A stretch of DNA of 64,000 nucleotides from Ditylenchus dipsaci. Taxonomy: Eukaryota > Nematoda > Chromadorea > Rhabditida > Anguinidae. Below are positions 1 to 64,000 of this stretch, one piece after another (within the stretch, counting starts at the first letter, position 1; each line of letters opens with the position of its first letter). A program made the translations under genes and the position numbers. The notes beneath the pieces are model-generated. The model was given only the letters and a program-made list of their open reading frames with translations. It was not told the DNA's origin and searched no databases. Location: assembly GCA_004194705.1 (NCBI GenBank), contig SADC01000312.1, forward strand, positions 124,001 to 188,000, read 5' to 3'.

Positions 1-220
1 ACTTTATTACTATCAAATAGCCCAGACATTGCACAATGGGATTATTTTCTACGAACAGACATGAAAATCCGTCTTTAACTCGATTGTACTATACCCCTAA
101 TAGTTCGAAACTCTTACGAGACCAGAGCGAAATGTAAGACTTTTTTCGTTACTTTTATCACTTTTATTGTCTGTTCGTAAAAAGTAATTCCATTGTGCAA
201 TGTCTGAGCTATTTTAAAGT
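1..220. repeat. Imperfect palindrome / MITE-like repeat at left edge
   Basis: Bases 13-60 (with GACATTGCACAATGG) return as the inverse complement at 169-220 (CCATTGTGCAATGTC). The repeat probably starts before the window, so no target duplication can be seen. A short version of the same TIR (ATTCCATTGTAC) bounds the element at 25838-26655. Confidence 0.6.
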
Positions 221-249
221 GATAAATCACTACAATCAAGTTCTGGGAG

Positions 250-694
250 CATACTTGCACGTTTCGGAAAATAGGGCGCCGCAAGCAGTGCCTGCGCCGG
301 GGCGCCAGGGTGAAATTAGGGCGCCATCGCCGGCGCCAGGCTATTTTGAAACATCGGCACCAGGCGCCATGCTAGAATAAGGGCGCCGGCTCCGGCGCCG
401 GTATTCTTGTCTGTAAAATTTTTTTATAACGAAAAAATGTATATTTTTATCTCAAAAATACTCAATTTCAAAGAAAATTCAAGAAAATTAGGAAATTTTT
501 AAAAAGGTTTTCCAAACATTTTTTAAAAATTTTGGAAAAAACAGCCTTGCTGCGAACATTGTGACATATTCGGCGGCTCTTTAAAAATCTCGGGCGCCGG
601 CGCTAGCTGTGAAAAACATAAGGGCGCCGGCGCCGGGCTTGTGATAAATTGGCACCGGCGCTGACCTTAGGCGCCTGGCGCCCTTGCAAGTATG
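250..694. mobile_element. hAT-like foldback element with GGCGCC arrays, copy A
   Basis: The ends are CATACTTGCAC and the matching GCAAGTATG, flanked by near-identical 8-bp direct repeats TCTGGGAG (242-249) and GCTGGGAG (695-702). Both subterminal regions are packed with the hexamer GGCGCC, itself a palindrome, while the centre is AT-rich. The element is 445 bp, no coding sequence is visible, and its sibling at 10657-11099 is 443 bp. The 8-bp TSD suggests a hAT-type non-autonomous element. Confidence 0.75.
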
Positions 695-811
695 GCTGGG
701 AGTATAGTAGAATCGATTGCTGGGGTATAGTACAGATTAGCCAAGCGCCCATGCGCTCCTGTTAGAGAAAATACGATATTTCATGTAAAAACAAAATGCC
801 GAAAAAAAATT

Positions 812-1102
812 CGGCGCTACTGTAATATATCCCCTCCCTCCCAAAAAACCCTCATGTAATAAACCCCCCCCCCCCCCGAAAATTTTCAGGCTTAGGAATT
901 AGGCTTAGAAATTAGGCTTAGGAATTAGGCTAAGCCCTTAGGCTTAGCCATTAGGCTCAGGGACAACACGTAACAATTTCACCACTTTTCAAAAAAAAAG
1001 TATGGCTTAAGGGTACCTGAAAAATTATTGGGGGGGGGGGGGGTGGTGTGTATATTACAGTAGCTTTTTTAGGGTGGACGGGGTATATGACAGTAGCGTC
1101 AA
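812..1102. repeat. MITE with CGCTACTGT-type inverted ends
   Basis: Left GGCGCTACTGTAATATA and right TATGACAGTAGCGTC are inverse. Inside lie a poly-C run, a degenerate ATTAGGCTTAGGA tandem (about 890-960) and a poly-G run, also in mirror order. A single end of the same family occurs at 52180-52230, and a related pair surrounds 47880-48300. Confidence 0.6.
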
Positions 1103-1729
1103 AAATTCTTTATTCATTCAATCAACCCTATCTTTCAACAAAAAATTACTGCCCAGCAACATAATAGTGTCTTTTATAGTTAGTAAAAATAAAAAGCCCT
1201 ACCTCGGAGCATGAGCCCCTTTAATGTAGCTTCAAAGGCCGCGCCCGGCCAATCCTGATTGAGAGACCAAAATATTCAAATAAGATGAAACAAAGTAAAA
1301 GCAGCTAATTTTTGTAATGAGACAACTAAATTTTTGAAGAAAAAGTCTCGAAAGTTGGTGGTGTACACTAAAGAGAGTGTGTTTTATTGAGTCGCGACCG
1401 GCTTCAAGTGTACACTAATGGGAGAGTTAACTATATATAACTTATATATATACACTATGATCATAAGTTTGTATGCTGTTGACTGCATTGTTTGAAAAAC
1501 TTTAATTCGGTGCACTCTCGATTCAGTGTATATTATTCTGGCCCGACGACTGACACTAAACTGAAAGTAAATCGATTTTACTGAATCGATTTTTCAAAAA
1601 AAAGTATTATTTTTCATTGCTCGCATTGGAAAACCCCTTTTTAGCATAAATAAATAAACCGATCTATTAATGCTGGTCACGCAAATACTTCACTGAGTGC
1701 TTATTGCTTAACAATCACGGCTTTCATTG
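1103..1729. other. Non-coding stretch with degraded repeats
   Basis: No gene is recognisable. Around 1340-1570 are degenerate pieces of the GTGTACACTAA / CTCTCGATTCAGTGTA repeat that recurs near 9545-9615 and 55000-55195, so this is an old pogo-like remnant. The rest is unassigned AT-rich DNA upstream of the peptide gene. Confidence 0.4.
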
Positions 1730-1737
1730 TATAAAAA
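1730..1737 (+). promoter_or_regulatory. TATA-box-like element of the secreted peptide gene
   Basis: TATAAAAA lies 71 bp before the ATG at 1801. That spacing allows a transcription start near 1760 and a short 5' leader. It is the only good TATA match just upstream of a supported start codon here. Confidence 0.45.
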
Positions 1738-1800
1738 GTGAAAAAATTTCATGGTCTTTAGAATATATCACTTTTTCTAAAATACGATAACATCAACAAA

Positions 1801-3466
1801 ATGAGAATTGTGCTCATTTTTTTGCTATTATGCGCTATGTGTATTACACTGTGCAACACTGAAAGTAAGCTGTTAACTAACTTCTTTTGGAGCACTTGCA
1901 CCCCCACTCGATTGCACACCGACCCGAACCCCCCCCCCCCGAAAAATCTCGAAGCTATTGTGATATACAGTTGCGGAAAAAAGTTACGGTCCGATCAAAA
2001 TTTTTTTGATTTTTTATGCAAATTGCTGTGTACACGTATATTTTTAGAATAAAATTGAAAATCAAAATAGACAGTCCTGTGCAGAATTTCATGCACTACA
2101 AAACTGTCATTGCTGTTTAAAATATTTTAAACAAATTATGTTGAGCATCGCCACTCATTCAAAAGTATCCGAAAAATAAGGTACGAAAAAAGTTACAGCC
2201 CGATAACATTTTGATCTTTTTTACATGCTTGTCTTCAATGGTGAAAGATTACAGCATACATTTTTTAAGAGCCCTGAATTTTAGCTGCAATTTAGAAGGT
2301 CAAGCTTTTGCTTTAAATTGTTCTGAGAAAACTTATGACCATCAACATAAAAGTGTCGACTTTTAGTCAAAATCAAAGTAAATGTAAGGAAAATGGTTGT
2401 TCGGTCACGTAAATACCAGCTATTCTTGAAAATTTTAATATCAAAAGCTAGCATTTAATGTATTTTCTAAAAGCTCTTTTATTTATCTACAAAATGGCAT
2501 GTCCACTGCTCTTTTAGAATTAGACAGGGCTAAGAAACGGATGGTTGAAGTTGGAAGAGTTATAAAACTCCTCTTTTTACTTCATTTTGGTACATTTTTG
2601 TTTTTTCCAACTGTACACCCCTCACTCAACTATGATTTAGCCCGGTTCGATTCCACGTGGTGGTACGCTATTTTTTGGCTTGTTTGGCCAGTTCTAGTGG
2701 TAATTTGTGTCGCTGATTATGAATCTGGCATCGAAAAAGTTGAATTACCACTATAACTGGCAAAAAATGCCAAAAAGTAGCGTGCCACCACGTCGAATCG
2801 AACTGGGCTAAATCATAGTTGAGTGGGCGGTGTATATCACAATTTTACCACAATTTCACATAAGATTTTAACATACCGTATTCTCTCTAATAGACGGGTC
2901 CTCTCTATTTGAAGGGTCCTCTCTAATAGACGGGTTCACTAGGGGGGTAAACCATGTTTTATTGCATTTTTAATATGAAGTCATAGACGGGTCGACCCCT
3001 CTATTAGAGAGAATACGGTATGTTGAGATTTAACTTTTAGCAGGTTTTCCTGACGGATAATATTTTTTTGGCTATAGGATTCTTTCTTTTTCGGCGTACG
3101 CCCTCGAACTCACGCTTCAACCACTTTTTAAGATGTTCTTGTATCTGAAGCATGCCGAAAATTTTTGTTAGGGTGCAAACATCCCTTTTTCGAGAAAAAC
3201 ATTTTTTTTCAGCATGTTTCAGATACAAGAACATATCAAAAAGTGGTTGAATTTCGGTACCAGGCACTGGGAGGTGCACTCAAAGTTTCATTGTTTCAAT
3301 GTTTTTGTGGTTTAAAAGTGCAAACAAATAGTTCACTATTTTAGAGATTTCAATGATTCGACGCCACAAACGATCTAATAGAAAGAAATGTAAAACATCT
3401 GATGATTGCGATGGAGGTGATGTCTGTTTTTATGATCATTGCAAAGATGGACTTTGGCCTGGTTGA
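1801..3466 (+). CDS. Small secreted cysteine-rich peptide, two exons
   Basis: Exon 1 is 1801-1864 and exon 2 is 3345-3466, with a GTAAGC donor and TTTTAG acceptor. The split codon joins in phase to give 61 residues and a TGA. Residues 1-18 form a clear signal peptide (MRIVLIFLLLCAMCITLC). A basic stretch RRHKRSNRKK follows, then a four-cysteine tail CKTSDDCDGGDVCFYDHC ending DGLWPG. The basic run could be a propeptide cleavage site. A TATA-like box lies upstream and AATAAA 56 bp after the stop. The 1.5-kb intron is filled by three inverted-repeat elements. The family is not recognised; a secreted peptide hormone, a defence peptide or a WAP/chitin-binding-like fold are all possible. The second exon is assigned by phase, splice sites and composition, not by homology. 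Confidence 0.62.
2614..2834. repeat. Palindromic MITE in the peptide-gene intron
   Basis: TACACCCCTCACTCAACTAT at the left is matched by its inverse at the right end. Each arm (about 65 bp) holds GGTTCGATTCC, a match to the RNA polymerase III B-box. A related single arm occurs at about 33705-33760. The apparent hydrophobic ORF across the left arm (2499-2756) is explained by the repeat. Confidence 0.7.
2876..3018. mobile_element. Mariner/pogo-like MITE, TA target
   Basis: The ends CCGTATTCTCTCTAATAGA are inverted and flanked by TA on both sides (2874-2875, 3019-3020). Subterminal units CTCTCTAATAGACGGGTCC are partly tandem. The same TIR family bounds the elements near 34030-34292 and 52792-53490, and solo ends occur near 10320 and 57575. 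Confidence 0.75.
3114..3256. repeat. Imperfect palindrome
   Basis: CTTCAACCACTTTTTAAGAT...TTGTATCTGAAGCATG on the left is mirrored by CATGTTTCAGATACAAG...AAAAGTGGTTGAA on the right. It is the third inverted repeat in the 1.5-kb intron of the secreted peptide gene. Confidence 0.6.
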
Positions 3467-3521
3467 AAAAAACTTGAAAAATGTAGTTTAAAACTATTTT
3501 ATTATAGTATTATCATCTGCA

Positions 3522-3527
3522 AATAAA
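3522..3527 (+). terminator. Polyadenylation signal of the peptide gene
   Basis: AATAAA lies 56 bp downstream of the peptide stop codon, in an AT-rich 3' region. Confidence 0.5.
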
Positions 3528-4434
3528 ATATATACAAAGTAAAAGAAGCTTATATAAAAATATTTTTTGAGATATTTCATAGTTGGTGGATCTTAACAAG
3601 TAGTGGCTGCATTGAATGGATGTTGAGTCGATTTCTTGATCTTTTCTTGTGATTCTTCAATGCGAGCATTCATATTTCTAAAATTTCAAGTGTATCACCT
3701 AATTTTTTAAGCATAAAATATCTGGCTTGTTGGTTTATCAAGGGTGTCGGCTAAAGGCTTATCCGGAAAAAATTCTGGGTGGAGGGGATAGGAGTTGTAT
3801 AGCTTAAGCCCCCAAACGGTCTTTTTAACTACACCTTTTTTGACTTTTATGGTGTTTTTATAATGAGAACAAATTTTTGAAGGGGGAGGGGTGGTGGTGG
3901 GGGGTTAAGGGTGGCTTCAGCCCGGGTAGCATCGACCCCCTTCCTCCTGCATACGTTCATCGTGTCCGCTTATACAGATTCGGCTCTAGTTCAATGTTGA
4001 TATAGAGCGGTTTTGAGTAGTGAAGGGTGGTTTAGGGTATTGAAAAGTGTTCCATGGTGAGATTCTAAGCGATTGAGCCCATCAAACGGCAAATTCGCAT
4101 GCGCTCAATCGCTTTTTTCAAAAGGTTTACCCCACCCTACACCCTTCCCCTAGTAACTCTTCTTTATCGTACAGTTGAAGTTTAGATATCAAATACCCCA
4201 CCCCGCTCAAGTTTGTTCCCGCTTAGGTTCCGACGATTTTTTAGGCTCGTATTTTGAAATTTTCTGCCGAATTTGATGCGTCAGTCTAATTTGAAAAATT
4301 GCACGGATTCCGATTTTTTTTAATCTTGACAACTTTTTCCAAAGACATGCTGGTCTCGACATAACTGACCCTTCTTTGAAAATAGGGGTCCGTTATATCG
4401 AAACTTGACTACTTGACCATAAAAACAAGAATAA
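3528..4434. other. Intergenic, mostly unassigned
   Basis: No coding exon is recognised. About 4200-4430 resembles the interior of the pogo-like MITE at 42139-42557 (shared TTCTGCCGAATTTGAT.CGTCAGTCTAAT and a terminal TATATCGAAACTTGACT), so it is a decayed copy. The rest is low-complexity purine- or pyrimidine-rich DNA. Confidence 0.4.
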
Positions 4435-4880
4435 TTAAAAATAGTTTTGCCTTATGAAGACGTCCATCCAAGCTCCACCGGCTGTAAATTGAAGCAAATA
4501 ATTTGCTGGAAGGAAAATGTGCACGAGCGAAAAGCTCAACAAAGTATTTATTGGCCAATCAATGTTTTCTCTGCTCATAATGTCTTTGAAATATCCTGAG
4601 TAGAGAAATACTGAATAAGGAAATTTAAAATATGAAAATAAAATCCGAAAAATTACAAATCGCGAATAGCATCCAGTTTTGTACAGCTGCCACAAATGCA
4701 GGAAAAGCCATAGTGCGGCAAGTCGTCTTGACATCTGCCCAGTTAAGACACTTTATTTTTTTAAGAGCCATATATTGCAGGACTGATGACATCTTAAAAT
4801 CATTCATAAATACAAAGTGCCGCGATTTTTTGGCGCCTTTTGTTTTGGTCATAACTTTGGCTAAAGATATCAATTTTATG
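4435..4880 (-). CDS. Candidate exons of a membrane protein (uncertain)
   Basis: On the minus strand two stretches look protein-like. One is at 4676-4880, with FVFMNDFKMSSVLQYMALKK and then AFPAFVAAVQNWMLFAICNF. The other is at 4435-4620, ending in TLLSFSLVHIFLPANYLL and FIRQNYF before a stop. TATCTTTAG and CTTATTCAG are plausible acceptors for them. They lie 3' of the membrane gene at 5529-8708, which has an internal GTAAGT donor, so they could be its last exons. I could not make the reading phases agree, so this is a suggestion only. Confidence 0.25.
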
Positions 4881-4940
4881 AAAAAATTTCATGCTGAAAT
4901 TTTTATGAGATTTTGCCTTGGTACCCCCTGTTGTTTTTTA

Positions 4941-5080
4941 CTGTGATTTTTTAGGCTTAGACAAGGATAGGCCAGCGTATGCTCGGACGGACTCAAACAT
5001 TAGTCTAAGATATGTTTGAGTCCATCCCAACATACACTAGCCTAACCTTGCCTAATCCTAAAAAGTCAGCATAGCAAAAA
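4941..5080. repeat. Imperfect palindrome preceded by a recurrent GCCTTGG motif
   Basis: TTTAGGCTTAGACAAGG...GGACTCAAAC is mirrored by GTTTGAGTCC...CCTTGCCTAATCCTAAAAA. A closely related sequence lies at 7155-7310. Both begin with the motif TTTGCCTTG(G)T.CC.CCTG.TG that recurs in several other palindromes here. Confidence 0.55.
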
Positions 5081-5528
5081 ATGGAAACCAAAAAACCAAA
5101 ACACATAGGATTATTACGAAATTCCGCGAACTTTACGAACAACCTAATAAATCCCTGGCTAAAACTTTTGCGGTTCGAGTCTCTCATTGTTTGAACGGAT
5201 TTTGTATGAGTCTACCATCTGGCTGATTCTTGTAGCACAAAAAAGTACGTTTAGATGTCTTTCGGGACATTTGAAAAAAAATCATGCAAAGTAATTTGCT
5301 TGGAGGATCAAGGCAAAAAATGTTTAGCAATTTTTTGGTAAAAAGTGTAAAAAAAGTAATAATAAATGGTTTTTAAGACTATGAGAATTTTTTTTTGAAA
5401 AGACAACAGGTAGGACCAGGCCTTTTTTACGGCTACACCAACACATATAAAGTCTAAAGAGCTATGTCCAAATCTGAACTGGCGGCAAATTTGCGCAATC
5501 CTGATATCTTTGTTTAAGGATTAATATT

Positions 5529-8500
5529 TTAAACAACCTGGTTCAGCACTAGATAGGCAGTTCGTCTGATACCACTCCAAAAAGACCTTCTCATATCTAT
5601 ACAGCCGGATACAACACTTACAATAAATTGTAGCGTGACAGCCACCAAACACCAATAAATAATCGTTATGTCAGCTTTTGACTCAGCCACTTGTTCAGCG
5701 TCTGTGTGCTGGCTGCTTATCTTACGAGACCAAATATACAGCTGCAATAAAAATTTGCTTTTCACAGAGATATACCGTAAGCTCTCTAATTTTATACAGT
5801 CGACGCTCGATACAACGAACCCCTTAAAAGTTCGTTCCCACCTTGGGTCAAACACGTTTTTTACCTCGATTTTAAAAAAATTTGCCAGGTGTATTTGGCC
5901 AGTCCAGTGCAATAAAAACGCAAAGATTCAGATTTCACCGGTCGTTTTTGTAAATGGCAACAGTTTTGCCAAAAAGACCTGCACCGATCGATATAACGAA
6001 CACCTTTATTGAAAATAGTGGTTTGTTATATCGAGCGGCGCGGGTATTTCGCCGAAACTGTTGCCATTTACAAAAATGACCGGTAAAATCGGAATCCTTG
6101 CAATTTCGCGCACTGGACTGGCGAAGACATCTGCCGAAAAATTATAAAAAACTATGCAAAAAAAAGTGTTGGGCCCAAGGTGGGAACGAACGTGCTGGTC
6201 TATAATTAGAGAGTTTATGGTAACTTGCTTAAAAATGTTGATGAAAAAAATTACCATGATAAAGAAGACAAGGCTTAGCACAGCAGTTACGTAAATGCTC
6301 CAATATAAAAAAGCTTCGTTTAGGTTATCAGAGTCGATAGATAGGTGCATTGAAAGGAGCCAATACACAAAAATAGCCGCCAGTACGGCTCCGCCAACAA
6401 AGTTGATAAGGATTTTAAACCAGATTGAAGTGGTTATAGCAGGAACCTTTATCGAGTAATCATACAGCTCTCTAAAATTCGAAATACTAGCAGCCGCATC
6501 CCGCAAACCGTCTTGAAACTGTTTTCTTCTCTGAAAAAAGTCTTTAATAAAAAATAAATTTCTTGTTTTTGACAAAAATTTACCAAGTCAGTTGACTTAA
6601 AGAAAATTAGGGCAGAAATAAAATTACCATGTCTTTTTTCACTAATTTGCCTGCTATCTTGTGTGCTTTTCCAGCGACAAAGTGATGAACTATTAATAAG
6701 ACAGGAAAAAATTCACATGCTGCACTCACTAGAGTGGGGTGTAGAACTGCTTTGTCGGCATAATACCTGCAAATGGAAATATTAAAGAGACATACCGTAT
6801 TTAGTCTAATTAAATTTACCAAGTCAGTTGACTTCCCTTTAGAGTAGTTGTTGGGTGGCAGGTGAAATGAGGTAGTTTTTGAAGGCATGGAATGAATTTT
6901 AAAAGAGCAGAGCCGTTGGCACCCTTAGATTGGGAAATTCTTTTCAAAATATCCTAAATTTGAATATTATATTTTTCAGAAAGTCATTGCGGCGACTTTT
7001 TCTTTAAATTTTGAACATACATTTACAAACACGATACGCTATTTAAAAGCCAGTAAAATTCTGCTCAGGATGTTAGTTTTAGATTTTGCAGACGATAGAA
7101 AAAATCGCTAGATTAGAGCTAAAAAAAAATTTGCCCTATTCCACAATGCGGAGGGTGGCTTTTTGCCTTGCTCCCACCTGCTGTTTTTAATGTGATTTTG
7201 AAGGCTAGAACTTAGGCAAGGATAGACCAGCGTAAGAAAGAATGGCCTTGAAGATATGTCGCCCTTGCCTAAGCTTGAAACCTAAAAATTCCTAAAAATC
7301 AAGAAAAGGACCCAGGCAAAAAATCCCCGTCGTGGAATAGAGCCGAAAAATTGCTAAAACTCCCAATTTTTTAAATTTTCTCTTTTAGCTCTAATCTATC
7401 AAGTTTTTTCTATAGTCTGCAAATGTAAAACCACTACTCTGAGCCAAATTTCACTGACTTTGGAATGGTGTATCGGGTTTTCAAATGAGTATTGAATAAT
7501 TTGAAGAAATAGTCTCCGCAATATTCAAAGAAAATGTGCATGATTTTTCTCATAACTTTCTTTCAATTTTTGGTTTTGAACACAATAGAATTTAGGCTCA
7601 CCGGCTGGCCTAAATAGCTTTTGTAGACTATGGACTTTACAAAAAGCACAGCACTGACTGAATCAATTATATTTGTGGTGATTACATCAAATAAATCAGT
7701 ATGAGAATGGTACAGACTTCTTTGGTACAAATAGATAGACGAAACAATGGCATAAACTATCATCAGACCATTATAGATCTGGTCAATCATCAGCCCAGCT
7801 CTATTTGTGGATTCCACGAGCTTGTCACAGTGGCCATACACAATATTATATATTATGTTATATGAATAACCGAAGCCGAAAAATATAGCTAACAATAGGT
7901 AGATGATTATAGTTGTGGTCGAAATTTTTTGTGGATCCGCAAGCAAAGCCACATTACCCAGAAGTGTTCTAGCAATGTAGATGATCATCATAATGATAGC
8001 AAGCGATGCAATTAGAATTAGCGTCTTAAATTTAAATAACTGTGTAGTGATAAAAGGCCTTTTTTGGTTAACTGTGAACAGTGTTCAAACATCTCCTAAG
8101 TAATTTTTATGTAATTTTAAAGGACCATTGCCGTCTGCGACAACGAGTTTCGTCTTTTTGACTTAGCGGGAGACAGCTTCTTACTCCAAAAACGCACGAA
8201 TTTATTTGTTTTGAACTATAAAGTGATAAAAAAAATTCGCATTTTTGTAGTAAAAAAGCTGTGCCAGATTTGTCAGGAACTTATGTACGCTTTACAAAAA
8301 TATGCAGAAAAAAAATCACTCATCGAAAGCTCCCCAGGTCACAGTTAGGCTCTTCCATGTTAAAGGACCATGGTTTTTGCGCGCAGTGGCATGTGCAAAA
8401 TTTGAATTGGCGGGGGACACTTTTCTTTCGTCTCAAACTTTATTCTTTGGAGTCATTCCGAACGACTCCAAAGAGTACAGTGAGAGACGAAAGAGAAGTG

Positions 8501-8708
8501 TCCCCGCCAATTCAAATTTTTCACATGCCACTGCGCGCAAAAACCACGGTCTTTTGACAATTTTTTTTAAACTTACGCAATTATACTTTATCAAAGCTTT
8601 CTCATCATGACAAGCAAATATTATTATGCTCAGATTTATTCCAATGAATATACTAGATATACTGTAGCAAATGGCTTTAATAAGTGCCGCATAGTTTTGG
8701 AAACTCAT
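5529..8708 (-). CDS. Multipass membrane protein, five exons found
   Basis: Exons on the minus strand are 8577-8708, 7602-8039, 6628-6766, 6225-6530 and 5529-5741. All are bounded by GT...AG, and exons 1-2 and 3-4-5 join in phase. The exon 2/3 junction does not, so a small exon may be missing in 6767-7601. The ATG is at 8708. Hydrophobic segments appear in exon 1 (ICYSISSIFIGINLSIIIFA), four in exon 2 (among them TTTIIIYLLLAIFFGFGY and GLMIVYAIVSSIYLY), one in exon 3 (EFFPVLLIVHHFV), two in exon 4 and one in exon 5, so about eight in all. An internal GTAAGT in exon 5 may be used instead of running to the stop at 5529. I do not recognise the family; a GPCR-like or transporter-like protein is possible. 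Confidence 0.55.
5797..6203. mobile_element. Pogo-like MITE in intron 4 of the membrane gene
   Basis: It starts CAGTCGACGCTCGATA after a TA and carries the family block GTTCGTTCCCACCTTGGG with its inverse CCCAAGGTGGGAACGAAC near 6175. The centre holds ATCGATATAACGAACACC against GGTTTGTTATATCGAG. The right tip is eroded. Outside it, TACCGTAAGCTCTCTAATT and AATTAGAGAGTTTATGGTAA are also inverse, so it may sit inside an older TACCGTATT-type element. Confidence 0.6.
7075..7432. repeat. Nested palindrome in a membrane-gene intron
   Basis: TTTTGCAGACGATAGAAAAA...GATTAGAGCTAAAA...CTATTCCACA is mirrored by TGTGGAATAG (shown as CGTGGAATAG)...TTTTAGCTCTAATC...TTTTTTCTATAGTCTGCAAA. Within it lies the 7155-7310 copy related to 4911-5080. 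Confidence 0.55.
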
Positions 8709-10406
8709 ATTTTTAGAAATCAGAATAAAAATTTATACTATATTACATCTTTGCCTCTAAAATCTCTGTCATTTATACTTTAGCATCTGTTTCTTTGTTT
8801 TGTAAAAGACCACTTGAAGAATAGATATACAAAAATACTAGTAAGGTGATAGAGAAAATAGATACAAAAGAATGCTGAGAAGTCGAAAACAACCTTTAGA
8901 AATATGCAGTAACACTGAAAATGGAAGCAACAAATATAATATTGTAATAACTTTTTGTAGAAACATTGTAGCAAGCCAGAATTGGTATAAAGCTTTTATT
9001 ATTATTATACTATGCCTTTCTGCCTACTATACGAATGTTTTATAAAGCATGAATATTTTTATTTCAAACTGATAAAGTTAAATTTGGAGTGAGCCCTCAA
9101 AAGTTTGAAAGAATTTTACCGACAACTTTTATATGCCGTATTTACTTGGTTGTTGTTATTCTTCAACACCTGAGAAATCTTGAAATTGTAAATCAAAAAA
9201 TGGCCTTAACTCTGATCAGAACTGATCGGTATAACACTTACAGGACAGACTGTCACAGCTGTATATTTCGGTTCAGAAACTAACGCTCTACAAGATGTCG
9301 TGAATAAAAATTGAAAAACGCAATCTGAACAGATTTAGACACAACTAAGGTAGTGTGGTTGAAATGCACAAAAAACCAAGGTGCTCATGTTGTTATTGTT
9401 AAATTTGTGCCGCGGTTTGTTGAATAAACCATTTGCTTGAAAAACCAAATCTCAATGTTTCCTACAATTATCAGTTCTAGTACTTCCCTTGTAAATAGAG
9501 ACTGAACTGCAATCATTTTACTTAACCGCTGGCCAACGAAGTCGAGTTCAGGTGTACACCAAAAAGAGATTGACTCTAAATTGGGTGTACACTAAATCGA
9601 GACTTGACTGTATATGGATAGTGGACTGTACTTCACTATTACGGTGAAAGTTGGTAAAAGAGTCTCTTAATCCGCATTTGATAGAGGTTAAAATTTTATC
9701 AAAAGAGTGTCCGGCTGGATTTGATGCATAACATTTAGATGTGTTGTTCTACTCTGTGGGATCTCCATCTTATTACAAAAAATCATTTAACAAATAATTT
9801 CAGAACCTCTTCGCCATTTTTTGGTCGACTTCGGCCAAGAGAGCAACTTGAAAATTCAAGAAATTTGTTATTATTGTAATGACGATTTTCTTTAATTGTC
9901 TTCTTGTTACTTGTTGTCATATTTATTTTTCCGCCTAACCAACTCATACAAGTTAACTGTTCGGTTTGTAAAGAAATTTAAAGAAACTTGGTCACGCGTT
10001 CTAAACTGTCCTTCGCCGATTCTAAAAATTTCACCTAATCATCGAACTTGTGTACAGATTTTTCAAATTCACTCTATTAACTCCCCATGGAGAGTTATTT
10101 TTCAACCCCCAAAAGCGGAAAATTTTGTGGTCGATTTTGAGATTTTTGGGTGCTCAATCACAGTTTGAAACTGGAATTAGGTAATCTCGTAGTAACTAAG
10201 AAAACGCAAAAAACAGATTTGCGAACTGTTTGCTTTCGGCTGAGATGTGGGGTCCGTAGGATAGGGACTTATTAGAGGGTGGGGAGTGATAAGAGGGTAG
10301 GGAGTTAATAGAGTGAATACGGTAAACAGAAACCAAGTTCATTCAATGGTTAGGAAAATTTTTTGAATTGACGGGGACAATCGTTGTCGTAGACGGCAAT
10401 GGTCCT
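8121..10406. repeat. Inverted TTAA-flanked ends AGGACCATTGCCGTCT
   Basis: AGGACCATTGCCGTCTGCGA follows TTAA at 8117-8120. Its inverse, TCGTAGACGGCAATGGTCCT, precedes TTAA at 10407-10410. This may be one 2.3-kb TTAA-type (piggyBac or Kolobok-like) element or two solo ends. A complete small member with the same outer bases is at 45244-45606. The interval contains exon 1 of the membrane gene (8577-8708). No transposase was recognised. Confidence 0.5.
8359..8562. repeat. Near-perfect palindrome in intron 1 of the membrane gene
   Basis: GGACCATGGTTTTTGCGCGC...CAAATTTGAATTGGCGGGG is mirrored around 8461. Its outer bases resemble the AGGACCAT family ends, so it is probably a MITE of that type. Confidence 0.7.
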
Positions 10407-10640
10407 TTAAGGAACCTAGTTTTGTGACGCCAGATTTTGTTAGGTACCACTTGTCAATCATCAATTTTTTCATTAATTTTATTTCGTTATATTAATACAC
10501 TGAAAAAAATTGTGCTCACTGCACTCCGACGAATGTAACTTGTCCTACTTTGAATTTAATCTAATTTTGCGTTTGAATTTAAATCTAATTTTTCTGAAGT
10601 GTTTAGCCTGGTTATAAATGCCAGATTAAGTATTCGGAAT
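8709..10640. other. Gene-poor repeat-derived stretch
   Basis: No exon is recognised. Around 9540-9615 is a pogo-like right end (TCGAGACTTGACTG before TA). Around 10080-10330 are a MITE interior shared with 34180-34260 and 37290-37330 (CATGG.G..TTATTTTTCAACC) and a solo TIR (GAATACGGTA). The reading frame at 9896-10168 falls in this repeat. Confidence 0.4.
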
Positions 10641-10656
10641 ACGTGAAACATACAAC

Positions 10657-11099
10657 CATACCTGCACGGGCGCCGGCTAAAAAATCTTAACAGTCGGGCG
10701 CCGGCGCCGGCGCCTGAATGTTAAGATTTCAGCTGTCTTGACAATGTTTTAGTAACAATGTTTTAGTAATTCAAAATTTTCTCAGATTTTTTTGCAGACA
10801 AGTTATTTTTAATCTTATAGTAAATTTTTATTTTTTATGTTTATCACATGTAAATCACAAAATTTCATCACCGGTTTTTGCTTTTTTTTTTGATGACATA
10901 AAATGTTAGATTACTCTTTGTTACATTCTATTATTTTATTTACGAAAATGGCTTGATGCCGGCGCCTGGCGCCGTATTTCCTCTTTTAGGCGTCGGCGCC
11001 GACGCCCGGCGCCGAATTAATTGTGGCGCCGGCGCCGATTTTTAGTAGACCCGGCGCCTGGGTCGGCCCGGCGCCGATTTTTCTCAGCGTGCAGGTATG
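10657..11099. mobile_element. hAT-like foldback element with GGCGCC arrays, copy B
   Basis: The ends CATACCTGCAC and GTGCAGGTATG are inverse, and the flanks are a perfect 8-bp duplication CATACAAC (10649-10656, 11100-11107). Subterminal arrays of GGCGCC/GGCGCCGGCGCC occur at both ends, with an AT-rich centre. At 443 bp it is almost the same length as copy A (250-694). Confidence 0.88.
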
Positions 11100-11305
11100 C
11101 ATACAACACAATTCGCAAGATATTTTTTACGGAAAAAGAATATTCTTACATAGAAGATTTGCCCTTTCTCCATATGAAATTGTTATATAAAACTTGTTGA
11201 AAAAAGAGATAATGTTTCCCTGGCAACAACTTCCAAGAAGATTTGACAAAGGAATATGAGCGACAAATATTTGTGGAGTAATTAAAGAACCAATTTTCTT
11301 ATGCA

Positions 11306-12782
11306 ATGTCATCTTCCGGTGTGAATGTAGCTATTTCTGAGGATAATACACAAACCACAACTGGCGAGAAAGTGCGAGAATGGAAGCCGAAATTTGCAGA
11401 TGTTGTTGGTGTCACTATGGTATATATTTTGGATTTTTCTTCGCAAATACTAGCTTTTTCTATATATAAAAAGTACGCATCCCGCGTTCGCGTTTCACTC
11501 GGATAGAATTTTCAGGAGTCCAGCTCGGTATTTGAATAGACTGGAAACAGGAACCGGTACGCATGCTAAGCTGAGCCAAATTCAAAGGGGGGGGGGTGAG
11601 GCGGAACTTCCTATACGCATCGCCTATATTACTTTGGCACTGACTTTTTTTGCAATTTTAATTCAGATGTCCATTTGCAACTATATACTGAAAATGAAGC
11701 CAAGAAGCAGGGCTACATTTTGAGTATAAGGTTGCAAATGAGTATGTGAATTAAAATTACGAAAAAACGTCAGTTCCAGGATATTACCGAAAAGTTCTTA
11801 GATAGTCCCGGGTAGGATGTCATGCAATTTGACATCGCTGTATGTTTTTATAATTCTAGCTCTAACTCTATGCTAACTTTTTCTTTATTTATAGCTCAAA
11901 TGAAAGCCTAGAGTCTTGGCTACATTCTGATGTATGAAACTTGTGACTTGCAGAAAAAAAGTCACAAATTTTCAGTGAAACCAGTCAAAGAAAAACCCCG
12001 AAAACCATCGATTTTCGGAAATTCGGCCTATTTAGCATGGATACAAACTGCGGTAGGTGTAAAAGCCTGTGCTGAAAGTCTTATTGGGTAGCCAAGAGTG
12101 TGAGGATCATCTTGACACTGAACTTGTTAATAAAAAAAGAAAAAAATATGGTTTACAGCCAGTGGTAGTCGAACCTGTAATCTAAGGCGATGCGTATAGG
12201 AAGTTTCCTCTCCCCTTTAAATTAGCAGCAAATTGTATAAAAATACGGAAAAAAGTTTTATTTGTGTCAATCTACTTTAGGTCATCAAGCACTGGCTGCT
12301 TTCAGTGCAAACAAGCGAGTGGGCGCAGAAAAGTTATTGGCAGACAATATAAAACATCAACTGAACTCTTCATTGGTCTTCGAACCTCTGCCTGTCACCT
12401 TATCTAGAGTGGCATCCCTCAAAGGCTCCAACAATAACCTGGGTACTCTATTTTGACTAAGCCGTCCAAGCTAAACGTCATCCAATAACAAAAAAAGTAT
12501 TTAGAGGTGATTGGTTCCATAACCAATCTTCAAGTAGAGGCTCCTGACACGAGCAGATCATCTTCCAATATAAGCAAAAGAAGAAAAAGTGTTCGAGTAG
12601 TTCCAAATGAGCAAACAAACCACACTAACGTTGATCAACCGGATACTATTGCAGTTGCACTTAACGGCACGGTAAGCAAGCTCAAGACTTTATTGGACGC
12701 AACAAAAACCACAACACTCAAACGAGACAAAAGACAAAGTTTTAAAATATATCAGAGAGTTAATTCAATTTCCGATGGTTAG
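11306..12782 (+). CDS. Unrecognised 180-aa protein, three exons
   Basis: Exons are 11306-11408, 12281-12442 and 12505-12782, with donors GTGTCA and GTACTC and acceptors CTTTAG and TTTAG. All phases agree and the frame is open for 181 codons to TAG. The protein starts MSSSGVNVAISEDNTQTTTG and holds KFADVVGHQALAAFSANKR across the first junction. It continues with a serine/arginine-rich stretch (SRSSSNISKRRKSVR) and a basic C-terminus. No signal peptide or membrane segment is seen. The second intron is 62 bp; the first is inflated by a repeat at 11586-12225. The gene is convergent with the Claspin gene, with stops 11 bp apart. The family is unknown; a regulatory or nuclear protein is a guess from composition. 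Confidence 0.65.
11586..12225. repeat. Inverted-repeat element in intron 1 of the 180-aa gene
   Basis: GGAACTTCCTATACGCATCG near 11600 is mirrored by CGATGCGTATAGGAAGTTTC near 12190, flanked by runs of G and C. Inside, CAGTGGTAGTCGAACCTG is the inverse of a B-box-like GGTTCGACTACC. Parts recur at 19680-19815 (inside the 18783 element) and at 38690-39240, so this is a dispersed family. Confidence 0.55.
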
Positions 12783-12793
12783 TTAACCGGCTT

Positions 12794-14596
12794 TCATTTG
12801 GCAAATTTTCTGGCGATTCCTTTAGTCGCATCATCCGACAGGAAGAGTGCACGACTGCGAGCTTTGGAAGAAACACCATTTGCCAAGACCTTCCTCGACG
12901 AAGTTTCCCTGAGCAGAGGACCAAGAACACTAGCATTCTTTAGAAGAGAGTCTCGAAGAAGAAGCTCTGGTTGCTTGACACCCACTTCATTCAACAGATT
13001 TGCAGCCACATCGTTGATTATTACTGGCTCCTCAGAAATCGCTAAAAAGGAATTATTTTTGATGATTTTTCGAACAAATTTATCACCTTTCATGCGCTTT
13101 GCAATATTTTCCCCGAAGTTCAGCAAAGAATGGTTTACACTGCAATCCGAGTCAACTTGAACAGCGGAAATATCCTGAGCACCGAGTGCCTAAACAAGAA
13201 ATCAGGATAGTTGGTTAACATCAAGAGACTTGCAGAGGGTTAAAAAATCTAAGTTTCAAGACAATACCTTAGATGCTTGCTCGATGCGCCACTTCATCAT
13301 TTCAATCTTCCGCTCACGGACTTGTGTAGCCTGTATCTCTTCCTCATCTTCGTCATCCGCTTGGAAGCCCATATCAGCGGCAGCGCCAAGAATCTTCGAC
13401 CAATCAACATCGACATCGGAACGCATTCGAAACCGGAAGCTTCTGTCTGTGTTCTTCTCAGTGTGCAACTCTCCGTCAGGAAGATAGCGGTTCATCAGAA
13501 TTCGCAAGCGGCGCTCCTCTTCGTCATTCTTTTGCTTGATATACTGGCGAGCCAAGTCCTCCTCGATTACATGGTTAGAAGGCAGCTAAATTACAATAGA
13601 AGTCAAGACCACAGTTGGAGTAGAGACCTGCTCATCGTTTGCTTCCTCCTCATACTCGTCAATGTCTTGACCATTTTCGTCATCGCTGTCCTTCTCACCG
13701 CCTGAATGCGAAGCCTCATCGTCGAACAGATCACGGCTGAAAATTAAGGGCATAAAGAATACAAAAAACGATGATCAAACACATACACTTCGAATCTCGC
13801 CTTTGGATTAGGAGTGCACTCATCAAGATCACCTTCATCCGGAGAATCGAAATCTTCTGGAAGAGCCTCGCAATTGCTGACATCATCATCGACCGTAAAT
13901 AGATCATTGTTGGAGAAGAAGTCGATGCTCTTGGAAGTTGGAGTTGCAGCAGTGTCTGACCCCAAGTCTGGTCAAAATTAAGGTTAGTAGGAGACAAGTC
14001 AAAAGCATACCAAAAGTTCCCGAACAAAGAGTGAGAGCCTCATTGAAAAGTTCTTGTGAAGCACCGCCTTCTTTCTCACCAAGCTGCAGCAAGTCCGATG
14101 AAAACCCAAGCTCCGGCTCCAACGTCTTGTCAGCGAGATCATCATCGATTGAGCGGTCTTCCACGCAGTCCTGGATTGAGCTAACGGCTGAGTTAGAGCG
14201 CGAAAACGGCAACGACACCGATTCAGAGTCCTGTTGATCAATCTGCACAGATTCCACCAGATCAATTTGAGCCCCTTCTTTCTCATTCAGATCTTGACCA
14301 TTAATTGAAAGTTCCTCAATGATTGAACCCTCATCTGCTTCCTTCTCTGGACTGGCTGGATCAACTTCATTTGAATGAATACTGCATTGGTCGGCTGTGC
14401 TTTCTTCCGGCTCGTCAATTATGACCAAGATATCGGCTTCTTCCTCTTCTTCCTCTGATTGGTCATGCTCATCCACAATTTCATTTTCCATGTTGAAGAA
14501 GGAGTGCCGACGTTTCATTTGCTCTCTGGATTTGGCTGCCAAGCTTTTCTTCAACCCCTGCTTGTGACGATAGTACTCGGTTAAGCTGATACCCAT
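12794..14596 (-). CDS. CLSPN: Claspin (replication-checkpoint mediator), complete
   Basis: Five exons on the minus strand: 14011-14596, 13787-13967, 13628-13736, 13268-13585 and 12794-13189. They sum to 1590 bp, 529 residues, with every phase matching and introns of 43, 50, 42 and 78 bp. Claspin is the adaptor that lets ATR activate Chk1 at stalled forks and that travels with the replisome. The evidence is a Chk1-binding-type motif NEALTLCSGTF near residue 190, the acidic block DIDEYEEE, and the family signature LARQYIKQKNDEEERRLRIL...YLPDGELH followed by a basic/aromatic RSFRFRMR. The N-terminus is rich in serine and acidic residues, as expected. At 529 aa it is less than half the vertebrate length, with one Chk1-binding motif where vertebrates have three. 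The start MGISLTEYYRHKQGLKKSLA was chosen as the first ATG after a candidate acceptor; an upstream exon cannot be excluded. Confidence 0.85.
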
Positions 14597-15180
14597 TTTG
14601 ATTAGACTGAAAATAGACGAGACGTTGAACAAAAATGTTTTTCTGCCGCGAAATACTGTATTTTCTCTAAAATAGACCCACACCTGACTTCGAAGACCTA
14701 TATCTCAGCACACGGAAAATATTTTACATAGGCGTTCACTGCTGATGTGCAATTGATTTTGTCCAGAGGAAAACGGTGGTGGCTGGAATTGAATCAGCTC
14801 TTTTGGATTACCGGGCCAACATGCTGCCATGACACTAGGCCTCCAGCTCTTACCAAATTCCTGGGGAGGGACTAAGACAAAGGGAACACATCAACTGCAT
14901 TTTATTTTTTGCCATAATCTTTACAGATTCGGCCTTTTCCTTTCTGGCTAAGCACTGCTTAGTAAGCAGTGCTCAATGAGCACTCGAAAATCCCTCAATC
15001 GACTCCAATATTTTATTGCTCAGGGGTTTAAAAAAAAATATCATGAAGGATATTTCGGAGGAAATTCGGTAAGATTAGAAATATTTTTACATAGATCGAT
15101 GAAAAGTTTTCATTGAAAACTGAAAAAACGTGTCCTTAAGCAATTTCAAGACCAATCTTATTTAAATAATGTTTTTTTGA
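14597..15180. other. Intergenic, upstream of Claspin
   Basis: No second gene is recognised. It holds a possible Claspin 5' leader (14597-14690) and unassigned AT-rich DNA. The following MULE-like element begins directly after it. Confidence 0.4.
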
Positions 15181-15189
15181 ATTTTGAGA

Positions 15190-15723
15190 GGCTTATACTG
15201 ATTTGGTTTGCGAAAAAGCTGAAATAGGTCACGAAAAAGATTATTTATCTCACGAAAAACCAAAATTAACATTAAATTAGCATTTTTTCTAAATTTTCGT
15301 GTTAATTTTTCGAAATCTTTTTAATAGCTTGTAGCCCAGAATCTCAGCTTTCTAACAAGCTATCAACCAATGTTTTCAAAAGTCATAGGCATAGTTTCAA
15401 AGTCATAGTCATAGGCATAATTTCAAAGTCATAGGCATAATTACAGTCAAAATTCTAGTCAAACTATGCCTATGACTTTTGAAAACACTGCTATCAATTT
15501 TCGGAAAAATTTACTCTATTCAAAGAACTTTTCCTCCAACTTTTTGAAACATCATTTGGTCAGTTGATAGCTTGTTAGAAAGCTGAGATCCTGGGCTACA
15601 CAATATTAGAAAAGTTAACAAAAAGTTATAAAAAAAACTTAGAAATATTTAAGTTTTTCGTGAAATAAATAATCTTTTTCGTGACCTATTTTAGCTTTTT
15701 CGCAAACCAAATCATATTATGCC
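15190..15723. mobile_element. MULE-like element with CACGAAAAAG repeats, small copy
   Basis: The ends GGCTTATACTGATTTGG and CCAAATCATATTATGCC are inverse, flanked by a perfect 9-bp duplication ATTTTGAGA (15181-15189, 15724-15732). Subterminal units TCACGAAAAAG(CTGAAATA) repeat in mirror image. The interior holds a second palindrome (AGCCCAGAATCTCAGCTTTC) also found at 60470-60680, and copies of GTCATAGGCATA. It is 534 bp and the same family as 29624-32653. Confidence 0.85.
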
Positions 15724-18220
15724 ATTTTGAGAGGTCAATTTCAAGTTAAAAAATAGGGTCAAGTCCTGTCACCAGCACTTCAAACAAACAACACCACGCC
15801 GGCGGAAATGCCTAAGCCCGTAGCTCCCTTGCCTCCAATTGAGCCTGCACCCCATTCACAAGAAGCACTTTTAACAGATTCATCAGCACCAAATGTTTCC
15901 TGTTTCAATAGATTTACAACAGCTACCATTAAAAATTTCAAATCTGCCAAAAATAAACTTATGTGAGTCCTTTTCACCACTCTTTTTCCAAGTTATTTCA
16001 CATATTTGCCGAGGTTCGATCAATTTAAAAAATAATTTAGAAATCTACCCACAGAAAGCATAGACCCAGCCAAGTCTTTCTACTACTACTGGACCTTTTT
16101 CGTCTACATAGGCTTCTTGTACAACTCATTCATGTGTGTTATATTTGTGTTCGACGACACTCAAGGCGATTTTTTTCATGTCTGGCTGAGCCTCAACTTG
16201 ATTTTTGATTTCATTTTTGTGCTCGACATATTGATCAATGCCAAATTAAGTTGGTTTGAGTTTTTTTTGCATATTATTCAAGGACTGAATCGGTTATTTG
16301 TAGCGATGATGGAAGATGGCCTGACTATCAGGAATTGGAAACGACTAGCGAAAAAATATTTCAAGAGGTAATTGTTGGAGTTTTGGTGAGACCAGTGATG
16401 TGACGGCATTGGTGACACCATTTTTTCGATGGTATCCTGGGCCTATACCCACACTTTAGTGAAAAGTTGTCCCCTTTTTGGTTTGTGTCACATCTGCCTT
16501 GGTTCCTCTGTTGGTTATTTTGTTGCAGAGTAGGTCAGTGCAGACTTAAACATATTTTTCTTTGTTTTCAGTCCGAAGAACATGTGTGCGCCAAACAAAA
16601 ACCAAAAAAAAACAACAGATTGGACTAAAAGAAAAGGGCAGGTATGAACAGGCATGTACTACGGCCGTTCCTTTGGCGGTCCGTCCCGGGGAAATTCTTT
16701 GGCTCATGCCGTCCCATGCACATGGTATGACCCAAATCGATTAAGAACCGAAAATTTTAATTATTTTCCCAAGTCCTGAATTTCCGGAGTTGCAGCAGGT
16801 ACAGTCGGCCCAGAATTTTAGCCAAGACCGGAAATCCCAAATTGTTTTTTAATTGTTCTAAATTTATTTAAAACAATTTGCGTCATAACTCAATGATTTG
16901 GGTTTTCCGGTTTTGACTAAATTACACTTTGGGCCAGCGCTAATAGCAAGGCTCATCAATAATTGCCCCTTTTTTATTCTGAACCCTTATTGAAATGTTC
17001 TAATGAAACATTTTCAGTCGAAATTTCGCGATGGATTTCTTGGCAGTTTTGCCAACAGATCTCATTTTGTTGGTAGACCACGAATACTCCATTATGCGGG
17101 TGAATCGACTATTAAAATTTAAGTTTCTTCCTTGCAGCTGAAGTGCTTGTTAATACTCTTTGATTTTAGCATACCGAGTATGGGAGTTCGTGGAAAAGAC
17201 CAATATGCGAACCAACTATCCTAATGGTCACAATTTATACTCATTTCTCTCTGTATTTTTTTGAACAAATTAGATTAAGGTTTTCGTATCTTCCACATAG
17301 CCGTCGTGTGTGTAGTTCTTTTCCATTGGAATGCAGCTCTCTACTTCAAAATCAGTTTGATACACGGCATTTTGTGTAAGATTTAATGGATTTTTTTGAA
17401 AGGGGAATAGTGGTGATACATTTGAACTGTTTTCGACCATTGTTCCTTTACTAGATTACCCAAATGCTGAAAAATCAGCTCATATATCTTTTTTTGGTTT
17501 GATCCGAGTGGGAGCTTGGCTACCTAAGCTAAAACTGAGAACAAAATCTGAAAAAAAACAAAAAATTAAAGTTCAATAGTTTGAGAAAAGGACATAAAAG
17601 GCATACTTTACACCAACTTTATCTTTTTGGTTGTTCAGCTACGAGTTTCACAGCCTGGGAATTCAACTACGTCAAAATAGCGGATCCCCTATTTGCCACC
17701 TGTGACATCCTGCTGACAGATCCAGACCAAAGCTGTGGTTTTAACGAAACAGCTTTGGATGTGAATGACCGCGACAACTACATTCCTCAAATGATGGAGT
17801 ATTGGGAGAATCAGTAAGTCGAATTGTGAAAGCAAAATTAGGAAAGAAAAAATTATTGGAGACGGGTAGATAACACTAGCTATTGGGGGTAGGGGAGAGG
17901 GTAGGACGAACATAGCAAATAATGCTCGAGGGTCTAAGTTATCCGTCACCCTAGGGACCAAGCATAGGGCTGCGGTCGACTGAGGCTATCAGTTATATAA
18001 GATTTAGGGTATTCGAGATCTGGCTGTATAAGACCATTTGTTTTTAGAACAGAACAAGGAGAAGACCGTATTCGAGTGATTGAATTCTCCAATTTCACCA
18101 AGCAGTACAGTCTGAGTATTTACTGGTCATCGCTTACTTTGACTACTAGTGGACAACAGGTCTATTTGGCACTTGACTAATCATTAAATTTTGCTTGATT
18201 AATCCTAGCTATTAAATTAA

Positions 18221-18652
18221 GGCTGTAAGTGAATTTCCGCACCAAAATTGTGAAATTCCGCACCAAATTTTTTATTTCATTGTCTGTGCTGTTTATTGTG
18301 TATAAAAAGTTGAGCATTGTCTCTTTTTTCCTTCATGGAAGGCAGTTCTAGGCAGTTCTAGGCAGTTCTAGGCAGTTCTCCCCAAAAACCATCTTTCAAG
18401 GGCTTGTGACCATTCCGGGTTGGGATTCTAAGCAATCCAAGTAATTTTCAGACTAAAAAATTTGAATTCTTGCAAAATTTGGTTCGTCTTGGACAGAAAA
18501 AGGCATAAATAATTTTTTTAAAAATTTGGTGCGGAATTTCACAATTTTGGTGCGGAAATTCACTATTTTTAGAACGAATTCGAATTTGGTGCGGAATTTA
18601 ATTAATTTGGTGCGGAATTTCACACTTTTGGTGCGGAAATTCAATGTGATCC
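18221..18652. mobile_element. MULE-like element with GGTGCGGAATTTCAC repeats
   Basis: Left GGCTGTAAGTGAATTTCCGC and right GCGGAAATTCAATGTGATCC are inverse, flanked by a perfect 9-bp duplication TTAAATTAA (18212-18220, 18653-18661). Both ends repeat AATTTGGTGCGGAATTTCAC in mirror image. The interior shares sequence with 32390-32520 (TTGGACAGAAAAAGGCATAA) in the other MULE-like family. It lies in the CNG intron after the pore exon. Confidence 0.87.
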
Positions 18653-18782
18653 TTAAATTAAAAAGATTGATAAATTTTTTAACAAGATAATGCAAATTTT
18701 CTGTTCTGATCAATCAAATTTGGCATCTCTTTTTTTCAATGTTATACCTTTGCAGCCTTACCCCACTGAAGCACTTCATAAC

Positions 18783-20049
18783 CAGTGTTGTGAAAATGTA
18801 AATTTTGGCACCGGCACCGCACCGGCACCGGTGATTGTTGTCGGCACCGGCACCGGTGCCGCACCGGGCCTCAAATGCGACACCGGCACCGGTGCCGGCA
18901 CCTGGCTGAACATTTGCACCGGCACCGGTGCCTATCACATTCAGTACATTTTTGAGGAAAAAAGTTCATTTTTTAACGGGAATGAGTTATGTTGTTTCAA
19001 AAAAGTCTGGCTTATACAGAAATATGAATTTATTGAAATTGAGCACCCCACGACGCTTTACGAGCAGTTGTCCAGAACGGCCTTTATGCCTTATTGTATT
19101 TATTGTGACCCCTGAGAAGAGTCTTTCATCGCTAGCTGACGTGGCAAGAGTTGGCAAGGTCACGAGTGAGATTTGTGATAGCTTCGGGAACAACTAAATC
19201 AATTTATATTTTCAGTTGTTTGTTAAATCAGCTCACTTCCTTAGTTGCTTTCCGTAGTCAAAAGCATTGCTTTTAATTGACCCTTTCTAAACTGTTTCAA
19301 TGTATTGTTTCATTTCTTCATTCAATGGGTCTGAAACGTGTTTCTCAGCCTGAGATTTTTCAAATTCGAAAAAGCAAAAGAAAACAAATCCGTGGCACCA
19401 TTAATATAGTATTTATATGATAAAAATTGATTTATGATCAATTATTACATCGAACTATACCATTCCTTAACAAAAGCATCCAATTCTGGCTCAATACTCT
19501 TTCGCTTCAATCGTTTCTTCGATTTGTTGTAAAAATGAATATGTGGTTTTACTGGGCTTATATACATAGGGATATTCCTACTGAGTATATATATTTCATC
19601 GAATCAGAGTCCAATTATTGGACATGGTTCAATGTTTTTTGAATTTTAGCTAATACTTTATACTAATTTTTCATCTGTATGATAGCTCAAATGAAAGCCC
19701 AGAACCTTGGCTACATTTTGAAACTAAATTTGTAAATAAAAGGAGATAAAAAATAGGGTCTGCAGCCAGTGGTAGTCGAACCTGTGACCTAGGGTAATGC
19801 ATAAATGAAGTTCCCCCCCTTTACTCGAACAAAAAGTGGCATCTAAGCTTCAAGTTTTGCTGAAAATAGAAAAAATATTCGAATTTTAGGTAAAAATAGG
19901 CAGCGGTGCCAGCGAAAAAATCGGCACCGGCACCGGTGCGGCACCGGTGCCGGTGCTTTTTCGTTAAAATTTGGCACCGGCACCAGCACCGGTGCCAGCA
20001 AAAACTTGGCACCGGCACCGGTGCCCGCACCGGTGCTTTTACATCACTG
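18783..20049. mobile_element. hAT element inserted in the CNG S6 exon
   Basis: The ends CAGTGTTGTGAAAA and TTTTACATCACTG are typical hAT termini. The flanks are a perfect 8-bp duplication TTCATAAC (18775-18782, 20050-20057), which falls within the codons for LHN of the CNG S6 exon. Subterminal GGCACCGGCACC/GGTGCC arrays lie at both ends. A minus-strand transposase fragment is present (18987-19193), and a SINE-like or MITE piece at 19680-19815. Confidence 0.9.
18987..19193 (-). pseudogene. hAT transposase C-terminal dimerisation fragment
   Basis: The minus-strand frame holds LPTLATSASDERLFSGVTI followed by INTIRHKGRSGQLL and LNFNKFIF. This matches the pattern of the hAT C-terminal dimerisation domain (SA-S-ER-FS, then R-S-L, then a hydrophobic end). 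Only this part of a transposase is visible in the 1.27-kb element, so the copy is non-autonomous. Confidence 0.6.
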
Positions 20050-20113
20050 TTCATAACTTCCTGGAGGTCTTTGACTCTATTGTCGGTGTGCTTGTGTTCG
20101 CCGTAATCGTTGG

Positions 20114-20245
20114 GTAAGTTGGTTACTATGGTTCACCATTAGTGGTTGCGAAAAATAAGGTATTTGGATACAGAAAGCGGAAGGGGTGTTTCGAAAATTT
20201 TTAAAGGGGATTTTATAACCCAATTTGTATCTTTCTATATCAATA
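20114..20245. other. CNG intron remainder before the nested insertion
   Basis: This short original intron sequence starts at the GTAAGT donor after the S6 exon and ends at the TA target of the pogo-like element. No other feature was seen. Confidence 0.5.
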
Positions 20246-20263
20246 CAGTCAAACCGTTGCTAC

Positions 20264-20405
20264 TCATTTGCGCCCAACTCATTTGCGCCCACTCATTTGC
20301 GCCCACTCATTTGCGCGCAACTCGTTTGCGCCCACCTCGTTTGCGCCCAACTCGTTTGCGCCCACTCATTTGCGCCCACTCATTTGCGCCCACTCATTTG
20401 CGCCC
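20264..20405 (+). repeat. Left terminal minisatellite of the MULE
   Basis: Tandem units of CTCATTTGCGCCCA, with variants CTCGTTTGCGCCCA and CTCATTTGCGCGCAA, in the same order as the inverse array at 25339-25481. No unique spacers separate the units. Confidence 0.9.
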
Positions 20406-20511
20406 GCTTCATTGTTTTTCAAAATTTTGAATTCGTGGTTTTGATTTTTTTTTGATTTTCACCACTCGTCTGTATTTTCCTCACCTTGTATTATTGTGTT
20501 TAGTTTTGTCG

Positions 20512-23489
20512 ATGGCTTTCAATGTGGATAATGTCTGGCTAGCTAATGTGCTTGCTCAAACTCAGAAAACACTTCAAACAGCTAACCAGGTATGATAATT
20601 TGTTAAGCTTCATATTTTCACTATACCCTCTAATCTTTACTCTTTTTAGGGTGTTTTGTCGCTATCAAACAAAAGAGAGCAATGCCTAATCGTCAACAGC
20701 TACGAATACAGAAAGGGCCGCGTCATCAATTCGGGAACGGTTCAGAAGTGGAGATGCATAAACCGTGCGTGTAATGGAACTGCAAAAACAAGCTTCGGCT
20801 CTCTGGAAAATTTGCTCCTTCTCAATCCACATGTTTGCAGACAAAGTCCTAATGCTTTTGTGGTATTTTTTGTTCCCTTTTTACTGCAGTAATTTCAAAT
20901 TAATAGCGACGTGATGTCATAGCCAAAATCAAATCAGCTGCGATTGCTAACTTTGGATCTTACTCAACAGGAATAGTCGCTTCCGGGAAAAATGGGCTAA
21001 CAGATAACCAGTTGCTGTCTCTTCCAACCAATAAAGCATTGCAAGACCGCATGTTGCGAAAAAGAAACCAGTGGGGACAAGCAGTGTCGACAAGCCTGTC
21101 AGTGAGATTGAATGGTTGGAATGGCTGGGGGAAACTTGCCAAAAACGAAATTTGCCAAATACGAAATTTGCCAAAACGAAATTTGCCAAAACGAAATTTG
21201 CCAAATCGAAATGCGCCAAAACGAAATATGCCAAAACGAAATTTGCCGAAACGAAATTTGGCCAACGAACCAACAGGGGGGACCAAGGCAGTTTTTACGT
21301 TTTTTTCGAAATTTTCGAAACTGTGTCCTAACCACCTAAAACCCCCAAACAACCAAAATCACCTAAAACAGCAAAAACCACCCAAAATTACACTAAACAA
21401 CTCAAAACACCCCAAACCACCCGAAACCATCCGAAACTAAACTAAACAAAAATTTTGCGGGAATTTGAATTTTTAGTCTGAACCAACCAAACCAAGTGGT
21501 CGTCGACTTGGATCGAAATTTTTTTTTACGTTTTTGGATTCCAAATCCTATTTTCTGGACTTATTCGTGGACGCTGAACATGGTTTGACAGTGGTAAAAT
21601 GCCGTTTTCTCAGTTATTTTTGAGTTTTGGCAAATAATTGATTTTACCAAAATCAATTATTCCCCAAAACTCAAAAATTTCTTCATAAAACGTGATTTTA
21701 CCACTGTCAAACCATGTTCAGCGTCCACGAATAAGTCCAGAAAATAGGATTTGGAATCCAAAAACGTAAAAAAATTTTCGATCCAAGTGGACGACCACTC
21801 GGTTTGGTTGGTTCAGACTAAAAATTCAAATTCCCGCAAAATTTTTGTTTAGTTTAGTTTCGGATGGTTTCGGGTGGTTTGGGTGTTTTGAGTTGTTTAG
21901 TGTAATTTTGGGTGGTTTTTGCTGTTTTAGGTGGTTTTTGGTTGTTTGGGGTGGTTTTAGGTGGTTAGGACACAGTTTCGAAAATTTTGAAAAATACGTA
22001 AAAACTGCCTTGGTCCCCCTGTTGGTTCGTTGGCCAAATTTCGTTTCGGCAAATTTCGTTTTGGCATATTTCGTTTTGGCGCATTTCGATTTGGCAAATT
22101 TCGTTTTGGCAAATTTCGTTTTGGCAAATTTCGTTTTGGCAAAACATACGTTTGGCAAATTTCGTTTTTGGCAAGTTTCCCCTAGCCGTTGGAATACTTC
22201 ACGCAAACTAAAAACGGTGACAGGTTTTTGCTGCATGACTCTAGGTAAAATCTTTATTGATCGCTTTTCTTGATTTTAAAATTCTAGAGCGACTGAAGCA
22301 CGAATGCCCCCAATATTTATTTTCCTGTCTTCGTCTGGTCTTCGTCTGCTGCGGGAGAACTACCGTTGGGCTCTTGATGGGACCTTTTTCTGCGCACCAA
22401 AGCATTTGTCCAGCTTTACACTATCAACGTGTTTTTTGGGGAAACAACGCTGCCTTGCGTATACGCTTTGCTACCGGACAAGTCTGCTGCCACATATGTG
22501 CGAATGTTTCAAGTTTTGAAAAATCTCGATCTTCAGCCACAATCAATCATGATCGGTAATTTTCCGTATGGTATCATTCACGTATAAATCCTTGTTGTGA
22601 TTAAGATTTCGAATTCGCTGTCATTAACGCATTAGAGGAGGTTTTCGAAGATTTCGCAGCAAGTTTCTGCTTGTTTCATTTGTCTAAGAACGCATTTGCC
22701 AATGTTCAGGCAAGAATTTGAATAAAGAGCATGTTTTCATTACTGAAATCTCATTGTTTTCAGTCAAAGCACCTTCGCGCCGCCTATGACGATACTAATG
22801 CTCGTGAACTGTTACGGTGTCTACCATCCTTGGCATTTCTTCCAGAACAAGATGTTGCTCGTTGCTTTGATGAAATTAAAGAAGCCTTGCAGACTACGCC
22901 CGTGTTTCAGGAACTGAACCTTGAAAACAATTTACAAGGTAATTACCTAGAATTTCGAATTGTCTATTTATTGGTGTTTTAAGACTATTTGCACTACTTT
23001 GAGAAGACCTACATACGCCGTCGTGTCCGTGGGTTTCCAGCTGATGGCCTATTTCCGATACAGCTGTGGAATTGTCATGCTGCCGCAATTAATGGATTAC
23101 CAAGAACCAACAATCACGTTGAGGGATGGCACAAGGGATTCAACGAACGCTTCCAAAAGTCCAATATGAATTTGAGCCAATTCATTGTTCGTCTGAAGCC
23201 GAACAAGAAAAGACACGTCAACTGGTTGTTCGGTATATTCGCTTTTGCTTTGGTTATCAGGTTCTGAATTAATAATTTATTGTTCAGAGCTAGAGTGAAT
23301 CCAGCAGAAGCTCTTCGTCAGCCTCGCCGACCAGAATATGAAATGCGGGAGGCCAACATAAAGCTTTTGGTGCGCAATTATCAGTGGGATCAACGAATGA
23401 ATTTTTTGAGAGCCATACAGCATCACCTTGTCAAGCTTCCATTTACGCGGCAGGAAGAAGAAGAGAACCATGAGGACGAAGATCTCTAA
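20512..23489 (+). pseudogene. MULE transposase with FLYWCH zinc finger, decayed
   Basis: Exons include 20512-20589, 20650-about 20866 and about 20907-21122. Coding resumes at 22196 after the foldback and continues in pieces to 23489. The N-terminal part is a FLYWCH-type zinc finger (EYRKGR, then WRCINRACNG, then NPHVC). The middle has the MULE DDE-type start YRWALDGTF and later SIMI/DFEFAVINALEEVF. The C-terminal part has the family's LWNCHAAAINGLPRTNNHVE and GWHKGFNERFQKSN. The end is acidic. Such enzymes cut and paste their own element using the terminal repeats. Breaks: a 1,065-bp foldback in an exon, a frame change near 21070 and a likely one-base deletion near 22401. It is therefore not functional as read. 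Confidence 0.82.
21123..22187. mobile_element. Foldback element inside the MULE transposase
   Basis: The ends GGCTGGGGGAAACTTGCC and GGCAAGTTTCCCCTAGCC are inverse with one mismatch, and the flanks are a perfect 8-bp duplication GTTGGAAT (21115-21122, 22188-22195). The whole element is a near-palindrome of about 530-bp arms. Each arm begins with ATTTGCCAAAACGAA units (15 bp), then a block of AAACCACCC-type motifs, then a core shared with 43410-43690 (GGTTTGACAGTGGTAAAAT). It makes the long ORFs seen on both strands, none of which is a gene. Confidence 0.92.
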
Positions 23490-23881
23490 ATTGATGTTAT
23501 TTTTCTGTTAGCGTTATTGAGTTCTTTTGCTTTTGAAATAAAAGTCTGTTATTTGTGGGAAAAAAATTCAGCTTGAACTTTTTTAAATTCAGGTCGATAA
23601 GTATTAAACTCAAGAAGACCGCGACGGTCATACTTCCTATCAGAGGGGCAAAGATCAGATCAGATCAGTTCAGATCAGATCAGATCAGTTCAGATCAGAT
23701 CAGATCGCCGAAGATCAGATCAGATCAGATCAGATCAAGATCAGATCAGATCAGATCAGATCGGCATAATATTTTTTTTCTTTAATTTAGTCAAATTTCA
23801 CACTCTAAGTCAAAATTTTACGGCGAAACGTATTTTATACAAAGTTGAAAGAAGATCAGATCTATTTAGATCAGATCAGTT

Positions 23882-23985
23882 CAGATCGGGTCAGATCGGG
23901 TCAGATCGGGTCAGATCGGGTCAGATCGGGTCAGATCGGGTCAGATCGGGTCAGATCGGGTCAGATCGGGTCAGATCGGGTCACA
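23882..23985 (+). repeat. Tandem repeat (TCAGATCGGG)n
   Basis: About ten head-to-tail, almost perfect copies of a 10-bp unit, inside the left arm of the 23641-25182 element. The right arm has no equally long array, so this expansion looks recent and one-sided. Confidence 0.9.
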
Positions 23986-24139
23986 TCGGCTGAGATCGGC
24001 TTACATTTTTTTCTTTAATTTTGTCAAATTTCACACTTTGAGTCAAAGTTTTACGGCGAAACGTATTTTACAGTCAAAAAGAAAGGTTTATTGTGTTTTT
24101 AACTATATATTTAATTACAACTTTTGTCGGTAGATTTTT

Positions 24140-24430
24140 TTCGGCTGGAAAACTTTTCATTCGGACACTGGATTCGTGTTCAGCATGGTCTTCATAAAGT
24201 AAAGCTTCTTTTGAAATTTCAGAGTCACTGTCAAATTTTGAATTTCGTTCAAGATAATTAACATTTGAATTTAAAATTTCAATCTTAATTGTCTTGAGCG
24301 GAAATCAAAATTTGACGGGGACTCTGAAATTTTGAAAGAAGTTTTATAAGCAAATCGACCACGCTGAACACGAATGCAGTGTCAGAATCAAAAGTTTTCC
24401 CAGCGGAAAAAAAGTTATAAAAATTTGTGT
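24140..24430. repeat. Palindrome within the AGATC element
   Basis: GACACTGGATTCGTGTTCAGCATGG...TCAGAGTCACTGTCAAATTTTG is mirrored on the right. The shared theme (a disrupted GTGTTCAGCATGGTC next to CAAATTTTGA) also occurs in the palindromes at 34463-34932 and 61978-62222, pointing to one family. Confidence 0.6.
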
Positions 24431-25837
24431 CACAACTTATATATTCATTTTGCACATTTTGTCATAACTTGACAATGAACTATAGTTGCATTCAAAGCCA
24501 AAATGACAGTGACATTCTGCTCTTTGTTTTTGTTTTGATTATTCAGCTATATTTTATCTCTGCACAAAGTTTTTTGCTTGTAAAAAGTAAGAATGGAGCG
24601 TTTTGAAAATCGCTACTCCAATAAACAAGTGGTGATTTATCTTAAACCTTCAAATCGAAAGAGTCAATGGTTAGTATTTTCAAAAAGCTAAATTCCTGGC
24701 GGTCATTTTGGTATATTATGAGCGTGGGTGTAGTATGACCATCATGGCGCATTAATTGAAAACCTGTAGGTACCCAGCTGGATTTTGACCCTGCACAATG
24801 TGTTACCTCCCGGACCCTTTTACACCTACTTCATCAATGATTGTAGCAAAAAGGAGCCCCGCCATCGTGTTCACCGGGAAATTCTGCACAGTAATCAACA
24901 ACCGATCTGAACTGATCTGAACTGATCTGAACTGATCTGATCTAAATCGATCTGATCTTTTCCCAACTCTGTGTAAAATACGTTTCGCCGTAAAATTTTG
25001 ACTTAAAGTGTCAAATTTGACAAAATTAAAGAAAAAAAATATTATGCCGATCTGATCTGATCTGATCTGATCTTGATCTGATCTGATCTGATCTTCGGCG
25101 ATCTGATCTGATCTGAACTGATCTGATCTGATCTGATCTGAACTGATCTGATCTGAACTGATCTGATCTTTGCCCACCTCTGCTTCCTATTCACCAGAAT
25201 TTCTAAAATTCTTTATTCTTGATCTTTCTCATCTCAATAAAAAATTAATATTCTCAATAAAGCAACCAGAAAATTATTATAGTCCACTATCTGTTTTTCA
25301 TGATATAATATGTTAAATGGAGGCGGGCACTCATGAATTGCGCGCAAATGAGTGGGCGCAAATGAGTGGGCGCAAATGAGTGGGCGCAAACGAGTTGGGC
25401 GCAAACGAGGTGGGCGCAAACGAGTTGCGCGCAAATGAGTGGGCGCAAATGAGTGGGCGCAAATGAGTTGGGCGCAAATGAGTACGAACCAGTCAAACCT
25501 CCCAATAACGAACCCCAAAAGTTCGTTCCCGCCTAGGGTCCGACACTTTTTTTACCTCGATTTTTTAAATTTTTCTATTTCTGTTTTCAAAGTATGACTG
25601 CAAATATCGTCAGGATTACGATTTTGCCAATATTTTTAGCGAAAGAAAAAACTTTTGACCTTAAAAAAGCAAAACCTCCTATTAACGGAACCGTATTTTC
25701 GAAAAATCTTACGTTAATGGGAGGTTTTGTTTTTTTAAGGGCAAAAGTTTTTTCTTTCACTAAAAAAATCTGCAAAGTCGTAATCCTGACGATATTTGCA
25801 GCCAGACTTTAAAAAAAGCAATAGAAATTTTGCCGCT

Positions 25838-26655
25838 ATTCCATTGTACACCCCCCCCCTCAAAACCAAGGGGGGCCATTTTTTTGGCTGCTTTACCATG
25901 TTTTTCAACTCGGGCCGTGGCAAAAATAGACTCTATGTGCATTTTATGATCAAGTGTACTTCTCGGAATCATGTCTAAGGTAAGTGCGTGCGCGTATCTC
26001 TAACTCTAACCCCTTCGGGGGCGCAGGGGGTTGGGGGCTTGGAGTTGAGATGCGCACACCCACATACCTTAGACACAAATCACTCGAAAGTGACTCTGGA
26101 TGCATGAAAAAGCATGCATACCAGAGTTATTTATGCGGTAGGCCCCAGTATTCAAAACTATGTTCAACATCTTCAATTTTCGGCCGAGAAGGGTCTACCC
26201 CCTCCTCCGGCTTTTGGCTTCGAGCCAGAGGCTCAGCCATCCAAAATTCTGCCTTCGCCTCCACAGAGTCCTGGCTCAGGCACAACCACCTCGAGACCCC
26301 CACCGGATGACCCTTGTGGTCCTTTTGAGTACTTAGGATTTGGGTCCTCCACAAGTTGCTGGGTTTGAGGGTGCATGTAAAGGTATATATTAAGTGGTGG
26401 ACCCCAAGTTGCTGGGTTTGAGGGTGCCTTATACCCTTATTAATTAGTGGCCCCTGTTTTGTCCCTTCCCTCCCAATACAGCCCTTAAACCCTATTTAAA
26501 TGGCTTTCCTGGTCCTTTTATGGCAAAATTATTGTGTAAGGGGTGGGGTATATTACATAAAATGGTTTTTGAGTGCATATAAAAAGTTGGTTTTCGGGGG
26601 GGGGGGGGTGTACAATGGAACAGGTCATTATTTTGGGGGGGGGGGGGTACAATGG
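25838..26655. mobile_element. Nested MITE with ATTCCATTGTAC ends
   Basis: ATTCCATTGTACACCCCCCC at the left is mirrored by GGGGGGGTACAATGGAAT at the right, inside the pogo-like element. It contains a copy of the TCTAAGGTAAGTG hairpin repeat (25973-26080) and CCTACCGCATAA, the same unit found at 28700 and 29050. Confidence 0.6.
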
Positions 26656-26804
26656 AATAGTGCCGAAATTTTTTTAAAAAATCGAGGTAAAAAAGTGTCG
26701 GACCCTAGGCGGGAATGAACTTTGGAGTTCGCTATTGGGAGGTTTTGACTGTATAATTAATGTAATATAGAAGTGTGGGTATGTAGTGGATGAACAGAGG
26801 CAGG

Positions 26805-26972
26805 AGTAGTTACCACACAATTTGTATCATTGATTATTTACGAACCCCCTGTCCTTGATTGTGCATGAAAAGGACTTAATTTTGAATTTACCGCAAAATT
26901 TTCCCGCACAATCAAGATTGACAGGGGGGGTCGTAAATCAATCAATGATACAAATCTGTGTGGTTAACTACT
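26805..26972. mobile_element. MITE inserted in the CNG C-linker exon
   Basis: The arms AGTAGTTACCACACA...ATCATTGATTATTTACGA and their inverse end in TGTGTGGTTAACTACT. The flanks are a perfect 6-bp duplication GGCAGG (26799-26804, 26973-26978). Removing the element plus one GGCAGG restores the CNG reading MNRGRAEIQQLMDGIKFYMN. The element is 168 bp. Confidence 0.85.
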
Positions 26973-27996
26973 GGCAGGGCTGAAATACAACAGTTGATGG
27001 ATGGAATCAAGTTCTACATGAACTACAGGTTTCACATTCTATTCCTTTATGCTAACCTTAAATTCCACGCAAAATGATTAGGCATGTGTCAACAGACATT
27101 CAAAGGAGGGTCATGGACTGTGTGGGCTATATTCAGCAACATGCCATGATCAGCGATGAAAATGTAAGTAGTGAAACTATTTTTAGAAAAACAAAATTAT
27201 GGCTGAGACTATTCCCGAAAATATTGTGCCTTTCCGTTGTACTAATATAATTTTTTGGAAATTTCAGCTGATTATGGACAGTATTCCTCCTCGTCTGCAA
27301 GGCGAGCTGGCTGTAAGTATCGGATTGTCTGTGATAAATCATTTTAAACATCTTCTTTGAAGGTCCACCTGCACATGGATAATCTGAGAAAAGTGGAGTT
27401 ACTGGCGGACTGTGAAGCTAGTCTGCTGTATGAACTGGTTCTCCGCCTTCAAATGCACATGTTTGCTCCTAACGACTTTTTGTGCCGGAGTGGAGATGTG
27501 GCTAAGGTTTTGCTTTTTGAACTGAAAGCAAAGTTCAATAAAATTTATTGAAAAAACAATCAGCATGAGAAAAAATTACAAAAGCCATTTCGCTTGTTCC
27601 AACATCCCTTTCCCTGCGGCCATGTAGACCTTCAAATACAGGGTCCAAACCACAGAAGGAAACAAGCAAAATTTGTTCGAAATCGGCTGTAGGCTGTATA
27701 AAGCCTAAAGAAATGATTTCTCTTCTGTGTACCCAAACAAAATTAGTACGATTCAGGAAATGTTCATTGTGAAAAGTGGGACATTAGAGTCCATCTCTTC
27801 AATCGGCCTATTGCTAGAAACACTCAAAGAAGGCTCCTACTTTGGAGAATTGTCCATTTTAAAAGTGATGGATCAAAACCGCTCTAACAGGAGGCTCCAC
27901 TCTTTGCGCTCAGTGGGCTACTCAGAAGTTTATGTGCTCAAGCAAGAAGATGTTTTGGAAGTGCTCTGCGACTACCTGAAGCCAGGAACAAATTAA

Positions 27997-28690
27997 TTTT
28001 GAAAGGTTTGATTTTATGAAGGGAATTTTTTTACTGACTATCAAGTTAAAAATGTTATTTTAAACCACAACTGTTCAAGAGCGCGCCCCCGCCAAAAAGT
28101 ATTTTTTCTCTAAGTATACTTTTTTGATTTTCACCTATTTCACACCTTTTGCACCGACAAGCCAAGTGTATTTGACTACTTCGCGGCCAAAGACCAACGC
28201 ACTCTGTATTGCAATGGATTTAGGTAAAAAAATCAGATGAACCGAAATAGCTGGGCTTAGAGAAAGATACTCTTTGGAGGAGGCGGGCACTTTTGCTTTT
28301 ACGATTTTAAACAACTTTAAATTACATGACCACTGAAAATGTGACTGGGATGCAGGTCTAGAACTTGATTAGTCACAAACTGTCTCAGCAAGTTAACTGA
28401 CTTGGCCGAAAACTACAGGGCGGTCCAAAAATGGTACTTTTATAGTCCCCCCCCCCCCATACTCGGATTTTTTGAAAAATGACCCAAAATCACCTCTCGA
28501 ACTAATTTTTTCTGCACAACAAGGTCCGAGAAGCATTTCTTAACACTTTCTGAATAAAAATTTGAAAGTTTGTCAAAAAAATTGCCTTCCACCCCTCAGG
28601 CAAAGATGGTCTTTTTAGGGTATTTTTCACCAATTTTTAGCCTTTTTCAAGTCAAATGAAGGTAAAAATGATAGATTTTGAACAAATTTT
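27997..28690. other. Between CNG end and hairpin repeats; one possible exon
   Basis: A stretch at about 28163-28222 reads PSVFDYFAAKDQRTLYCNGF in frame and is followed by a GTAAAA donor, so it may be an orphan exon of an unknown gene; support is weak. Near 28420-28445 is a solo repeat end (CAGGGCGGTCCAAAAATGG) with a poly-C run. Confidence 0.25.
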
Positions 28691-28694
28691 TACT

Positions 28695-29260
28695 TTCTGG
28701 GGCCTACCGCATAAATAAACTCTGGTATGCATACATTTTTTATGCATTCAGAGTCACTTTCGAATGATTTGTGTCTAAGGAATGTGTGTGTTCGCATCTC
28801 AACCCCAAGCAACCAAGCCACCTGCGCCCCTGAAGGCGGCGCAGGGGGACACGGACGTTTCGTCCTCAGGACGTTTCGTCCTCAGCCGTTTCGTCCTCAG
28901 CCGTTTCGTCCTCAAGACGTTTCGTCCTCAGCCTCGTCCTTGTCTAAGTATAACCAAAACTTTATTTTTTGCACAAGAAAACAAAAAAAGCAACTTAAAC
29001 AAGTATCCAGATACCCTAAAAGATGTGATTTGAACATAGTTTTGAATACTGGGGCCTACCGCATAAAGAAACTCTGGTATGCATATATTTTTTCATGCAT
29101 CCAGAGTCGCTTTCGAGTGATTTGTGTCTAAGGTATGTGGGTGTGCGCATCTCAACCCCAAGCAACTAAGCTCCCTGCGCCCCGAAGGAGGCGCAGGGGG
29201 CTTGGTTGGTTAGAGATGCGCGCACAGACTTACCTTAGACATAATTCCGAGCAAGACTCT
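28695..29260. repeat. Two copies of a hairpin repeat with TCTAAGGTATGTG
   Basis: Units at 28695-28850 and 29048-29250 share GGCCTACCGCATAA, ACTCTGGTATGCAT, TTTGTGTCTAAGG and CGCATCTCAACCCCAAGCAA, then CCTGCGCCCC...GGCGCAGGGGG. In the second copy the right arm (GCTTGGTTGGTTAGAGATGC...ACTTACCTTAGACA) closes a 130-nt hairpin. Between them, at 28855-28935, is a tandem GGACGTTTCGTCCTCA repeat. Other copies: 25973-26080, 50536-50610, 52915-52965 and 54417-54482. Confidence 0.75.
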
Positions 29261-29614
29261 TGATCAAAAATACATTTAGAGAGTCTTTTTGGGGGGGGGG
29301 CGCAATGGAGAGCGTCGACTGTAGTTGAGGTTTAGGGCTACCAAATGAGCTATTGACTGAGTGAAAAGCGAGTTTTCATCATTTTTCTGATCTGTAAAGG
29401 CATTTCTCGCTTATTTATTCTCGAATTTCTTTTCCCTGAAAAAGACCTTTCTGATAATTGGACCGGAAGAACGAAAAGTCAGATTCAGACTACCGACTTC
29501 CGATTCCTACCTCCATTGTGAGCGAGCCTTGATATAAGATTGTTCGAAAAGATCTTTTTAATTCAGTAGCGTAGTCAGGGAGTGCCCATCCGTCAGAATT
29601 TTTCACTGATCGGT
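29261..29614. other. Unassigned spacer
   Basis: Nothing coding is seen. A poly-G run followed by CGCAATGGAGAG near 29290 may be a broken end of the ATTCCATTGTAC/CATTGCACAATGG family. Confidence 0.35.
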
Positions 29615-30127
29615 AAAACAAAAGGCTCATACTGATTTGGTTTGCGAAAAGGCTGAAATATGCCACGAAAAAGATTATTTCTGCCACGAAAAACGACATA
29701 CCACGAAAAAGCGGATATAAGCCACGAAAAAGCTGAAATATACCATGAAAAAGCTGAAATGTGCCACGAAAAAAATTATTTATGCCTTTTTCTGTCCAAG
29801 ACCGACCAAATTTTGCAATATTTTGCAAGAATTCAAATTTTTTAATCATGAAATAACTTGGACCCTCAGAATCCCACCCCGGAATGGCCAGAAGCCCCTG
29901 AAAGTTGTTTTTTTGGGGGTTTACCATAGTACGCAAAACCTATAAAATGACAATTTTCTGACAATTTTTCTGGCGTTTTGAACATATAAAATTTACTTGT
30001 AAATTTTATAGGTATTTTTATAGGTTTTTTATAGGTGTTTTATAGGTTTTTGTAGGTTTCGTTATTTCATTGTATCTTCACTGTTTTACTTATAATTTTA
30101 CATCTAAAGTCACGTTATATCGTAGTT

Positions 30128-31888
30128 ATGTTAAGGATTTATCCATTCATGATGAGTGATATTGGCGAGCAGGGAGAATTGAGCAGGACGAACAGCTATG
30201 AAGAGGGCGAAAACTATGTAAAAGATAGACGCTCTAACGTAACTATCCATGCTTTTCTTTATATTTATTGATTTTTCTCTTTTTTCGGTCCAATTTGATC
30301 CTAGTAAACATCATAGTGGGGCGCCCGTCCGACGAAGACGGGCCGCGGCCGTCCCCGTCCGGACGGTCTAGCAATTGGGTTAGCAAATATGGACGGTCTT
30401 CTTTCTAGAACATAAACTAACATGTTCTAATGCCAAAAGCACAGCGACCGTCCATGCCCGTCCACCTTTTTCAATCGACCGGCCGCCACCGTCCTAAAAA
30501 TTGTCGTTTTTTCGAAAAAACATTTATTTCGGACGGTGGCTGTGGGTCGACTACCAAAACGGACGGACAAGGACGGTCGGTCTGTTTTTCGCATAAGAAC
30601 AAGGTAGCTCATGTCTTAAAAAGTACCGTTCAGACTTGATTGGCCAACTGTTAGACTGTCCGGACGGGACGGGCCCGGAGGACAGGTGCCCACTATGGTA
30701 AACATACCAGTAAACCGTGGACAAGAAGCAAGAAATACGGTTATTTATTTGATCTCCTTTTCGAAAATGGCAAGAACACAGATTGGGTAATTTGCATGCG
30801 ATGCTGTGAAACTCTCACTAAAGCGGGTGTTACTTCTTTGAAGTAGACTTTTTCAATATAGGCTGCAATATAAATCTTCACACTTTCATTTAGGTATCAC
30901 GCAGACAATCACAATGATGTAAGACCGCTGTCTGACGCTAGTCTTGCAGAAGCATTGCAAAAGTTTGTTGTGTGTTCTTGTCAACTATTCAGCGTCCTTT
31001 CAGACAAACCTTTTGTGTCCTTCCCCGATGACTTTCAAAAGTTAACGAAAGTCCTAATCTAAGTTATCACTATTACAACGGAATTTAGAATTCAAAACTA
31101 TGTCATTAGCCACACAATACCGGCTCGGAATCTGTTGCCGTCATCCAATACAATGAGCAGGCGAATTACTTATTCCATAGATACAGCCAAAATACAGTTG
31201 CTGGACCAGATAGCTATGCTTAAGCAGAATGGTGGTGGTATAACCTTAGATTTTGCAAAGAAAGGTGTGGACTACTTGGCCGTCACAGCACATATATAGA
31301 TCACAATTGGTATTAAATTTCCTATAATTGTTCCATATTTGCACTATTAGGGAATTAAATGACTTTGTCCTCCCTTTAACTCTACTGCTAGTAGGCTTCC
31401 ACAAGACTTCTAGAAATGTTCGCAATGTTAGCATCAAAGAAAATGTTCGCAGCAAACCAAGCAGGTGAAGGTAATTCCGCCTACTCAGTTGCAGTGGCTC
31501 AGACTGCTATGGAACGCTTCACTAGGGGAAATAGGATATTTATCCACCCAGGACTGGCTTTTCACACCATCATGTTCAATCAATAAAAAGTTGGCTGTTT
31601 TCGGTGCATTTTTTGATCCTTTCACCCATTCACAGCTTAAGGACATCTGCAGTAAAGTGCCTGGATTTAAGTAAGGTACCACTACAAAAGGCTTTATGAT
31701 GTTATTTTATTATGTTCTCGCTCCTCGCTCCCTTGGTTCCTTTAATTTTAGCCATGCAAGTGAATAGTTCTGCCAGTGAACGGGCATTCAAAGAGCTTCG
31801 GTCAAGTATCAACGATTACACAAGAAACAAACTGGAACCAAAGAGCATAGCAAACCTGATTATGTTAAGAAAAATGATTAACGATTAG
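30128..31888 (+). pseudogene. hAT transposase (BED finger, dimerisation domain), broken
   Basis: After the nested insertion, 30706-30841 reads YLFDLLFENGKNTDWVICMR with two further cysteines, like a BED-type zinc finger. The stretch 31085-31300 holds ARNLLPSSNTMSRRITYSID and LDFAKKGVDYLAVTAH, as in the RNase H-like core of hAT enzymes. The part 31752-31888 holds VNSSASERAFKELRSSINDY and TRNKLEPKSIANLIMLRKMI, the C-terminal dimerisation domain. Coding is spread over several exons or frames and cut by a 386-bp insertion, so a functional product is unlikely. The ATG at 30128 is only a possible start. Confidence 0.75.
30312..30697. mobile_element. hAT-like MITE with GGACGG repeats
   Basis: CATAGTGGGGCGCCCGTCC and GGACAGGTGCCCACTATG are inverse ends, flanked by a perfect 8-bp duplication GTAAACAT (30304-30311, 30698-30705). 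GGACGG / CCGTCC units cluster towards both ends. It interrupts the transposase of the 29925-32171 hAT. A related GGACGG-rich element is at 36359-37268. Confidence 0.9.
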
Positions 31889-32186
31889 TTCATCGTTGTT
31901 CATCGTAGTGAAGATTTGTTGATTAAATTTCTATAACTTAGGACATCACACAATGCACTGTTATCACTGTCAGCCGATAAAAGGGTTAAGAAACGAGAAA
32001 AAAATGGAGTAAAACAGAGAAAATATAATGAAGCAACGAAACCTACAAAAACCTATAAAACACCTATAAAAACCTATAAAAATACCTATAAAATTTACAA
32101 GTAAATTTATATGTTCAAAACGCCAGAAAAATTGTCAGAAAATTGTCATTTTATAGGTTTTGCGTACTATGGGGTTTACTAAAGGG

Positions 32187-32380
32187 GAGTAAACTTTTTG
32201 CGAAAATTCGATTGAGCGGATCAGAATCCCGGTCCGATCAACTGAATCACTCAGAATTCCACCCTGAACCACTCAAAACCACCATAAACCTGGAATTCTG
32301 AGTGATTCAGTCGATCGGACCGGGATTCTGATCCGCTCAATCGAATTTTCGCAAAAAGTTCACTCCCCCTTTAGTAACCC
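32187..32380. repeat. Near-perfect palindrome
   Basis: AAAGGGGGAGT-type ends, then TTTTTGCGAAAATTCGATTG and CGGATCAGAATCCCGGTCCG, are mirrored around 32280 (CACTCAAAACCACC). It is the centre of the larger CACGAAAAAG element. Confidence 0.8.
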
Positions 32381-32851
32381 CCAAAAAACCAACTTTCAGG
32401 AGCTTCTGGCCATTCTGGGGTGGGATTCTGAGGGGTCCAAGTTATTTCATAATTAAAAAATTTGAATTCTTGCAAAATATTGCAAAATTTGGTTGGTCTT
32501 GGACAGAAAAAGGCATAAATATTTTTTTTCGTGGTACATTTCAGCTTTTTCGTGGCAGATTTCCGCTTTTTCGTGGTATGTCGTTTTTCGTGGCAGAAAT
32601 AATCTTTTTCGTGGCATATTTCAGCCTTTTCGCAAACCAAATCAGTTTATGCCAAAACAAAAATGGTCAAAAATCCTAAGTAACATGTATCCCCCCTGTG
32701 AAAAAGACCGTAGCCGTGGACGGCTATGGTCTTTCAAAGTCAAATCTATCACGACCACCATTCCAAAGGACCGACCTTCAGGGTGGCGATTTAAAGAGAT
32801 TTGACTGTCAAAAAAATATATTTAATGATTTAACTAATTTTCAATTTGAAG

Positions 32852-33480
32852 CCAGAGAAATACTACGCGAAAGAGACAAGGTGAACGTAGGAAGCAATGC
32901 TTTGGAGCAGCTTGGTCAACAACAAATCATCGGGTCTCAAAGCCTAAACGAGACTTTTGATATTTTGGTAAAAAGTCTTCTAGCTCTTCAACAAAAAATT
33001 CCCGATTTTTTGCTGTTATAGGGCAATACTATAAAGTCATTGGACCAGGAGCTGGATCGACTCTACGACACATTTAGAGTAAGTAAAAAATTTCCCCTTT
33101 ACTAATTGTTAAAAAATGATCGAAGTAGAGAGTGATTTTTTGGCATTTTATTGAAAAATGTTCCAACCAAACGAGGAACACAATTAAAGTGAAATATTAG
33201 ATTTTGCTCAGATGCTTTTAAATGTCCATTTTTTAGCGGAGATAAAAAAATTTTCAGAAAACTGAGCGGAAAAAAATTTAATTGAAGTCTGTAAATTAAC
33301 GAATTATTTTTTACTAGATCGAAATTGGGAGTTTTAATTGGTCATATTTTAATATTTTTTTATTATTTACAGACCAAAAGCAGCACAATGAAGAAAAGAG
33401 TGACGGTGTTGGAAAAAGTGTACAGAGAGAACCGCACGGAAATTAAAAATGACTACTACAAGAAAAGTTTAAGGGTGTAA
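32852..33480 (+). CDS. 3' exons of an unrecognised coiled-coil protein
   Basis: Three exons, 32852-32967, 33022-33078 and 33373-33480, join in phase with GT-AG introns (54 and 294 bp) and end at TAA. They read AREILRERDKVNVGSNALEQ, LGQQQIIGSQSLNETFDIL, GNTIKSLDQELDRLYDTFR and MKKRVTVLEKVYRENRTEIK. Heptad-like hydrophobic spacing and charge suggest a coiled coil, and the first part has some SNARE-like character. I do not recognise the family. The 5' exons are not found and probably lie left of the transposon block at 29624-32653. Confidence 0.6.
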
Positions 33481-33925
33481 CTTCAACAGACAATTCATTT
33501 ATGTATTTGTAGAGTACCTAAATTGTTTATTGTAAATGTCAAATTTTTAAAAAGCAATGAATAACTATCGATAATTCATCGTTATTCTTTTTACTTAAAG
33601 GGGGGGCGTAAAGCCATTCAGGTTTAAAAATTCAGAATTCAAAGTTTAAAAAATCCAAAATTTTTCTATTCTTCTGCTTCTGCTTTGTAAAAAAAGGCGG
33701 GTGTGGCCCTGGTGCACAGGTTCGATCCCACGTGGTGGCACGCCATTTATTTCGGCTTGTTTGACAAATTTTTCCCGGTAATTTGTCTTTTTTAGCGCCA
33801 GATTCGGAATCTGCGACCCAAATTTCTCTTAGACAGTGGTCAAACTAGCAAAAACGAATAGTGTGCCAATGAACAAGTTAAGAGCTTATTTGAAAATGCA
33901 GAGAATCGCGCTTCAGATTGATATT
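33481..33925. other. Repeat remnants with a B-box-like motif
   Basis: Around 33705-33760, CAGGTTCGATCCCACGTGG and CACGCCA match one arm of the 2614-2834 MITE. No exon was seen. Confidence 0.4.
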
Positions 33926-34440
33926 AAAGGGGCATACTAGCGCGTTGCATCGCAAATTAAGGGACCAGTTTTTCAAAAATCATCCTTGTTTTGACTCGTT
34001 ATAACTGAAATCTGATATTTATGACATTAAATCACCGTACTGCTCTAATAATCGGGCACTCTCTATTAAACGGCCACTCTCTAATAAACGGCCATCCCCA
34101 GGGGCCTATATCCCAGCCAGAGTCAATATTTTGCAGATCTGTTTTTTGCATTTTCTTAGTTACCATGAGCCCTCAAGATTCCATTTTTGAGATTGTGGTT
34201 CAACACCCAAAAATCTCAAAATCAAAACATTTTTTTTCAATTTTTAGGGGTCGAAAAATAAACGGCCATGGCCGATTATCACAGCAAATACGGTACTTTT
34301 AAAAAGTAGGCAGAAAACTTTCGTCGGATTAGGTAGAACGCATATAAAAAACAGTCACAAGAAAAAGAAATTGCTGGTCCAACATTAATTGCGGTGTAAC
34401 GCGCTGGTATGCCTCTTCAAACTTGCAATAAATGATTGTA
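33926..34440. repeat. Dispersed repeat carrying a TACCGTA-type MITE
   Basis: ATTAAAGGGGCATACTAG...CATCCTTGTTTTGACTCGTT and AAAAAGTAGGCAGAAAACTT...CGTCGGAT match 44688-44880, where the two halves are contiguous. Here they are split by a MITE at about 34030-34292 with ends ACCGTACTGCTCTAATAAT and AAATACGGTA and inner CTCTCTAATAAACGGCCA units. This shows the insertion history. Confidence 0.65.
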
Positions 34441-34462
34441 GAAAGTAAGTCAATTAGCTGTT

Positions 34463-34932
34463 TGACACTAGCAGGACGGATTGCTACATTGGTATCTTCT
34501 GGTTTAGAATTTCATGGTGAACACGATGGAACCAGTCGATTTTCAATTTTAGATTCGAAATTTTCAGCTGCGCACCTTTTTAAATTCGTAATAATATGTT
34601 AGCACAGTCGATTTGCTTGAAAAGTCATCGTCGAAATTCAAATTCCTCTCAACACAGCAAATTATTCAAATGGAGAAATTCTCCCTAGTTTGAATACTTG
34701 TTGTCTCGAGAGGAATTTGAATTTTGACGATGACTTTTAAATTTCAAGAGCAGTTTTTAAAGCAAACCGACCATGCTAAATACGAATCGAATAACAAATT
34801 ATCACGAATTTACAAAGGTGCGCAGCTGAAAGTTTCGAATCTAAAATTGAAAAACGACTGGTACCTTCGTGTTCACCATGAAATTCTAAACCAGAAGATA
34901 CCAATGTAGCAATCCGCCCTGCTAGTGTTACG
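34463..34932. repeat. Large palindrome, about 230-bp arms
   Basis: ACACTAGCAGGACGGATTGC...TGGTTTAGAATTTCATGGTG on the left is mirrored to GCAATCCGCCCTGCTAGTGT on the right. Inner parts TCGTCGAAATTCAAATTCC and its inverse surround the centre near 34690. No clear target duplication was found. Confidence 0.8.
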
Positions 34933-35205
34933 AAAACAGTAATTTTCGGCAATAAAATTTAAAAAGGTGTTCTGTTTTATGACTAACGGTCGACACAGAA
35001 TTTTTTTTGCAGAGTTGTTCAGAATTAAATTCTGCTTTAGATACTACACTTTTTAACACCCAAATCGTCCTTGGAGTCTTAATTTTTTCTTTCTAAAGCA
35101 TTGTTCAAAAAAACAAATAATTATATCTTTTTATTTTGTCAATAATAGTTTTCTACTAATATTTATTTTGTTTGCATTTCTGTAAAAAATTTTTTGTTAC
35201 ACGAA

Positions 35206-35567
35206 TCAAGGCTCACAATAGTCACCTTGTTTAACAGGAACTGATTCTTCAAAAGTTTTTGTCATTGTGGTTCCCTTACTTTTAAAATCATAACTGTCAT
35301 ATTTAATAGCAAATCCACACTTTTTGTACCAATTAAATAAACGTTCTCCAAAAACATCCAATCTAATCACCAGTTTCCTATTTTGTCTGTATTCATCTAG
35401 GTATTTTACAAAGTGTTCTATAATTTCGCGTCCAATTTTCTGACCTCGCTTGTCTACTTTTACAAACATGTACCTGATATCAATCAAAGTATATTCAGCA
35501 CCAGTTTTTAAAAAAAATCCATTTTGTCCAGTGCACTGAGGGAGTAGGCGTGCTGTCTTTGTACACT
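35206..35567 (-). CDS. GNAT-family N-acetyltransferase, last exon
   Basis: The minus-strand exon starts after a TTTCTAG acceptor at about 35568 and ends at TAG (35206). The reading ALDKMDFFLKTGAEYTLIDI leads into the acetyl-CoA-binding motif A region YMFVKVDKRGQKIGREIIEH (R-G-x-K-I-G) and then RLDVFGERLFNWYKKCGF, the usual end of a GNAT domain. GNAT enzymes move an acetyl group from acetyl-CoA to an amine; the substrate cannot be told. Upstream exons were not identified. A T8/A5 run lies in the middle, and another frame (GFLVYKDSTPTPS) is also attractive just upstream, so a small frameshift cannot be excluded. Confidence 0.65.
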
Positions 35568-36358
35568 AGAAAGCCGTGAAAAATTTTAAAATTTCAAAAA
35601 AAAATTTCAAAAATATTAAAAGAAAGGCAAACAATTTCATGGCCCTTTTGATCATTTTTAACCGATTTTTTCACCTCGGTTTTTTCTTCAATTTTACATG
35701 TTGATTCTAATAATCATAATAATTATGTTAACCGTCTCTTAGTGACCATAGAAAATATGTTGATTAAAGTGATCATGGTCAATTAAATCACCATAATTAA
35801 CTTGATCACTATATAAAACGTAAAAATTTTGGTGAAAAAATCGGTGGCCCCCCAAAGTACATAAGGTCCCCCTTCCCCTCCCAATACAGCCCTAAATCCG
35901 TTCAAAAATGTTTTGGCGGGAATTCAAAAAAATATTTTTTTTGAATTTTTCTAAATTTTTTACCTTGGGGGACCAAGGCAAATGGAAAAATTTTTATTCG
36001 ATTTTTCGGAAACCAAAGTGCTTCCGTGCTTATTCAGAGCACGAGAATCAAAATGGGACGGGTCCTTTCCTCTTCAGGAAAAGTAAATTTTTCGTTAGCT
36101 AGGGGGGGGGGGTATTCTATAGTGTTACCAATTTTTTTGCTACTGGCGTCTCTCTCTGTTTCGATCACTGCTTTTCCGACTGAGGATGTGCCATCCACTC
36201 CAAAAGACTTGCTCAGTCGCGACAGGTTTTTTAACATCGGATAAACCGTGTGTACTGAACTATGCGTTTAACAAACTATGAGTTTCACGCTGAACAAGAT
36301 GGCTGAAAAAAATTGCGTACACGACGCATTATAACAGGCAAAACAATTACTATTAATC
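35568..36358. other. Repeat-rich, one weak exon candidate
   Basis: Around 36118-36222 the plus strand reads LPIFLLLASLSVSITAFPTE then DVPSTPKDLLSRDR, between a CTATAG acceptor and a GTTTTT donor. It looks like a membrane or signal segment, but nothing else supports it. At 35960-35990 is another copy of the motif GGGGGACCAAGGCAAA. Confidence 0.25.
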
Positions 36359-37268
36359 ATAGTGACCACATTTTTTCAAAAGTGGACAACGTCCGTCCGC
36401 CGTCCGCGTGTTTTCGGCCGGCCGTCCTAATTTTTCATACTTTTCACTGTTCGTCTACCGTCCGATTTTTTTTGTTTGCCGGCCATCCAACGTACCATCC
36501 TATAAAAAAAATTTCGGCGGGCCTTCGGCCGGCCGTCCAGTTCTTTTGGACCACCGGCCGTCTGACGGCTTTCTAAAACGTCTAGAAGACGGTCTGCATA
36601 TGATAAAGCGGCCTTAACGAAAAAATATATTTTATTTATTAATTTTTTTGATTAATCTGCGACTGCTCAATTTTTCAAAATAATTCAACCGAGTTGTAAG
36701 ATGAAAATGAGCGTGCTTTGAGAAGGTCCTCTTTTATTATAACACGTCGACCTTTGGTATGCATTGTGAGGGAAGAAAATGAGATAGAAGAATCAGAAAT
36801 CATTTCGATAGCTCTTTTATCTTTTTAGCTGTTGTAATTCTCCCAGACAGACTAAAAGCATTTATGCAGGAAGCAAAGTTTGGAAAAAAGACTAGTGTGT
36901 TTTACACGTTTATAAAAAACTTTATTTGGTGGAAATATTGACAAGTGTTCGAAAGTGGACAGACAATGTGACTAGCCATTTTAGCAACTGATCCTCGGCA
37001 AAAACTGCTGTAGATGTTTAAGATTCTTCAAAAAATTCTGTCAAGTCTCTTGAACCTTTGACCTGTTTGTAACTTATTTTCAAAAAAAAATAATGTTATT
37101 TTCTAAGCCGGCCGTAGGCGTCGTCTAACCCCGTCCGCCGGTCGTCCGTCTTTTATTTTTCAGCCGGCCGTCCACCGTCCTAAAAAATTTGTTCCGGATC
37201 CGGCCGTCATCAAACGGCCTAAATTAAAAGCCTCAAACGGTTTGAGACGCAGACGGCGCGGTAACTAA
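36359..37268. mobile_element. Element with GGACGG/GGCCGTCC-rich ends
   Basis: A 9-bp duplication CTATTAATC (36350-36358, 37269-37277) brackets it. The short ends ATAGTGACC and GGTAACTAA are roughly inverse. GTCCGTCCGCCGTCC and GGCCGGCCGTCC clusters lie at 36390-36600 and 37105-37260. These arrays resemble the hAT-like MITE at 30312-30697. Confidence 0.65.
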
Positions 37269-37277
37269 CTATTAATC

Positions 37278-39353
37278 CTCATGGGGGATTATTTTCAACC
37301 TAAAAAATCGAAAAATTCGATTTTGAGATTTTCGGGTAGTCGCCAAAATCTAACGTGAAATCATGAGAGCTCGTGCTAAAAAAAAACAGAAAAAATCTAA
37401 AAAAAGGTGAAATATGAGTCTTTGATTAAAGGTGTATCGGTTAATACTTGATCTCACCTTTTGGTCTAGAATAGTTCGTTTTTGTGGACAAAAAAATAAT
37501 TATATGAAATGCTTCAGTTAACCTATCTAAACAGGACAACCCTCGAATTAGATTGAAATAGAGGTGTATCAAGTAACCGAATTTGAACGGAGGTTTTCCT
37601 TAACTATTTTGAATTCGGTTTACTTTTTTAGCCAAGTTATTTGTTCGTTGTTGAAAAAAATTGAATTATCTGATATTTAAAAAAACGAAAAAATTAGGTT
37701 GGGCTTCTAGTTCTTAACGTGGTGTTATTTTTCTACAATCTGCTAAAAATGAACAACAAAAATGTAAAAGTATAAACTAATTTTTTTGACTTGCTAGTCT
37801 AGTACTTTTAATAGCTGAATGAAGGTCAGATTGTGAAAAAAAATTATAGAGTTTGATTTATGACTGTAGTCTCTCAAAATTTTTAATTTTTTACAAGGTC
37901 TGCTATCAACTAACCGCCAAAAAGTAAAGTACTAGATTTATTCTTGCTTTATACTTTATTTTGTTTTTCATATTCAGGAGAATTTGCAGAAAAATAATAC
38001 CTTGTTAAAAACTAAAATTGCAGGGCTACACAATGGTGATATCACTTAAAGAAAAAGATAAGAAATTAAATAGAACAAGACAAAAGGAAATTTGCGGTCA
38101 AAAAAAGTAATTAGTGGGCAGAAAAAAGTACGTAAAATCCTTGAACTCTAACTCTAACAACGTGAACAAGCCATTAAAATTTGTATTGTAACAAAATTTG
38201 TATGATTTGTACTACAAATCATAATGCGAATATTTGATCTCTCAGGTTCTATTCCCAGTGGATGCATAACCTATTTTACTGTACGTTTTAGTAAGTTCAC
38301 TAACTTCTGGGACAAAAACTATCAAAAATCGAATTCAATCATTTCCAGCAGTAATTTACTGTCACTTAATGCCCCAATTTGCGATTTCAAGCAAATGACC
38401 ATCAAAATCAAAGGAAATCAGCCAAAATGATGCTCACTTAGCATTATATTGCCTAAAACTTTGCCCGTTTTGTTTTTCTCGACTTGTTAGTGACTTTCTA
38501 GAGTCACAATTTTATGAGGAATCAGCTGAGAATATTTTGCACCAACATCTCTGAAGAAAAACTCAGGTAGCTAGTGAAGGTTGACCAGAGAAGACACGAG
38601 TACTTCTGGCGGATAGGATTTTAGTATTTTTTCGGCACTGAAATTTTTTACAATTTTAATTGAATGATTTATACAGCCGTATGCTGGAAATGATGACAGG
38701 AAGCAGAGCTACATTTGAGTATAAGGTTAAACGATCATGTAAATTATTGTTTCAAAAATGTCACTTCCAAAATAACACCGAAAGTGCTGGGATAGTCTAA
38801 GGTAGAATGGCATGGAAGTGGACATCGTGGAATCGCGTCATCTTTCAGTTGCTCTCTTCTCTGTTTATGCTGTCATCCCTCGCTTGGCCTTAGGTATGTT
38901 CTCTCTTTTGTTCCTTTTTTAAACAGTATGTATGCTGAATTCTGAGATTTCAAAAAGTAGGAGAAAAAAGTCTTTGAATGGACCAAATTTTTCAAAAATT
39001 GGTATATAGAATGGCTTTTTCTCTAACTTTTCAATATTTCAGTCAGTTAATTAATGGCTGGTTGGAAAGCTGAGACCCCGGATACATGCTGGTATAAAAC
39101 TTAAAAAATAATGAGAGAAAAAGTTTAAAGAAATACTCAAAGAAACAATTTTTACGATTTGACGGGTAAAAAAATAATTTGACGGGTAAAGTACTTACAG
39201 ACTTTAAATATTCGTATTATGATTTGCCCCCCTTTAAACGAGAACAGTTTTAGCTAGTCATGAAGTGACCTGATAACCGCTTTTAAATTCACGACCATTT
39301 CAGGAAAGTCAAAGAATCTCCGAGGGGCATAACTCACTAGTTGTCAAACAGTA
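37278..39353. other. Gene-poor stretch with dispersed repeats
   Basis: No secure exon. At 37420-37620 are fragments GGT(A)TCA(A)G/GTAACCGA of a degraded MITE. At 38690-39240 is a copy of the family at 11586-12225 (GAAGCAG.GCTACATTTGAGTATAAGG, then GGATAGTC..GGTAGAATG.CATG). The piece 38847-38894 could be a tiny exon, but support is too thin. Confidence 0.35.
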
Positions 39354-39509
39354 TGTATGCATTTGATACGCCAAAAAACCGCTGGAAACTGCTCTTTCGA
39401 ATGAGTGCACGGGAGTTGCTACCTGTCATCAAAAACTTGGACAACCACCATCAAACGCTGAAATACACAATTTTCTCACCAGTATATTTACACTCAAAGC
39501 GGATCGAAA
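39354..39509 (+). CDS. Candidate exon of an unrecognised gene
   Basis: It reads MYAFDTPKNRWKLLFRMSAR, ELLPVIKNLDNHHQTLKYTI and FSPVYLHSKRIE, and ends at a strong GTATGT donor. A CATTTCAG acceptor lies 47 bp upstream, so the ATG may be internal. Amino-acid composition looks coding, but no partner exon was found. Confidence 0.35.
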
Positions 39510-39786
39510 GTATGTCATAGCTGTGTATAAAATATTTAACATATTACAGTCATAATTGTAGTCTTAATATAAATGGTGCCCACCTCTCGGAGATTTCCCA
39601 CTTTCCTCGAAATGGTCACCCACTTTAAAGTGATAATTGGGTCGCTTGATGTCATCCAAAACCCATACTCTTATACACAGAAAAAATCTACGTAAAAACT
39701 GCACAAGGTCGTCCACTTGTCCCGGTCAGCCGTTCCCGTGTAAAGGTCTTCAGACAAAAAAACTAACAAAATACAAACAAAAACCA

Positions 39787-39966
39787 TGGATGTCAAAAGC
39801 GTTAAAAAAACTAAAAAGCGTTAAAAATTCAAACGAGAATTAATTTTTCAAAAGCGTTAAAAATTTTAACGCTTTTTAACGCTTTTTAACGCTTTTGGGT
39901 TTTGACGAAACGCCAAGAATTTTAACGCTTTTTAGTTTTTTTAACGCTTTTGACATCCATGACAAA
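39787..39966. repeat. Palindromic MITE with AAAAGCGTTAAAA units
   Basis: GGATGTCAAAAGCGTTAAAA and TTTTAACGCTTTTGACATCC are inverse. The internal AAAGCGTTAAA units are tandem in each arm. A CATG lies on each side. Confidence 0.8.
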
Positions 39967-40154
39967 AACTACCGTGCAATGAAAAAACTTAACGTCTGTA
40001 ACATAAAAAGACTTTTCAAAACTCTATGGAAAGTCTTGTTTTTTCAAACTTATTTTGGGTTACAGCTGTTTATCCCGTTCTTTTATTAATTTTAAAAGAT
40101 TTATCATAAACATCAGAATAAGGCATTAAAAAAGCAAGGAAACCAAATAGATGT

Positions 40155-41847
40155 TTACAATCCATACTTCCCAATTGCTTTGTAGGCTTTATTTTTTCCA
40201 GATTCAACATCTTCGTGCTTTTTCGGAGTCTCAGTCTTAACAGCTTCATCAGGCAAAGTACTTTTGGGAATCGTATAAGGCGGTCGACTTTGTACGGCCA
40301 CAATTAGTTCTCCGGGCTTTTTTTGGCGAGTAGGCTGAGTGGCCAGCGGGAATTCAGGCTCAGTGGGAGAAACCAGATTGGGCGCCGTTTCATAGGGCTC
40401 TATATAGCTAGCCTTAAATAACTTTATTATTATTTTTTCTAAGTTTGTGGATTACAGAAAGCTCAAAAGAACTTCGGCAAGCTACATCATCTCCATAGTT
40501 GATTGAGAGAACTAAATTATGTGAACCATCCAAGACACAGGGCACACCGATGTTTTCATCAGTACTTGGGTTGCTAAAGGACAGGTGGTTTTCGGAGAGA
40601 CTCATCATCAATCGATTGGCACTGTTAATGTAAACCACATCGTTAGGGTTATCTAAAAGTTTACCAAAAAGGGTAGCTGAAAACTGGGTTGAAAGTCTAG
40701 CATTTTTTCCTTACTACTGTAAGCTAAAAAAAATTAGCAAGACTCCCTTGTACTCAAGTCTCTCGAAAGTGTATTTTAACCACTTAACGTAGATTTTCCG
40801 GTCAGTATAAAGCTCAAAAAACGTGTTCTAAATAATTTTTCGGCTCGTTTTCATATTAAAGGAGCATATTAGTAAAAGTCAGTCAAAATATTGCTTTCAA
40901 CCGATTCGAACCGACGACTGACTTTCACCATAGCCCCCAAAACTTAAATTTACTTATTGTATAAAAAATCACAATGCCAAGAATCTACTGCATAAAATTG
41001 CGTAAATATGGAAATTTCAATTTTTTGAAATTTTGATCACCGCCCGCCGCTGCTTAACCTTCGAGCTACCGATGCTATTGAAAACCAATAGTATTTTATA
41101 TTAACCTACCATAATGTACTAAATAAATCTGCATTTTAAATAATTCTTTTTTGAATCGACCTGGTACCCACTTTTCAAAATATTCCAAAAGCTACAAAAT
41201 CAACAGTGTACTTGCATGGCATATCAAAAAATTGGAGCACTCGATCTTGAGCATCACCCCTCCAGTAAAATCAGCTTGAGAGAACGAGGCAACTTTTTTC
41301 GAAAATTTTTGACCGCTCTTTTTTTATCCTAAAGTAATAAAAAAAAATTAATCATGATTATACAAAACAATAATGCTATAAAAAAATTTACGAAAAAAAT
41401 TTGCCTTGGTCTACAAGCTGATTTGACCAGGGCGCGGGACTCAGGTTAAAGTGAGTTGGGGGGGGGGGGGGTGTCTCAGGTTCAATTTAGCCAAAAAATT
41501 AAAACGCAAATTTTTAACTTCTAAAAAAATCTATCTTTTTGCTCACAACTATAGATTACCTAATACTTATGCTAAAAAGACTTTTCTGGTATTAAAAAAC
41601 TTTTGTCGGTAGCATAGAACAAATGGCTTGTTCTTTTCACATCCACACCACAGACAGTTTCATTGCTGTCGACACGGTCTTCGGTCAGTGTAATAGAAAT
41701 CCTGAAATCTATTAAGTAAATGAAGCAAAAAAGCGAAGCTAGCTCACTGATACAGATCCAAATCGGTCGTGAGACAATCAGGTTCGGGGATTTCCAATAA
41801 GAAATCGAAAGACACTTGAAGACTCTTGTGTAGTTGATAGGGTTGAG
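40155..41847 (-). CDS. 3' part of an unrecognised protein, four exons
   Basis: Minus-strand exons 41748-41847, 41601-41701, 40456-40676 and 40155-40412 join in phase, with introns of 46, about 924 and 43 bp, and end at TAA. They read LQVSFDFLLEIPEPDCLTTD-LDLYQ, ISITLTEDRVDSNETVCGVD, NDVVYINSANRLMMSLSENH, GSHNLVLSINYGDDVACRSS and a proline-rich tail (NLVSPTEPEFPLATQPTRQK...TETPKKHED). Alternating hydrophobic residues suggest a beta-sandwich domain with a disordered tail. An arrestin-type or other beta-sandwich fold is only a guess. The 5' exons were not found upstream of 41850, where there is a TTGAG acceptor. Confidence 0.55.
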
Positions 41848-42138
41848 CTCAAATTCCTGAAAATTCGCTATTTAAAAAAGAAGTAATTCTGTATTTGGGT
41901 CGGACCCCTTGGTGACTGGGAAATTGAGTGTTTGGGCTCAAATGAAAGCCTACGATGTGCTGAGTACGACAACACTAAATTCGACTATTTACCGAACTGT
42001 GGCCTCCGCAGTTTGGCATTTAGAAAGCCAGTGCATTTCTTCAAACAAATCATACTCAGTAAAAATGTCATGACGTACACTCGTTCAGAAGCTTATTTAA
42101 CGCAGAATCATTGCTTTTTCTAATGAGCACAAAAAATA

Positions 42139-42557
42139 CAGTCGACTCTGGTTTATCTGACACCTCCAAAAGTTTCCCGCCTTGAGTCCGACACTTTTTT
42201 AGCTCTATTTCGAAGTCTTCTGCCGAATTTGATTCGTCAGTCTAATCCTAAATGACGCAAGCATTCTGATTTTGCCGATCGTTTTTTCAAAACCTTTCAT
42301 TTGGCGTAAAGAACCGCGGCTCTCCGTTATTCGACACCTGATTTTTAAAAAGGGGTGTCAGGTAACCGAGAGGCGCGGGTCTTTACGGCAACATGAAAAG
42401 ATTTTGGAAAAACGATCGGCAAAATCAGAAGCCTTACAATATTTCGGACTAGACTGGCAAATCATTTGGCAAAAGACTTCGAAAATACAGCTAGAAAAAG
42501 TGTCGGACCCAAGGCGGGAACGAACTTTGGGGGTGTCATATGAACGAGAGTCGACTG
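42139..42557. mobile_element. Pogo-like MITE, complete
   Basis: CAGTCGACTCTGGTTTATCT and ACGAGAGTCGACTG are inverse ends, with TA on both sides (42137-42138, 42558-42559). Inner blocks AGTTTCCCGCCTTGAGTCCG and CGGACCCAAGGCGGGAACG mirror each other, and the centre is near 42345. No coding capacity. It is the best-preserved copy of the main TA-target family here. Confidence 0.85.
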
Positions 42558-42559
42558 TA

Positions 42560-43050
42560 TACGGCTGTACCCCGTAATTTAAGCGACACTTTACTAAGTG
42601 GTCGATTTGTTAAGCGGTCGTTTTGCCAATAATTTTTTTTCGCTAAACGACAAATTTCTAAGATTTTTTTTGTTAAGGCGTCCATTAGCTAAGAATATAA
42701 TTGCTGAGGCATTCTTTTCTTAAATCCCGATTTGCTAAGAACTTTTCTGCCTTTTTGTACTTTCCCCTTTTCTGAATGTTCTAATATGGGATCGGACATT
42801 TTTCCGCCGAATTTTTTGTTTTTGCTGATTTCAAGGGCGCGATCTAGGTAAATCGATATTTTCAGATTGTGTCCAAACTACCCCAAATCATCCTAAACCA
42901 CCCAAAGTACTCTAAACCACCCTAAATACCCAAATCAAACCCAAACCTAAAAAATTAAAATTCTTAAAAATTAAAAATAAGTCATTTTTTCTAACTTAAA
43001 ATTGTGTGGGGATTGGGTTTGTTAAGCGCAAAGTTGCGATTTTACACACC
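42560..43050. other. Degraded repeats
   Basis: The start (TAAGCGACACTTTACTAAGTGG...TTAAGCGGTCG) resembles the arm of another MITE. At 42870-42950 are AAACCACCC/AACCACCC repeats like those in the 21123-22187 foldback. No exon. Confidence 0.35.
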
Positions 43051-43053
43051 CCA

Positions 43054-43131
43054 ACTTCAATACCTGGTGTAGGTATCACCTACACCAGGTATTATGCCAT
43101 CCAGGTGGATGTCCACCTGGATGGCATAAAA
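43054..43131. repeat. Two adjacent perfect hairpins
   Basis: TACCTGGTGTAGG-TATCA-CCTACACCAGGTA is followed at once by TTATGCCATCCAGGTGGA and its exact inverse. Both have uninterrupted stems. Related but imperfect CCAGGT hairpin pieces continue to 43285. Confidence 0.85.
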
Positions 43132-43364
43132 AAAAAAGTTCATTTAAATAAAAAATCTATTTTTCCAACCGAAAAATTTGTGAATAATTGGACTTGTTGA
43201 GACCTGAAGTGCGATTTCACCTACCCAATCCCAAATCTAGGGTTGGGTACCACCTGGACAGGTTGATATCCAGGTAACTCAAGAGTAGGGTATATTTACC
43301 CAAATGACCTGAAAGGTCAAACGTTAGTCTTTTTATATCTAAAATTACGGTAAAAAATAAAGTG

Positions 43365-43815
43365 TGCACCCAGCTGGATTCGAACCAGCAACCTGGATCA
43401 AATTTTTTTGTTCACATTTTGGGTTCCAAAATAATTTTTCTGAACTGATTCGAGCATGCTGAAGATGGTTTGACAGTGGTAAAATCACGTTTCATCAAGA
43501 AATTTTTCAGCTATCGTAAATTCTTGATTTTGATAAATCAAGAGTTCACAATAACTCTAAATTTATCGATGAAATGTGATTTTACCACTGTCAAACCATC
43601 TTCAGCATGCTAGAATTAGTGCAGAAAATAGTTTTGGGACCCGAAAACGTGAAAAAAAATTTTGATCCAAGTGGACGACCACTTGGATAGCCACCGCCAA
43701 GGATGCTGGTTCGAATCTACCTGGTGCATACCTTTTTTATCATAATTTTGAGGCGAAGTGGTCCATATACTCATCACCAAGGTTACTGGTTCGAATCTTT
43801 CTGGGTGCAATCAGT
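43365..43815. repeat. Palindromic element with B-box-like arms
   Basis: The core GAAGATGGTTTGACAGTGGT and its inverse (43460-43610) match the core of 21480-21800. Outside, GGATTCGAACCAGCAACC (43379-43396) and GCTGGTTCGAATC (43709, plus 43785) match the tRNA T-arm/B-box, so the arms may derive from a tRNA-like sequence. No complete tRNA cloverleaf could be folded. Confidence 0.6.
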
Positions 43816-45040
43816 CCAGAAGACTTTGATTCGAATTAAACAGTTTTAGAACACGATTTTGGATTGAATCGTTTGGGTTTTAAGAGCCTTCCGCGGAAAA
43901 GGGTCTCTAAGTTAAAATAGCATTTTCGAGGCTTTCGAATGGCGCTTTGAACATAGGGTTTTTCCATATCGCATGAAAACTTTTCATTTATCCATTGGAA
44001 ACTACCACATGTTCTGCTGTTAGCTATATATATGTTAGCTATATATCAGCTTTTTTTAGCTGTACTCATCTATCCTTTGTTTTATTCTTTTCAACTTACA
44101 GAAAATGAAGTCATCAGCTTCTCATCACATGAAATTGCATCCAAACTAAACAAGAAAAGCACAGAAAAAAACCACAGCATTCTTTAAAATTTCAGATGAA
44201 GGTTTAGTGAAGTAAATATAGTAGAAGTAATATAATAGAAGATATGTTCGCAAAAGTATTTTAGAGTGTGAAGATTCTTTGAGCTGAAAAAACTAGAAAT
44301 TAATAATGAAAAAAGCAAAAATTGGCAATATATTTTGATGACATAAAAACAAGACTTGACAGCAGATTCATACCGTTAACTGCACTCTTCGAGAAAATCT
44401 CGAACTGAAAGTGCTAACAAGTTTGTTGAATAAAAATGTTATTTAAAAGGCATTTTCTGTAAAACTGGACCACTTCTTTTTCCTCAAATATTTTCGAATT
44501 CCTAGTTTCCATATCATTTGAAAGAAGAGACAAATCTAAGTGAGTTTACTTTTTATAGAACACCAACTTCAAGTTTGGAGCTCGAGATATGACCATTTTG
44601 AAATTGGAAAAAAATAAAACAAAATCAAAATTTTCAAAACAGATATGTTTAGAATAAACGTATTTTTCACGGAGTTAAAGGGACATACACCGTAAATTGT
44701 GGCGACCAGCAAGTTTTCAAAAGTCCTCCTTGTTTTCACTCGTCTCATGTCAATTCTAATATTTATGCCCTTTTCCTACTTACAAAAAGTAGGCAGAAAA
44801 ATTTCGTCGGATCAGGTGAAAAGCTAACAGAAAATAGTCAAGAGAGAAATAAATAAGTTGCTGAAAAATGTTAAGGGAACGAAAGTGTATATGAAGTGTT
44901 CCACTTTTACAGAAAATTCATTTAAAACCTTTTTCAGAATTTTTTGTATTAGTGCAGAATAATTTTTTAAAGAACCATCACCATTGACGACGATGGGCAT
45001 TGCTGTTTGGTCGTAAGATCATTGTTCTGTTGAATGAATT
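43816..45040. other. Gene-poor, one dispersed repeat
   Basis: 44688-44880 is the unsplit copy of the repeat at 33926-34440 (GGGACATAC...CAAAAGTCCTCCTTGTTTT...GTAGGCAGAAAAATTTCGTC). TATATA runs occur near 44030. No exon was recognised. Confidence 0.4.
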
Positions 45041-45049
45041 TCGGACATA

Positions 45050-46715
45050 GAGTCCACTCTCGATTTAAGGACACTCAGGGAATCGGCCACACTTCGATCC
45101 CACCTTGGGTCCGATATTTCTATTAGGCCGATTTTTTGGCTAAATTGAAATACACAGGGTCAAAAAGGATCAAGTTCAATTGAGAACAAGTCCATAGAAG
45201 ACAAACTCATTTGTTTAAGAAGTTGAAGTAATGTTTTACTTAAAGGACCATGCAACTTGATAAGCACAGCAATTTGGAATTTGAATACGCGCGGGACTAC
45301 CTAATTTTCTCAATAATGTTTTCGAATTGTTTTTTGTTTGCATGTAAAATTTTTTCAAAATATAGAACGTTCACTAATCGAGCCCAACGTTGCTCGACAA
45401 TGCCAGATCGGACAACTCATCCTACTTACATTGCACCATAACAACTTATATATATTTGCGTTGATAATTTACTCAAAAATGGTATTTGAAATGGTTTTTT
45501 CAATGCACACGAAAAAAATTAATTCAAAACATTATGGACAAAATTAGGGTGGTCCGCGCGAATTCAAATTCCGCAAATTGCTGTGCTTATCAAGTTTCAT
45601 GGTCCTTTAAGGTTTTTGTGTATCGCTGTAAATAATTAAAAAGTAGAGTATTTATGGGTTTCAAGATTATTAAAGATTATTTTTAAGTGGTGGGCGTCAT
45701 GTTCAATTGATTAGTGGGGGTGTGGTTCAAGTGCTAAGATTTTTATAATTTTTTTTGAGTTCTGTTCTGGAAGTCTGTTCCCAAATATCATGAAGATTCC
45801 GCTTTCACCAATCGGTTTTCAAAAATTCAAAATTCAAAAAAGCAAAAACTCGATTTGGCAGGATGGCAGGTGATTTGAATTAGCAGTTCCCTTTCGATGG
45901 ATTGATCGCATTTCTTCCTGTCAGCCTCTTCGCTCTCTCCTTTTTCTGAGGGTAAATCCAGTCAAAAATTCATAATAGTCCTGCTCCAACAACCTGAAAT
46001 TTTGCAAGAAAAAATCGAAGTTGGCTTTCAACAAATGCCACAAGACATGTTAAATCGAAGCATATCAAGTCACGAAACGCGTTTCTGCTAAGTTGCAAAA
46101 ATGAAGGTGGCTAAGTTAACACGAGAATCCGAAGTGTGAGAATAGCAGTTACTGACGCAGAATTTCATGCTGAATCTTTCTGTGACGGTCGATTTGCAAG
46201 AAAGCACTTTTTCGACCGAATAACCCACTTTTATAAAGTAACTAAAATCACTAAAGCGGGTTTTATACAGGCTTCAATAACTATCTTATCACAAGATCAC
46301 TCAGTCAAGTTCAATATTTGATTTTGTAGTTAAGGAAATGGGCTTTTTACGCATATTTTATTTTTTTATTTCTGCTAAGTATATTGCGAATTAAATGTTT
46401 TTCAAATTTAGTCGTAATTTTTAGGTCATAAAATTTTTATGAAAAAGATCTTGTAACTTTACCTACAACGGTTATCTGCTACTTATAAAAAGGTAGATCA
46501 GAAAGGGGTGGTCATTTTGACATCAAATGCGGCAACGTTTCAAAAAAATCGTGATAAACCAGAAACGACTGGTAAAATCCTAGTCCACGCAATATTGCAG
46601 ACTAGACCAGAAAAAAAAACTCTCAAAACAACTCAAAAATCGGGGTTAAAAGAGTATCACACCCTAAGCGGGAACGAACTTGAGGTAGGGGCCTTATATC
46701 AAAACTCGACTGCAG
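45050..46715. mobile_element. Probable pogo-like element with nested MITE
   Basis: The left end CCACTCTCGATTTAAGGACA with CCCACCTTGGGTCCGATA and the right block CCCTAAGCGGGAACGAACTT...CAAAACTCGACTG at 46715 look like the two ends of the pogo-like family. The tips are eroded and no TA pair is secure. It contains 45244-45606. Confidence 0.4.
45244..45606. mobile_element. TTAA-target MITE
   Basis: AGGACCATGCAACTTGATAA and TTATCAAGTTTCATGGTCCT are inverse ends. TTAA lies on both sides (45240-45243, 45607-45610). The arms include GCACAGCAATTTG. A solo copy of this end lies at 50430-50465. The TTAA target points to piggyBac- or Kolobok-type mobilisation. Confidence 0.85.
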
Positions 46716-47879
46716 AGCTCTTTTGCGACTTTTGTGTCATTAGATTTATAAATTTATGGCCGAAATTCATTCACCGGAAACAAATCAAGTTGTTCAAATA
46801 ATTTTCGAACCACAAAAATAATAGTGATTGACAAAAAGAATACTGTCTTTCGTGAACTTAAATTGAAACTATTCCTATTTTTATCACCAGCTTTTGTCCT
46901 TTCAACACCAAAAATATTAAAAATAGGTCTTCGCTTAAAAACTTAGTTAAAGACAATGAAAAATGATTGCAAACCATTTGCTTTATGCAGCTACTAAAAA
47001 CTGTATTTATGAATGTGCACATCTTTTTTTATGTACAATCACGATCACACGGTAGCATATTTCCATTCTGAACCAAACGGATATTAATAATCTATGGTGA
47101 ATAATGCTATCACACATTTTGCTGTGAGAAATGATGCTATCAACATAGAAAAAAGATCATATTTTAACAGTCATAGCGAAACAGCTTTTCATTACCGAGA
47201 ATCATAAGAGCATGAGAAAACCATTAATGATGCCTCAGCATTGTTTGCGATGTACAGGGTGGCCCGATATTTTTTGTTAATTTTGAAATAGCTCAAAAAT
47301 AATCTTTTGTAAACTTCTCTTAATTCACGACATCTGTTTGGGAAAATTTGTCACTGGGATTTATTGATTTATACTGGTGGCTCCTTCGGTGCTGACAGTC
47401 CTTCTTTAGCTGAAGACAAGTTTTTTATATGAAACTTTCATAGTGGCAAAATAAAATAAATAAGACCTTGTTATTTTTTAGAGTCAGTACAGTAATGCAG
47501 TTTAGCCCCCTTTGCAAGTCAAACTGTTATTTTTTAATTTTGATTCTCGCACCGACCCCTTTATACTTGCTTAAAGTTTGCATGTAAAATTGTTTGATTC
47601 AGATAATCGTCTATTTAACGGCTCTCTTGGTAACCGACCCTAGGAGGCCGTTAAATCGGAGGCAGGGGGGGGATTGTTGGGGCATGGTTTTGTTAAATCG
47701 AAGTTTTTCTATTTGTATTTTAAAAGTCAACTGAGGCTAAACGAGACAAGCCAAATAATATGGAAACAATAATAACTATTCCGCCTAGCAAAACAATCAT
47801 CGAGTTCAACAATCATCAAGTTCACAGGTCCTGACTGCCTTTCCCAACTTTTGCGTTGTTTATACATATAGTCATCCCC
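46716..47879. other. Intergenic, no feature recognised
   Basis: AT-rich. A solo end TACAGGGTGGCCCGATATTT lies at 47256, and ATTTAACGGCTCTC with GGCCGTTAAATCGGAGG at 47615-47660 are inverse pieces of a pogo-like repeat. No exon. Confidence 0.4.
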
Positions 47880-48300
47880 CAGCCGAAATTCCAACGCTAC
47901 TCGTTTTTAACTCAAACCCCTCCCCCATCCTGAAAATTTTTTCGGTTTTACCTAGGGTTGTACAATGGGAATATTCCGGAATATTTTCGGGAATATTCCC
48001 GGGAACATTGGGAATATTCCGGGTTTCCCGATATTTTCCCCTATATTGGGAATATTCCCAATGTTCCGGGAATATTCCCGGGTTTTCTATATTTCCGGGA
48101 ATTTCAAATCTAGTTTTACCCCTCCACCCCAATAATTTTTCAGGTACTCCAAAAACCATACTTTTTATGAAATATGCTGAAATTAGTACGGGATGTCCCT
48201 GAGCCTAATGGCCAACGGTTTGGCCAAAGCCTAAGGGTTAAGCCCAATTCCTAAGCCTGAAAATTATTGGGGGGGGTGTTAAAACCGAGTAGCGCCGAAA
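47880..48300. repeat. MITE interrupted by a GGGAATATTCCC element
   Basis: CCGAAATTCCAACGCTACTC...AACCCCTCCCCCATCCTGAA is mirrored by AGGCTTAG..., ATTGGGGGGGGTGTTAAAAC and GAGTAGCGCCGAAATTCC. The hAT-like MITE at 47953-48112 sits inside. It is related to the CGCTACTGT MITE at 812-1102. Confidence 0.6.
47953..48112. mobile_element. hAT-like MITE built from GGGAATATTCCC repeats
   Basis: The ends TAGGGTTGTACAATG and CATTTGAAATCTA-like AATTTCAAATCTA are flanked by a perfect 8-bp duplication GTTTTACC (47945-47952, 48113-48120). Nearly the whole 160 bp is a tandem of palindromic GGGAATATTCCC, with variants such as GGGAACATTGGG. Confidence 0.85.
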
Positions 48301-48591
48301 TTCCCCTCAATCCTGTCGTTATGCCTCAGCCACATCTGCCTGAAGGAGCGGCCGTCAGTTCAGTATTCCAATACAATCAAAGCCATGGCTTCCAAGCATG
48401 CTGATTTCTTAGTATTTGGCTGATCTCGATAAAAAGTGCTAACTTATTTATCTTCCCCAAAACAGCACTTTTTGAGCGATTTTAGCTGATTTTGACTCAA
48501 ACAGCTGATTTTAGACGGTTTGACTAAAATAGAAGTGTCTCAAGAAATAAAAATGTACAAAAACCTGATATACATATCATTTTTAAATCAG

Positions 48592-50324
48592 GGCCCGTAT
48601 TAATAAAGATTACCCTTACCTCTACCTTTTACCCTTACCTCTAACTTTTACTCTTACCTGTAGCTTTTACCCCTACCTCTACCTTTTTTTACTTTAACTT
48701 TTACCCTTACCTCTACCCTTACCCTTACCACTACTTTTACCCTACCTCTACCCTTACCTATACCTTCAATTTTTACCCCTACCTTTACCTCTACCTTCTA
48801 CCATTACCTGTAACTTTTACCATTACCTTAACCTTTTACCCATAGCTGTATTCTACCTTCAATTTTTACAAATACATGCAAATACAACTTGAAGAAATCG
48901 ACTGCATCCAATTGCTCCAGAGGATTGTGCAACACCTTGTAGACCTTCGTTCGTCGACCGACATTCATAAACATCGCCATTTGAGCTGAACTAGAGTAAA
49001 TCAACACGAAGTAACAGACGTTCCACATGTATGCCCGATGTATACCCCATGTATACCCGACAAGACAAGCTACAGTATCGCCGACAAAATACAGAAGAAA
49101 CTTTATTCGACTATTAACAATAACAACGCCTACGCAGTAACCAACAACCATGCATCAGCCTGACAAATTTTTATACTCCTTTTCTTTCTTTCCTCGTGCT
49201 GTGGGCCGAAATGGCGCAGAGAGTCGCAGCCACTTGGTCCAAGACCGATGAGAACTTGTTGTTGATGGCAATCTGGCCAAGAAGCGCTTCCCTCTGCAAT
49301 TCTTCCAAACTTGGCTCCTTCTTCTGACGCTTGACAACGGGCGAGGAAAATGACGTAGTCGGACGCTTGGCAGGAGATGGAGTATTGACACAATCCTGAA
49401 ACAAAATAAATAAATGCATAAAAGGAAAAACCATGACGGAAATCATACCGAACCGAGCAAAGACGTTTCGATACCCGAAGACAATCCCTCAAAGCTCGGA
49501 CTCCCATCATAAAGAACTTGGACTTGCTCGAACAGTTGCTGCTTCTGCATTGGGGCACCTCCACCAGTCTTCGACGCGCTCCTGAATGGGAAAAAAGGGT
49601 CAATGGGACTTTCTCAAATCATAAATAAAACTAAGGCTCACTTCTTTTGATCCTGGAGGTCCTGCTTTGCCAACTTCTTCAAATTCGAGTGCTTCTGCTT
49701 GACCTGCTCCACACTGTGCGCCCTTTGATCCGGATATTCAGTATTGAGGATGTCGGCGACAAGCTTCCACGCATTGCTTTGACCAGCGGCTGAGTCCTTC
49801 TTGCGGCTGTTCGGGAAGAGATCTTCTTGATTTTCGGACACCAGCTCCACGAGACGTTTGCACATATCCGGTGTGAACATTGCGAAAACTAAACAAAAAC
49901 AACGATAGAGTGAGAGAAAAAGCACAGTCTTAAAGTAGCGAGCAAAACTCAACAATCCGCACAACAATGAAACGCACAACAATGAAAAACGGAAGTTAAA
50001 TTCGTGTTCAGCGAACTAAAATTGCTTTAGAAATGCTTTACGGGACAATATTTTGAAAATTGAGATGAAGGTAAAAATTTTACCATGCAGTAGCATGGTA
50101 AAAATTTCATGGTAAAAATATGCCTTGGTCCCCCTGTTGTTTTTTACCCTTACCTCTACCTCTACCTTTACCTCTAGCTTTTATTAATACGGGTAGAGGT
50201 GAGGGTAGAGGTAAGGGTAAAAGGTAGAGGTAGCGGTAGGGGTAAAAATTCTTTATTAATACGGGTAGAGGTAAGGGTAGAGGTAAGGTAAAAGGTAAGG
50301 GTAAATCGATTATTAATACGGGCC
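48592..50324. mobile_element. Harbinger-like element with TACCCTTACCTC-repeat ends
   Basis: GGCCCGTATTAATAAAG and TTATTAATACGGGCC are inverse ends, with CAG on both sides (48589-48591, 50325-50327) as a 3-bp target duplication. The left end is about 230 bp of TACCCTTACCTCTACC-type repeat. The right end has the inverse GGTAGAGGTAAGGGTA over about 170 bp. It encodes a Myb/SANT protein (49171-49880). No DDE transposase was recognised, so the copy is non-autonomous or decayed. Confidence 0.8.
49171..49880 (-). CDS. Myb/SANT-like DNA-binding protein of a Harbinger-type element
   Basis: Exons 49642-49880, 49449-49581 and 49171-49395 (minus strand; introns 60 and 53 bp) join in phase to an intact 198-residue frame ending in TAA. 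Residues 1-80 form a Myb/SANT-like trihelix domain: MFTPDMCKRLVELVSENQED, NAWKLVADILNTEYPDQR and VEQVKQKHSNLKKLAKQDL. KTGGG follows just after, as in that family. The C-terminal half (SLEELQREALLGQIAINNKF, SSVLDQVAATLCAIS) is a predicted helix. PIF/Harbinger transposons carry such a protein next to the DDE nuclease to bring it to the ends. It lies inside the 48592-50324 element. A host-gene origin is less likely because the element boundaries enclose it. The frame is undamaged, so it may still be expressed. Confidence 0.75.
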
Positions 50325-50327
50325 CAG

Positions 50328-50757
50328 GATGGCCGTTAAATCGGAGTTATAACTCCCTATTATTTAGTGTAATCCAACGAAATTAAGTCCAGGAGCGTTT
50401 AATCAAAGGTTGACTAATATCTTTATTTAAAAGACCATGAAACTTGATAAGCACAGCATTTGAAAATTTTGAAGTGAGTTGGAGGTAGCTTTTTTGGTCA
50501 ACTATGGTTGTGTTTAAACAGCTGTGATTTGCGTCTCAGGTATGTGGGTGTAGGCATCTCAACCCCAAGCAAACAAACCTTCCTGCGCCCCCGAAGGGTG
50601 CGAGCTAAAGCTCCCCAAGCTGACATTTCATATATTGAGGTATCCTACCAGGTTTTGATCACTGGAGCTGGGCAAAAGTCCCCCAGGTACAAAAATATAG
50701 TGAGTCGATTTTTTCCGACCCGATTTTTGCGACCCGATTTTTTCTCATTACCTGTAC
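50328..50757. other. Spacer with repeat fragments
   Basis: AAAAGACCATGAAACTTGAT at 50430 is a solo end of the TTAA MITE family, and 50536-50610 is a copy of the TCTCAGGTATGTG hairpin repeat. No exon. Confidence 0.45.
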
Positions 50758-51208
50758 AGTCAACCCCCGATTTAACGGCTCTCACGTCGAGTTCGTTGCC
50801 GCCTAGGGTCCAACACTTTCATTACTCTGATTTTTGAATTGTTACGCGAGTTGTCTTCGGCTAGTCCAGTCCGAAATATCGTAAGGATTTCGATTTCACC
50901 CACCGTTTTTCGAAAAAAAAACTTCCCAAAAAAAATCCACCTCTAATTTTAGACTAGAGGGCTGTTGAATCGAATACTGATTTAAGGGTACCGATTTTAG
51001 ATTTGAGGGCCGTTTAATCGAGTACTTGCGGATCTTTTCGGAAATTTTTTTTATTTGAAAAACGACCTGCAAAATTGAAATTCTTAGGATATTCCGGACT
51101 GGACTATCAAAAGACAACTCGCAAAAAATTCGAAATCAGAGTAAAAAAGTGTAGGACCCTAGGCGGGAACAAATTCGAGGTGGGGATCGTTAAATCAGGA
51201 GTTGATCG
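50758..51208. mobile_element. Pogo-like MITE, complete
   Basis: CAGTCAACCCCCGATTTAAC and GTTAAATCAGGAGTTGATCG are inverse ends, TA on both sides (50756-50757, 51209-51210). Inner GTTGCCGCCTAGGGTCCAAC and its inverse, then CAGTCCGAAATATCGTAAGG and CTTAGGATATTCCGGACTGG, mirror each other. Confidence 0.8.
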
Positions 51209-52247
51209 TAGATTATCTTAATCAGAAAAAATTATCTGAAGGGTTTTTTTCTAGTGACTCTGTCCCTTTCTAATTCTAAATAAAAAGCTTATACACTTTT
51301 TTGAAAACTTTATCAATTATTTATGTTCAACACGGTCATTTTCTAATTTCTTATCTGCCGCATTTCTCATCTAATTTAAAAGTGAATATGGTGTTCAAGC
51401 CAATTTAGGCCAGTTTTCGCAAACATATGTCGGAATATCTTTCGGAACTTACGAAATTATTAATAGGTACGAACACGATGGAGACGATAGGCGCCTGTTG
51501 TCCCTTGTAATAAAATAGTAGTAGCGATGAATCACTTCACACTGATAATGCTGTGTTAGTTAGCAGTGATTGACGGAAGTATATTACTAATCCGATCAAT
51601 GTTTAAATTGTTCACAAGCTTTTTACACAGCCATTAGTAATATACTTCCGTTAATCACTGCTAACCAACACAGCAAAATCAGTGTGAAACTGATTCATCT
51701 CTACTATTATTTTAGATTTTGACAAAAATAAGCAGTCAAATACTGGGCGCTCCAAAAAATGCACGGTGCTTTCAAATTCAGTTAGTTAAGCTGTGAAAAA
51801 TATAAAAAAAGGACTGTTTTAAGCAGAACTTTCGAATCATGGACCGGACCCTGTTAACTAGACCCTGTTAAACTTTCTAGTTCTGCTCTTTTTCAAAATA
51901 GGGGACAATTAAAAGTAATTAAACTCTCTACAGACCTGCGAACTCAAAAGAAACATTTCGACGTTTTGCCGATTCGAAATTCGAATTATGTCTAGTGACA
52001 AAAATAGGGTCATTTTTTCTTGAGATACAGTTTTCGAAGCTAGTGCAATAAAGCGCTGCCAAAAAATTTTGGCTTGGGCTTAGGTTTAGGTTCAGGGACT
52101 CGACACTACCAATAAGGTCTTTGCACAACTTTTTTTTAAAACGTGGTTTTAGATACTCTCCAAGAATTATTGTGAATAGTATATTACAGTAGCTTTTTTA
52201 GAGAGGGCGGGGGGCGTTTATGACAGTAGCGTTAAAACTTTGATATA
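51209..52247. repeat. Palindrome at 51525-51712 in unassigned DNA
   Basis: ATAGTAGTAGCGATGAATCA...TGACGGAAGTATATTACTAAT is mirrored by ATTAGTAATATACTTCCGTT...ATTCATCTCTACTATTAT. The rest has no exon. 52180-52230 holds a solo CGCTACTGT-type end (TATTACAGTAGC). Confidence 0.6.
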
Positions 52248-52273
52248 CAGTCGCCTCTCGATATAGTGCACAG

Positions 52274-53833
52274 TAGAGATGGGCATTTGCTTTTGCCCAA
52301 TACCAATATTTTTTGGCACACTCTAGACCCAGTACCAATATTTCAAAGTTGTGGACCCCAATATATTGCCCAATACCAATATTTTTTCAAAAGTCTATTG
52401 TTTCACCAAAACATTAAAAAAAGTTCCTTATTCAGTCTAATCTCGATTTAGTAACACACTGGAACTTATTTTTTGGCCTAAAGAAACGAAAATTGATCCG
52501 TTTCGGTTTTTTATTAGGGTCACAAAATCAAAATTAAAATGTGCTCGGAAATCGAATAACCGAGCAATTTTTAAATTCAAGTTTGTACGAATCAAATTTT
52601 GGACGATCTGAATTTCGGACTAATTGATGTTGAGCTAACTGATTTTTGGACGAAAATTAACGGCATTGCACGAGCTGTCGAATATGGAGAAATAATTTGG
52701 AATAAATCTTGTTATGGTGTTGCAGAATTGTGGAAAAGATAAATAAATTTTGTCAAAAAAAATCACTCCTCAGTCAGAACTTCTAACATTACCGTATTTC
52801 CTCTAATAGAAGCCCCCCACCTATTATAAGCCCCCCCCCCCCCCCCTCTAATATAAGTCCCCCCCCTAGAGGTCATCCAAAATATAAAAGCCCGGAAGAA
52901 GCGTCTCTTTGTAGTGGTTGGTTAGAGATGCGCGCACTCACTTACCCTAGAGATGAATCCGAGCAAGACTCTTGACTCTCGAATTTACTGTCGGGGAATT
53001 TACCTAGAGCCAATTCGAACACTTTTAATAGGCCATAACCTAGGCCATCCGGAGGCTATCCTCAGACATTCTGCAAAGTTTTACTCTGAATGATATTTTA
53101 GCTACACAGTGGTGTTAATTCTTTCAAAAACAAGTTTATATAACTTATGAGAAAGGGTGAAACGAATTTGCTGCAAAATTAAGATGATTTGCTGTGAAAT
53201 TCCAATACGCACAAAATAAATGCAGGAAGAACGCCTCCGAGAGAAACGGTGTTTATATGAAAAAGTGGTTTTGTTGTTTAAACGCTGTTTTAACAATATT
53301 ATGTGAAAAATTAGAAGCGATCATAGGATGGCGAAAAAATTATGACTCAAAATTTTTCTCCGCGCCTTCGGTGCGGCGTGTTCAAAAATAAAAAGCCCTC
53401 CTCTAATACAAACCTCCCTTCTAATATAAGAACCCCCCTTGAGGGCATCCATAAAATAGAAGCCCGGGGCTTCTATTAGAGGAAATACGGTGGTTATTAT
53501 AAACACCAAAAAAATTTGGGTATAAGAGAGTCTTTTCGTTGAGTTTATTCTTTAAAATAAGACAATTTAAGTGAATCAATGAAAAAATAATAAATAAAAT
53601 TTGTTAAATGTCATCCATTAGGCCACAAAATGCGGAAATATGAGTAAAAATTTGAAATTTCTATTGGAAAAATTTCGTTATTTTTTAAAAATTTCGTCAC
53701 CCAATATCTTTATCAAATCCAATACCAATATTTTTGAAAGACACCAACCAATATCCCAATACCAATATTAACGCCTTTATTTGACTCAATACCCCAATAT
53801 ACCAATACCAATATATTGTTTTTCCCATCTCTA
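52274..53833. mobile_element. hAT-like element with CCAATACCAATATT repeats
   Basis: TAGAGATGGGCA and CCCATCTCTA are typical hAT ends, flanked by a perfect 8-bp duplication GTGCACAG (52266-52273, 53834-53841). Both ends repeat CCCAATACCAATATTTT in the same direct orientation. It contains the mariner-like MITE at 52792-53490. No transposase was found. Confidence 0.88.
52792..53490. mobile_element. TACCGTATT-type MITE nested in the hAT
   Basis: CCGTATTTCCTCTAATAGAAGC is mirrored by GCTTCTATTAGAGGAAATACGG. The flanks are TA on the left and TG on the right, so the target duplication is only partly kept. Inner AATATAAGCCCCCC units repeat near each end, and a half copy of the GTAAGT hairpin repeat lies at 52915-52990. 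Confidence 0.75.
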
Positions 53834-54289
53834 GTGCACAGGGTTTCAAAATTTAAATTTGTGTTCAGTAGAGAAATATGCGCGAAATTAAAATACTCAA
53901 AAAATCAGTGATTTACAATTGATTTTTTCTTTTGGATTACAGTGCTCAAGTTTATTCCTGTTTTTATGTCATAGTAAACATTAGGAAAGTCGCGTATTGT
54001 TCGAGCTTTGTAATGAGCCATCACTTGCTAACACAAAATAGCAAATATGGCGGTCACAAACGATTTTATTCAAAAAGGATGGCTCTGTTTTCTGATACAA
54101 GTCTTTAAAACAAAATTGTTAAAAAGATAGCCTATAAGTTTTGGCACTTATTGGATGGGGGCGGGTTTTTCACTTATTTAAAAATAGTGTTTAAACGACT
54201 CCTAAGTAATATTTATATGCTTAAAACGATAAGAAAGTCAATTTCTAACATTTTTCCACACAAAAAATGGTATTTTTGGAAAAAAATTT

Positions 54290-54490
54290 GACTTTTTGCC
54301 TTGGAGGACCAAGGCAAATTTCCTTGTATTAAGGTATTTTACCCCGTTTTGGTCACTGTAGCTCGGCAAAAGGAGCCACTATATGCATTTTTAATCAAGA
54401 GTCTATCTCGGAATTATGTCTAAGGTAAGTGAGTGCGCGCATCTCTAACCAACCAAGCCCCCTGCGCCCCCGAGGGGGCTTAATTAAAAT
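54290..54490. repeat. GCCTTGG motif and hairpin-repeat copy
   Basis: TTTGCCTTGGAGGACCAAGGCAAA (in two arms) at 54296-54319 is a small perfect hairpin of the recurrent motif. At 54417-54482 is ATGTCTAAGGTAAGTGAGTG with CGCATCTCTAACCAACCAAG, one arm of the dispersed hairpin repeat. Confidence 0.65.
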
Positions 54491-55196
54491 TAAGAAAACT
54501 TGAATTTCAGTCATTTTTTGAAGAATTTGCTTTTTTAAAACAGTCATATCTCAATACTTAGATTTTCAAAAACCATTCTGTAAAATGATTTTGAAGCTCT
54601 TGATCTGCGCTAGAATAAGTGCTGAGTTGTTGCTGCAGTAACAACCTAACAATTGACTGAACTTTTGACTAGTTCTAAAGATACCGGAGATAATTATTTT
54701 TTTAACTTGAAGCTCATTTCTTGAAGGCTAAAATCAACATTTTGTTGTGAAATTGTGAAATCTGAAATAGAGCGATGAAATAGGAGATTTTTCTATACCA
54801 AATGACTTATAATAGTATGGTAGAAATATTTCACATTGAAACAAAACCTTCATGAACAAAAACCGCACGATATTATGTTACAACCAATAGTCCACTTTGC
54901 TTTTCTTTGCGCTGCTGATAAAAGTCATCATCCAAGCAAATTGACAAAAAACAGCAGATATTTGTCTGTCATTTTTTTCTTGTCAGGACCAAATCGTTGT
55001 TTTCTCAAGTGTATATTATAGCAAGAGTAAAATAAAGGAGAGTGTAACTTCTGAAGTGTATACTATATCGAGTGTATACTATGCCGAGAGTATACCTTCT
55101 TGACTTTCTTTGCTGGCCAACCAAATACCGCTCAGGTGTATATTTTACCGAGATGTATACTATAGCGAGTGTATATTATAGCGAGAGTTGACTGTA

Positions 55197-56033
55197 TTGA
55201 CATTCCTAAAATATGATCCCAGCTGGTTCCGCCAATTTTCTTTAAGTTCAAGTGTCAAAAAGGGTCAGACTCATCTGGAGGCCGAACTTTTAAGGTTTCA
55301 CCATATGGGGACTTGACTGTAAAAATGATATAAAATAAAAAATACACAGGGTGACCAAAAAAAATTTAGGCAAAAATTTTTGGCCTATTTTTACATCTTT
55401 TTTTGAGTTTCCAGATCCACTATTTTGGAGATGGAAATTTGAAATTTTCGGGACGGCACGAAACAAAATTTGAATAAATTTTTGCAGACCGGACACCGGG
55501 AAGGGACAGGTTATCGAGCGGAATTTTGGGACGAGACGATGCTTGGAAATTCAACTAGACGGGGCGGAACTGTCCCATATCATCATTTTTTAAAACTTTT
55601 TTATAGGCGTAAAAACAAAATTAAGGTATGTTATAGGTTCTAAAAACAATAGAAAAGGCAAAAATGTGCCGGAATCACTCTGGTAGTCCCTTCGGTTTTG
55701 CTTCGTGGGGCATATGAATTTTGGGATGGGACAGGTGTCAAAAAGATTTCGGGCGGAATGCAGGACGATGCTTCAAAATTTGACCGGACTGGACAGAATT
55801 TTCCCGTCCCATTTCCATCTCTATTTTTTGTCTGCTGAGAACAAATATGGGAATTCTATATAGTAAATCGACTTTGCTTTACAAGATGGCATTCGCATAA
55901 TTTTTCGATACGACTTCACAGTGTGGTCGGTTCCTCTGTCAGATAAATGTCACTTTTCGAGAAATTTAGATCTGATAACTGTGTGATAATGAACAAGTTT
56001 GTAAAAGGCGAAAAATCGAGGCACTGAAACTGT
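55197..56033. other. Intergenic, no gene recognised
   Basis: Solo TACACAGGGTGACCAAAAAA at about 55345 and repeated GGACGGG/GGGACGGGAC-like pieces (55450-55560, 55720-55810) point to decayed transposon ends. No exon. Confidence 0.4.
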
Positions 56034-56035
56034 TA

Positions 56036-56202
56036 CAGTCAACTCTCGATTTAACGAACCCCTGGGGACCGAAAAAATGTTCGTTGAATCGAGAGCTTAT
56101 TTTAGTCATTTTATTTAATCGCTGGCCAAATAGGCACCGAAAAAAGGTTCGTTAAATCAAGAGTTTCGTTAAATCGGGTTTCGTTAAATCGAGAGTTGAC
56201 TG
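56036..56202. mobile_element. Pogo-like MITE, short perfect copy
   Basis: CAGTCAACTCTCGATTTAAC and GTTAAATCGAGAGTTGACTG are perfectly inverse, with TA on both sides (56034-56035, 56203-56204). TTCGTTAAATCGAG units are tandem at the right. At 167 bp it gives the cleanest consensus of the TIR. Confidence 0.9.
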
Positions 56203-56204
56203 TA

Positions 56205-57087
56205 GTGAATAAAGAAGTATTTTTTTATTTGCAAATTCAATCTGAAGTACACGTATTACTGCAAGTGCTTTCCACATTATGTAAAATAGCTGTTATCGCA
56301 GTCAGCACTGAATATTTAGACATTACAGGCTTGAGACTAGAAAATATTTTGTGCGATGTGTGTTTTTCGCTAGTATGCTAATAGAAACGTGTAATTAGAG
56401 CACAAAGTATGCTTTGTACTGTTTTGTTAACAAAGTGTTCGTATAAAACAAGTTCATCAACACATTAGAGAAGTCAGTTACACAAAAAATTTCTGTAGTA
56501 AAAGCTTTTATTTGTTAAATGATTGCAATGAAATATTTTTGTCAAATTAAGAAACGTACCCAGTTTTTTGCATTTATTCTAATAAAGTAAAACTCTTTTT
56601 TTTTAAATCTTGTTTTGGCGTTTTGTTTTCGACCCACTTTTTAGAGATTAATATTTTTTAATTTGTTACTCATCTTTCTGGCCAATAATTGAAACATAGC
56701 TTGCTTAAAAACGGTCTTCTAAGAAGAATTTGAACAAACAGGATGCCGCTTTATTTGAATGCAGGGGTGTCGGTCTCTTTTATGCGGGAAATAAATTTTT
56801 CATCATTCCTCCGCCATTTTTAATGCTAGTCATAAGATGATTGAATTTTCTGAAATTGCCTTACTTTTTCTTTAATGATTTTCTTTAAACGACCCTAGTA
56901 TCGAATCGTTAACAACTATTGTTGATCCAACAATTGCTTTTTAACAGAACTTTCACTTATCTCGTGGCTAGCATTCTAAAAATAAAATTATATCTTTAGC
57001 TGAAGACTGTATCAGTATCTTTTTTGGTATATGACAGTAGCGTCGATTTTTCTTAAAACACCCTAGTGTCGAATTTTCTAACAACTG
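56205..57087. other. Intergenic, nothing recognised
   Basis: AT-rich single-copy-looking DNA. The reading frame at 56196-56381 starts inside the preceding MITE and has no supporting signals. Confidence 0.4.
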
Positions 57088-57447
57088 CAGGGTGTCCCAA
57101 ATATTTTGGAACTTTCTTTTGGCCATAACTTTTCTCTAGTGCGATTTTTGAAATTCTGTAAACGCAGATCGATTCAGAATTTTATAAGAATTTTTGTAGT
57201 ATATAACTTGAAAACACAATTTTTGCTTGGTCCCCCTGTAGTTTGGGCCTTACCGATCCAGAAGCAACCCAGAGACAAGGACCCAAACCGCAAGGGGACC
57301 AAGCAAAAATCGTGTTTTTCAAGTTATATACCAAAAAAATTATTATGAAATTCTGAATCGATCTGCGTTCACAGAATTTCAAAAATCGCACTAGAGAAAA
57401 AGTTATGGCCAAAAGAAAAGTTCCAAAATATTTGGGACACCCTGTAT
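57088..57447. mobile_element. Palindromic element with CAGGGTGTCCCAAA ends
   Basis: CAGGGTGTCCCAAATATTTT is mirrored by AAAATATTTGGGACACCCTG over arms of about 155 bp. The inner parts meet at TTGCTTGGTCCCCCTG and its inverse. The ends resemble mariner-type CAGGGTGTCCCAAAA tips. A TG or TA lies outside. Confidence 0.8.
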
Positions 57448-57599
57448 TGATGAATAAACAAACCCATTCGAACAAAGTTTTACTATCTCATCATTAGCAT
57501 TCTGAAAAAGAACAAAAGTTATATGGTTAGCTAAATTTCTAAACAAAAAAGGCACAAAAAGCCTGTAAATACGGTAACTTAATAAAAAAAAAAGTGGCC

Positions 57600-58190
57600 T
57601 GGTGACCGATGAGGGCTAACAAGTACGGATCTCAATTCGCAGATTGTTTTATCATCAATTCGACATTTGCAAATATAACCCCTGCAGATGCGAAATATGC
57701 AGTTTGAAATTTGCGACTTTACATTTTCATTACGACATTGCCGATGCGACACTAACATTTGTAACATTTTGCAGCTTCAAATTTGTGTATTGTGATTTAC
57801 AGACTATACATTTGAAAAAGTTGTTTTCACATGTTGACATTTACAGATACGACAATTGCAGACGTGACACTTGCATACCGACATTAGTAGACGCGACTTT
57901 TGCAGACCCACATCACATAGCGACATTGGCAGCTCCACATTCGCAGATTCGACATTTGCAGACCCACATTTGCAGACGCGACATTTGCATACTTATATAT
58001 GTTGCAGTAACGAGAAACTTATTATTTTTTCATGGAGATAGCAAAAGCATGTCAAAAAATAGATGTAACTGTCTTCCTTCCCGTTAAAAAACCAATCTCG
58101 GTCTGCAAATGTCGCGTCTGCGGATGTGGATCTGCAAAATTCGGTCTGCAAAAGTCGGTCTGCGAATGTCGCATATGTAAAAATGGGTTT
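57600..58190. repeat. Degenerate GACATTTGCAGAC tandem with inverse arm
   Basis: Units like CGACATTTGCAGACC(CA) repeat from about 57640 to 57990. The inverse, TCTGCAAATGTCGCG, repeats at 58095-58180. The open frame at 57644-58087 is only this repeat. The MULE-like element at 58237 begins 46 bp after it. Confidence 0.75.
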
Positions 58191-58236
58191 GAAATTTGGT
58201 TCTGAAAATGCTGCTTCCTCAAATGAATAGTCTGTC

Positions 58237-59247
58237 GGGTCGCCCTGTTTCCCTCAAAGGACGTTTCCCCTCAAGGCCGTTCCCCTCAAAGGACGTTTCC
58301 CTCAAAGGACGTTTCCCCTCAAGGCCGTTTCCCCTCAAAGGACGTTTCCCCTCAAGGCCGTTTCCCTCAAAGGCCGTTTCCCCTCAAAGGCCGTTTCCCC
58401 TCAAAGGCCGTTTCCCTCAAAGGACGTTTCCCCTCAAGGCCGTTTCCCCTCAAGGCCGTTTCCCCTCAAAGGCCGTTTCCCCTCAAAGGCCGTTTCCCCT
58501 CAAAGGCCGTTTCCCCTCAAAGGACGTTTCCCTCAAAGGACGTTTCCCTCAAAGGACGTTTCCCCTCAAAGTTCCCCTGAAAGGCCGTTTCCCCTCAAAG
58601 AACGTTTCCCTCGAAGCTCCCTCAGATTCTTCTCCTTCTACCTGCCTGCCTTCGGCAGGCAACCTAATTCAATAGGAAGCCCCTTTAGGGGTACATGGTC
58701 TGGGATAAGGGCTGACCCTTTGGGGGTACATGGTCCGGGATAAGGGCCAACTCTTTATATACGAGCTCTATATTAGCATCCATCAGATTGCTAAATTTTC
58801 ATATTTAAAGTAAATATCGATTTTCAAAAAAAACACAGAAAAATGAATAAATACAAAATCGGACTTAAAAAAATGAACAGATACAGGCGGTGAAATGACC
58901 CGGCGGTGAAATGATACAGGCGGTGAAATGACCCGGCGGTGAAATGATACAGGCGGTGAAATGAGCTGGCGGTGAAAATGCGTGTTAACGGTAAAATCCA
59001 CGAATATCCTCCAAAACGTTTCTGATGATGTTCATGGCTGTCGATTGCTAGCGCACCTGAACAAAAAATATTAATAAAAACGAGAGTGCAAAAGCAGAGC
59101 GCAAAAAAGAAGAGCGAAAAAATTGACGCGCCACTTGCGCCACTCCAGATCGGTAACTCGAAGAAAATTGCAAAAAAAATTGAGGGGAACTTTGAGGGGA
59201 AACGTCCTTTGAGGGGAAACGTCCTTTGAGGGAAATGGGCGTGTCCC
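58237..59247. mobile_element. MULE-like element with CTCAAAGGACGTTTCCC repeats
   Basis: Left GGGTCGCCCTGTTTCCCTCA and right TGAGGGAAATGGGCGTGTCCC are inverse ends. The flanks are a perfect 9-bp duplication TAGTCTGTC (58228-58236, 59248-59256). The left array spans about 370 bp of CCTCAAAGGACGTTTCC / CCTCAAGGCCGTTTCC units; the right array has only about three inverse units. The interior has an AATGA-C-GGCGGTG tandem (58885-58980). The 159-codon ORF at 58196-58675 is the array. Confidence 0.9.
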
Positions 59248-59256
59248 TAGTCTGTC

Positions 59257-59949
59257 ATTGTCGGCTTACAACTTTACAGATTGCAAATTTTGGTCTAAAT
59301 TTGCATGATATGTAAAAGAAGTGTCTGAACAAGTCTAGATGTGAAATGTTGCAGCTGTTAATGTTGGAAAGTCAATGACGGTCATGTACTATCAATATGC
59401 AATTTTCCGTTTGCATATGTCGAGATGAAGATGACGGGCTGCAATAATTCAACGGCAAAATTGCACAAGCAAAAGTATCAACTGCTAAAATATATCTTCA
59501 AATGTCTTGTCTGTCTTTTCTAGTCCTCATCTGTCACCAGGCCAAAAAAATCAGATCGAAAATAAAAAACATTATGTTGTGTCTAGTCGACTCTCTGAAA
59601 AAAAACAGACCCTTCAGAGTTCGAGCTTTAGATGTTCTTGACTATCTCTAGAGAGATTTTTATAAAAATGGTGTGTTCGGGAGCGAGACTTGGGGTGTGT
59701 GTTTATGGAGGGAGAGAGTTTTTTTCGACAAGTCTATTTATAAAGGGTTCACTGCATTCACTGAAAATTGTTTAGTATTTTCTAGACCAATAATTTTAAA
59801 ATTTCGTAAGCTTTTTAGTGTTGAAGGTCAAAACTGCCATATATGAAATTTAAAGTGAAAGCTGTGAAGCTGCGCCGAAATTGATTTTTTTACTGGTTGC
59901 TTACCAAAACTATTTCGGCACTTTGATGTCTAAATTTTAGTTTTTAGCG
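59257..59949. other. Upstream region of the secreted protein gene
   Basis: No exon. It includes a short degenerate continuation of the GACATTTGCAGA repeat and single-copy AT-rich DNA. A GTGAAGCTGCGCCGAAATT block at about 59866 recurs at 60289 in the first large intron. Confidence 0.4.
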
Positions 59950-62900
59950 ATGATTTATTTTGATTTCTGGTTGGTCTTATTTTTGCTTGGTGTTTTCGCC
60001 AATACGCAAGTTAGTGGAGCACTAAGCACTTTTGGTCGCTCAGGAGAAATGGAAAATGACGAAGATGAAGGATTTCACAATCCAGATAATCCTCGACGCC
60101 CTATTGTGTACTATCACGATATAAATGGAGACATGTATGGCTTCAGTTTTGTTACTTTTACCACTAACTTGTTTTGTTTATTTTCCAAGTGTGCTAGATG
60201 GGCGTATGCAATACACTGAGACTTTTGATGTGAACTACCCACGCAACTGGCGCTATGGTAAATTATCTTAGTAGTTCTAGATTAGGCGTGTGAAGCTGCG
60301 CCAAAATTAAATTATTTTTAGTAATTGAATAAATTGGGTCTGGGAAGGACTTGTTCAGGGTTGAAATACTTTTCGACCCTGAAATGGCGCTTTTTCTGCC
60401 GGAAATGGCAAATTTTAAAAAGCTTTTATTCTCAGGGGTTTCCTCGTCATTTTTTAAATTTTTTTTGACCAACGTGTAGCCCAGAATCTCAGCTTTCTAA
60501 CAAGCTATTAACTGACTGAATGAAGTTTCAAAAAGTTGTAGAGAATGGTTTTTGAATGGACTACTTTTTGAAAAAATTTGCTTCATTAAAAGACTTTTTT
60601 CTCCAACTTTTCGAAACTTCATTCAGTCAGTTAATAGCTGCTTAGAAAGTTGAGATTCTGGGCTACACGTTGGTCGAAAAAAAATTAAAAAATAATAAGG
60701 AAACCTTATGAATAAAAGCTTTTTAAAATTTCCGGCAGGAAAAGTGCCATTTCCGGCAGAAAAAGCGCCATCTCAGGGTCGAAAAGTGTAACAACCCTTG
60801 TTTAGAGTGTGTAAATTTTTTTATAGTTTCAGATTTCAAAGTTTATTGCCTCTTGTTTTTTATTGCTCTGGTCCAGAAAATGGCAAAGACTCCCCAATTA
60901 CCAGTTTTGCTCGTTTTTTTGAATTGAAACAGTTTTGCAAAACACTGTAAATCCCGGTATAACAAACCACCATTTCAAAAAATTGGTTATATAAAGACTT
61001 TCAAATTAAAATTTTTGCCAAAAGAATGGTCACACGAGCATTCCTGGAGCTTCTGTTAATGCCTAATACTATTAATAATAATCCTTGCAACATTTTTTTG
61101 GCAATAACAACCAAGAACAACTAGCAAAAGACTTTTAAATAAATGAAGCAAATCAGTGTCACAGGCTGGAACTTTTCTGCCAGAACTTTTTGGTGTTGGG
61201 TATTGAGACTTGACTGTTATGAGACTTTAGGAAGCAAAGCCTATCTGGAGGTGTGTTTGGGAACTACTCACTCTGAAGTCATGTGCGATCAAGACAGCGG
61301 GTATGTCGAAGCTTTTTTTACATATTATTTTGAAGAAGATGGAATCTGTCCTTATTTTAGCAACCCATCCTTCACAATACTAAATGTCTTTAGTTGATTT
61401 GTTTTTTCCTTATTTTTTAAAATAAGGACGAATAAAAAGTTTCAAAATTTATTTTTTGTTGATTTCTCGAATTATTTTTCTATCTGGTAACAGAAAAGGC
61501 TCTAATTTAGAATTTAACCAATTTTAAATTTTCGGCATTATAATTAAAGTTTTTGTTTTGCCAGCATCGACGCAAAATGATCAAAATCAATCACTCAATA
61601 GATTGATCAAAAAACAATCAAAATTTCTGTATATTTATTTTTCATTCTTGCTTCGGTTATTTCTGTTTTTTTTTTATTCAACTGTGAGATTTCCAAACAG
61701 CTAGAAAAATGCAAACAATAGGTAATGTAAACATTTTAGCTTTAAGAAAAAATTATGTTTTTTTTCAAAACCTTATTCATACAAAAGCATGCACAAAAAG
61801 GTGTGCAAACGAATTTTTTTTACCTGTCCGTAAATATCATGCGACAGAGCAAGAAAAACTGCACCAGATAGTGCTTTGAAGTGGGCCAAAACAATCCTTT
61901 TAGAAAGTTAAGCAAACGTTCAAAAGTACACTCCAAAAATCATCTTCGTCTGAAACTTTAATTTCCCTGAGGAAACTTGAATTTCTGACATCGGATTCAT
62001 GTCCAGCATTGTCAATATACTTAAGAAAAGGCTTTTTAATTCTGACACTAACAGTCAAATTTGAAGTTCCGCTCGAGACAAAACATATTTGAATTTGAAT
62101 TTTTTCGAATTTCAAATAATTTGCATCTCGAGTGGAATTTGACATTTGACAGCGAGTGCCAGAACCAAAGGGTAGTTTCTCAAGTGAACTGATCACGATG
62201 AACAGGAATCCGATGTCAGAATTTCAGGTTTCATTACTGAATTTTTCCATTACATCTGTGTATTCAAATTTTAGCCTTATTGTGTGCTGGGCCAAACAAG
62301 ATGAATCAGTAGATGTTCCACATCCTCCAAGCCACCCTGATGCTCGTATAAATAATGTTCTAAAGACGTGTAATGGAATGCAAGGCCTTATGTTTACTAC
62401 ACAAAAGTCTGTTGATGGGACTAGTTCCAATTTCGCATAGACACTGTTTGGAACAACACGTACGTTTTACATTTACTGTCCTTTTTCATCAAAGACATTT
62501 AAGATATTTGTTCGACATTCCTGAAAGCAAAAAATGCTTCAACGTGTTCCTTTTTGGATTTCAACACTACCCTGGCACCTATAAACAGCTCCGCAAAGAA
62601 AAGTCAGAAAACTGGCGCCGAAAAAGAGACTCCGGCCCAAGGTGGACATCGGAAAATAGAATGGAAGCATCCCTTTCTAAATACATTGGTAAATTATTTG
62701 TCTATTTTAACTGTCCCTTAATAGAAACTTTATTTCCAAATAACCGTGAAACTCATAACAATCACCATCCTAATGGGCTCGTTTTTCAGCCTATAACAAT
62801 GATTTTGCATTGCTGTTTTTACGTTTTTTTTAAATTAATTTCTAATTTTATACACATTAGTTTCCTGACTTTTGCGTACAAACTTTTTTGACTGATTTTG

Positions 62901-63705
62901 CGACATCAAGCTTCAATATTTGCAGTTCATCAAATGCAGATCGCACGTTAGTGATTGTTGAATTTTCAAAAATGGCTTTACGGACGCTATATATGCGGAC
63001 AATTCAGGTGATCTGAATCTGGACTAATGACGCTGGGGTCACATTTGATTTCGCGATATTTCATTATTTTTCTCTGACTTTGTTAGACTTTTTGGAAAAA
63101 AGTTTTCACCATTTGATAGCTAAGATTTCAGGCTACAGAATGGTATTTTCCGGGCCAGGATTTGGAAAAGTGTTGGCCAACGCACCGGCTTTTTGGTGAA
63201 AAAACATCTTTTTTAAAAACCAAACCAAGCTTTTCACCAAAAAGACAGCCCCTAGGCTTACAATTTTTAAGTCCCGGCCCGGAAAATAACATATTGTAGA
63301 CTGAAATCTTAGCTATCAGATGGTTAAAACTTTTTGTAAATGTCTGAAAAAGTCAGAGAAAATGAATGAAATATCGCGAAATGAAATGTGACCCTACCCT
63401 TATGACTAACACAAACCCAAAAGCCATGAAATTTTAACTGCAATGCTATTTCAAATAAAAAATTAATGTGAAAAACATTTTAAGTTTTTTTACAAATAAA
63501 TTTCGAAATATTTATAGAAAGCCCAGATGGTCTTCCTGTTGAAGCAAGCCTAGATGCCAACAATCGAATAAAAAACAGTACAGGTGGTTCTGTAAGGCTA
63601 GCAGACCAAGAAATTCAAATGTGGGCGAGAACTAACAAATACCTGTTTACGGTCCCCTTCCTTGCAAGTGGGTCTGGTCCATGCTGCAATCTCAAAGCTA
63701 AATTA
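59950..63705 (+). CDS. Unrecognised secreted protein, multi-exon
   Basis: Exons with GT-AG borders: 59950-60134, 60190-60257, 61224-61300, about 62275-62436, about 62495-62688 and 63518-63705. Residues 1-24 are a signal peptide (MIYFDFWLVLFLLGVFANTQ). An acidic stretch (EMENDEDEGFHNPDNPRRP) follows, then IVLDGRMQYTETFDVNYPRN. Exon 3 reads LGSKAYLEVCLGTTHSEVMC. Later exons hold ALDWA-type text (IVCWAKQDESVDVPHPPSHP), KKCFNVFLFGFQHYPGTYKQ, and NRIKNSTGGSVRLADQEIQM with a CC pair. Phases agree at junctions 1-2, 3-4 and 5-6; the 2-3 and 4-5 joins are unresolved and an exon may be missing. The last part may continue with MGREVSKCYFEWQ before a stop at 63829. Three introns hold palindromic elements. 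The family is unknown. Confidence 0.55.
60352..60802. repeat. Large palindrome in intron 2 of the secreted gene
   Basis: GTTCAGGGTTGAAATACTTT...GCGCTTTTTCTGCCGG is mirrored by CCGGCAGAAAAAGCGCC...AAAAGTGTAACAACCCT. The core GTGTAGCCCAGAATCTCAGC and its inverse also sit in the 15190-15723 MULE-like element. Confidence 0.75.
61978..62222. repeat. Palindrome in intron 3 of the secreted gene
   Basis: CTGACATCGGATTCATGTCC...ATTTGAAGTTCCGCTCGAG is mirrored by CTCGAGTGGAATTTGACATT...AGGAATCCGATGTCAG. It shares its plan with 24140-24430 and 34463-34932. Confidence 0.7.
63030..63400. repeat. Palindromic MITE in the last large intron
   Basis: GGGTCACATTTGATTTCGCG...TTTGATAGCTAAGATTTCAG is mirrored by CTGAAATCTTAGCTATCAGA...CGCGAAATGAAATGTGACCC. 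The centre holds CTTTTTGGTGAAAA and its inverse TTTTCACCAAAAAG. Confidence 0.75.
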
Positions 63706-63785
63706 GTAAATTTTTTCTTTTAATTTTTTGTATTGGAGATGATTGTAATTAAGATGGGACGAGAAGTATCCAAATGTTATTTTGA

Positions 63786-63986
63786 ATGGCAGACAGTGAT
63801 GAATTTGACTGGCTCGCAAGAAAAAAAGTAGATGTCAAGTACAATATTGGCTATTACCAGCCAGGAAAAGATGATGAAACGACTGAAAACCAGGAAAAAT
63901 ATGGACCAAAACTAAACTTGACTATTGACAATTTGGCTCAGTTGGTTATGGGACCGGTTGGACAACCTATTCTTTCTAGAATTAAA
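63786..63986 (+). CDS. First exon of a further gene (runs off the window)
   Basis: The ATG at 63786 opens MADSDEFDWLARKKVDVKYN, IGYYQPGKDDETTENQEKYG and LTIDNLAQLVMGPVGQPILS, ending IK before a GTAAAT donor. The frame differs from the one expected by splicing on from the preceding gene. It is therefore either a separate gene starting inside the previous 3' end or the same gene after an unseen frameshift. It has no signal peptide. The family is unrecognised. Confidence 0.5.
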
Positions 63987-64000
63987 GTAAATTTTCGTGC

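Follow-up and report, generated by a model that had tools for sequence, protein, structure and literature searches.

Inverted tandem-unit arrays at the ends of DNA transposons from several superfamilies in Ditylenchus dipsaci

The window, a stretch of 64,000 nucleotides from contig SADC01000312.1 of D. dipsaci, contains thirteen transposon-like elements with repetitive ends (Table 1). Their starts coincide with all thirteen positions at which a sequence-only reading had placed mirror-image minisatellite ends. The tips were chosen by eye and subsequently checked by script. Twelve of the thirteen elements, all except the one at 250, are flanked by exact target-site duplications (TSDs): six of these are 8 bp long, four 9 bp and one 10 bp, and the remaining one is CAG. 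As two pairs of elements (250 and 10657, 15190 and 29624) have their units in common, the thirteen starts represent eleven unit families. A fourteenth, probable element (E21) was absent from the earlier list and raises this number to twelve. The first unit was located 11–25 bp inward of the tip in 12 of the 13 elements and approx. 80 bp inward in E16.

Table 1. Elements with repetitive inverted ends in the window
Element	Position	Strand	Group, units and ends	TSD
E2	250..694	.	hAT-type; GGCGCC clusters at both ends; no tandem call by TRF	TCTGGGAG/GCTGGGAG (7/8)
E6	10657..11099	.	hAT-type; GGCGCC clusters; tip CATACCTGCACG	CATACAAC
E7	15190..15723	.	units CACGAAAAAG; TRF array at right end only	ATTTTGAGA (9 bp)
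E8	18221..18652	.	21-bp unit TTTGGTGCGGAATTTCACAAT	TTAAATTAA (9 bp)
E9	18783..20049	.	hAT-type; GGCACC arrays; tip CAGTG	TTCATAAC
E10	20256..25489	+	Phantom-like Mutator; 14-bp unit CTCATTTGCGCCCA	CAGTCAAACC
E11	21123..22187	.	inside E10; GGCT tips; 15-bp unit ATTTGCCAAAACGAA	GTTGGAAT (8 bp)
E12	23641..25182	.	inside E10; hAT-type; AGATC arrays; tip CAGAGG	CTTCCTAT
E15	29624..32653	.	foldback; 21-bp unit CTTTTTCGTGGCACATTTCAG	AAAACAAAA (9 bp)
E16	29925..32171	+	inside E15; hAT; ACCTATAAAA arrays; remnant of hAT dimerisation domain	GGGTTTAC
E17	30312..30697	.	inside E16; hAT-type; GGACGG clusters; no tandem call by TRF	GTAAACAT
E19	48592..50324	-	NuwaI-like Harbinger; TACCCTTACCTC arrays; Myb/SANT reading on minus strand	CAG
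E21	57822..58187 (ends approximate)	.	probable element; unit GACATTTGCAGACGC at both ends	7/9 by eye
E22	58237..59247	.	unit CTCAAAGGACGTTTCCC; ~22 units left, 2.5 right	TAGTCTGTC (9 bp)

The suggestion that both ends are tandem arrays held for eight of the thirteen elements, in which TRF called an array at each end (18783, 20256, 21123, 23641, 29624, 29925, 48592 and 58237). An array was called at one end only in two (15190 and 18221) and at neither end in three (250, 10657 and 30312), the ends of which are clusters of the hexamers GGCGCC or GGACGG and not clean minisatellites. The arrays range in length from some tens of bp to approx. 360 bp, and their arrangement as long inverted ends composed of tandem units is of the foldback type. 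Among 67 merged arrays in the window, 15 similar pairs within 6 kb were found, twelve inverted and three direct. The inverted pairs came from eight elements (four pairs from E12 and two from E11), and of the direct ones, two lay within E12 and the third within E19. With stricter settings, 52 arrays with 11 inverted and 2 direct pairs were obtained. Three first-order Markov randomisations of the window yielded two to three arrays each and no pair at all; the mirror-image array ends are not due to chance. The two 152-bp arrays of E10 are 98% identical. However, since unit counts can be very unequal, as at 58237 (~22 versus 2.5 units), the mirror image is one of orientation and not always of length.

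hAT elements generate 8-bp TSDs. These were complete (8/8) in E6, E9, E12, E16 and E17 and matched at 7/8 positions in E2. The tip of E6 with its first unit was found at 1114 genome places with up to three mismatches (reversed control: 0), and no facing pair within 6 kb was seen by eye among the 100 of these places that were listed. E12 and E16 were searched with patterns that themselves contain units. The E12 tip with two units matched 723 genome places; the 8-bp TSD was exact in 17 of 20 sampled pairs, matched at 7/8 in two and was absent in one, and the right-end array measured between 88 and 197 bp at 16 sampled ends. E16 was found at 75 places with 28 facing pairs, and 16 of 17 copies had an exact 8-bp TSD, two of them with an identical flank. 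Its match to the hAT dimerisation domain PF05699 was weak (20.8 bits, cut-off 21.4) and the gene was not intact. No coding evidence was obtained on the plus strand of E12. L089, an E12 copy picked for another reason, contains more nested mirror-array elements as judged by eye. A hAT element nested in it showed the dimerisation domain above cut-off (22.4 bits), likewise in a gene that was not intact.

TSDs of the Mutator type were complete in E7, E8, E15 and E22 (9/9) and in E10 (10/10). The first four, to which no transposase was linked, may be assigned to Mutator by their TSD only. For E10, a FLYWCH domain was detected with 24.0 bits in copy L091, 20.9 bits in L090 and 19.9 bits in the window copy (cut-off 23.6). 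A MULE domain was weakly matched in L091 (19.7 bits, cut-off 27.6) and not in L090. All 23 homologues of the joined E10 frames contained PF10551, and 13 of these also PF04500. At least 45 genome matches to E10 were found, with 40 of 365 candidates scored. E11 could belong to Mutator or to other superfamilies, as an 8-bp TSD fits several; copy L012 likewise had an exact 8-bp TSD and GGCT tips. The E8 family was searched with a pattern without the unit, and the best 30 loci among 40 scored were fetched; both tips were present in 23 and an exact TSD of 8–10 bp in 22. In the E15 family, the TSD was exact over 9 bp in 10 of 15 copies and matched over 8 bp or more in 12. The unit pattern of E22 occurred at 142 genome places (reversed control: 0), several of them per array (10 in the window copy).

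A CWG TSD was read in 11/11 copies of E19, namely the window copy and 10/10 other pairs, which were fetched from a visual count of 12 further facing pairs and whose limits were set after the flanks had been seen. With stops read through, Myb_DNA-bind_5 was matched with 22.3 bits (cut-off 21.7). A search of three minus-strand frames of the window copy gave no DDE transposase. The CWG TSD together with the Myb/SANT match fits NuwaI, a group of the PIF/Harbinger (PHIS) superfamily with CWG TSDs and a Myb/SANT ORF that occurs mainly in animals (PMC4482050). At least three superfamilies are thus supported, hAT, Phantom-like Mutator and NuwaI-like Harbinger, in agreement with the groups that had been proposed from TSDs of 8, 9–10 and 3 bp. 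An intact transposase was not seen in the copies examined.

It had also been considered that most copies might lack the arrays, which did not hold among the copies sampled with unit-free patterns: 26 of 30 E8 loci had two or more units on each side of the core, 10/10 E19 pairs had units on both sides, and both arms were complete at 16 of 20 E15 loci. These counts refer to copies selected by their end or core sequences, for E15 and E19 as pairs facing each other.

Unit order was more alike between the two arms than in 1000 of 1000 unit shuffles for E10, E11 and E15 and than in all but 13 of 1000 for E16, and it was not significant for E12 (145/1000) and E19 (92/1000, part of the arms). Arms of the same E15 copy differed by 5.2 events compared to 7.5 for arms of different copies (n = 17; values this low in 13 of 20000 permutations). 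The test weakened to 254/20000 without L087 and 8/20000 without L081, L083 and L087. The values for E16 were 5.6 and 7.5 events (90/20000, n = 16), while E12 had no detectable co-variation (2421/20000, length correlation 0.02, n = 16). The single shared process proposed earlier was therefore not borne out. In only 4 of 17 E15 copies was the nearest arm, solely or jointly, the copy's own other arm. Substitution states private to one E15 copy were found 27 times in one arm and 9 times in both, eight of the latter in the divergent copy L087; with most private changes in one arm only, recent conversion looks rare. One marker divides the E16 copies, and its state was equal in both arms in 16/16. 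Together with the private changes of E15, this indicates that arm likeness may be mostly subfamily history. The tips of the two ends differ in E10 as they do in E15 (15 of 17 copies), and E15 arrays showed no left or right lineage (6.73 events with the same tip, 6.79 with different tips).

Published relatives with repetitive ends exist for every superfamily concerned, so that the form is not as novel as had been supposed: Muta1, Tm1 and Galileo have a similar architecture. Muta1, a FLYWCH-Mutator of Aedes aegypti, has a 145-bp TIR made of a 10-bp terminal motif and nine 12-bp subterminal tandem repeats, a palindromic tip, a TSD of 8–9 bp and derivatives varying in unit number, and 9–15 bp subterminal repeats occur in 10 of 12 long-TIR Mutator families of this mosquito (PMC5225508). 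Its tandem-unit ends are similar to those found here but belong to one superfamily only. Tm1 (Mutator/Foldback, Phantom) of root-knot nematodes encodes a FLYWCH-MULE transposase and has a 9-bp TSD, one to nine 14-bp tandem units per TIR and 7-bp motifs unlike at the two ends (PMC3169594). This design is close to E10, although Tm1 is one family with an inner purine-rich motif and other unit sequences. Galileo/Foldback of Drosophila, a P-superfamily element, has long TIRs that are repetitive internally and contain several binding sites (PMC3573991, PMC3688188), which are bound by its THAP domain (PMC3688188). A THAP match did not appear in the domain searches of the present elements. The repeats of Galileo F are ~210 bp long, unlike the arrays here, and independent in number at the two ends. 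The Galileo authors proposed conversion between TIRs and regarded the possession of multiple binding sites as convergent among different superfamilies (PMC3573991). The hAT transposase of Herves binds a short repeated motif inside both ends, and Ac, Tol2 and Tag1 are cited as further hAT elements with subterminal motifs (PMC3143072). The motifs of Herves are few and its TIR measures 11 bp, in contrast to the long inverted arrays of E12 and E16. The main text on NuwaI makes no use of the term "tandem repeats" (PMC4482050). The PIF/Harbinger element MtPH-A6-4 of the plant Medicago has 60-bp units, and the repeat is absent in 5 of 23 members (PMC2213677).

The arrays are best read as multiple putative transposase-binding sites. 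We consider it reasonably probable that these are cut-and-paste transposons of at least three superfamilies with convergent arrays of family-specific, putatively transposase-bound units, opposite at the two ends. The stretch just inside the short terminal tip would have become an array whose units are presumably bound by the DNA-binding domain of their own family (BED-, FLYWCH- or Myb-type), and many units could impart higher affinity and specificity. One end would have received its array as a copy of that at the other, and the arms could be kept alike by inheritance from already matched parents with occasional conversion. Likeness across superfamilies would be convergence and not the product of one shared machine.

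Although assembly can misjudge the unit number of short tandem arrays, it is extremely unlikely that the arrays are artefacts, given their short length, their position between matching TSDs at many sites and their differences among copies. It also appears improbable that a common process of the host, such as slippage during replication, repair, or over-replication of transposon ends, expands the sequence inside any tip and that the arrays have no function in transposition. The occurrence of one form in three superfamilies within 64 kb, the fast length change at E12 right ends and the additional nested elements in L089 would suit such a process. However, other inverted-repeat elements of the window, including 25490-26751 and 6986-7522, have no TRF array, each family has its own unit, several with equal unit order at both ends, and all ten E19 pairs, chosen as facing, have arrays at both ends. 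Arrays bound by a non-transposase regulator of element or host, with fast unit change as an arms race with silencing, are distinctly improbable. The model would be the anti-silencing VANC proteins of Arabidopsis VANDAL (Mutator) elements, which bind short family-specific motifs in tandem repeats; the units of these repeats diverge in concert (PMC5735166), as seems to be the case in the clan described below. VANC motifs lie generally in noncoding regions (PMC5735166), mirror arrays at tips are not known to be among their features, and here the arrays start close inside the tips in 12 of 13 elements. Apart from the E19 Myb reading, a limited search found no second element protein.

Many array-ended families occur together in this genome, several with tens to hundreds of copies, which allows tests of array origin, upkeep of end likeness and recognition change. 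In a clan with 9–10 bp TSDs, related cores lie beside six different 21-bp units. The array was seemingly remade at both ends while its surroundings persisted, and its members seem to have replaced their repeat on several occasions with the neighbouring sequence kept. With such a clan, the emergence of new transposase specificities could be put to the test; a joint change in the protein and in the two ends of the DNA is difficult to observe otherwise. Tentatively, and with rather less than even confidence, the array may be a remakeable specificity cassette: on at least four or five occasions, both ends would have switched their unit jointly with the core and some tips kept, and new families would arise by whole-array switches, one end templating the other. 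The two-turn spacing and a GCGG-like centre would be retained while the 21-bp unit changes almost beyond recognition. Unit change beside one core is not known to occur in Muta1, the derivatives of which have variable interiors (PMC5225508). The latter would suit repeated capture of the clan core by different array-ended families with no array ever remade, which we regard as unlikely. Capture would also account for two unit types with tips unlike the others (GGATAATATTT in L053, GGGCAAATCGG in L057) and for the third and fifth cores, which align only over the first 96–98 of 116–128 positions and thus stop short of the array. Against it, the third family and E8 have in common the first eight tip bases GGCTGTAA, the core and the 9–10 bp TSD, and their second tips are similar. 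Moreover, the period is 21 in all six units, and of the 15 unit pairs, six show similarity at P < 0.02, which is above chance.

TRF and self-comparison of the window showed that the element ends bear arrays of short units which are inverted relative to each other; the mirror-image array observation is sound. Element limits were set by eye and then verified with a script. Each of the 13 start points proposed in the sequence-only reading coincided with an element start, with an exact target-site duplication (TSD) in 12 cases and a 7/8 match in the remaining one. With a fourteenth element, they span 14,495 of the 64,000 bases, several being nested. Fifteen pairs of similar arrays lay at most 6 kb apart, namely 12 inverted (eight elements) and three direct, the latter all within E12 or E19, and three randomised windows gave none. 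TRF called an array at both ends of eight of the 13 elements and at a single end of E7 and E8; E2, E6 and E17 have hexamer clusters without a TRF call. The tip, i.e. the short terminal stretch outside the array, was separated from the first unit by 11–25 bp in 12 of the 13 elements and by approx. 80 bp in E16. The GC content was 33–43% per 2-kb step, and an Rfam scan of the window gave no family at the gathering threshold. This GC range, the presence of just one long ORF and the eukaryotic transposon remnants are in keeping with a eukaryotic genome.

Positions of elements and other features in the window
Feature	Position	TSD	Remarks
E2	250	8 bp (7/8)	hAT-type
E6	10657	8 bp, exact	hAT-type
E7	15190	9 bp	
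E8	18221	9 bp	
E9	18783	8 bp, exact	hAT-type
E10	20256	10 bp	
E11	21123	8 bp	GGCT tips; placed in no superfamily
E12	23641	8 bp, exact	hAT-type
E15	29624	9 bp	
E16	29925	8 bp, exact	hAT-type
E17	30312	8 bp, exact	hAT-type
E19	48592	CAG	
E21	~57822-58187		fourteenth element
E22	58237	9 bp	
ORF	13904-14683, minus strand		259 aa, sole ORF of at least 200 aa; acidic by eye; without Pfam match
Element with CAGTCAAAACCTCCC tips	25490-26751	TA (apparent target site)	presumably pogo-like; E10 inserted into its end
Minisatellites, 18 bp (such as CTCTAATAGACGGGTC) or related 27 bp	2870-3024, 10258-10313, 34043-34094, 52791-53491		
Minisatellite, 16/33 bp (GATACAGGCGGTGAAATGACCCGGCGGTGAAAT)	58880-58977		separate array in E22 interior
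19-mer CAACAGGGGGNCCAAGGCA	near 22016		beside E11
19-mer CAACAGGGGGNCCAAGGCA	near 50123		in E19

The TSD of E10 equals the first ten bases of the element with CAGTCAAAACCTCCC tips. At the ends that were read, a ACCGTATT-type terminus adjoins the 18/27-bp minisatellites, which form a further group with repetitive ends but no clear mirror array.

The grouping into hAT, Mutator and Harbinger types proposed from TSD lengths holds; TSDs of 8 bp, 9–10 bp and CWG were read. The tips of the hAT-type set all start with CA. E16 contains a remnant of the hAT dimerisation domain scoring slightly below the Pfam cut-off, and a hAT element with array ends (by eye) nested in another E12 copy (L089, G000:C901:665830-670250) has a dimerisation match above it. 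By eye, this E12 copy holds at least three further nested mirror-array pairs (CTCACTC..., TACGACTCGATACA..., GACAATTGACCGCCTGG), one of them beside the dimerisation match. An E10 copy (L091) gave a FLYWCH match above and a MULE match below the cut-off. A protein search with the joined frames of E10 found 23 homologues at E≤1e-5 with 23–34% identity, one of them named (a Gigantopelta protein); all 23 have a MULE domain and 13 FLYWCH in addition. No known protein is tied to E7, E8, E15 or E22. For E19, the absence of a TSD was ruled out by the CWG reading, which recurred in ten out of ten further pairs, the family limits having been fixed once the flanks had been seen. Its minus strand carries a Myb/SANT match. 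Both features are marks of NuwaI according to the excerpt of its report (PMC4482050), and E19 is alike in both. A DDE transposase was not seen in the three frames of E19 searched, and Pfam gave no match in E12 or E22 (three plus-strand frames each) or in one frame of 25490-29300.

Further copies were sought in the genome (227 Mb, 1359 contigs). Each family was sampled by means of its ends or cores, and the shares of array-bearing copies refer to this selection. Tip plus two units of E12 matched 723 places with at most three mismatches (reversed control 0), units at both ends being implied by the search pattern. The 100 exact places listed held 26 pairs of neighbours within 6 kb, 25 of them facing; 20 fetched facing pairs had an exact 8-bp TSD in 17 cases, 7/8 in two and none in one. 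E16 was found at 75 places with 28 facing pairs, including the window's own, and two not facing; 17 of the 28 were compared and 16 had an exact TSD, two copies sharing one flank. E19 gave 78 places (reversed control 1) and, by eye, 13 facing pairs including the window's, with the motif at both ends in all 10 pairs fetched. E22 was found at 142 places, several to one array. E6 gave 1114 places, and the 100 listed include no two that face each other within 6 kb; the ends of its window copy are unlike each other past the tip. The 30 best-scoring E8 loci, two of which (L055 and L056) have a common flank, showed at least two units on each side of the core in 26, both tips in 23 and an exact 8–10 bp TSD in 22. 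A 23-base E15 core motif common to the E8 family occurred at 330 places with at most three mismatches (reversed control 0). Among 20 E15 loci chosen as facing pairs, 16 had both arms (the inverted end arrays) complete, three had one and one had none.

When the units of one arm were shuffled in 1000 trials, the true arm-to-arm score was never reached in E10, E11 and E15, and was reached 13 times in E16, 92 times in E19 and 145 times in E12. Because shuffled order seldom or never reaches the true score, in several families the complete array of one end was probably copied to the other end rather than built up separately.

For E15, 21 elements (20 loci and the window's) were examined and the 17 two-armed ones used; L072, L073 and L086 are one-armed and L088 is armless. 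The arms differed by 5.2 events within a copy versus 7.5 between copies, a value as low in 13 of 20000 permutations (254 without L087; 8 without L081, L083 and L087). A copy's own other arm was nearest or joint nearest in just 4 of 17. In L077, both arms lack a stretch of approx. 17 bp, and each of L074 and L082 carries variants of its own in the two arms. Substitution states unique to a single copy occurred 27 times in one arm and nine times in both, L087 supplying eight of the nine. The tips are unlike at the two ends in 15 of 17 copies, yet the arrays do not split into a left and a right lineage: arms of different copies were 6.73 events apart where the tips were the same and 6.79 where they were different. 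E16 gave 5.6 events within versus 7.5 between copies (90 of 20000 permutations, n = 16; L156, whose flank is that of L154, was excluded from this second test), and a copy-splitting marker was identical in both arms in 16 of 16. Co-variation of the arms was not detected in E12 (3.3 versus 3.8; 2421 of 20000; n = 16), in which 16 of 20 copies were used, four having no end-of-array marker, and arm lengths correlated at 0.02 (n = 16). Within-copy likeness as a feature of every family was rejected, since it was not detected in E12, and the mostly one-armed private states of E15 speak against frequent, recent conversion. From these comparisons, arm-to-arm exchange occurred chiefly before the present copies spread, and recent conversion looks rare and not general.

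The core of approx. 115 bp shared by E8 and E15 also adjoins other arrays, and its families with 9–10 bp TSDs are termed a clan here. Six units stand next to related cores: TTTGGTGCGGAATTTCACAAT (E8), TTTTTCGTGGCACATTTCAGC (E15), TTTACTGCGGGAAATCAGTAA, TTTTGCGGTGAGAAAAAAGTA, TTTGCGGCAAAATTCCGACTT and AAATTAGGCGGAAAAAAAAGT, the additional ones being read from L053, L057 and L060. A survey of core surroundings covered 86 places, eight of them in the class 'other'. The cores at the third to fifth units are 74–88% identical to that of E8 or E15, the alignment of the third and fifth being limited to the first 96–98 of 116–128 positions; of the sixth core, just 45 positions align (78%). TSDs matched at 10/10 in L060 and at 8/9 in both the fourth (L053) and fifth (L057) families; that of the third family's copy in L053 is 10/10 by eye and 4/9 when the script tried 9 bp. 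The unit TTTGTCACAGATTCAC of L049 was excluded from the clan, as it resembles an insertion nested within a copy of E8.

On a plain reading of these sequences, the clan array would change faster than its surroundings, in both arms. It is conceivable, at somewhat less than an even chance, that the terminal array is a remakeable specificity cassette, the core being kept while the array is remade; the apparent rarity of recent conversion lowers that chance. The arrays might instead never have been remade, one core having been captured by several array-ended families. The other tips of the fourth and fifth families favour such capture, but the likeness of the clan units speaks against it, and we consider it rather unlikely. 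TRF gave period 21 in all six arrays, and the units agree at 10–14 of 21 positions versus a shuffled mean of approx. 10. Since six of 15 pairs reach P<0.02, unrelated units were rejected and distant kinship is likely. GCGG occurs in five units and CGTGG in that of E15, and one end of the third family shares its first eight bases (GGCTGTAA) with E8. In L011, L014 and L034, another common core, made up of the 19-mer CAACAGGGGGNCCAAGGCA and GTTTTTTTACG..., stands behind short palindromic units of three kinds (ACGTTTCTCCG..., ACGTTTCACCT... and ACGTTTGTACG...); here, too, the array may have changed while the adjoining core was kept.

The sequence-only reading knew of no precedent for this uniform, mirror-symmetric form across several superfamilies; that the form is unknown was not supported, Muta1, Tm1 and Galileo being built similarly in the excerpts of their reports (PMC5225508, PMC3169594, PMC3573991). 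Mirror arrays are a known, convergent architecture. As excerpted, the TIR of the FLYWCH-Mutator Muta1 from Aedes aegypti consists of a tip and nine tandem copies of a 12-bp unit, and such repeats occur in 10 of this mosquito's 12 families with long TIRs (PMC5225508). Tm1 of nematodes is near E10 in design: its units measure 14 bp, its TSDs 9 bp, its transposase is Phantom-like and its two ends bear unlike motifs (PMC3169594). The THAP domain of Galileo binds several sites within its repeats (PMC3688188); its authors propose exchange between TIRs and describe multiple binding sites as an apparently convergent trait of the superfamilies (PMC3573991). The excerpts further describe the foldback element Tetris with repeats in its TIRs (PMC4079207), oppositely oriented subterminal repeats in a Medicago Harbinger subfamily (PMC2213677), and VANDAL motifs in tandem repeats that diverge together (PMC5735166). 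By analogy with these published relatives, the array units would serve binding. Among the open-licence papers listed by literature searches, no title or abstract opening reported mirror arrays across several superfamilies of one genome. What merits follow-up is how broadly the architecture occurs within this single window, and that one clan seems to have remade its arrays.

The 19-mer CAACAGGGGGNCCAAGGCA occurs at 4075 places genome-wide with at most one mismatch (reversed control 0). In 30 loci read, it adjoins many unlike sequences, and in L020 and L030 it lies within elements with 8-bp TSDs and GGCTC tips.
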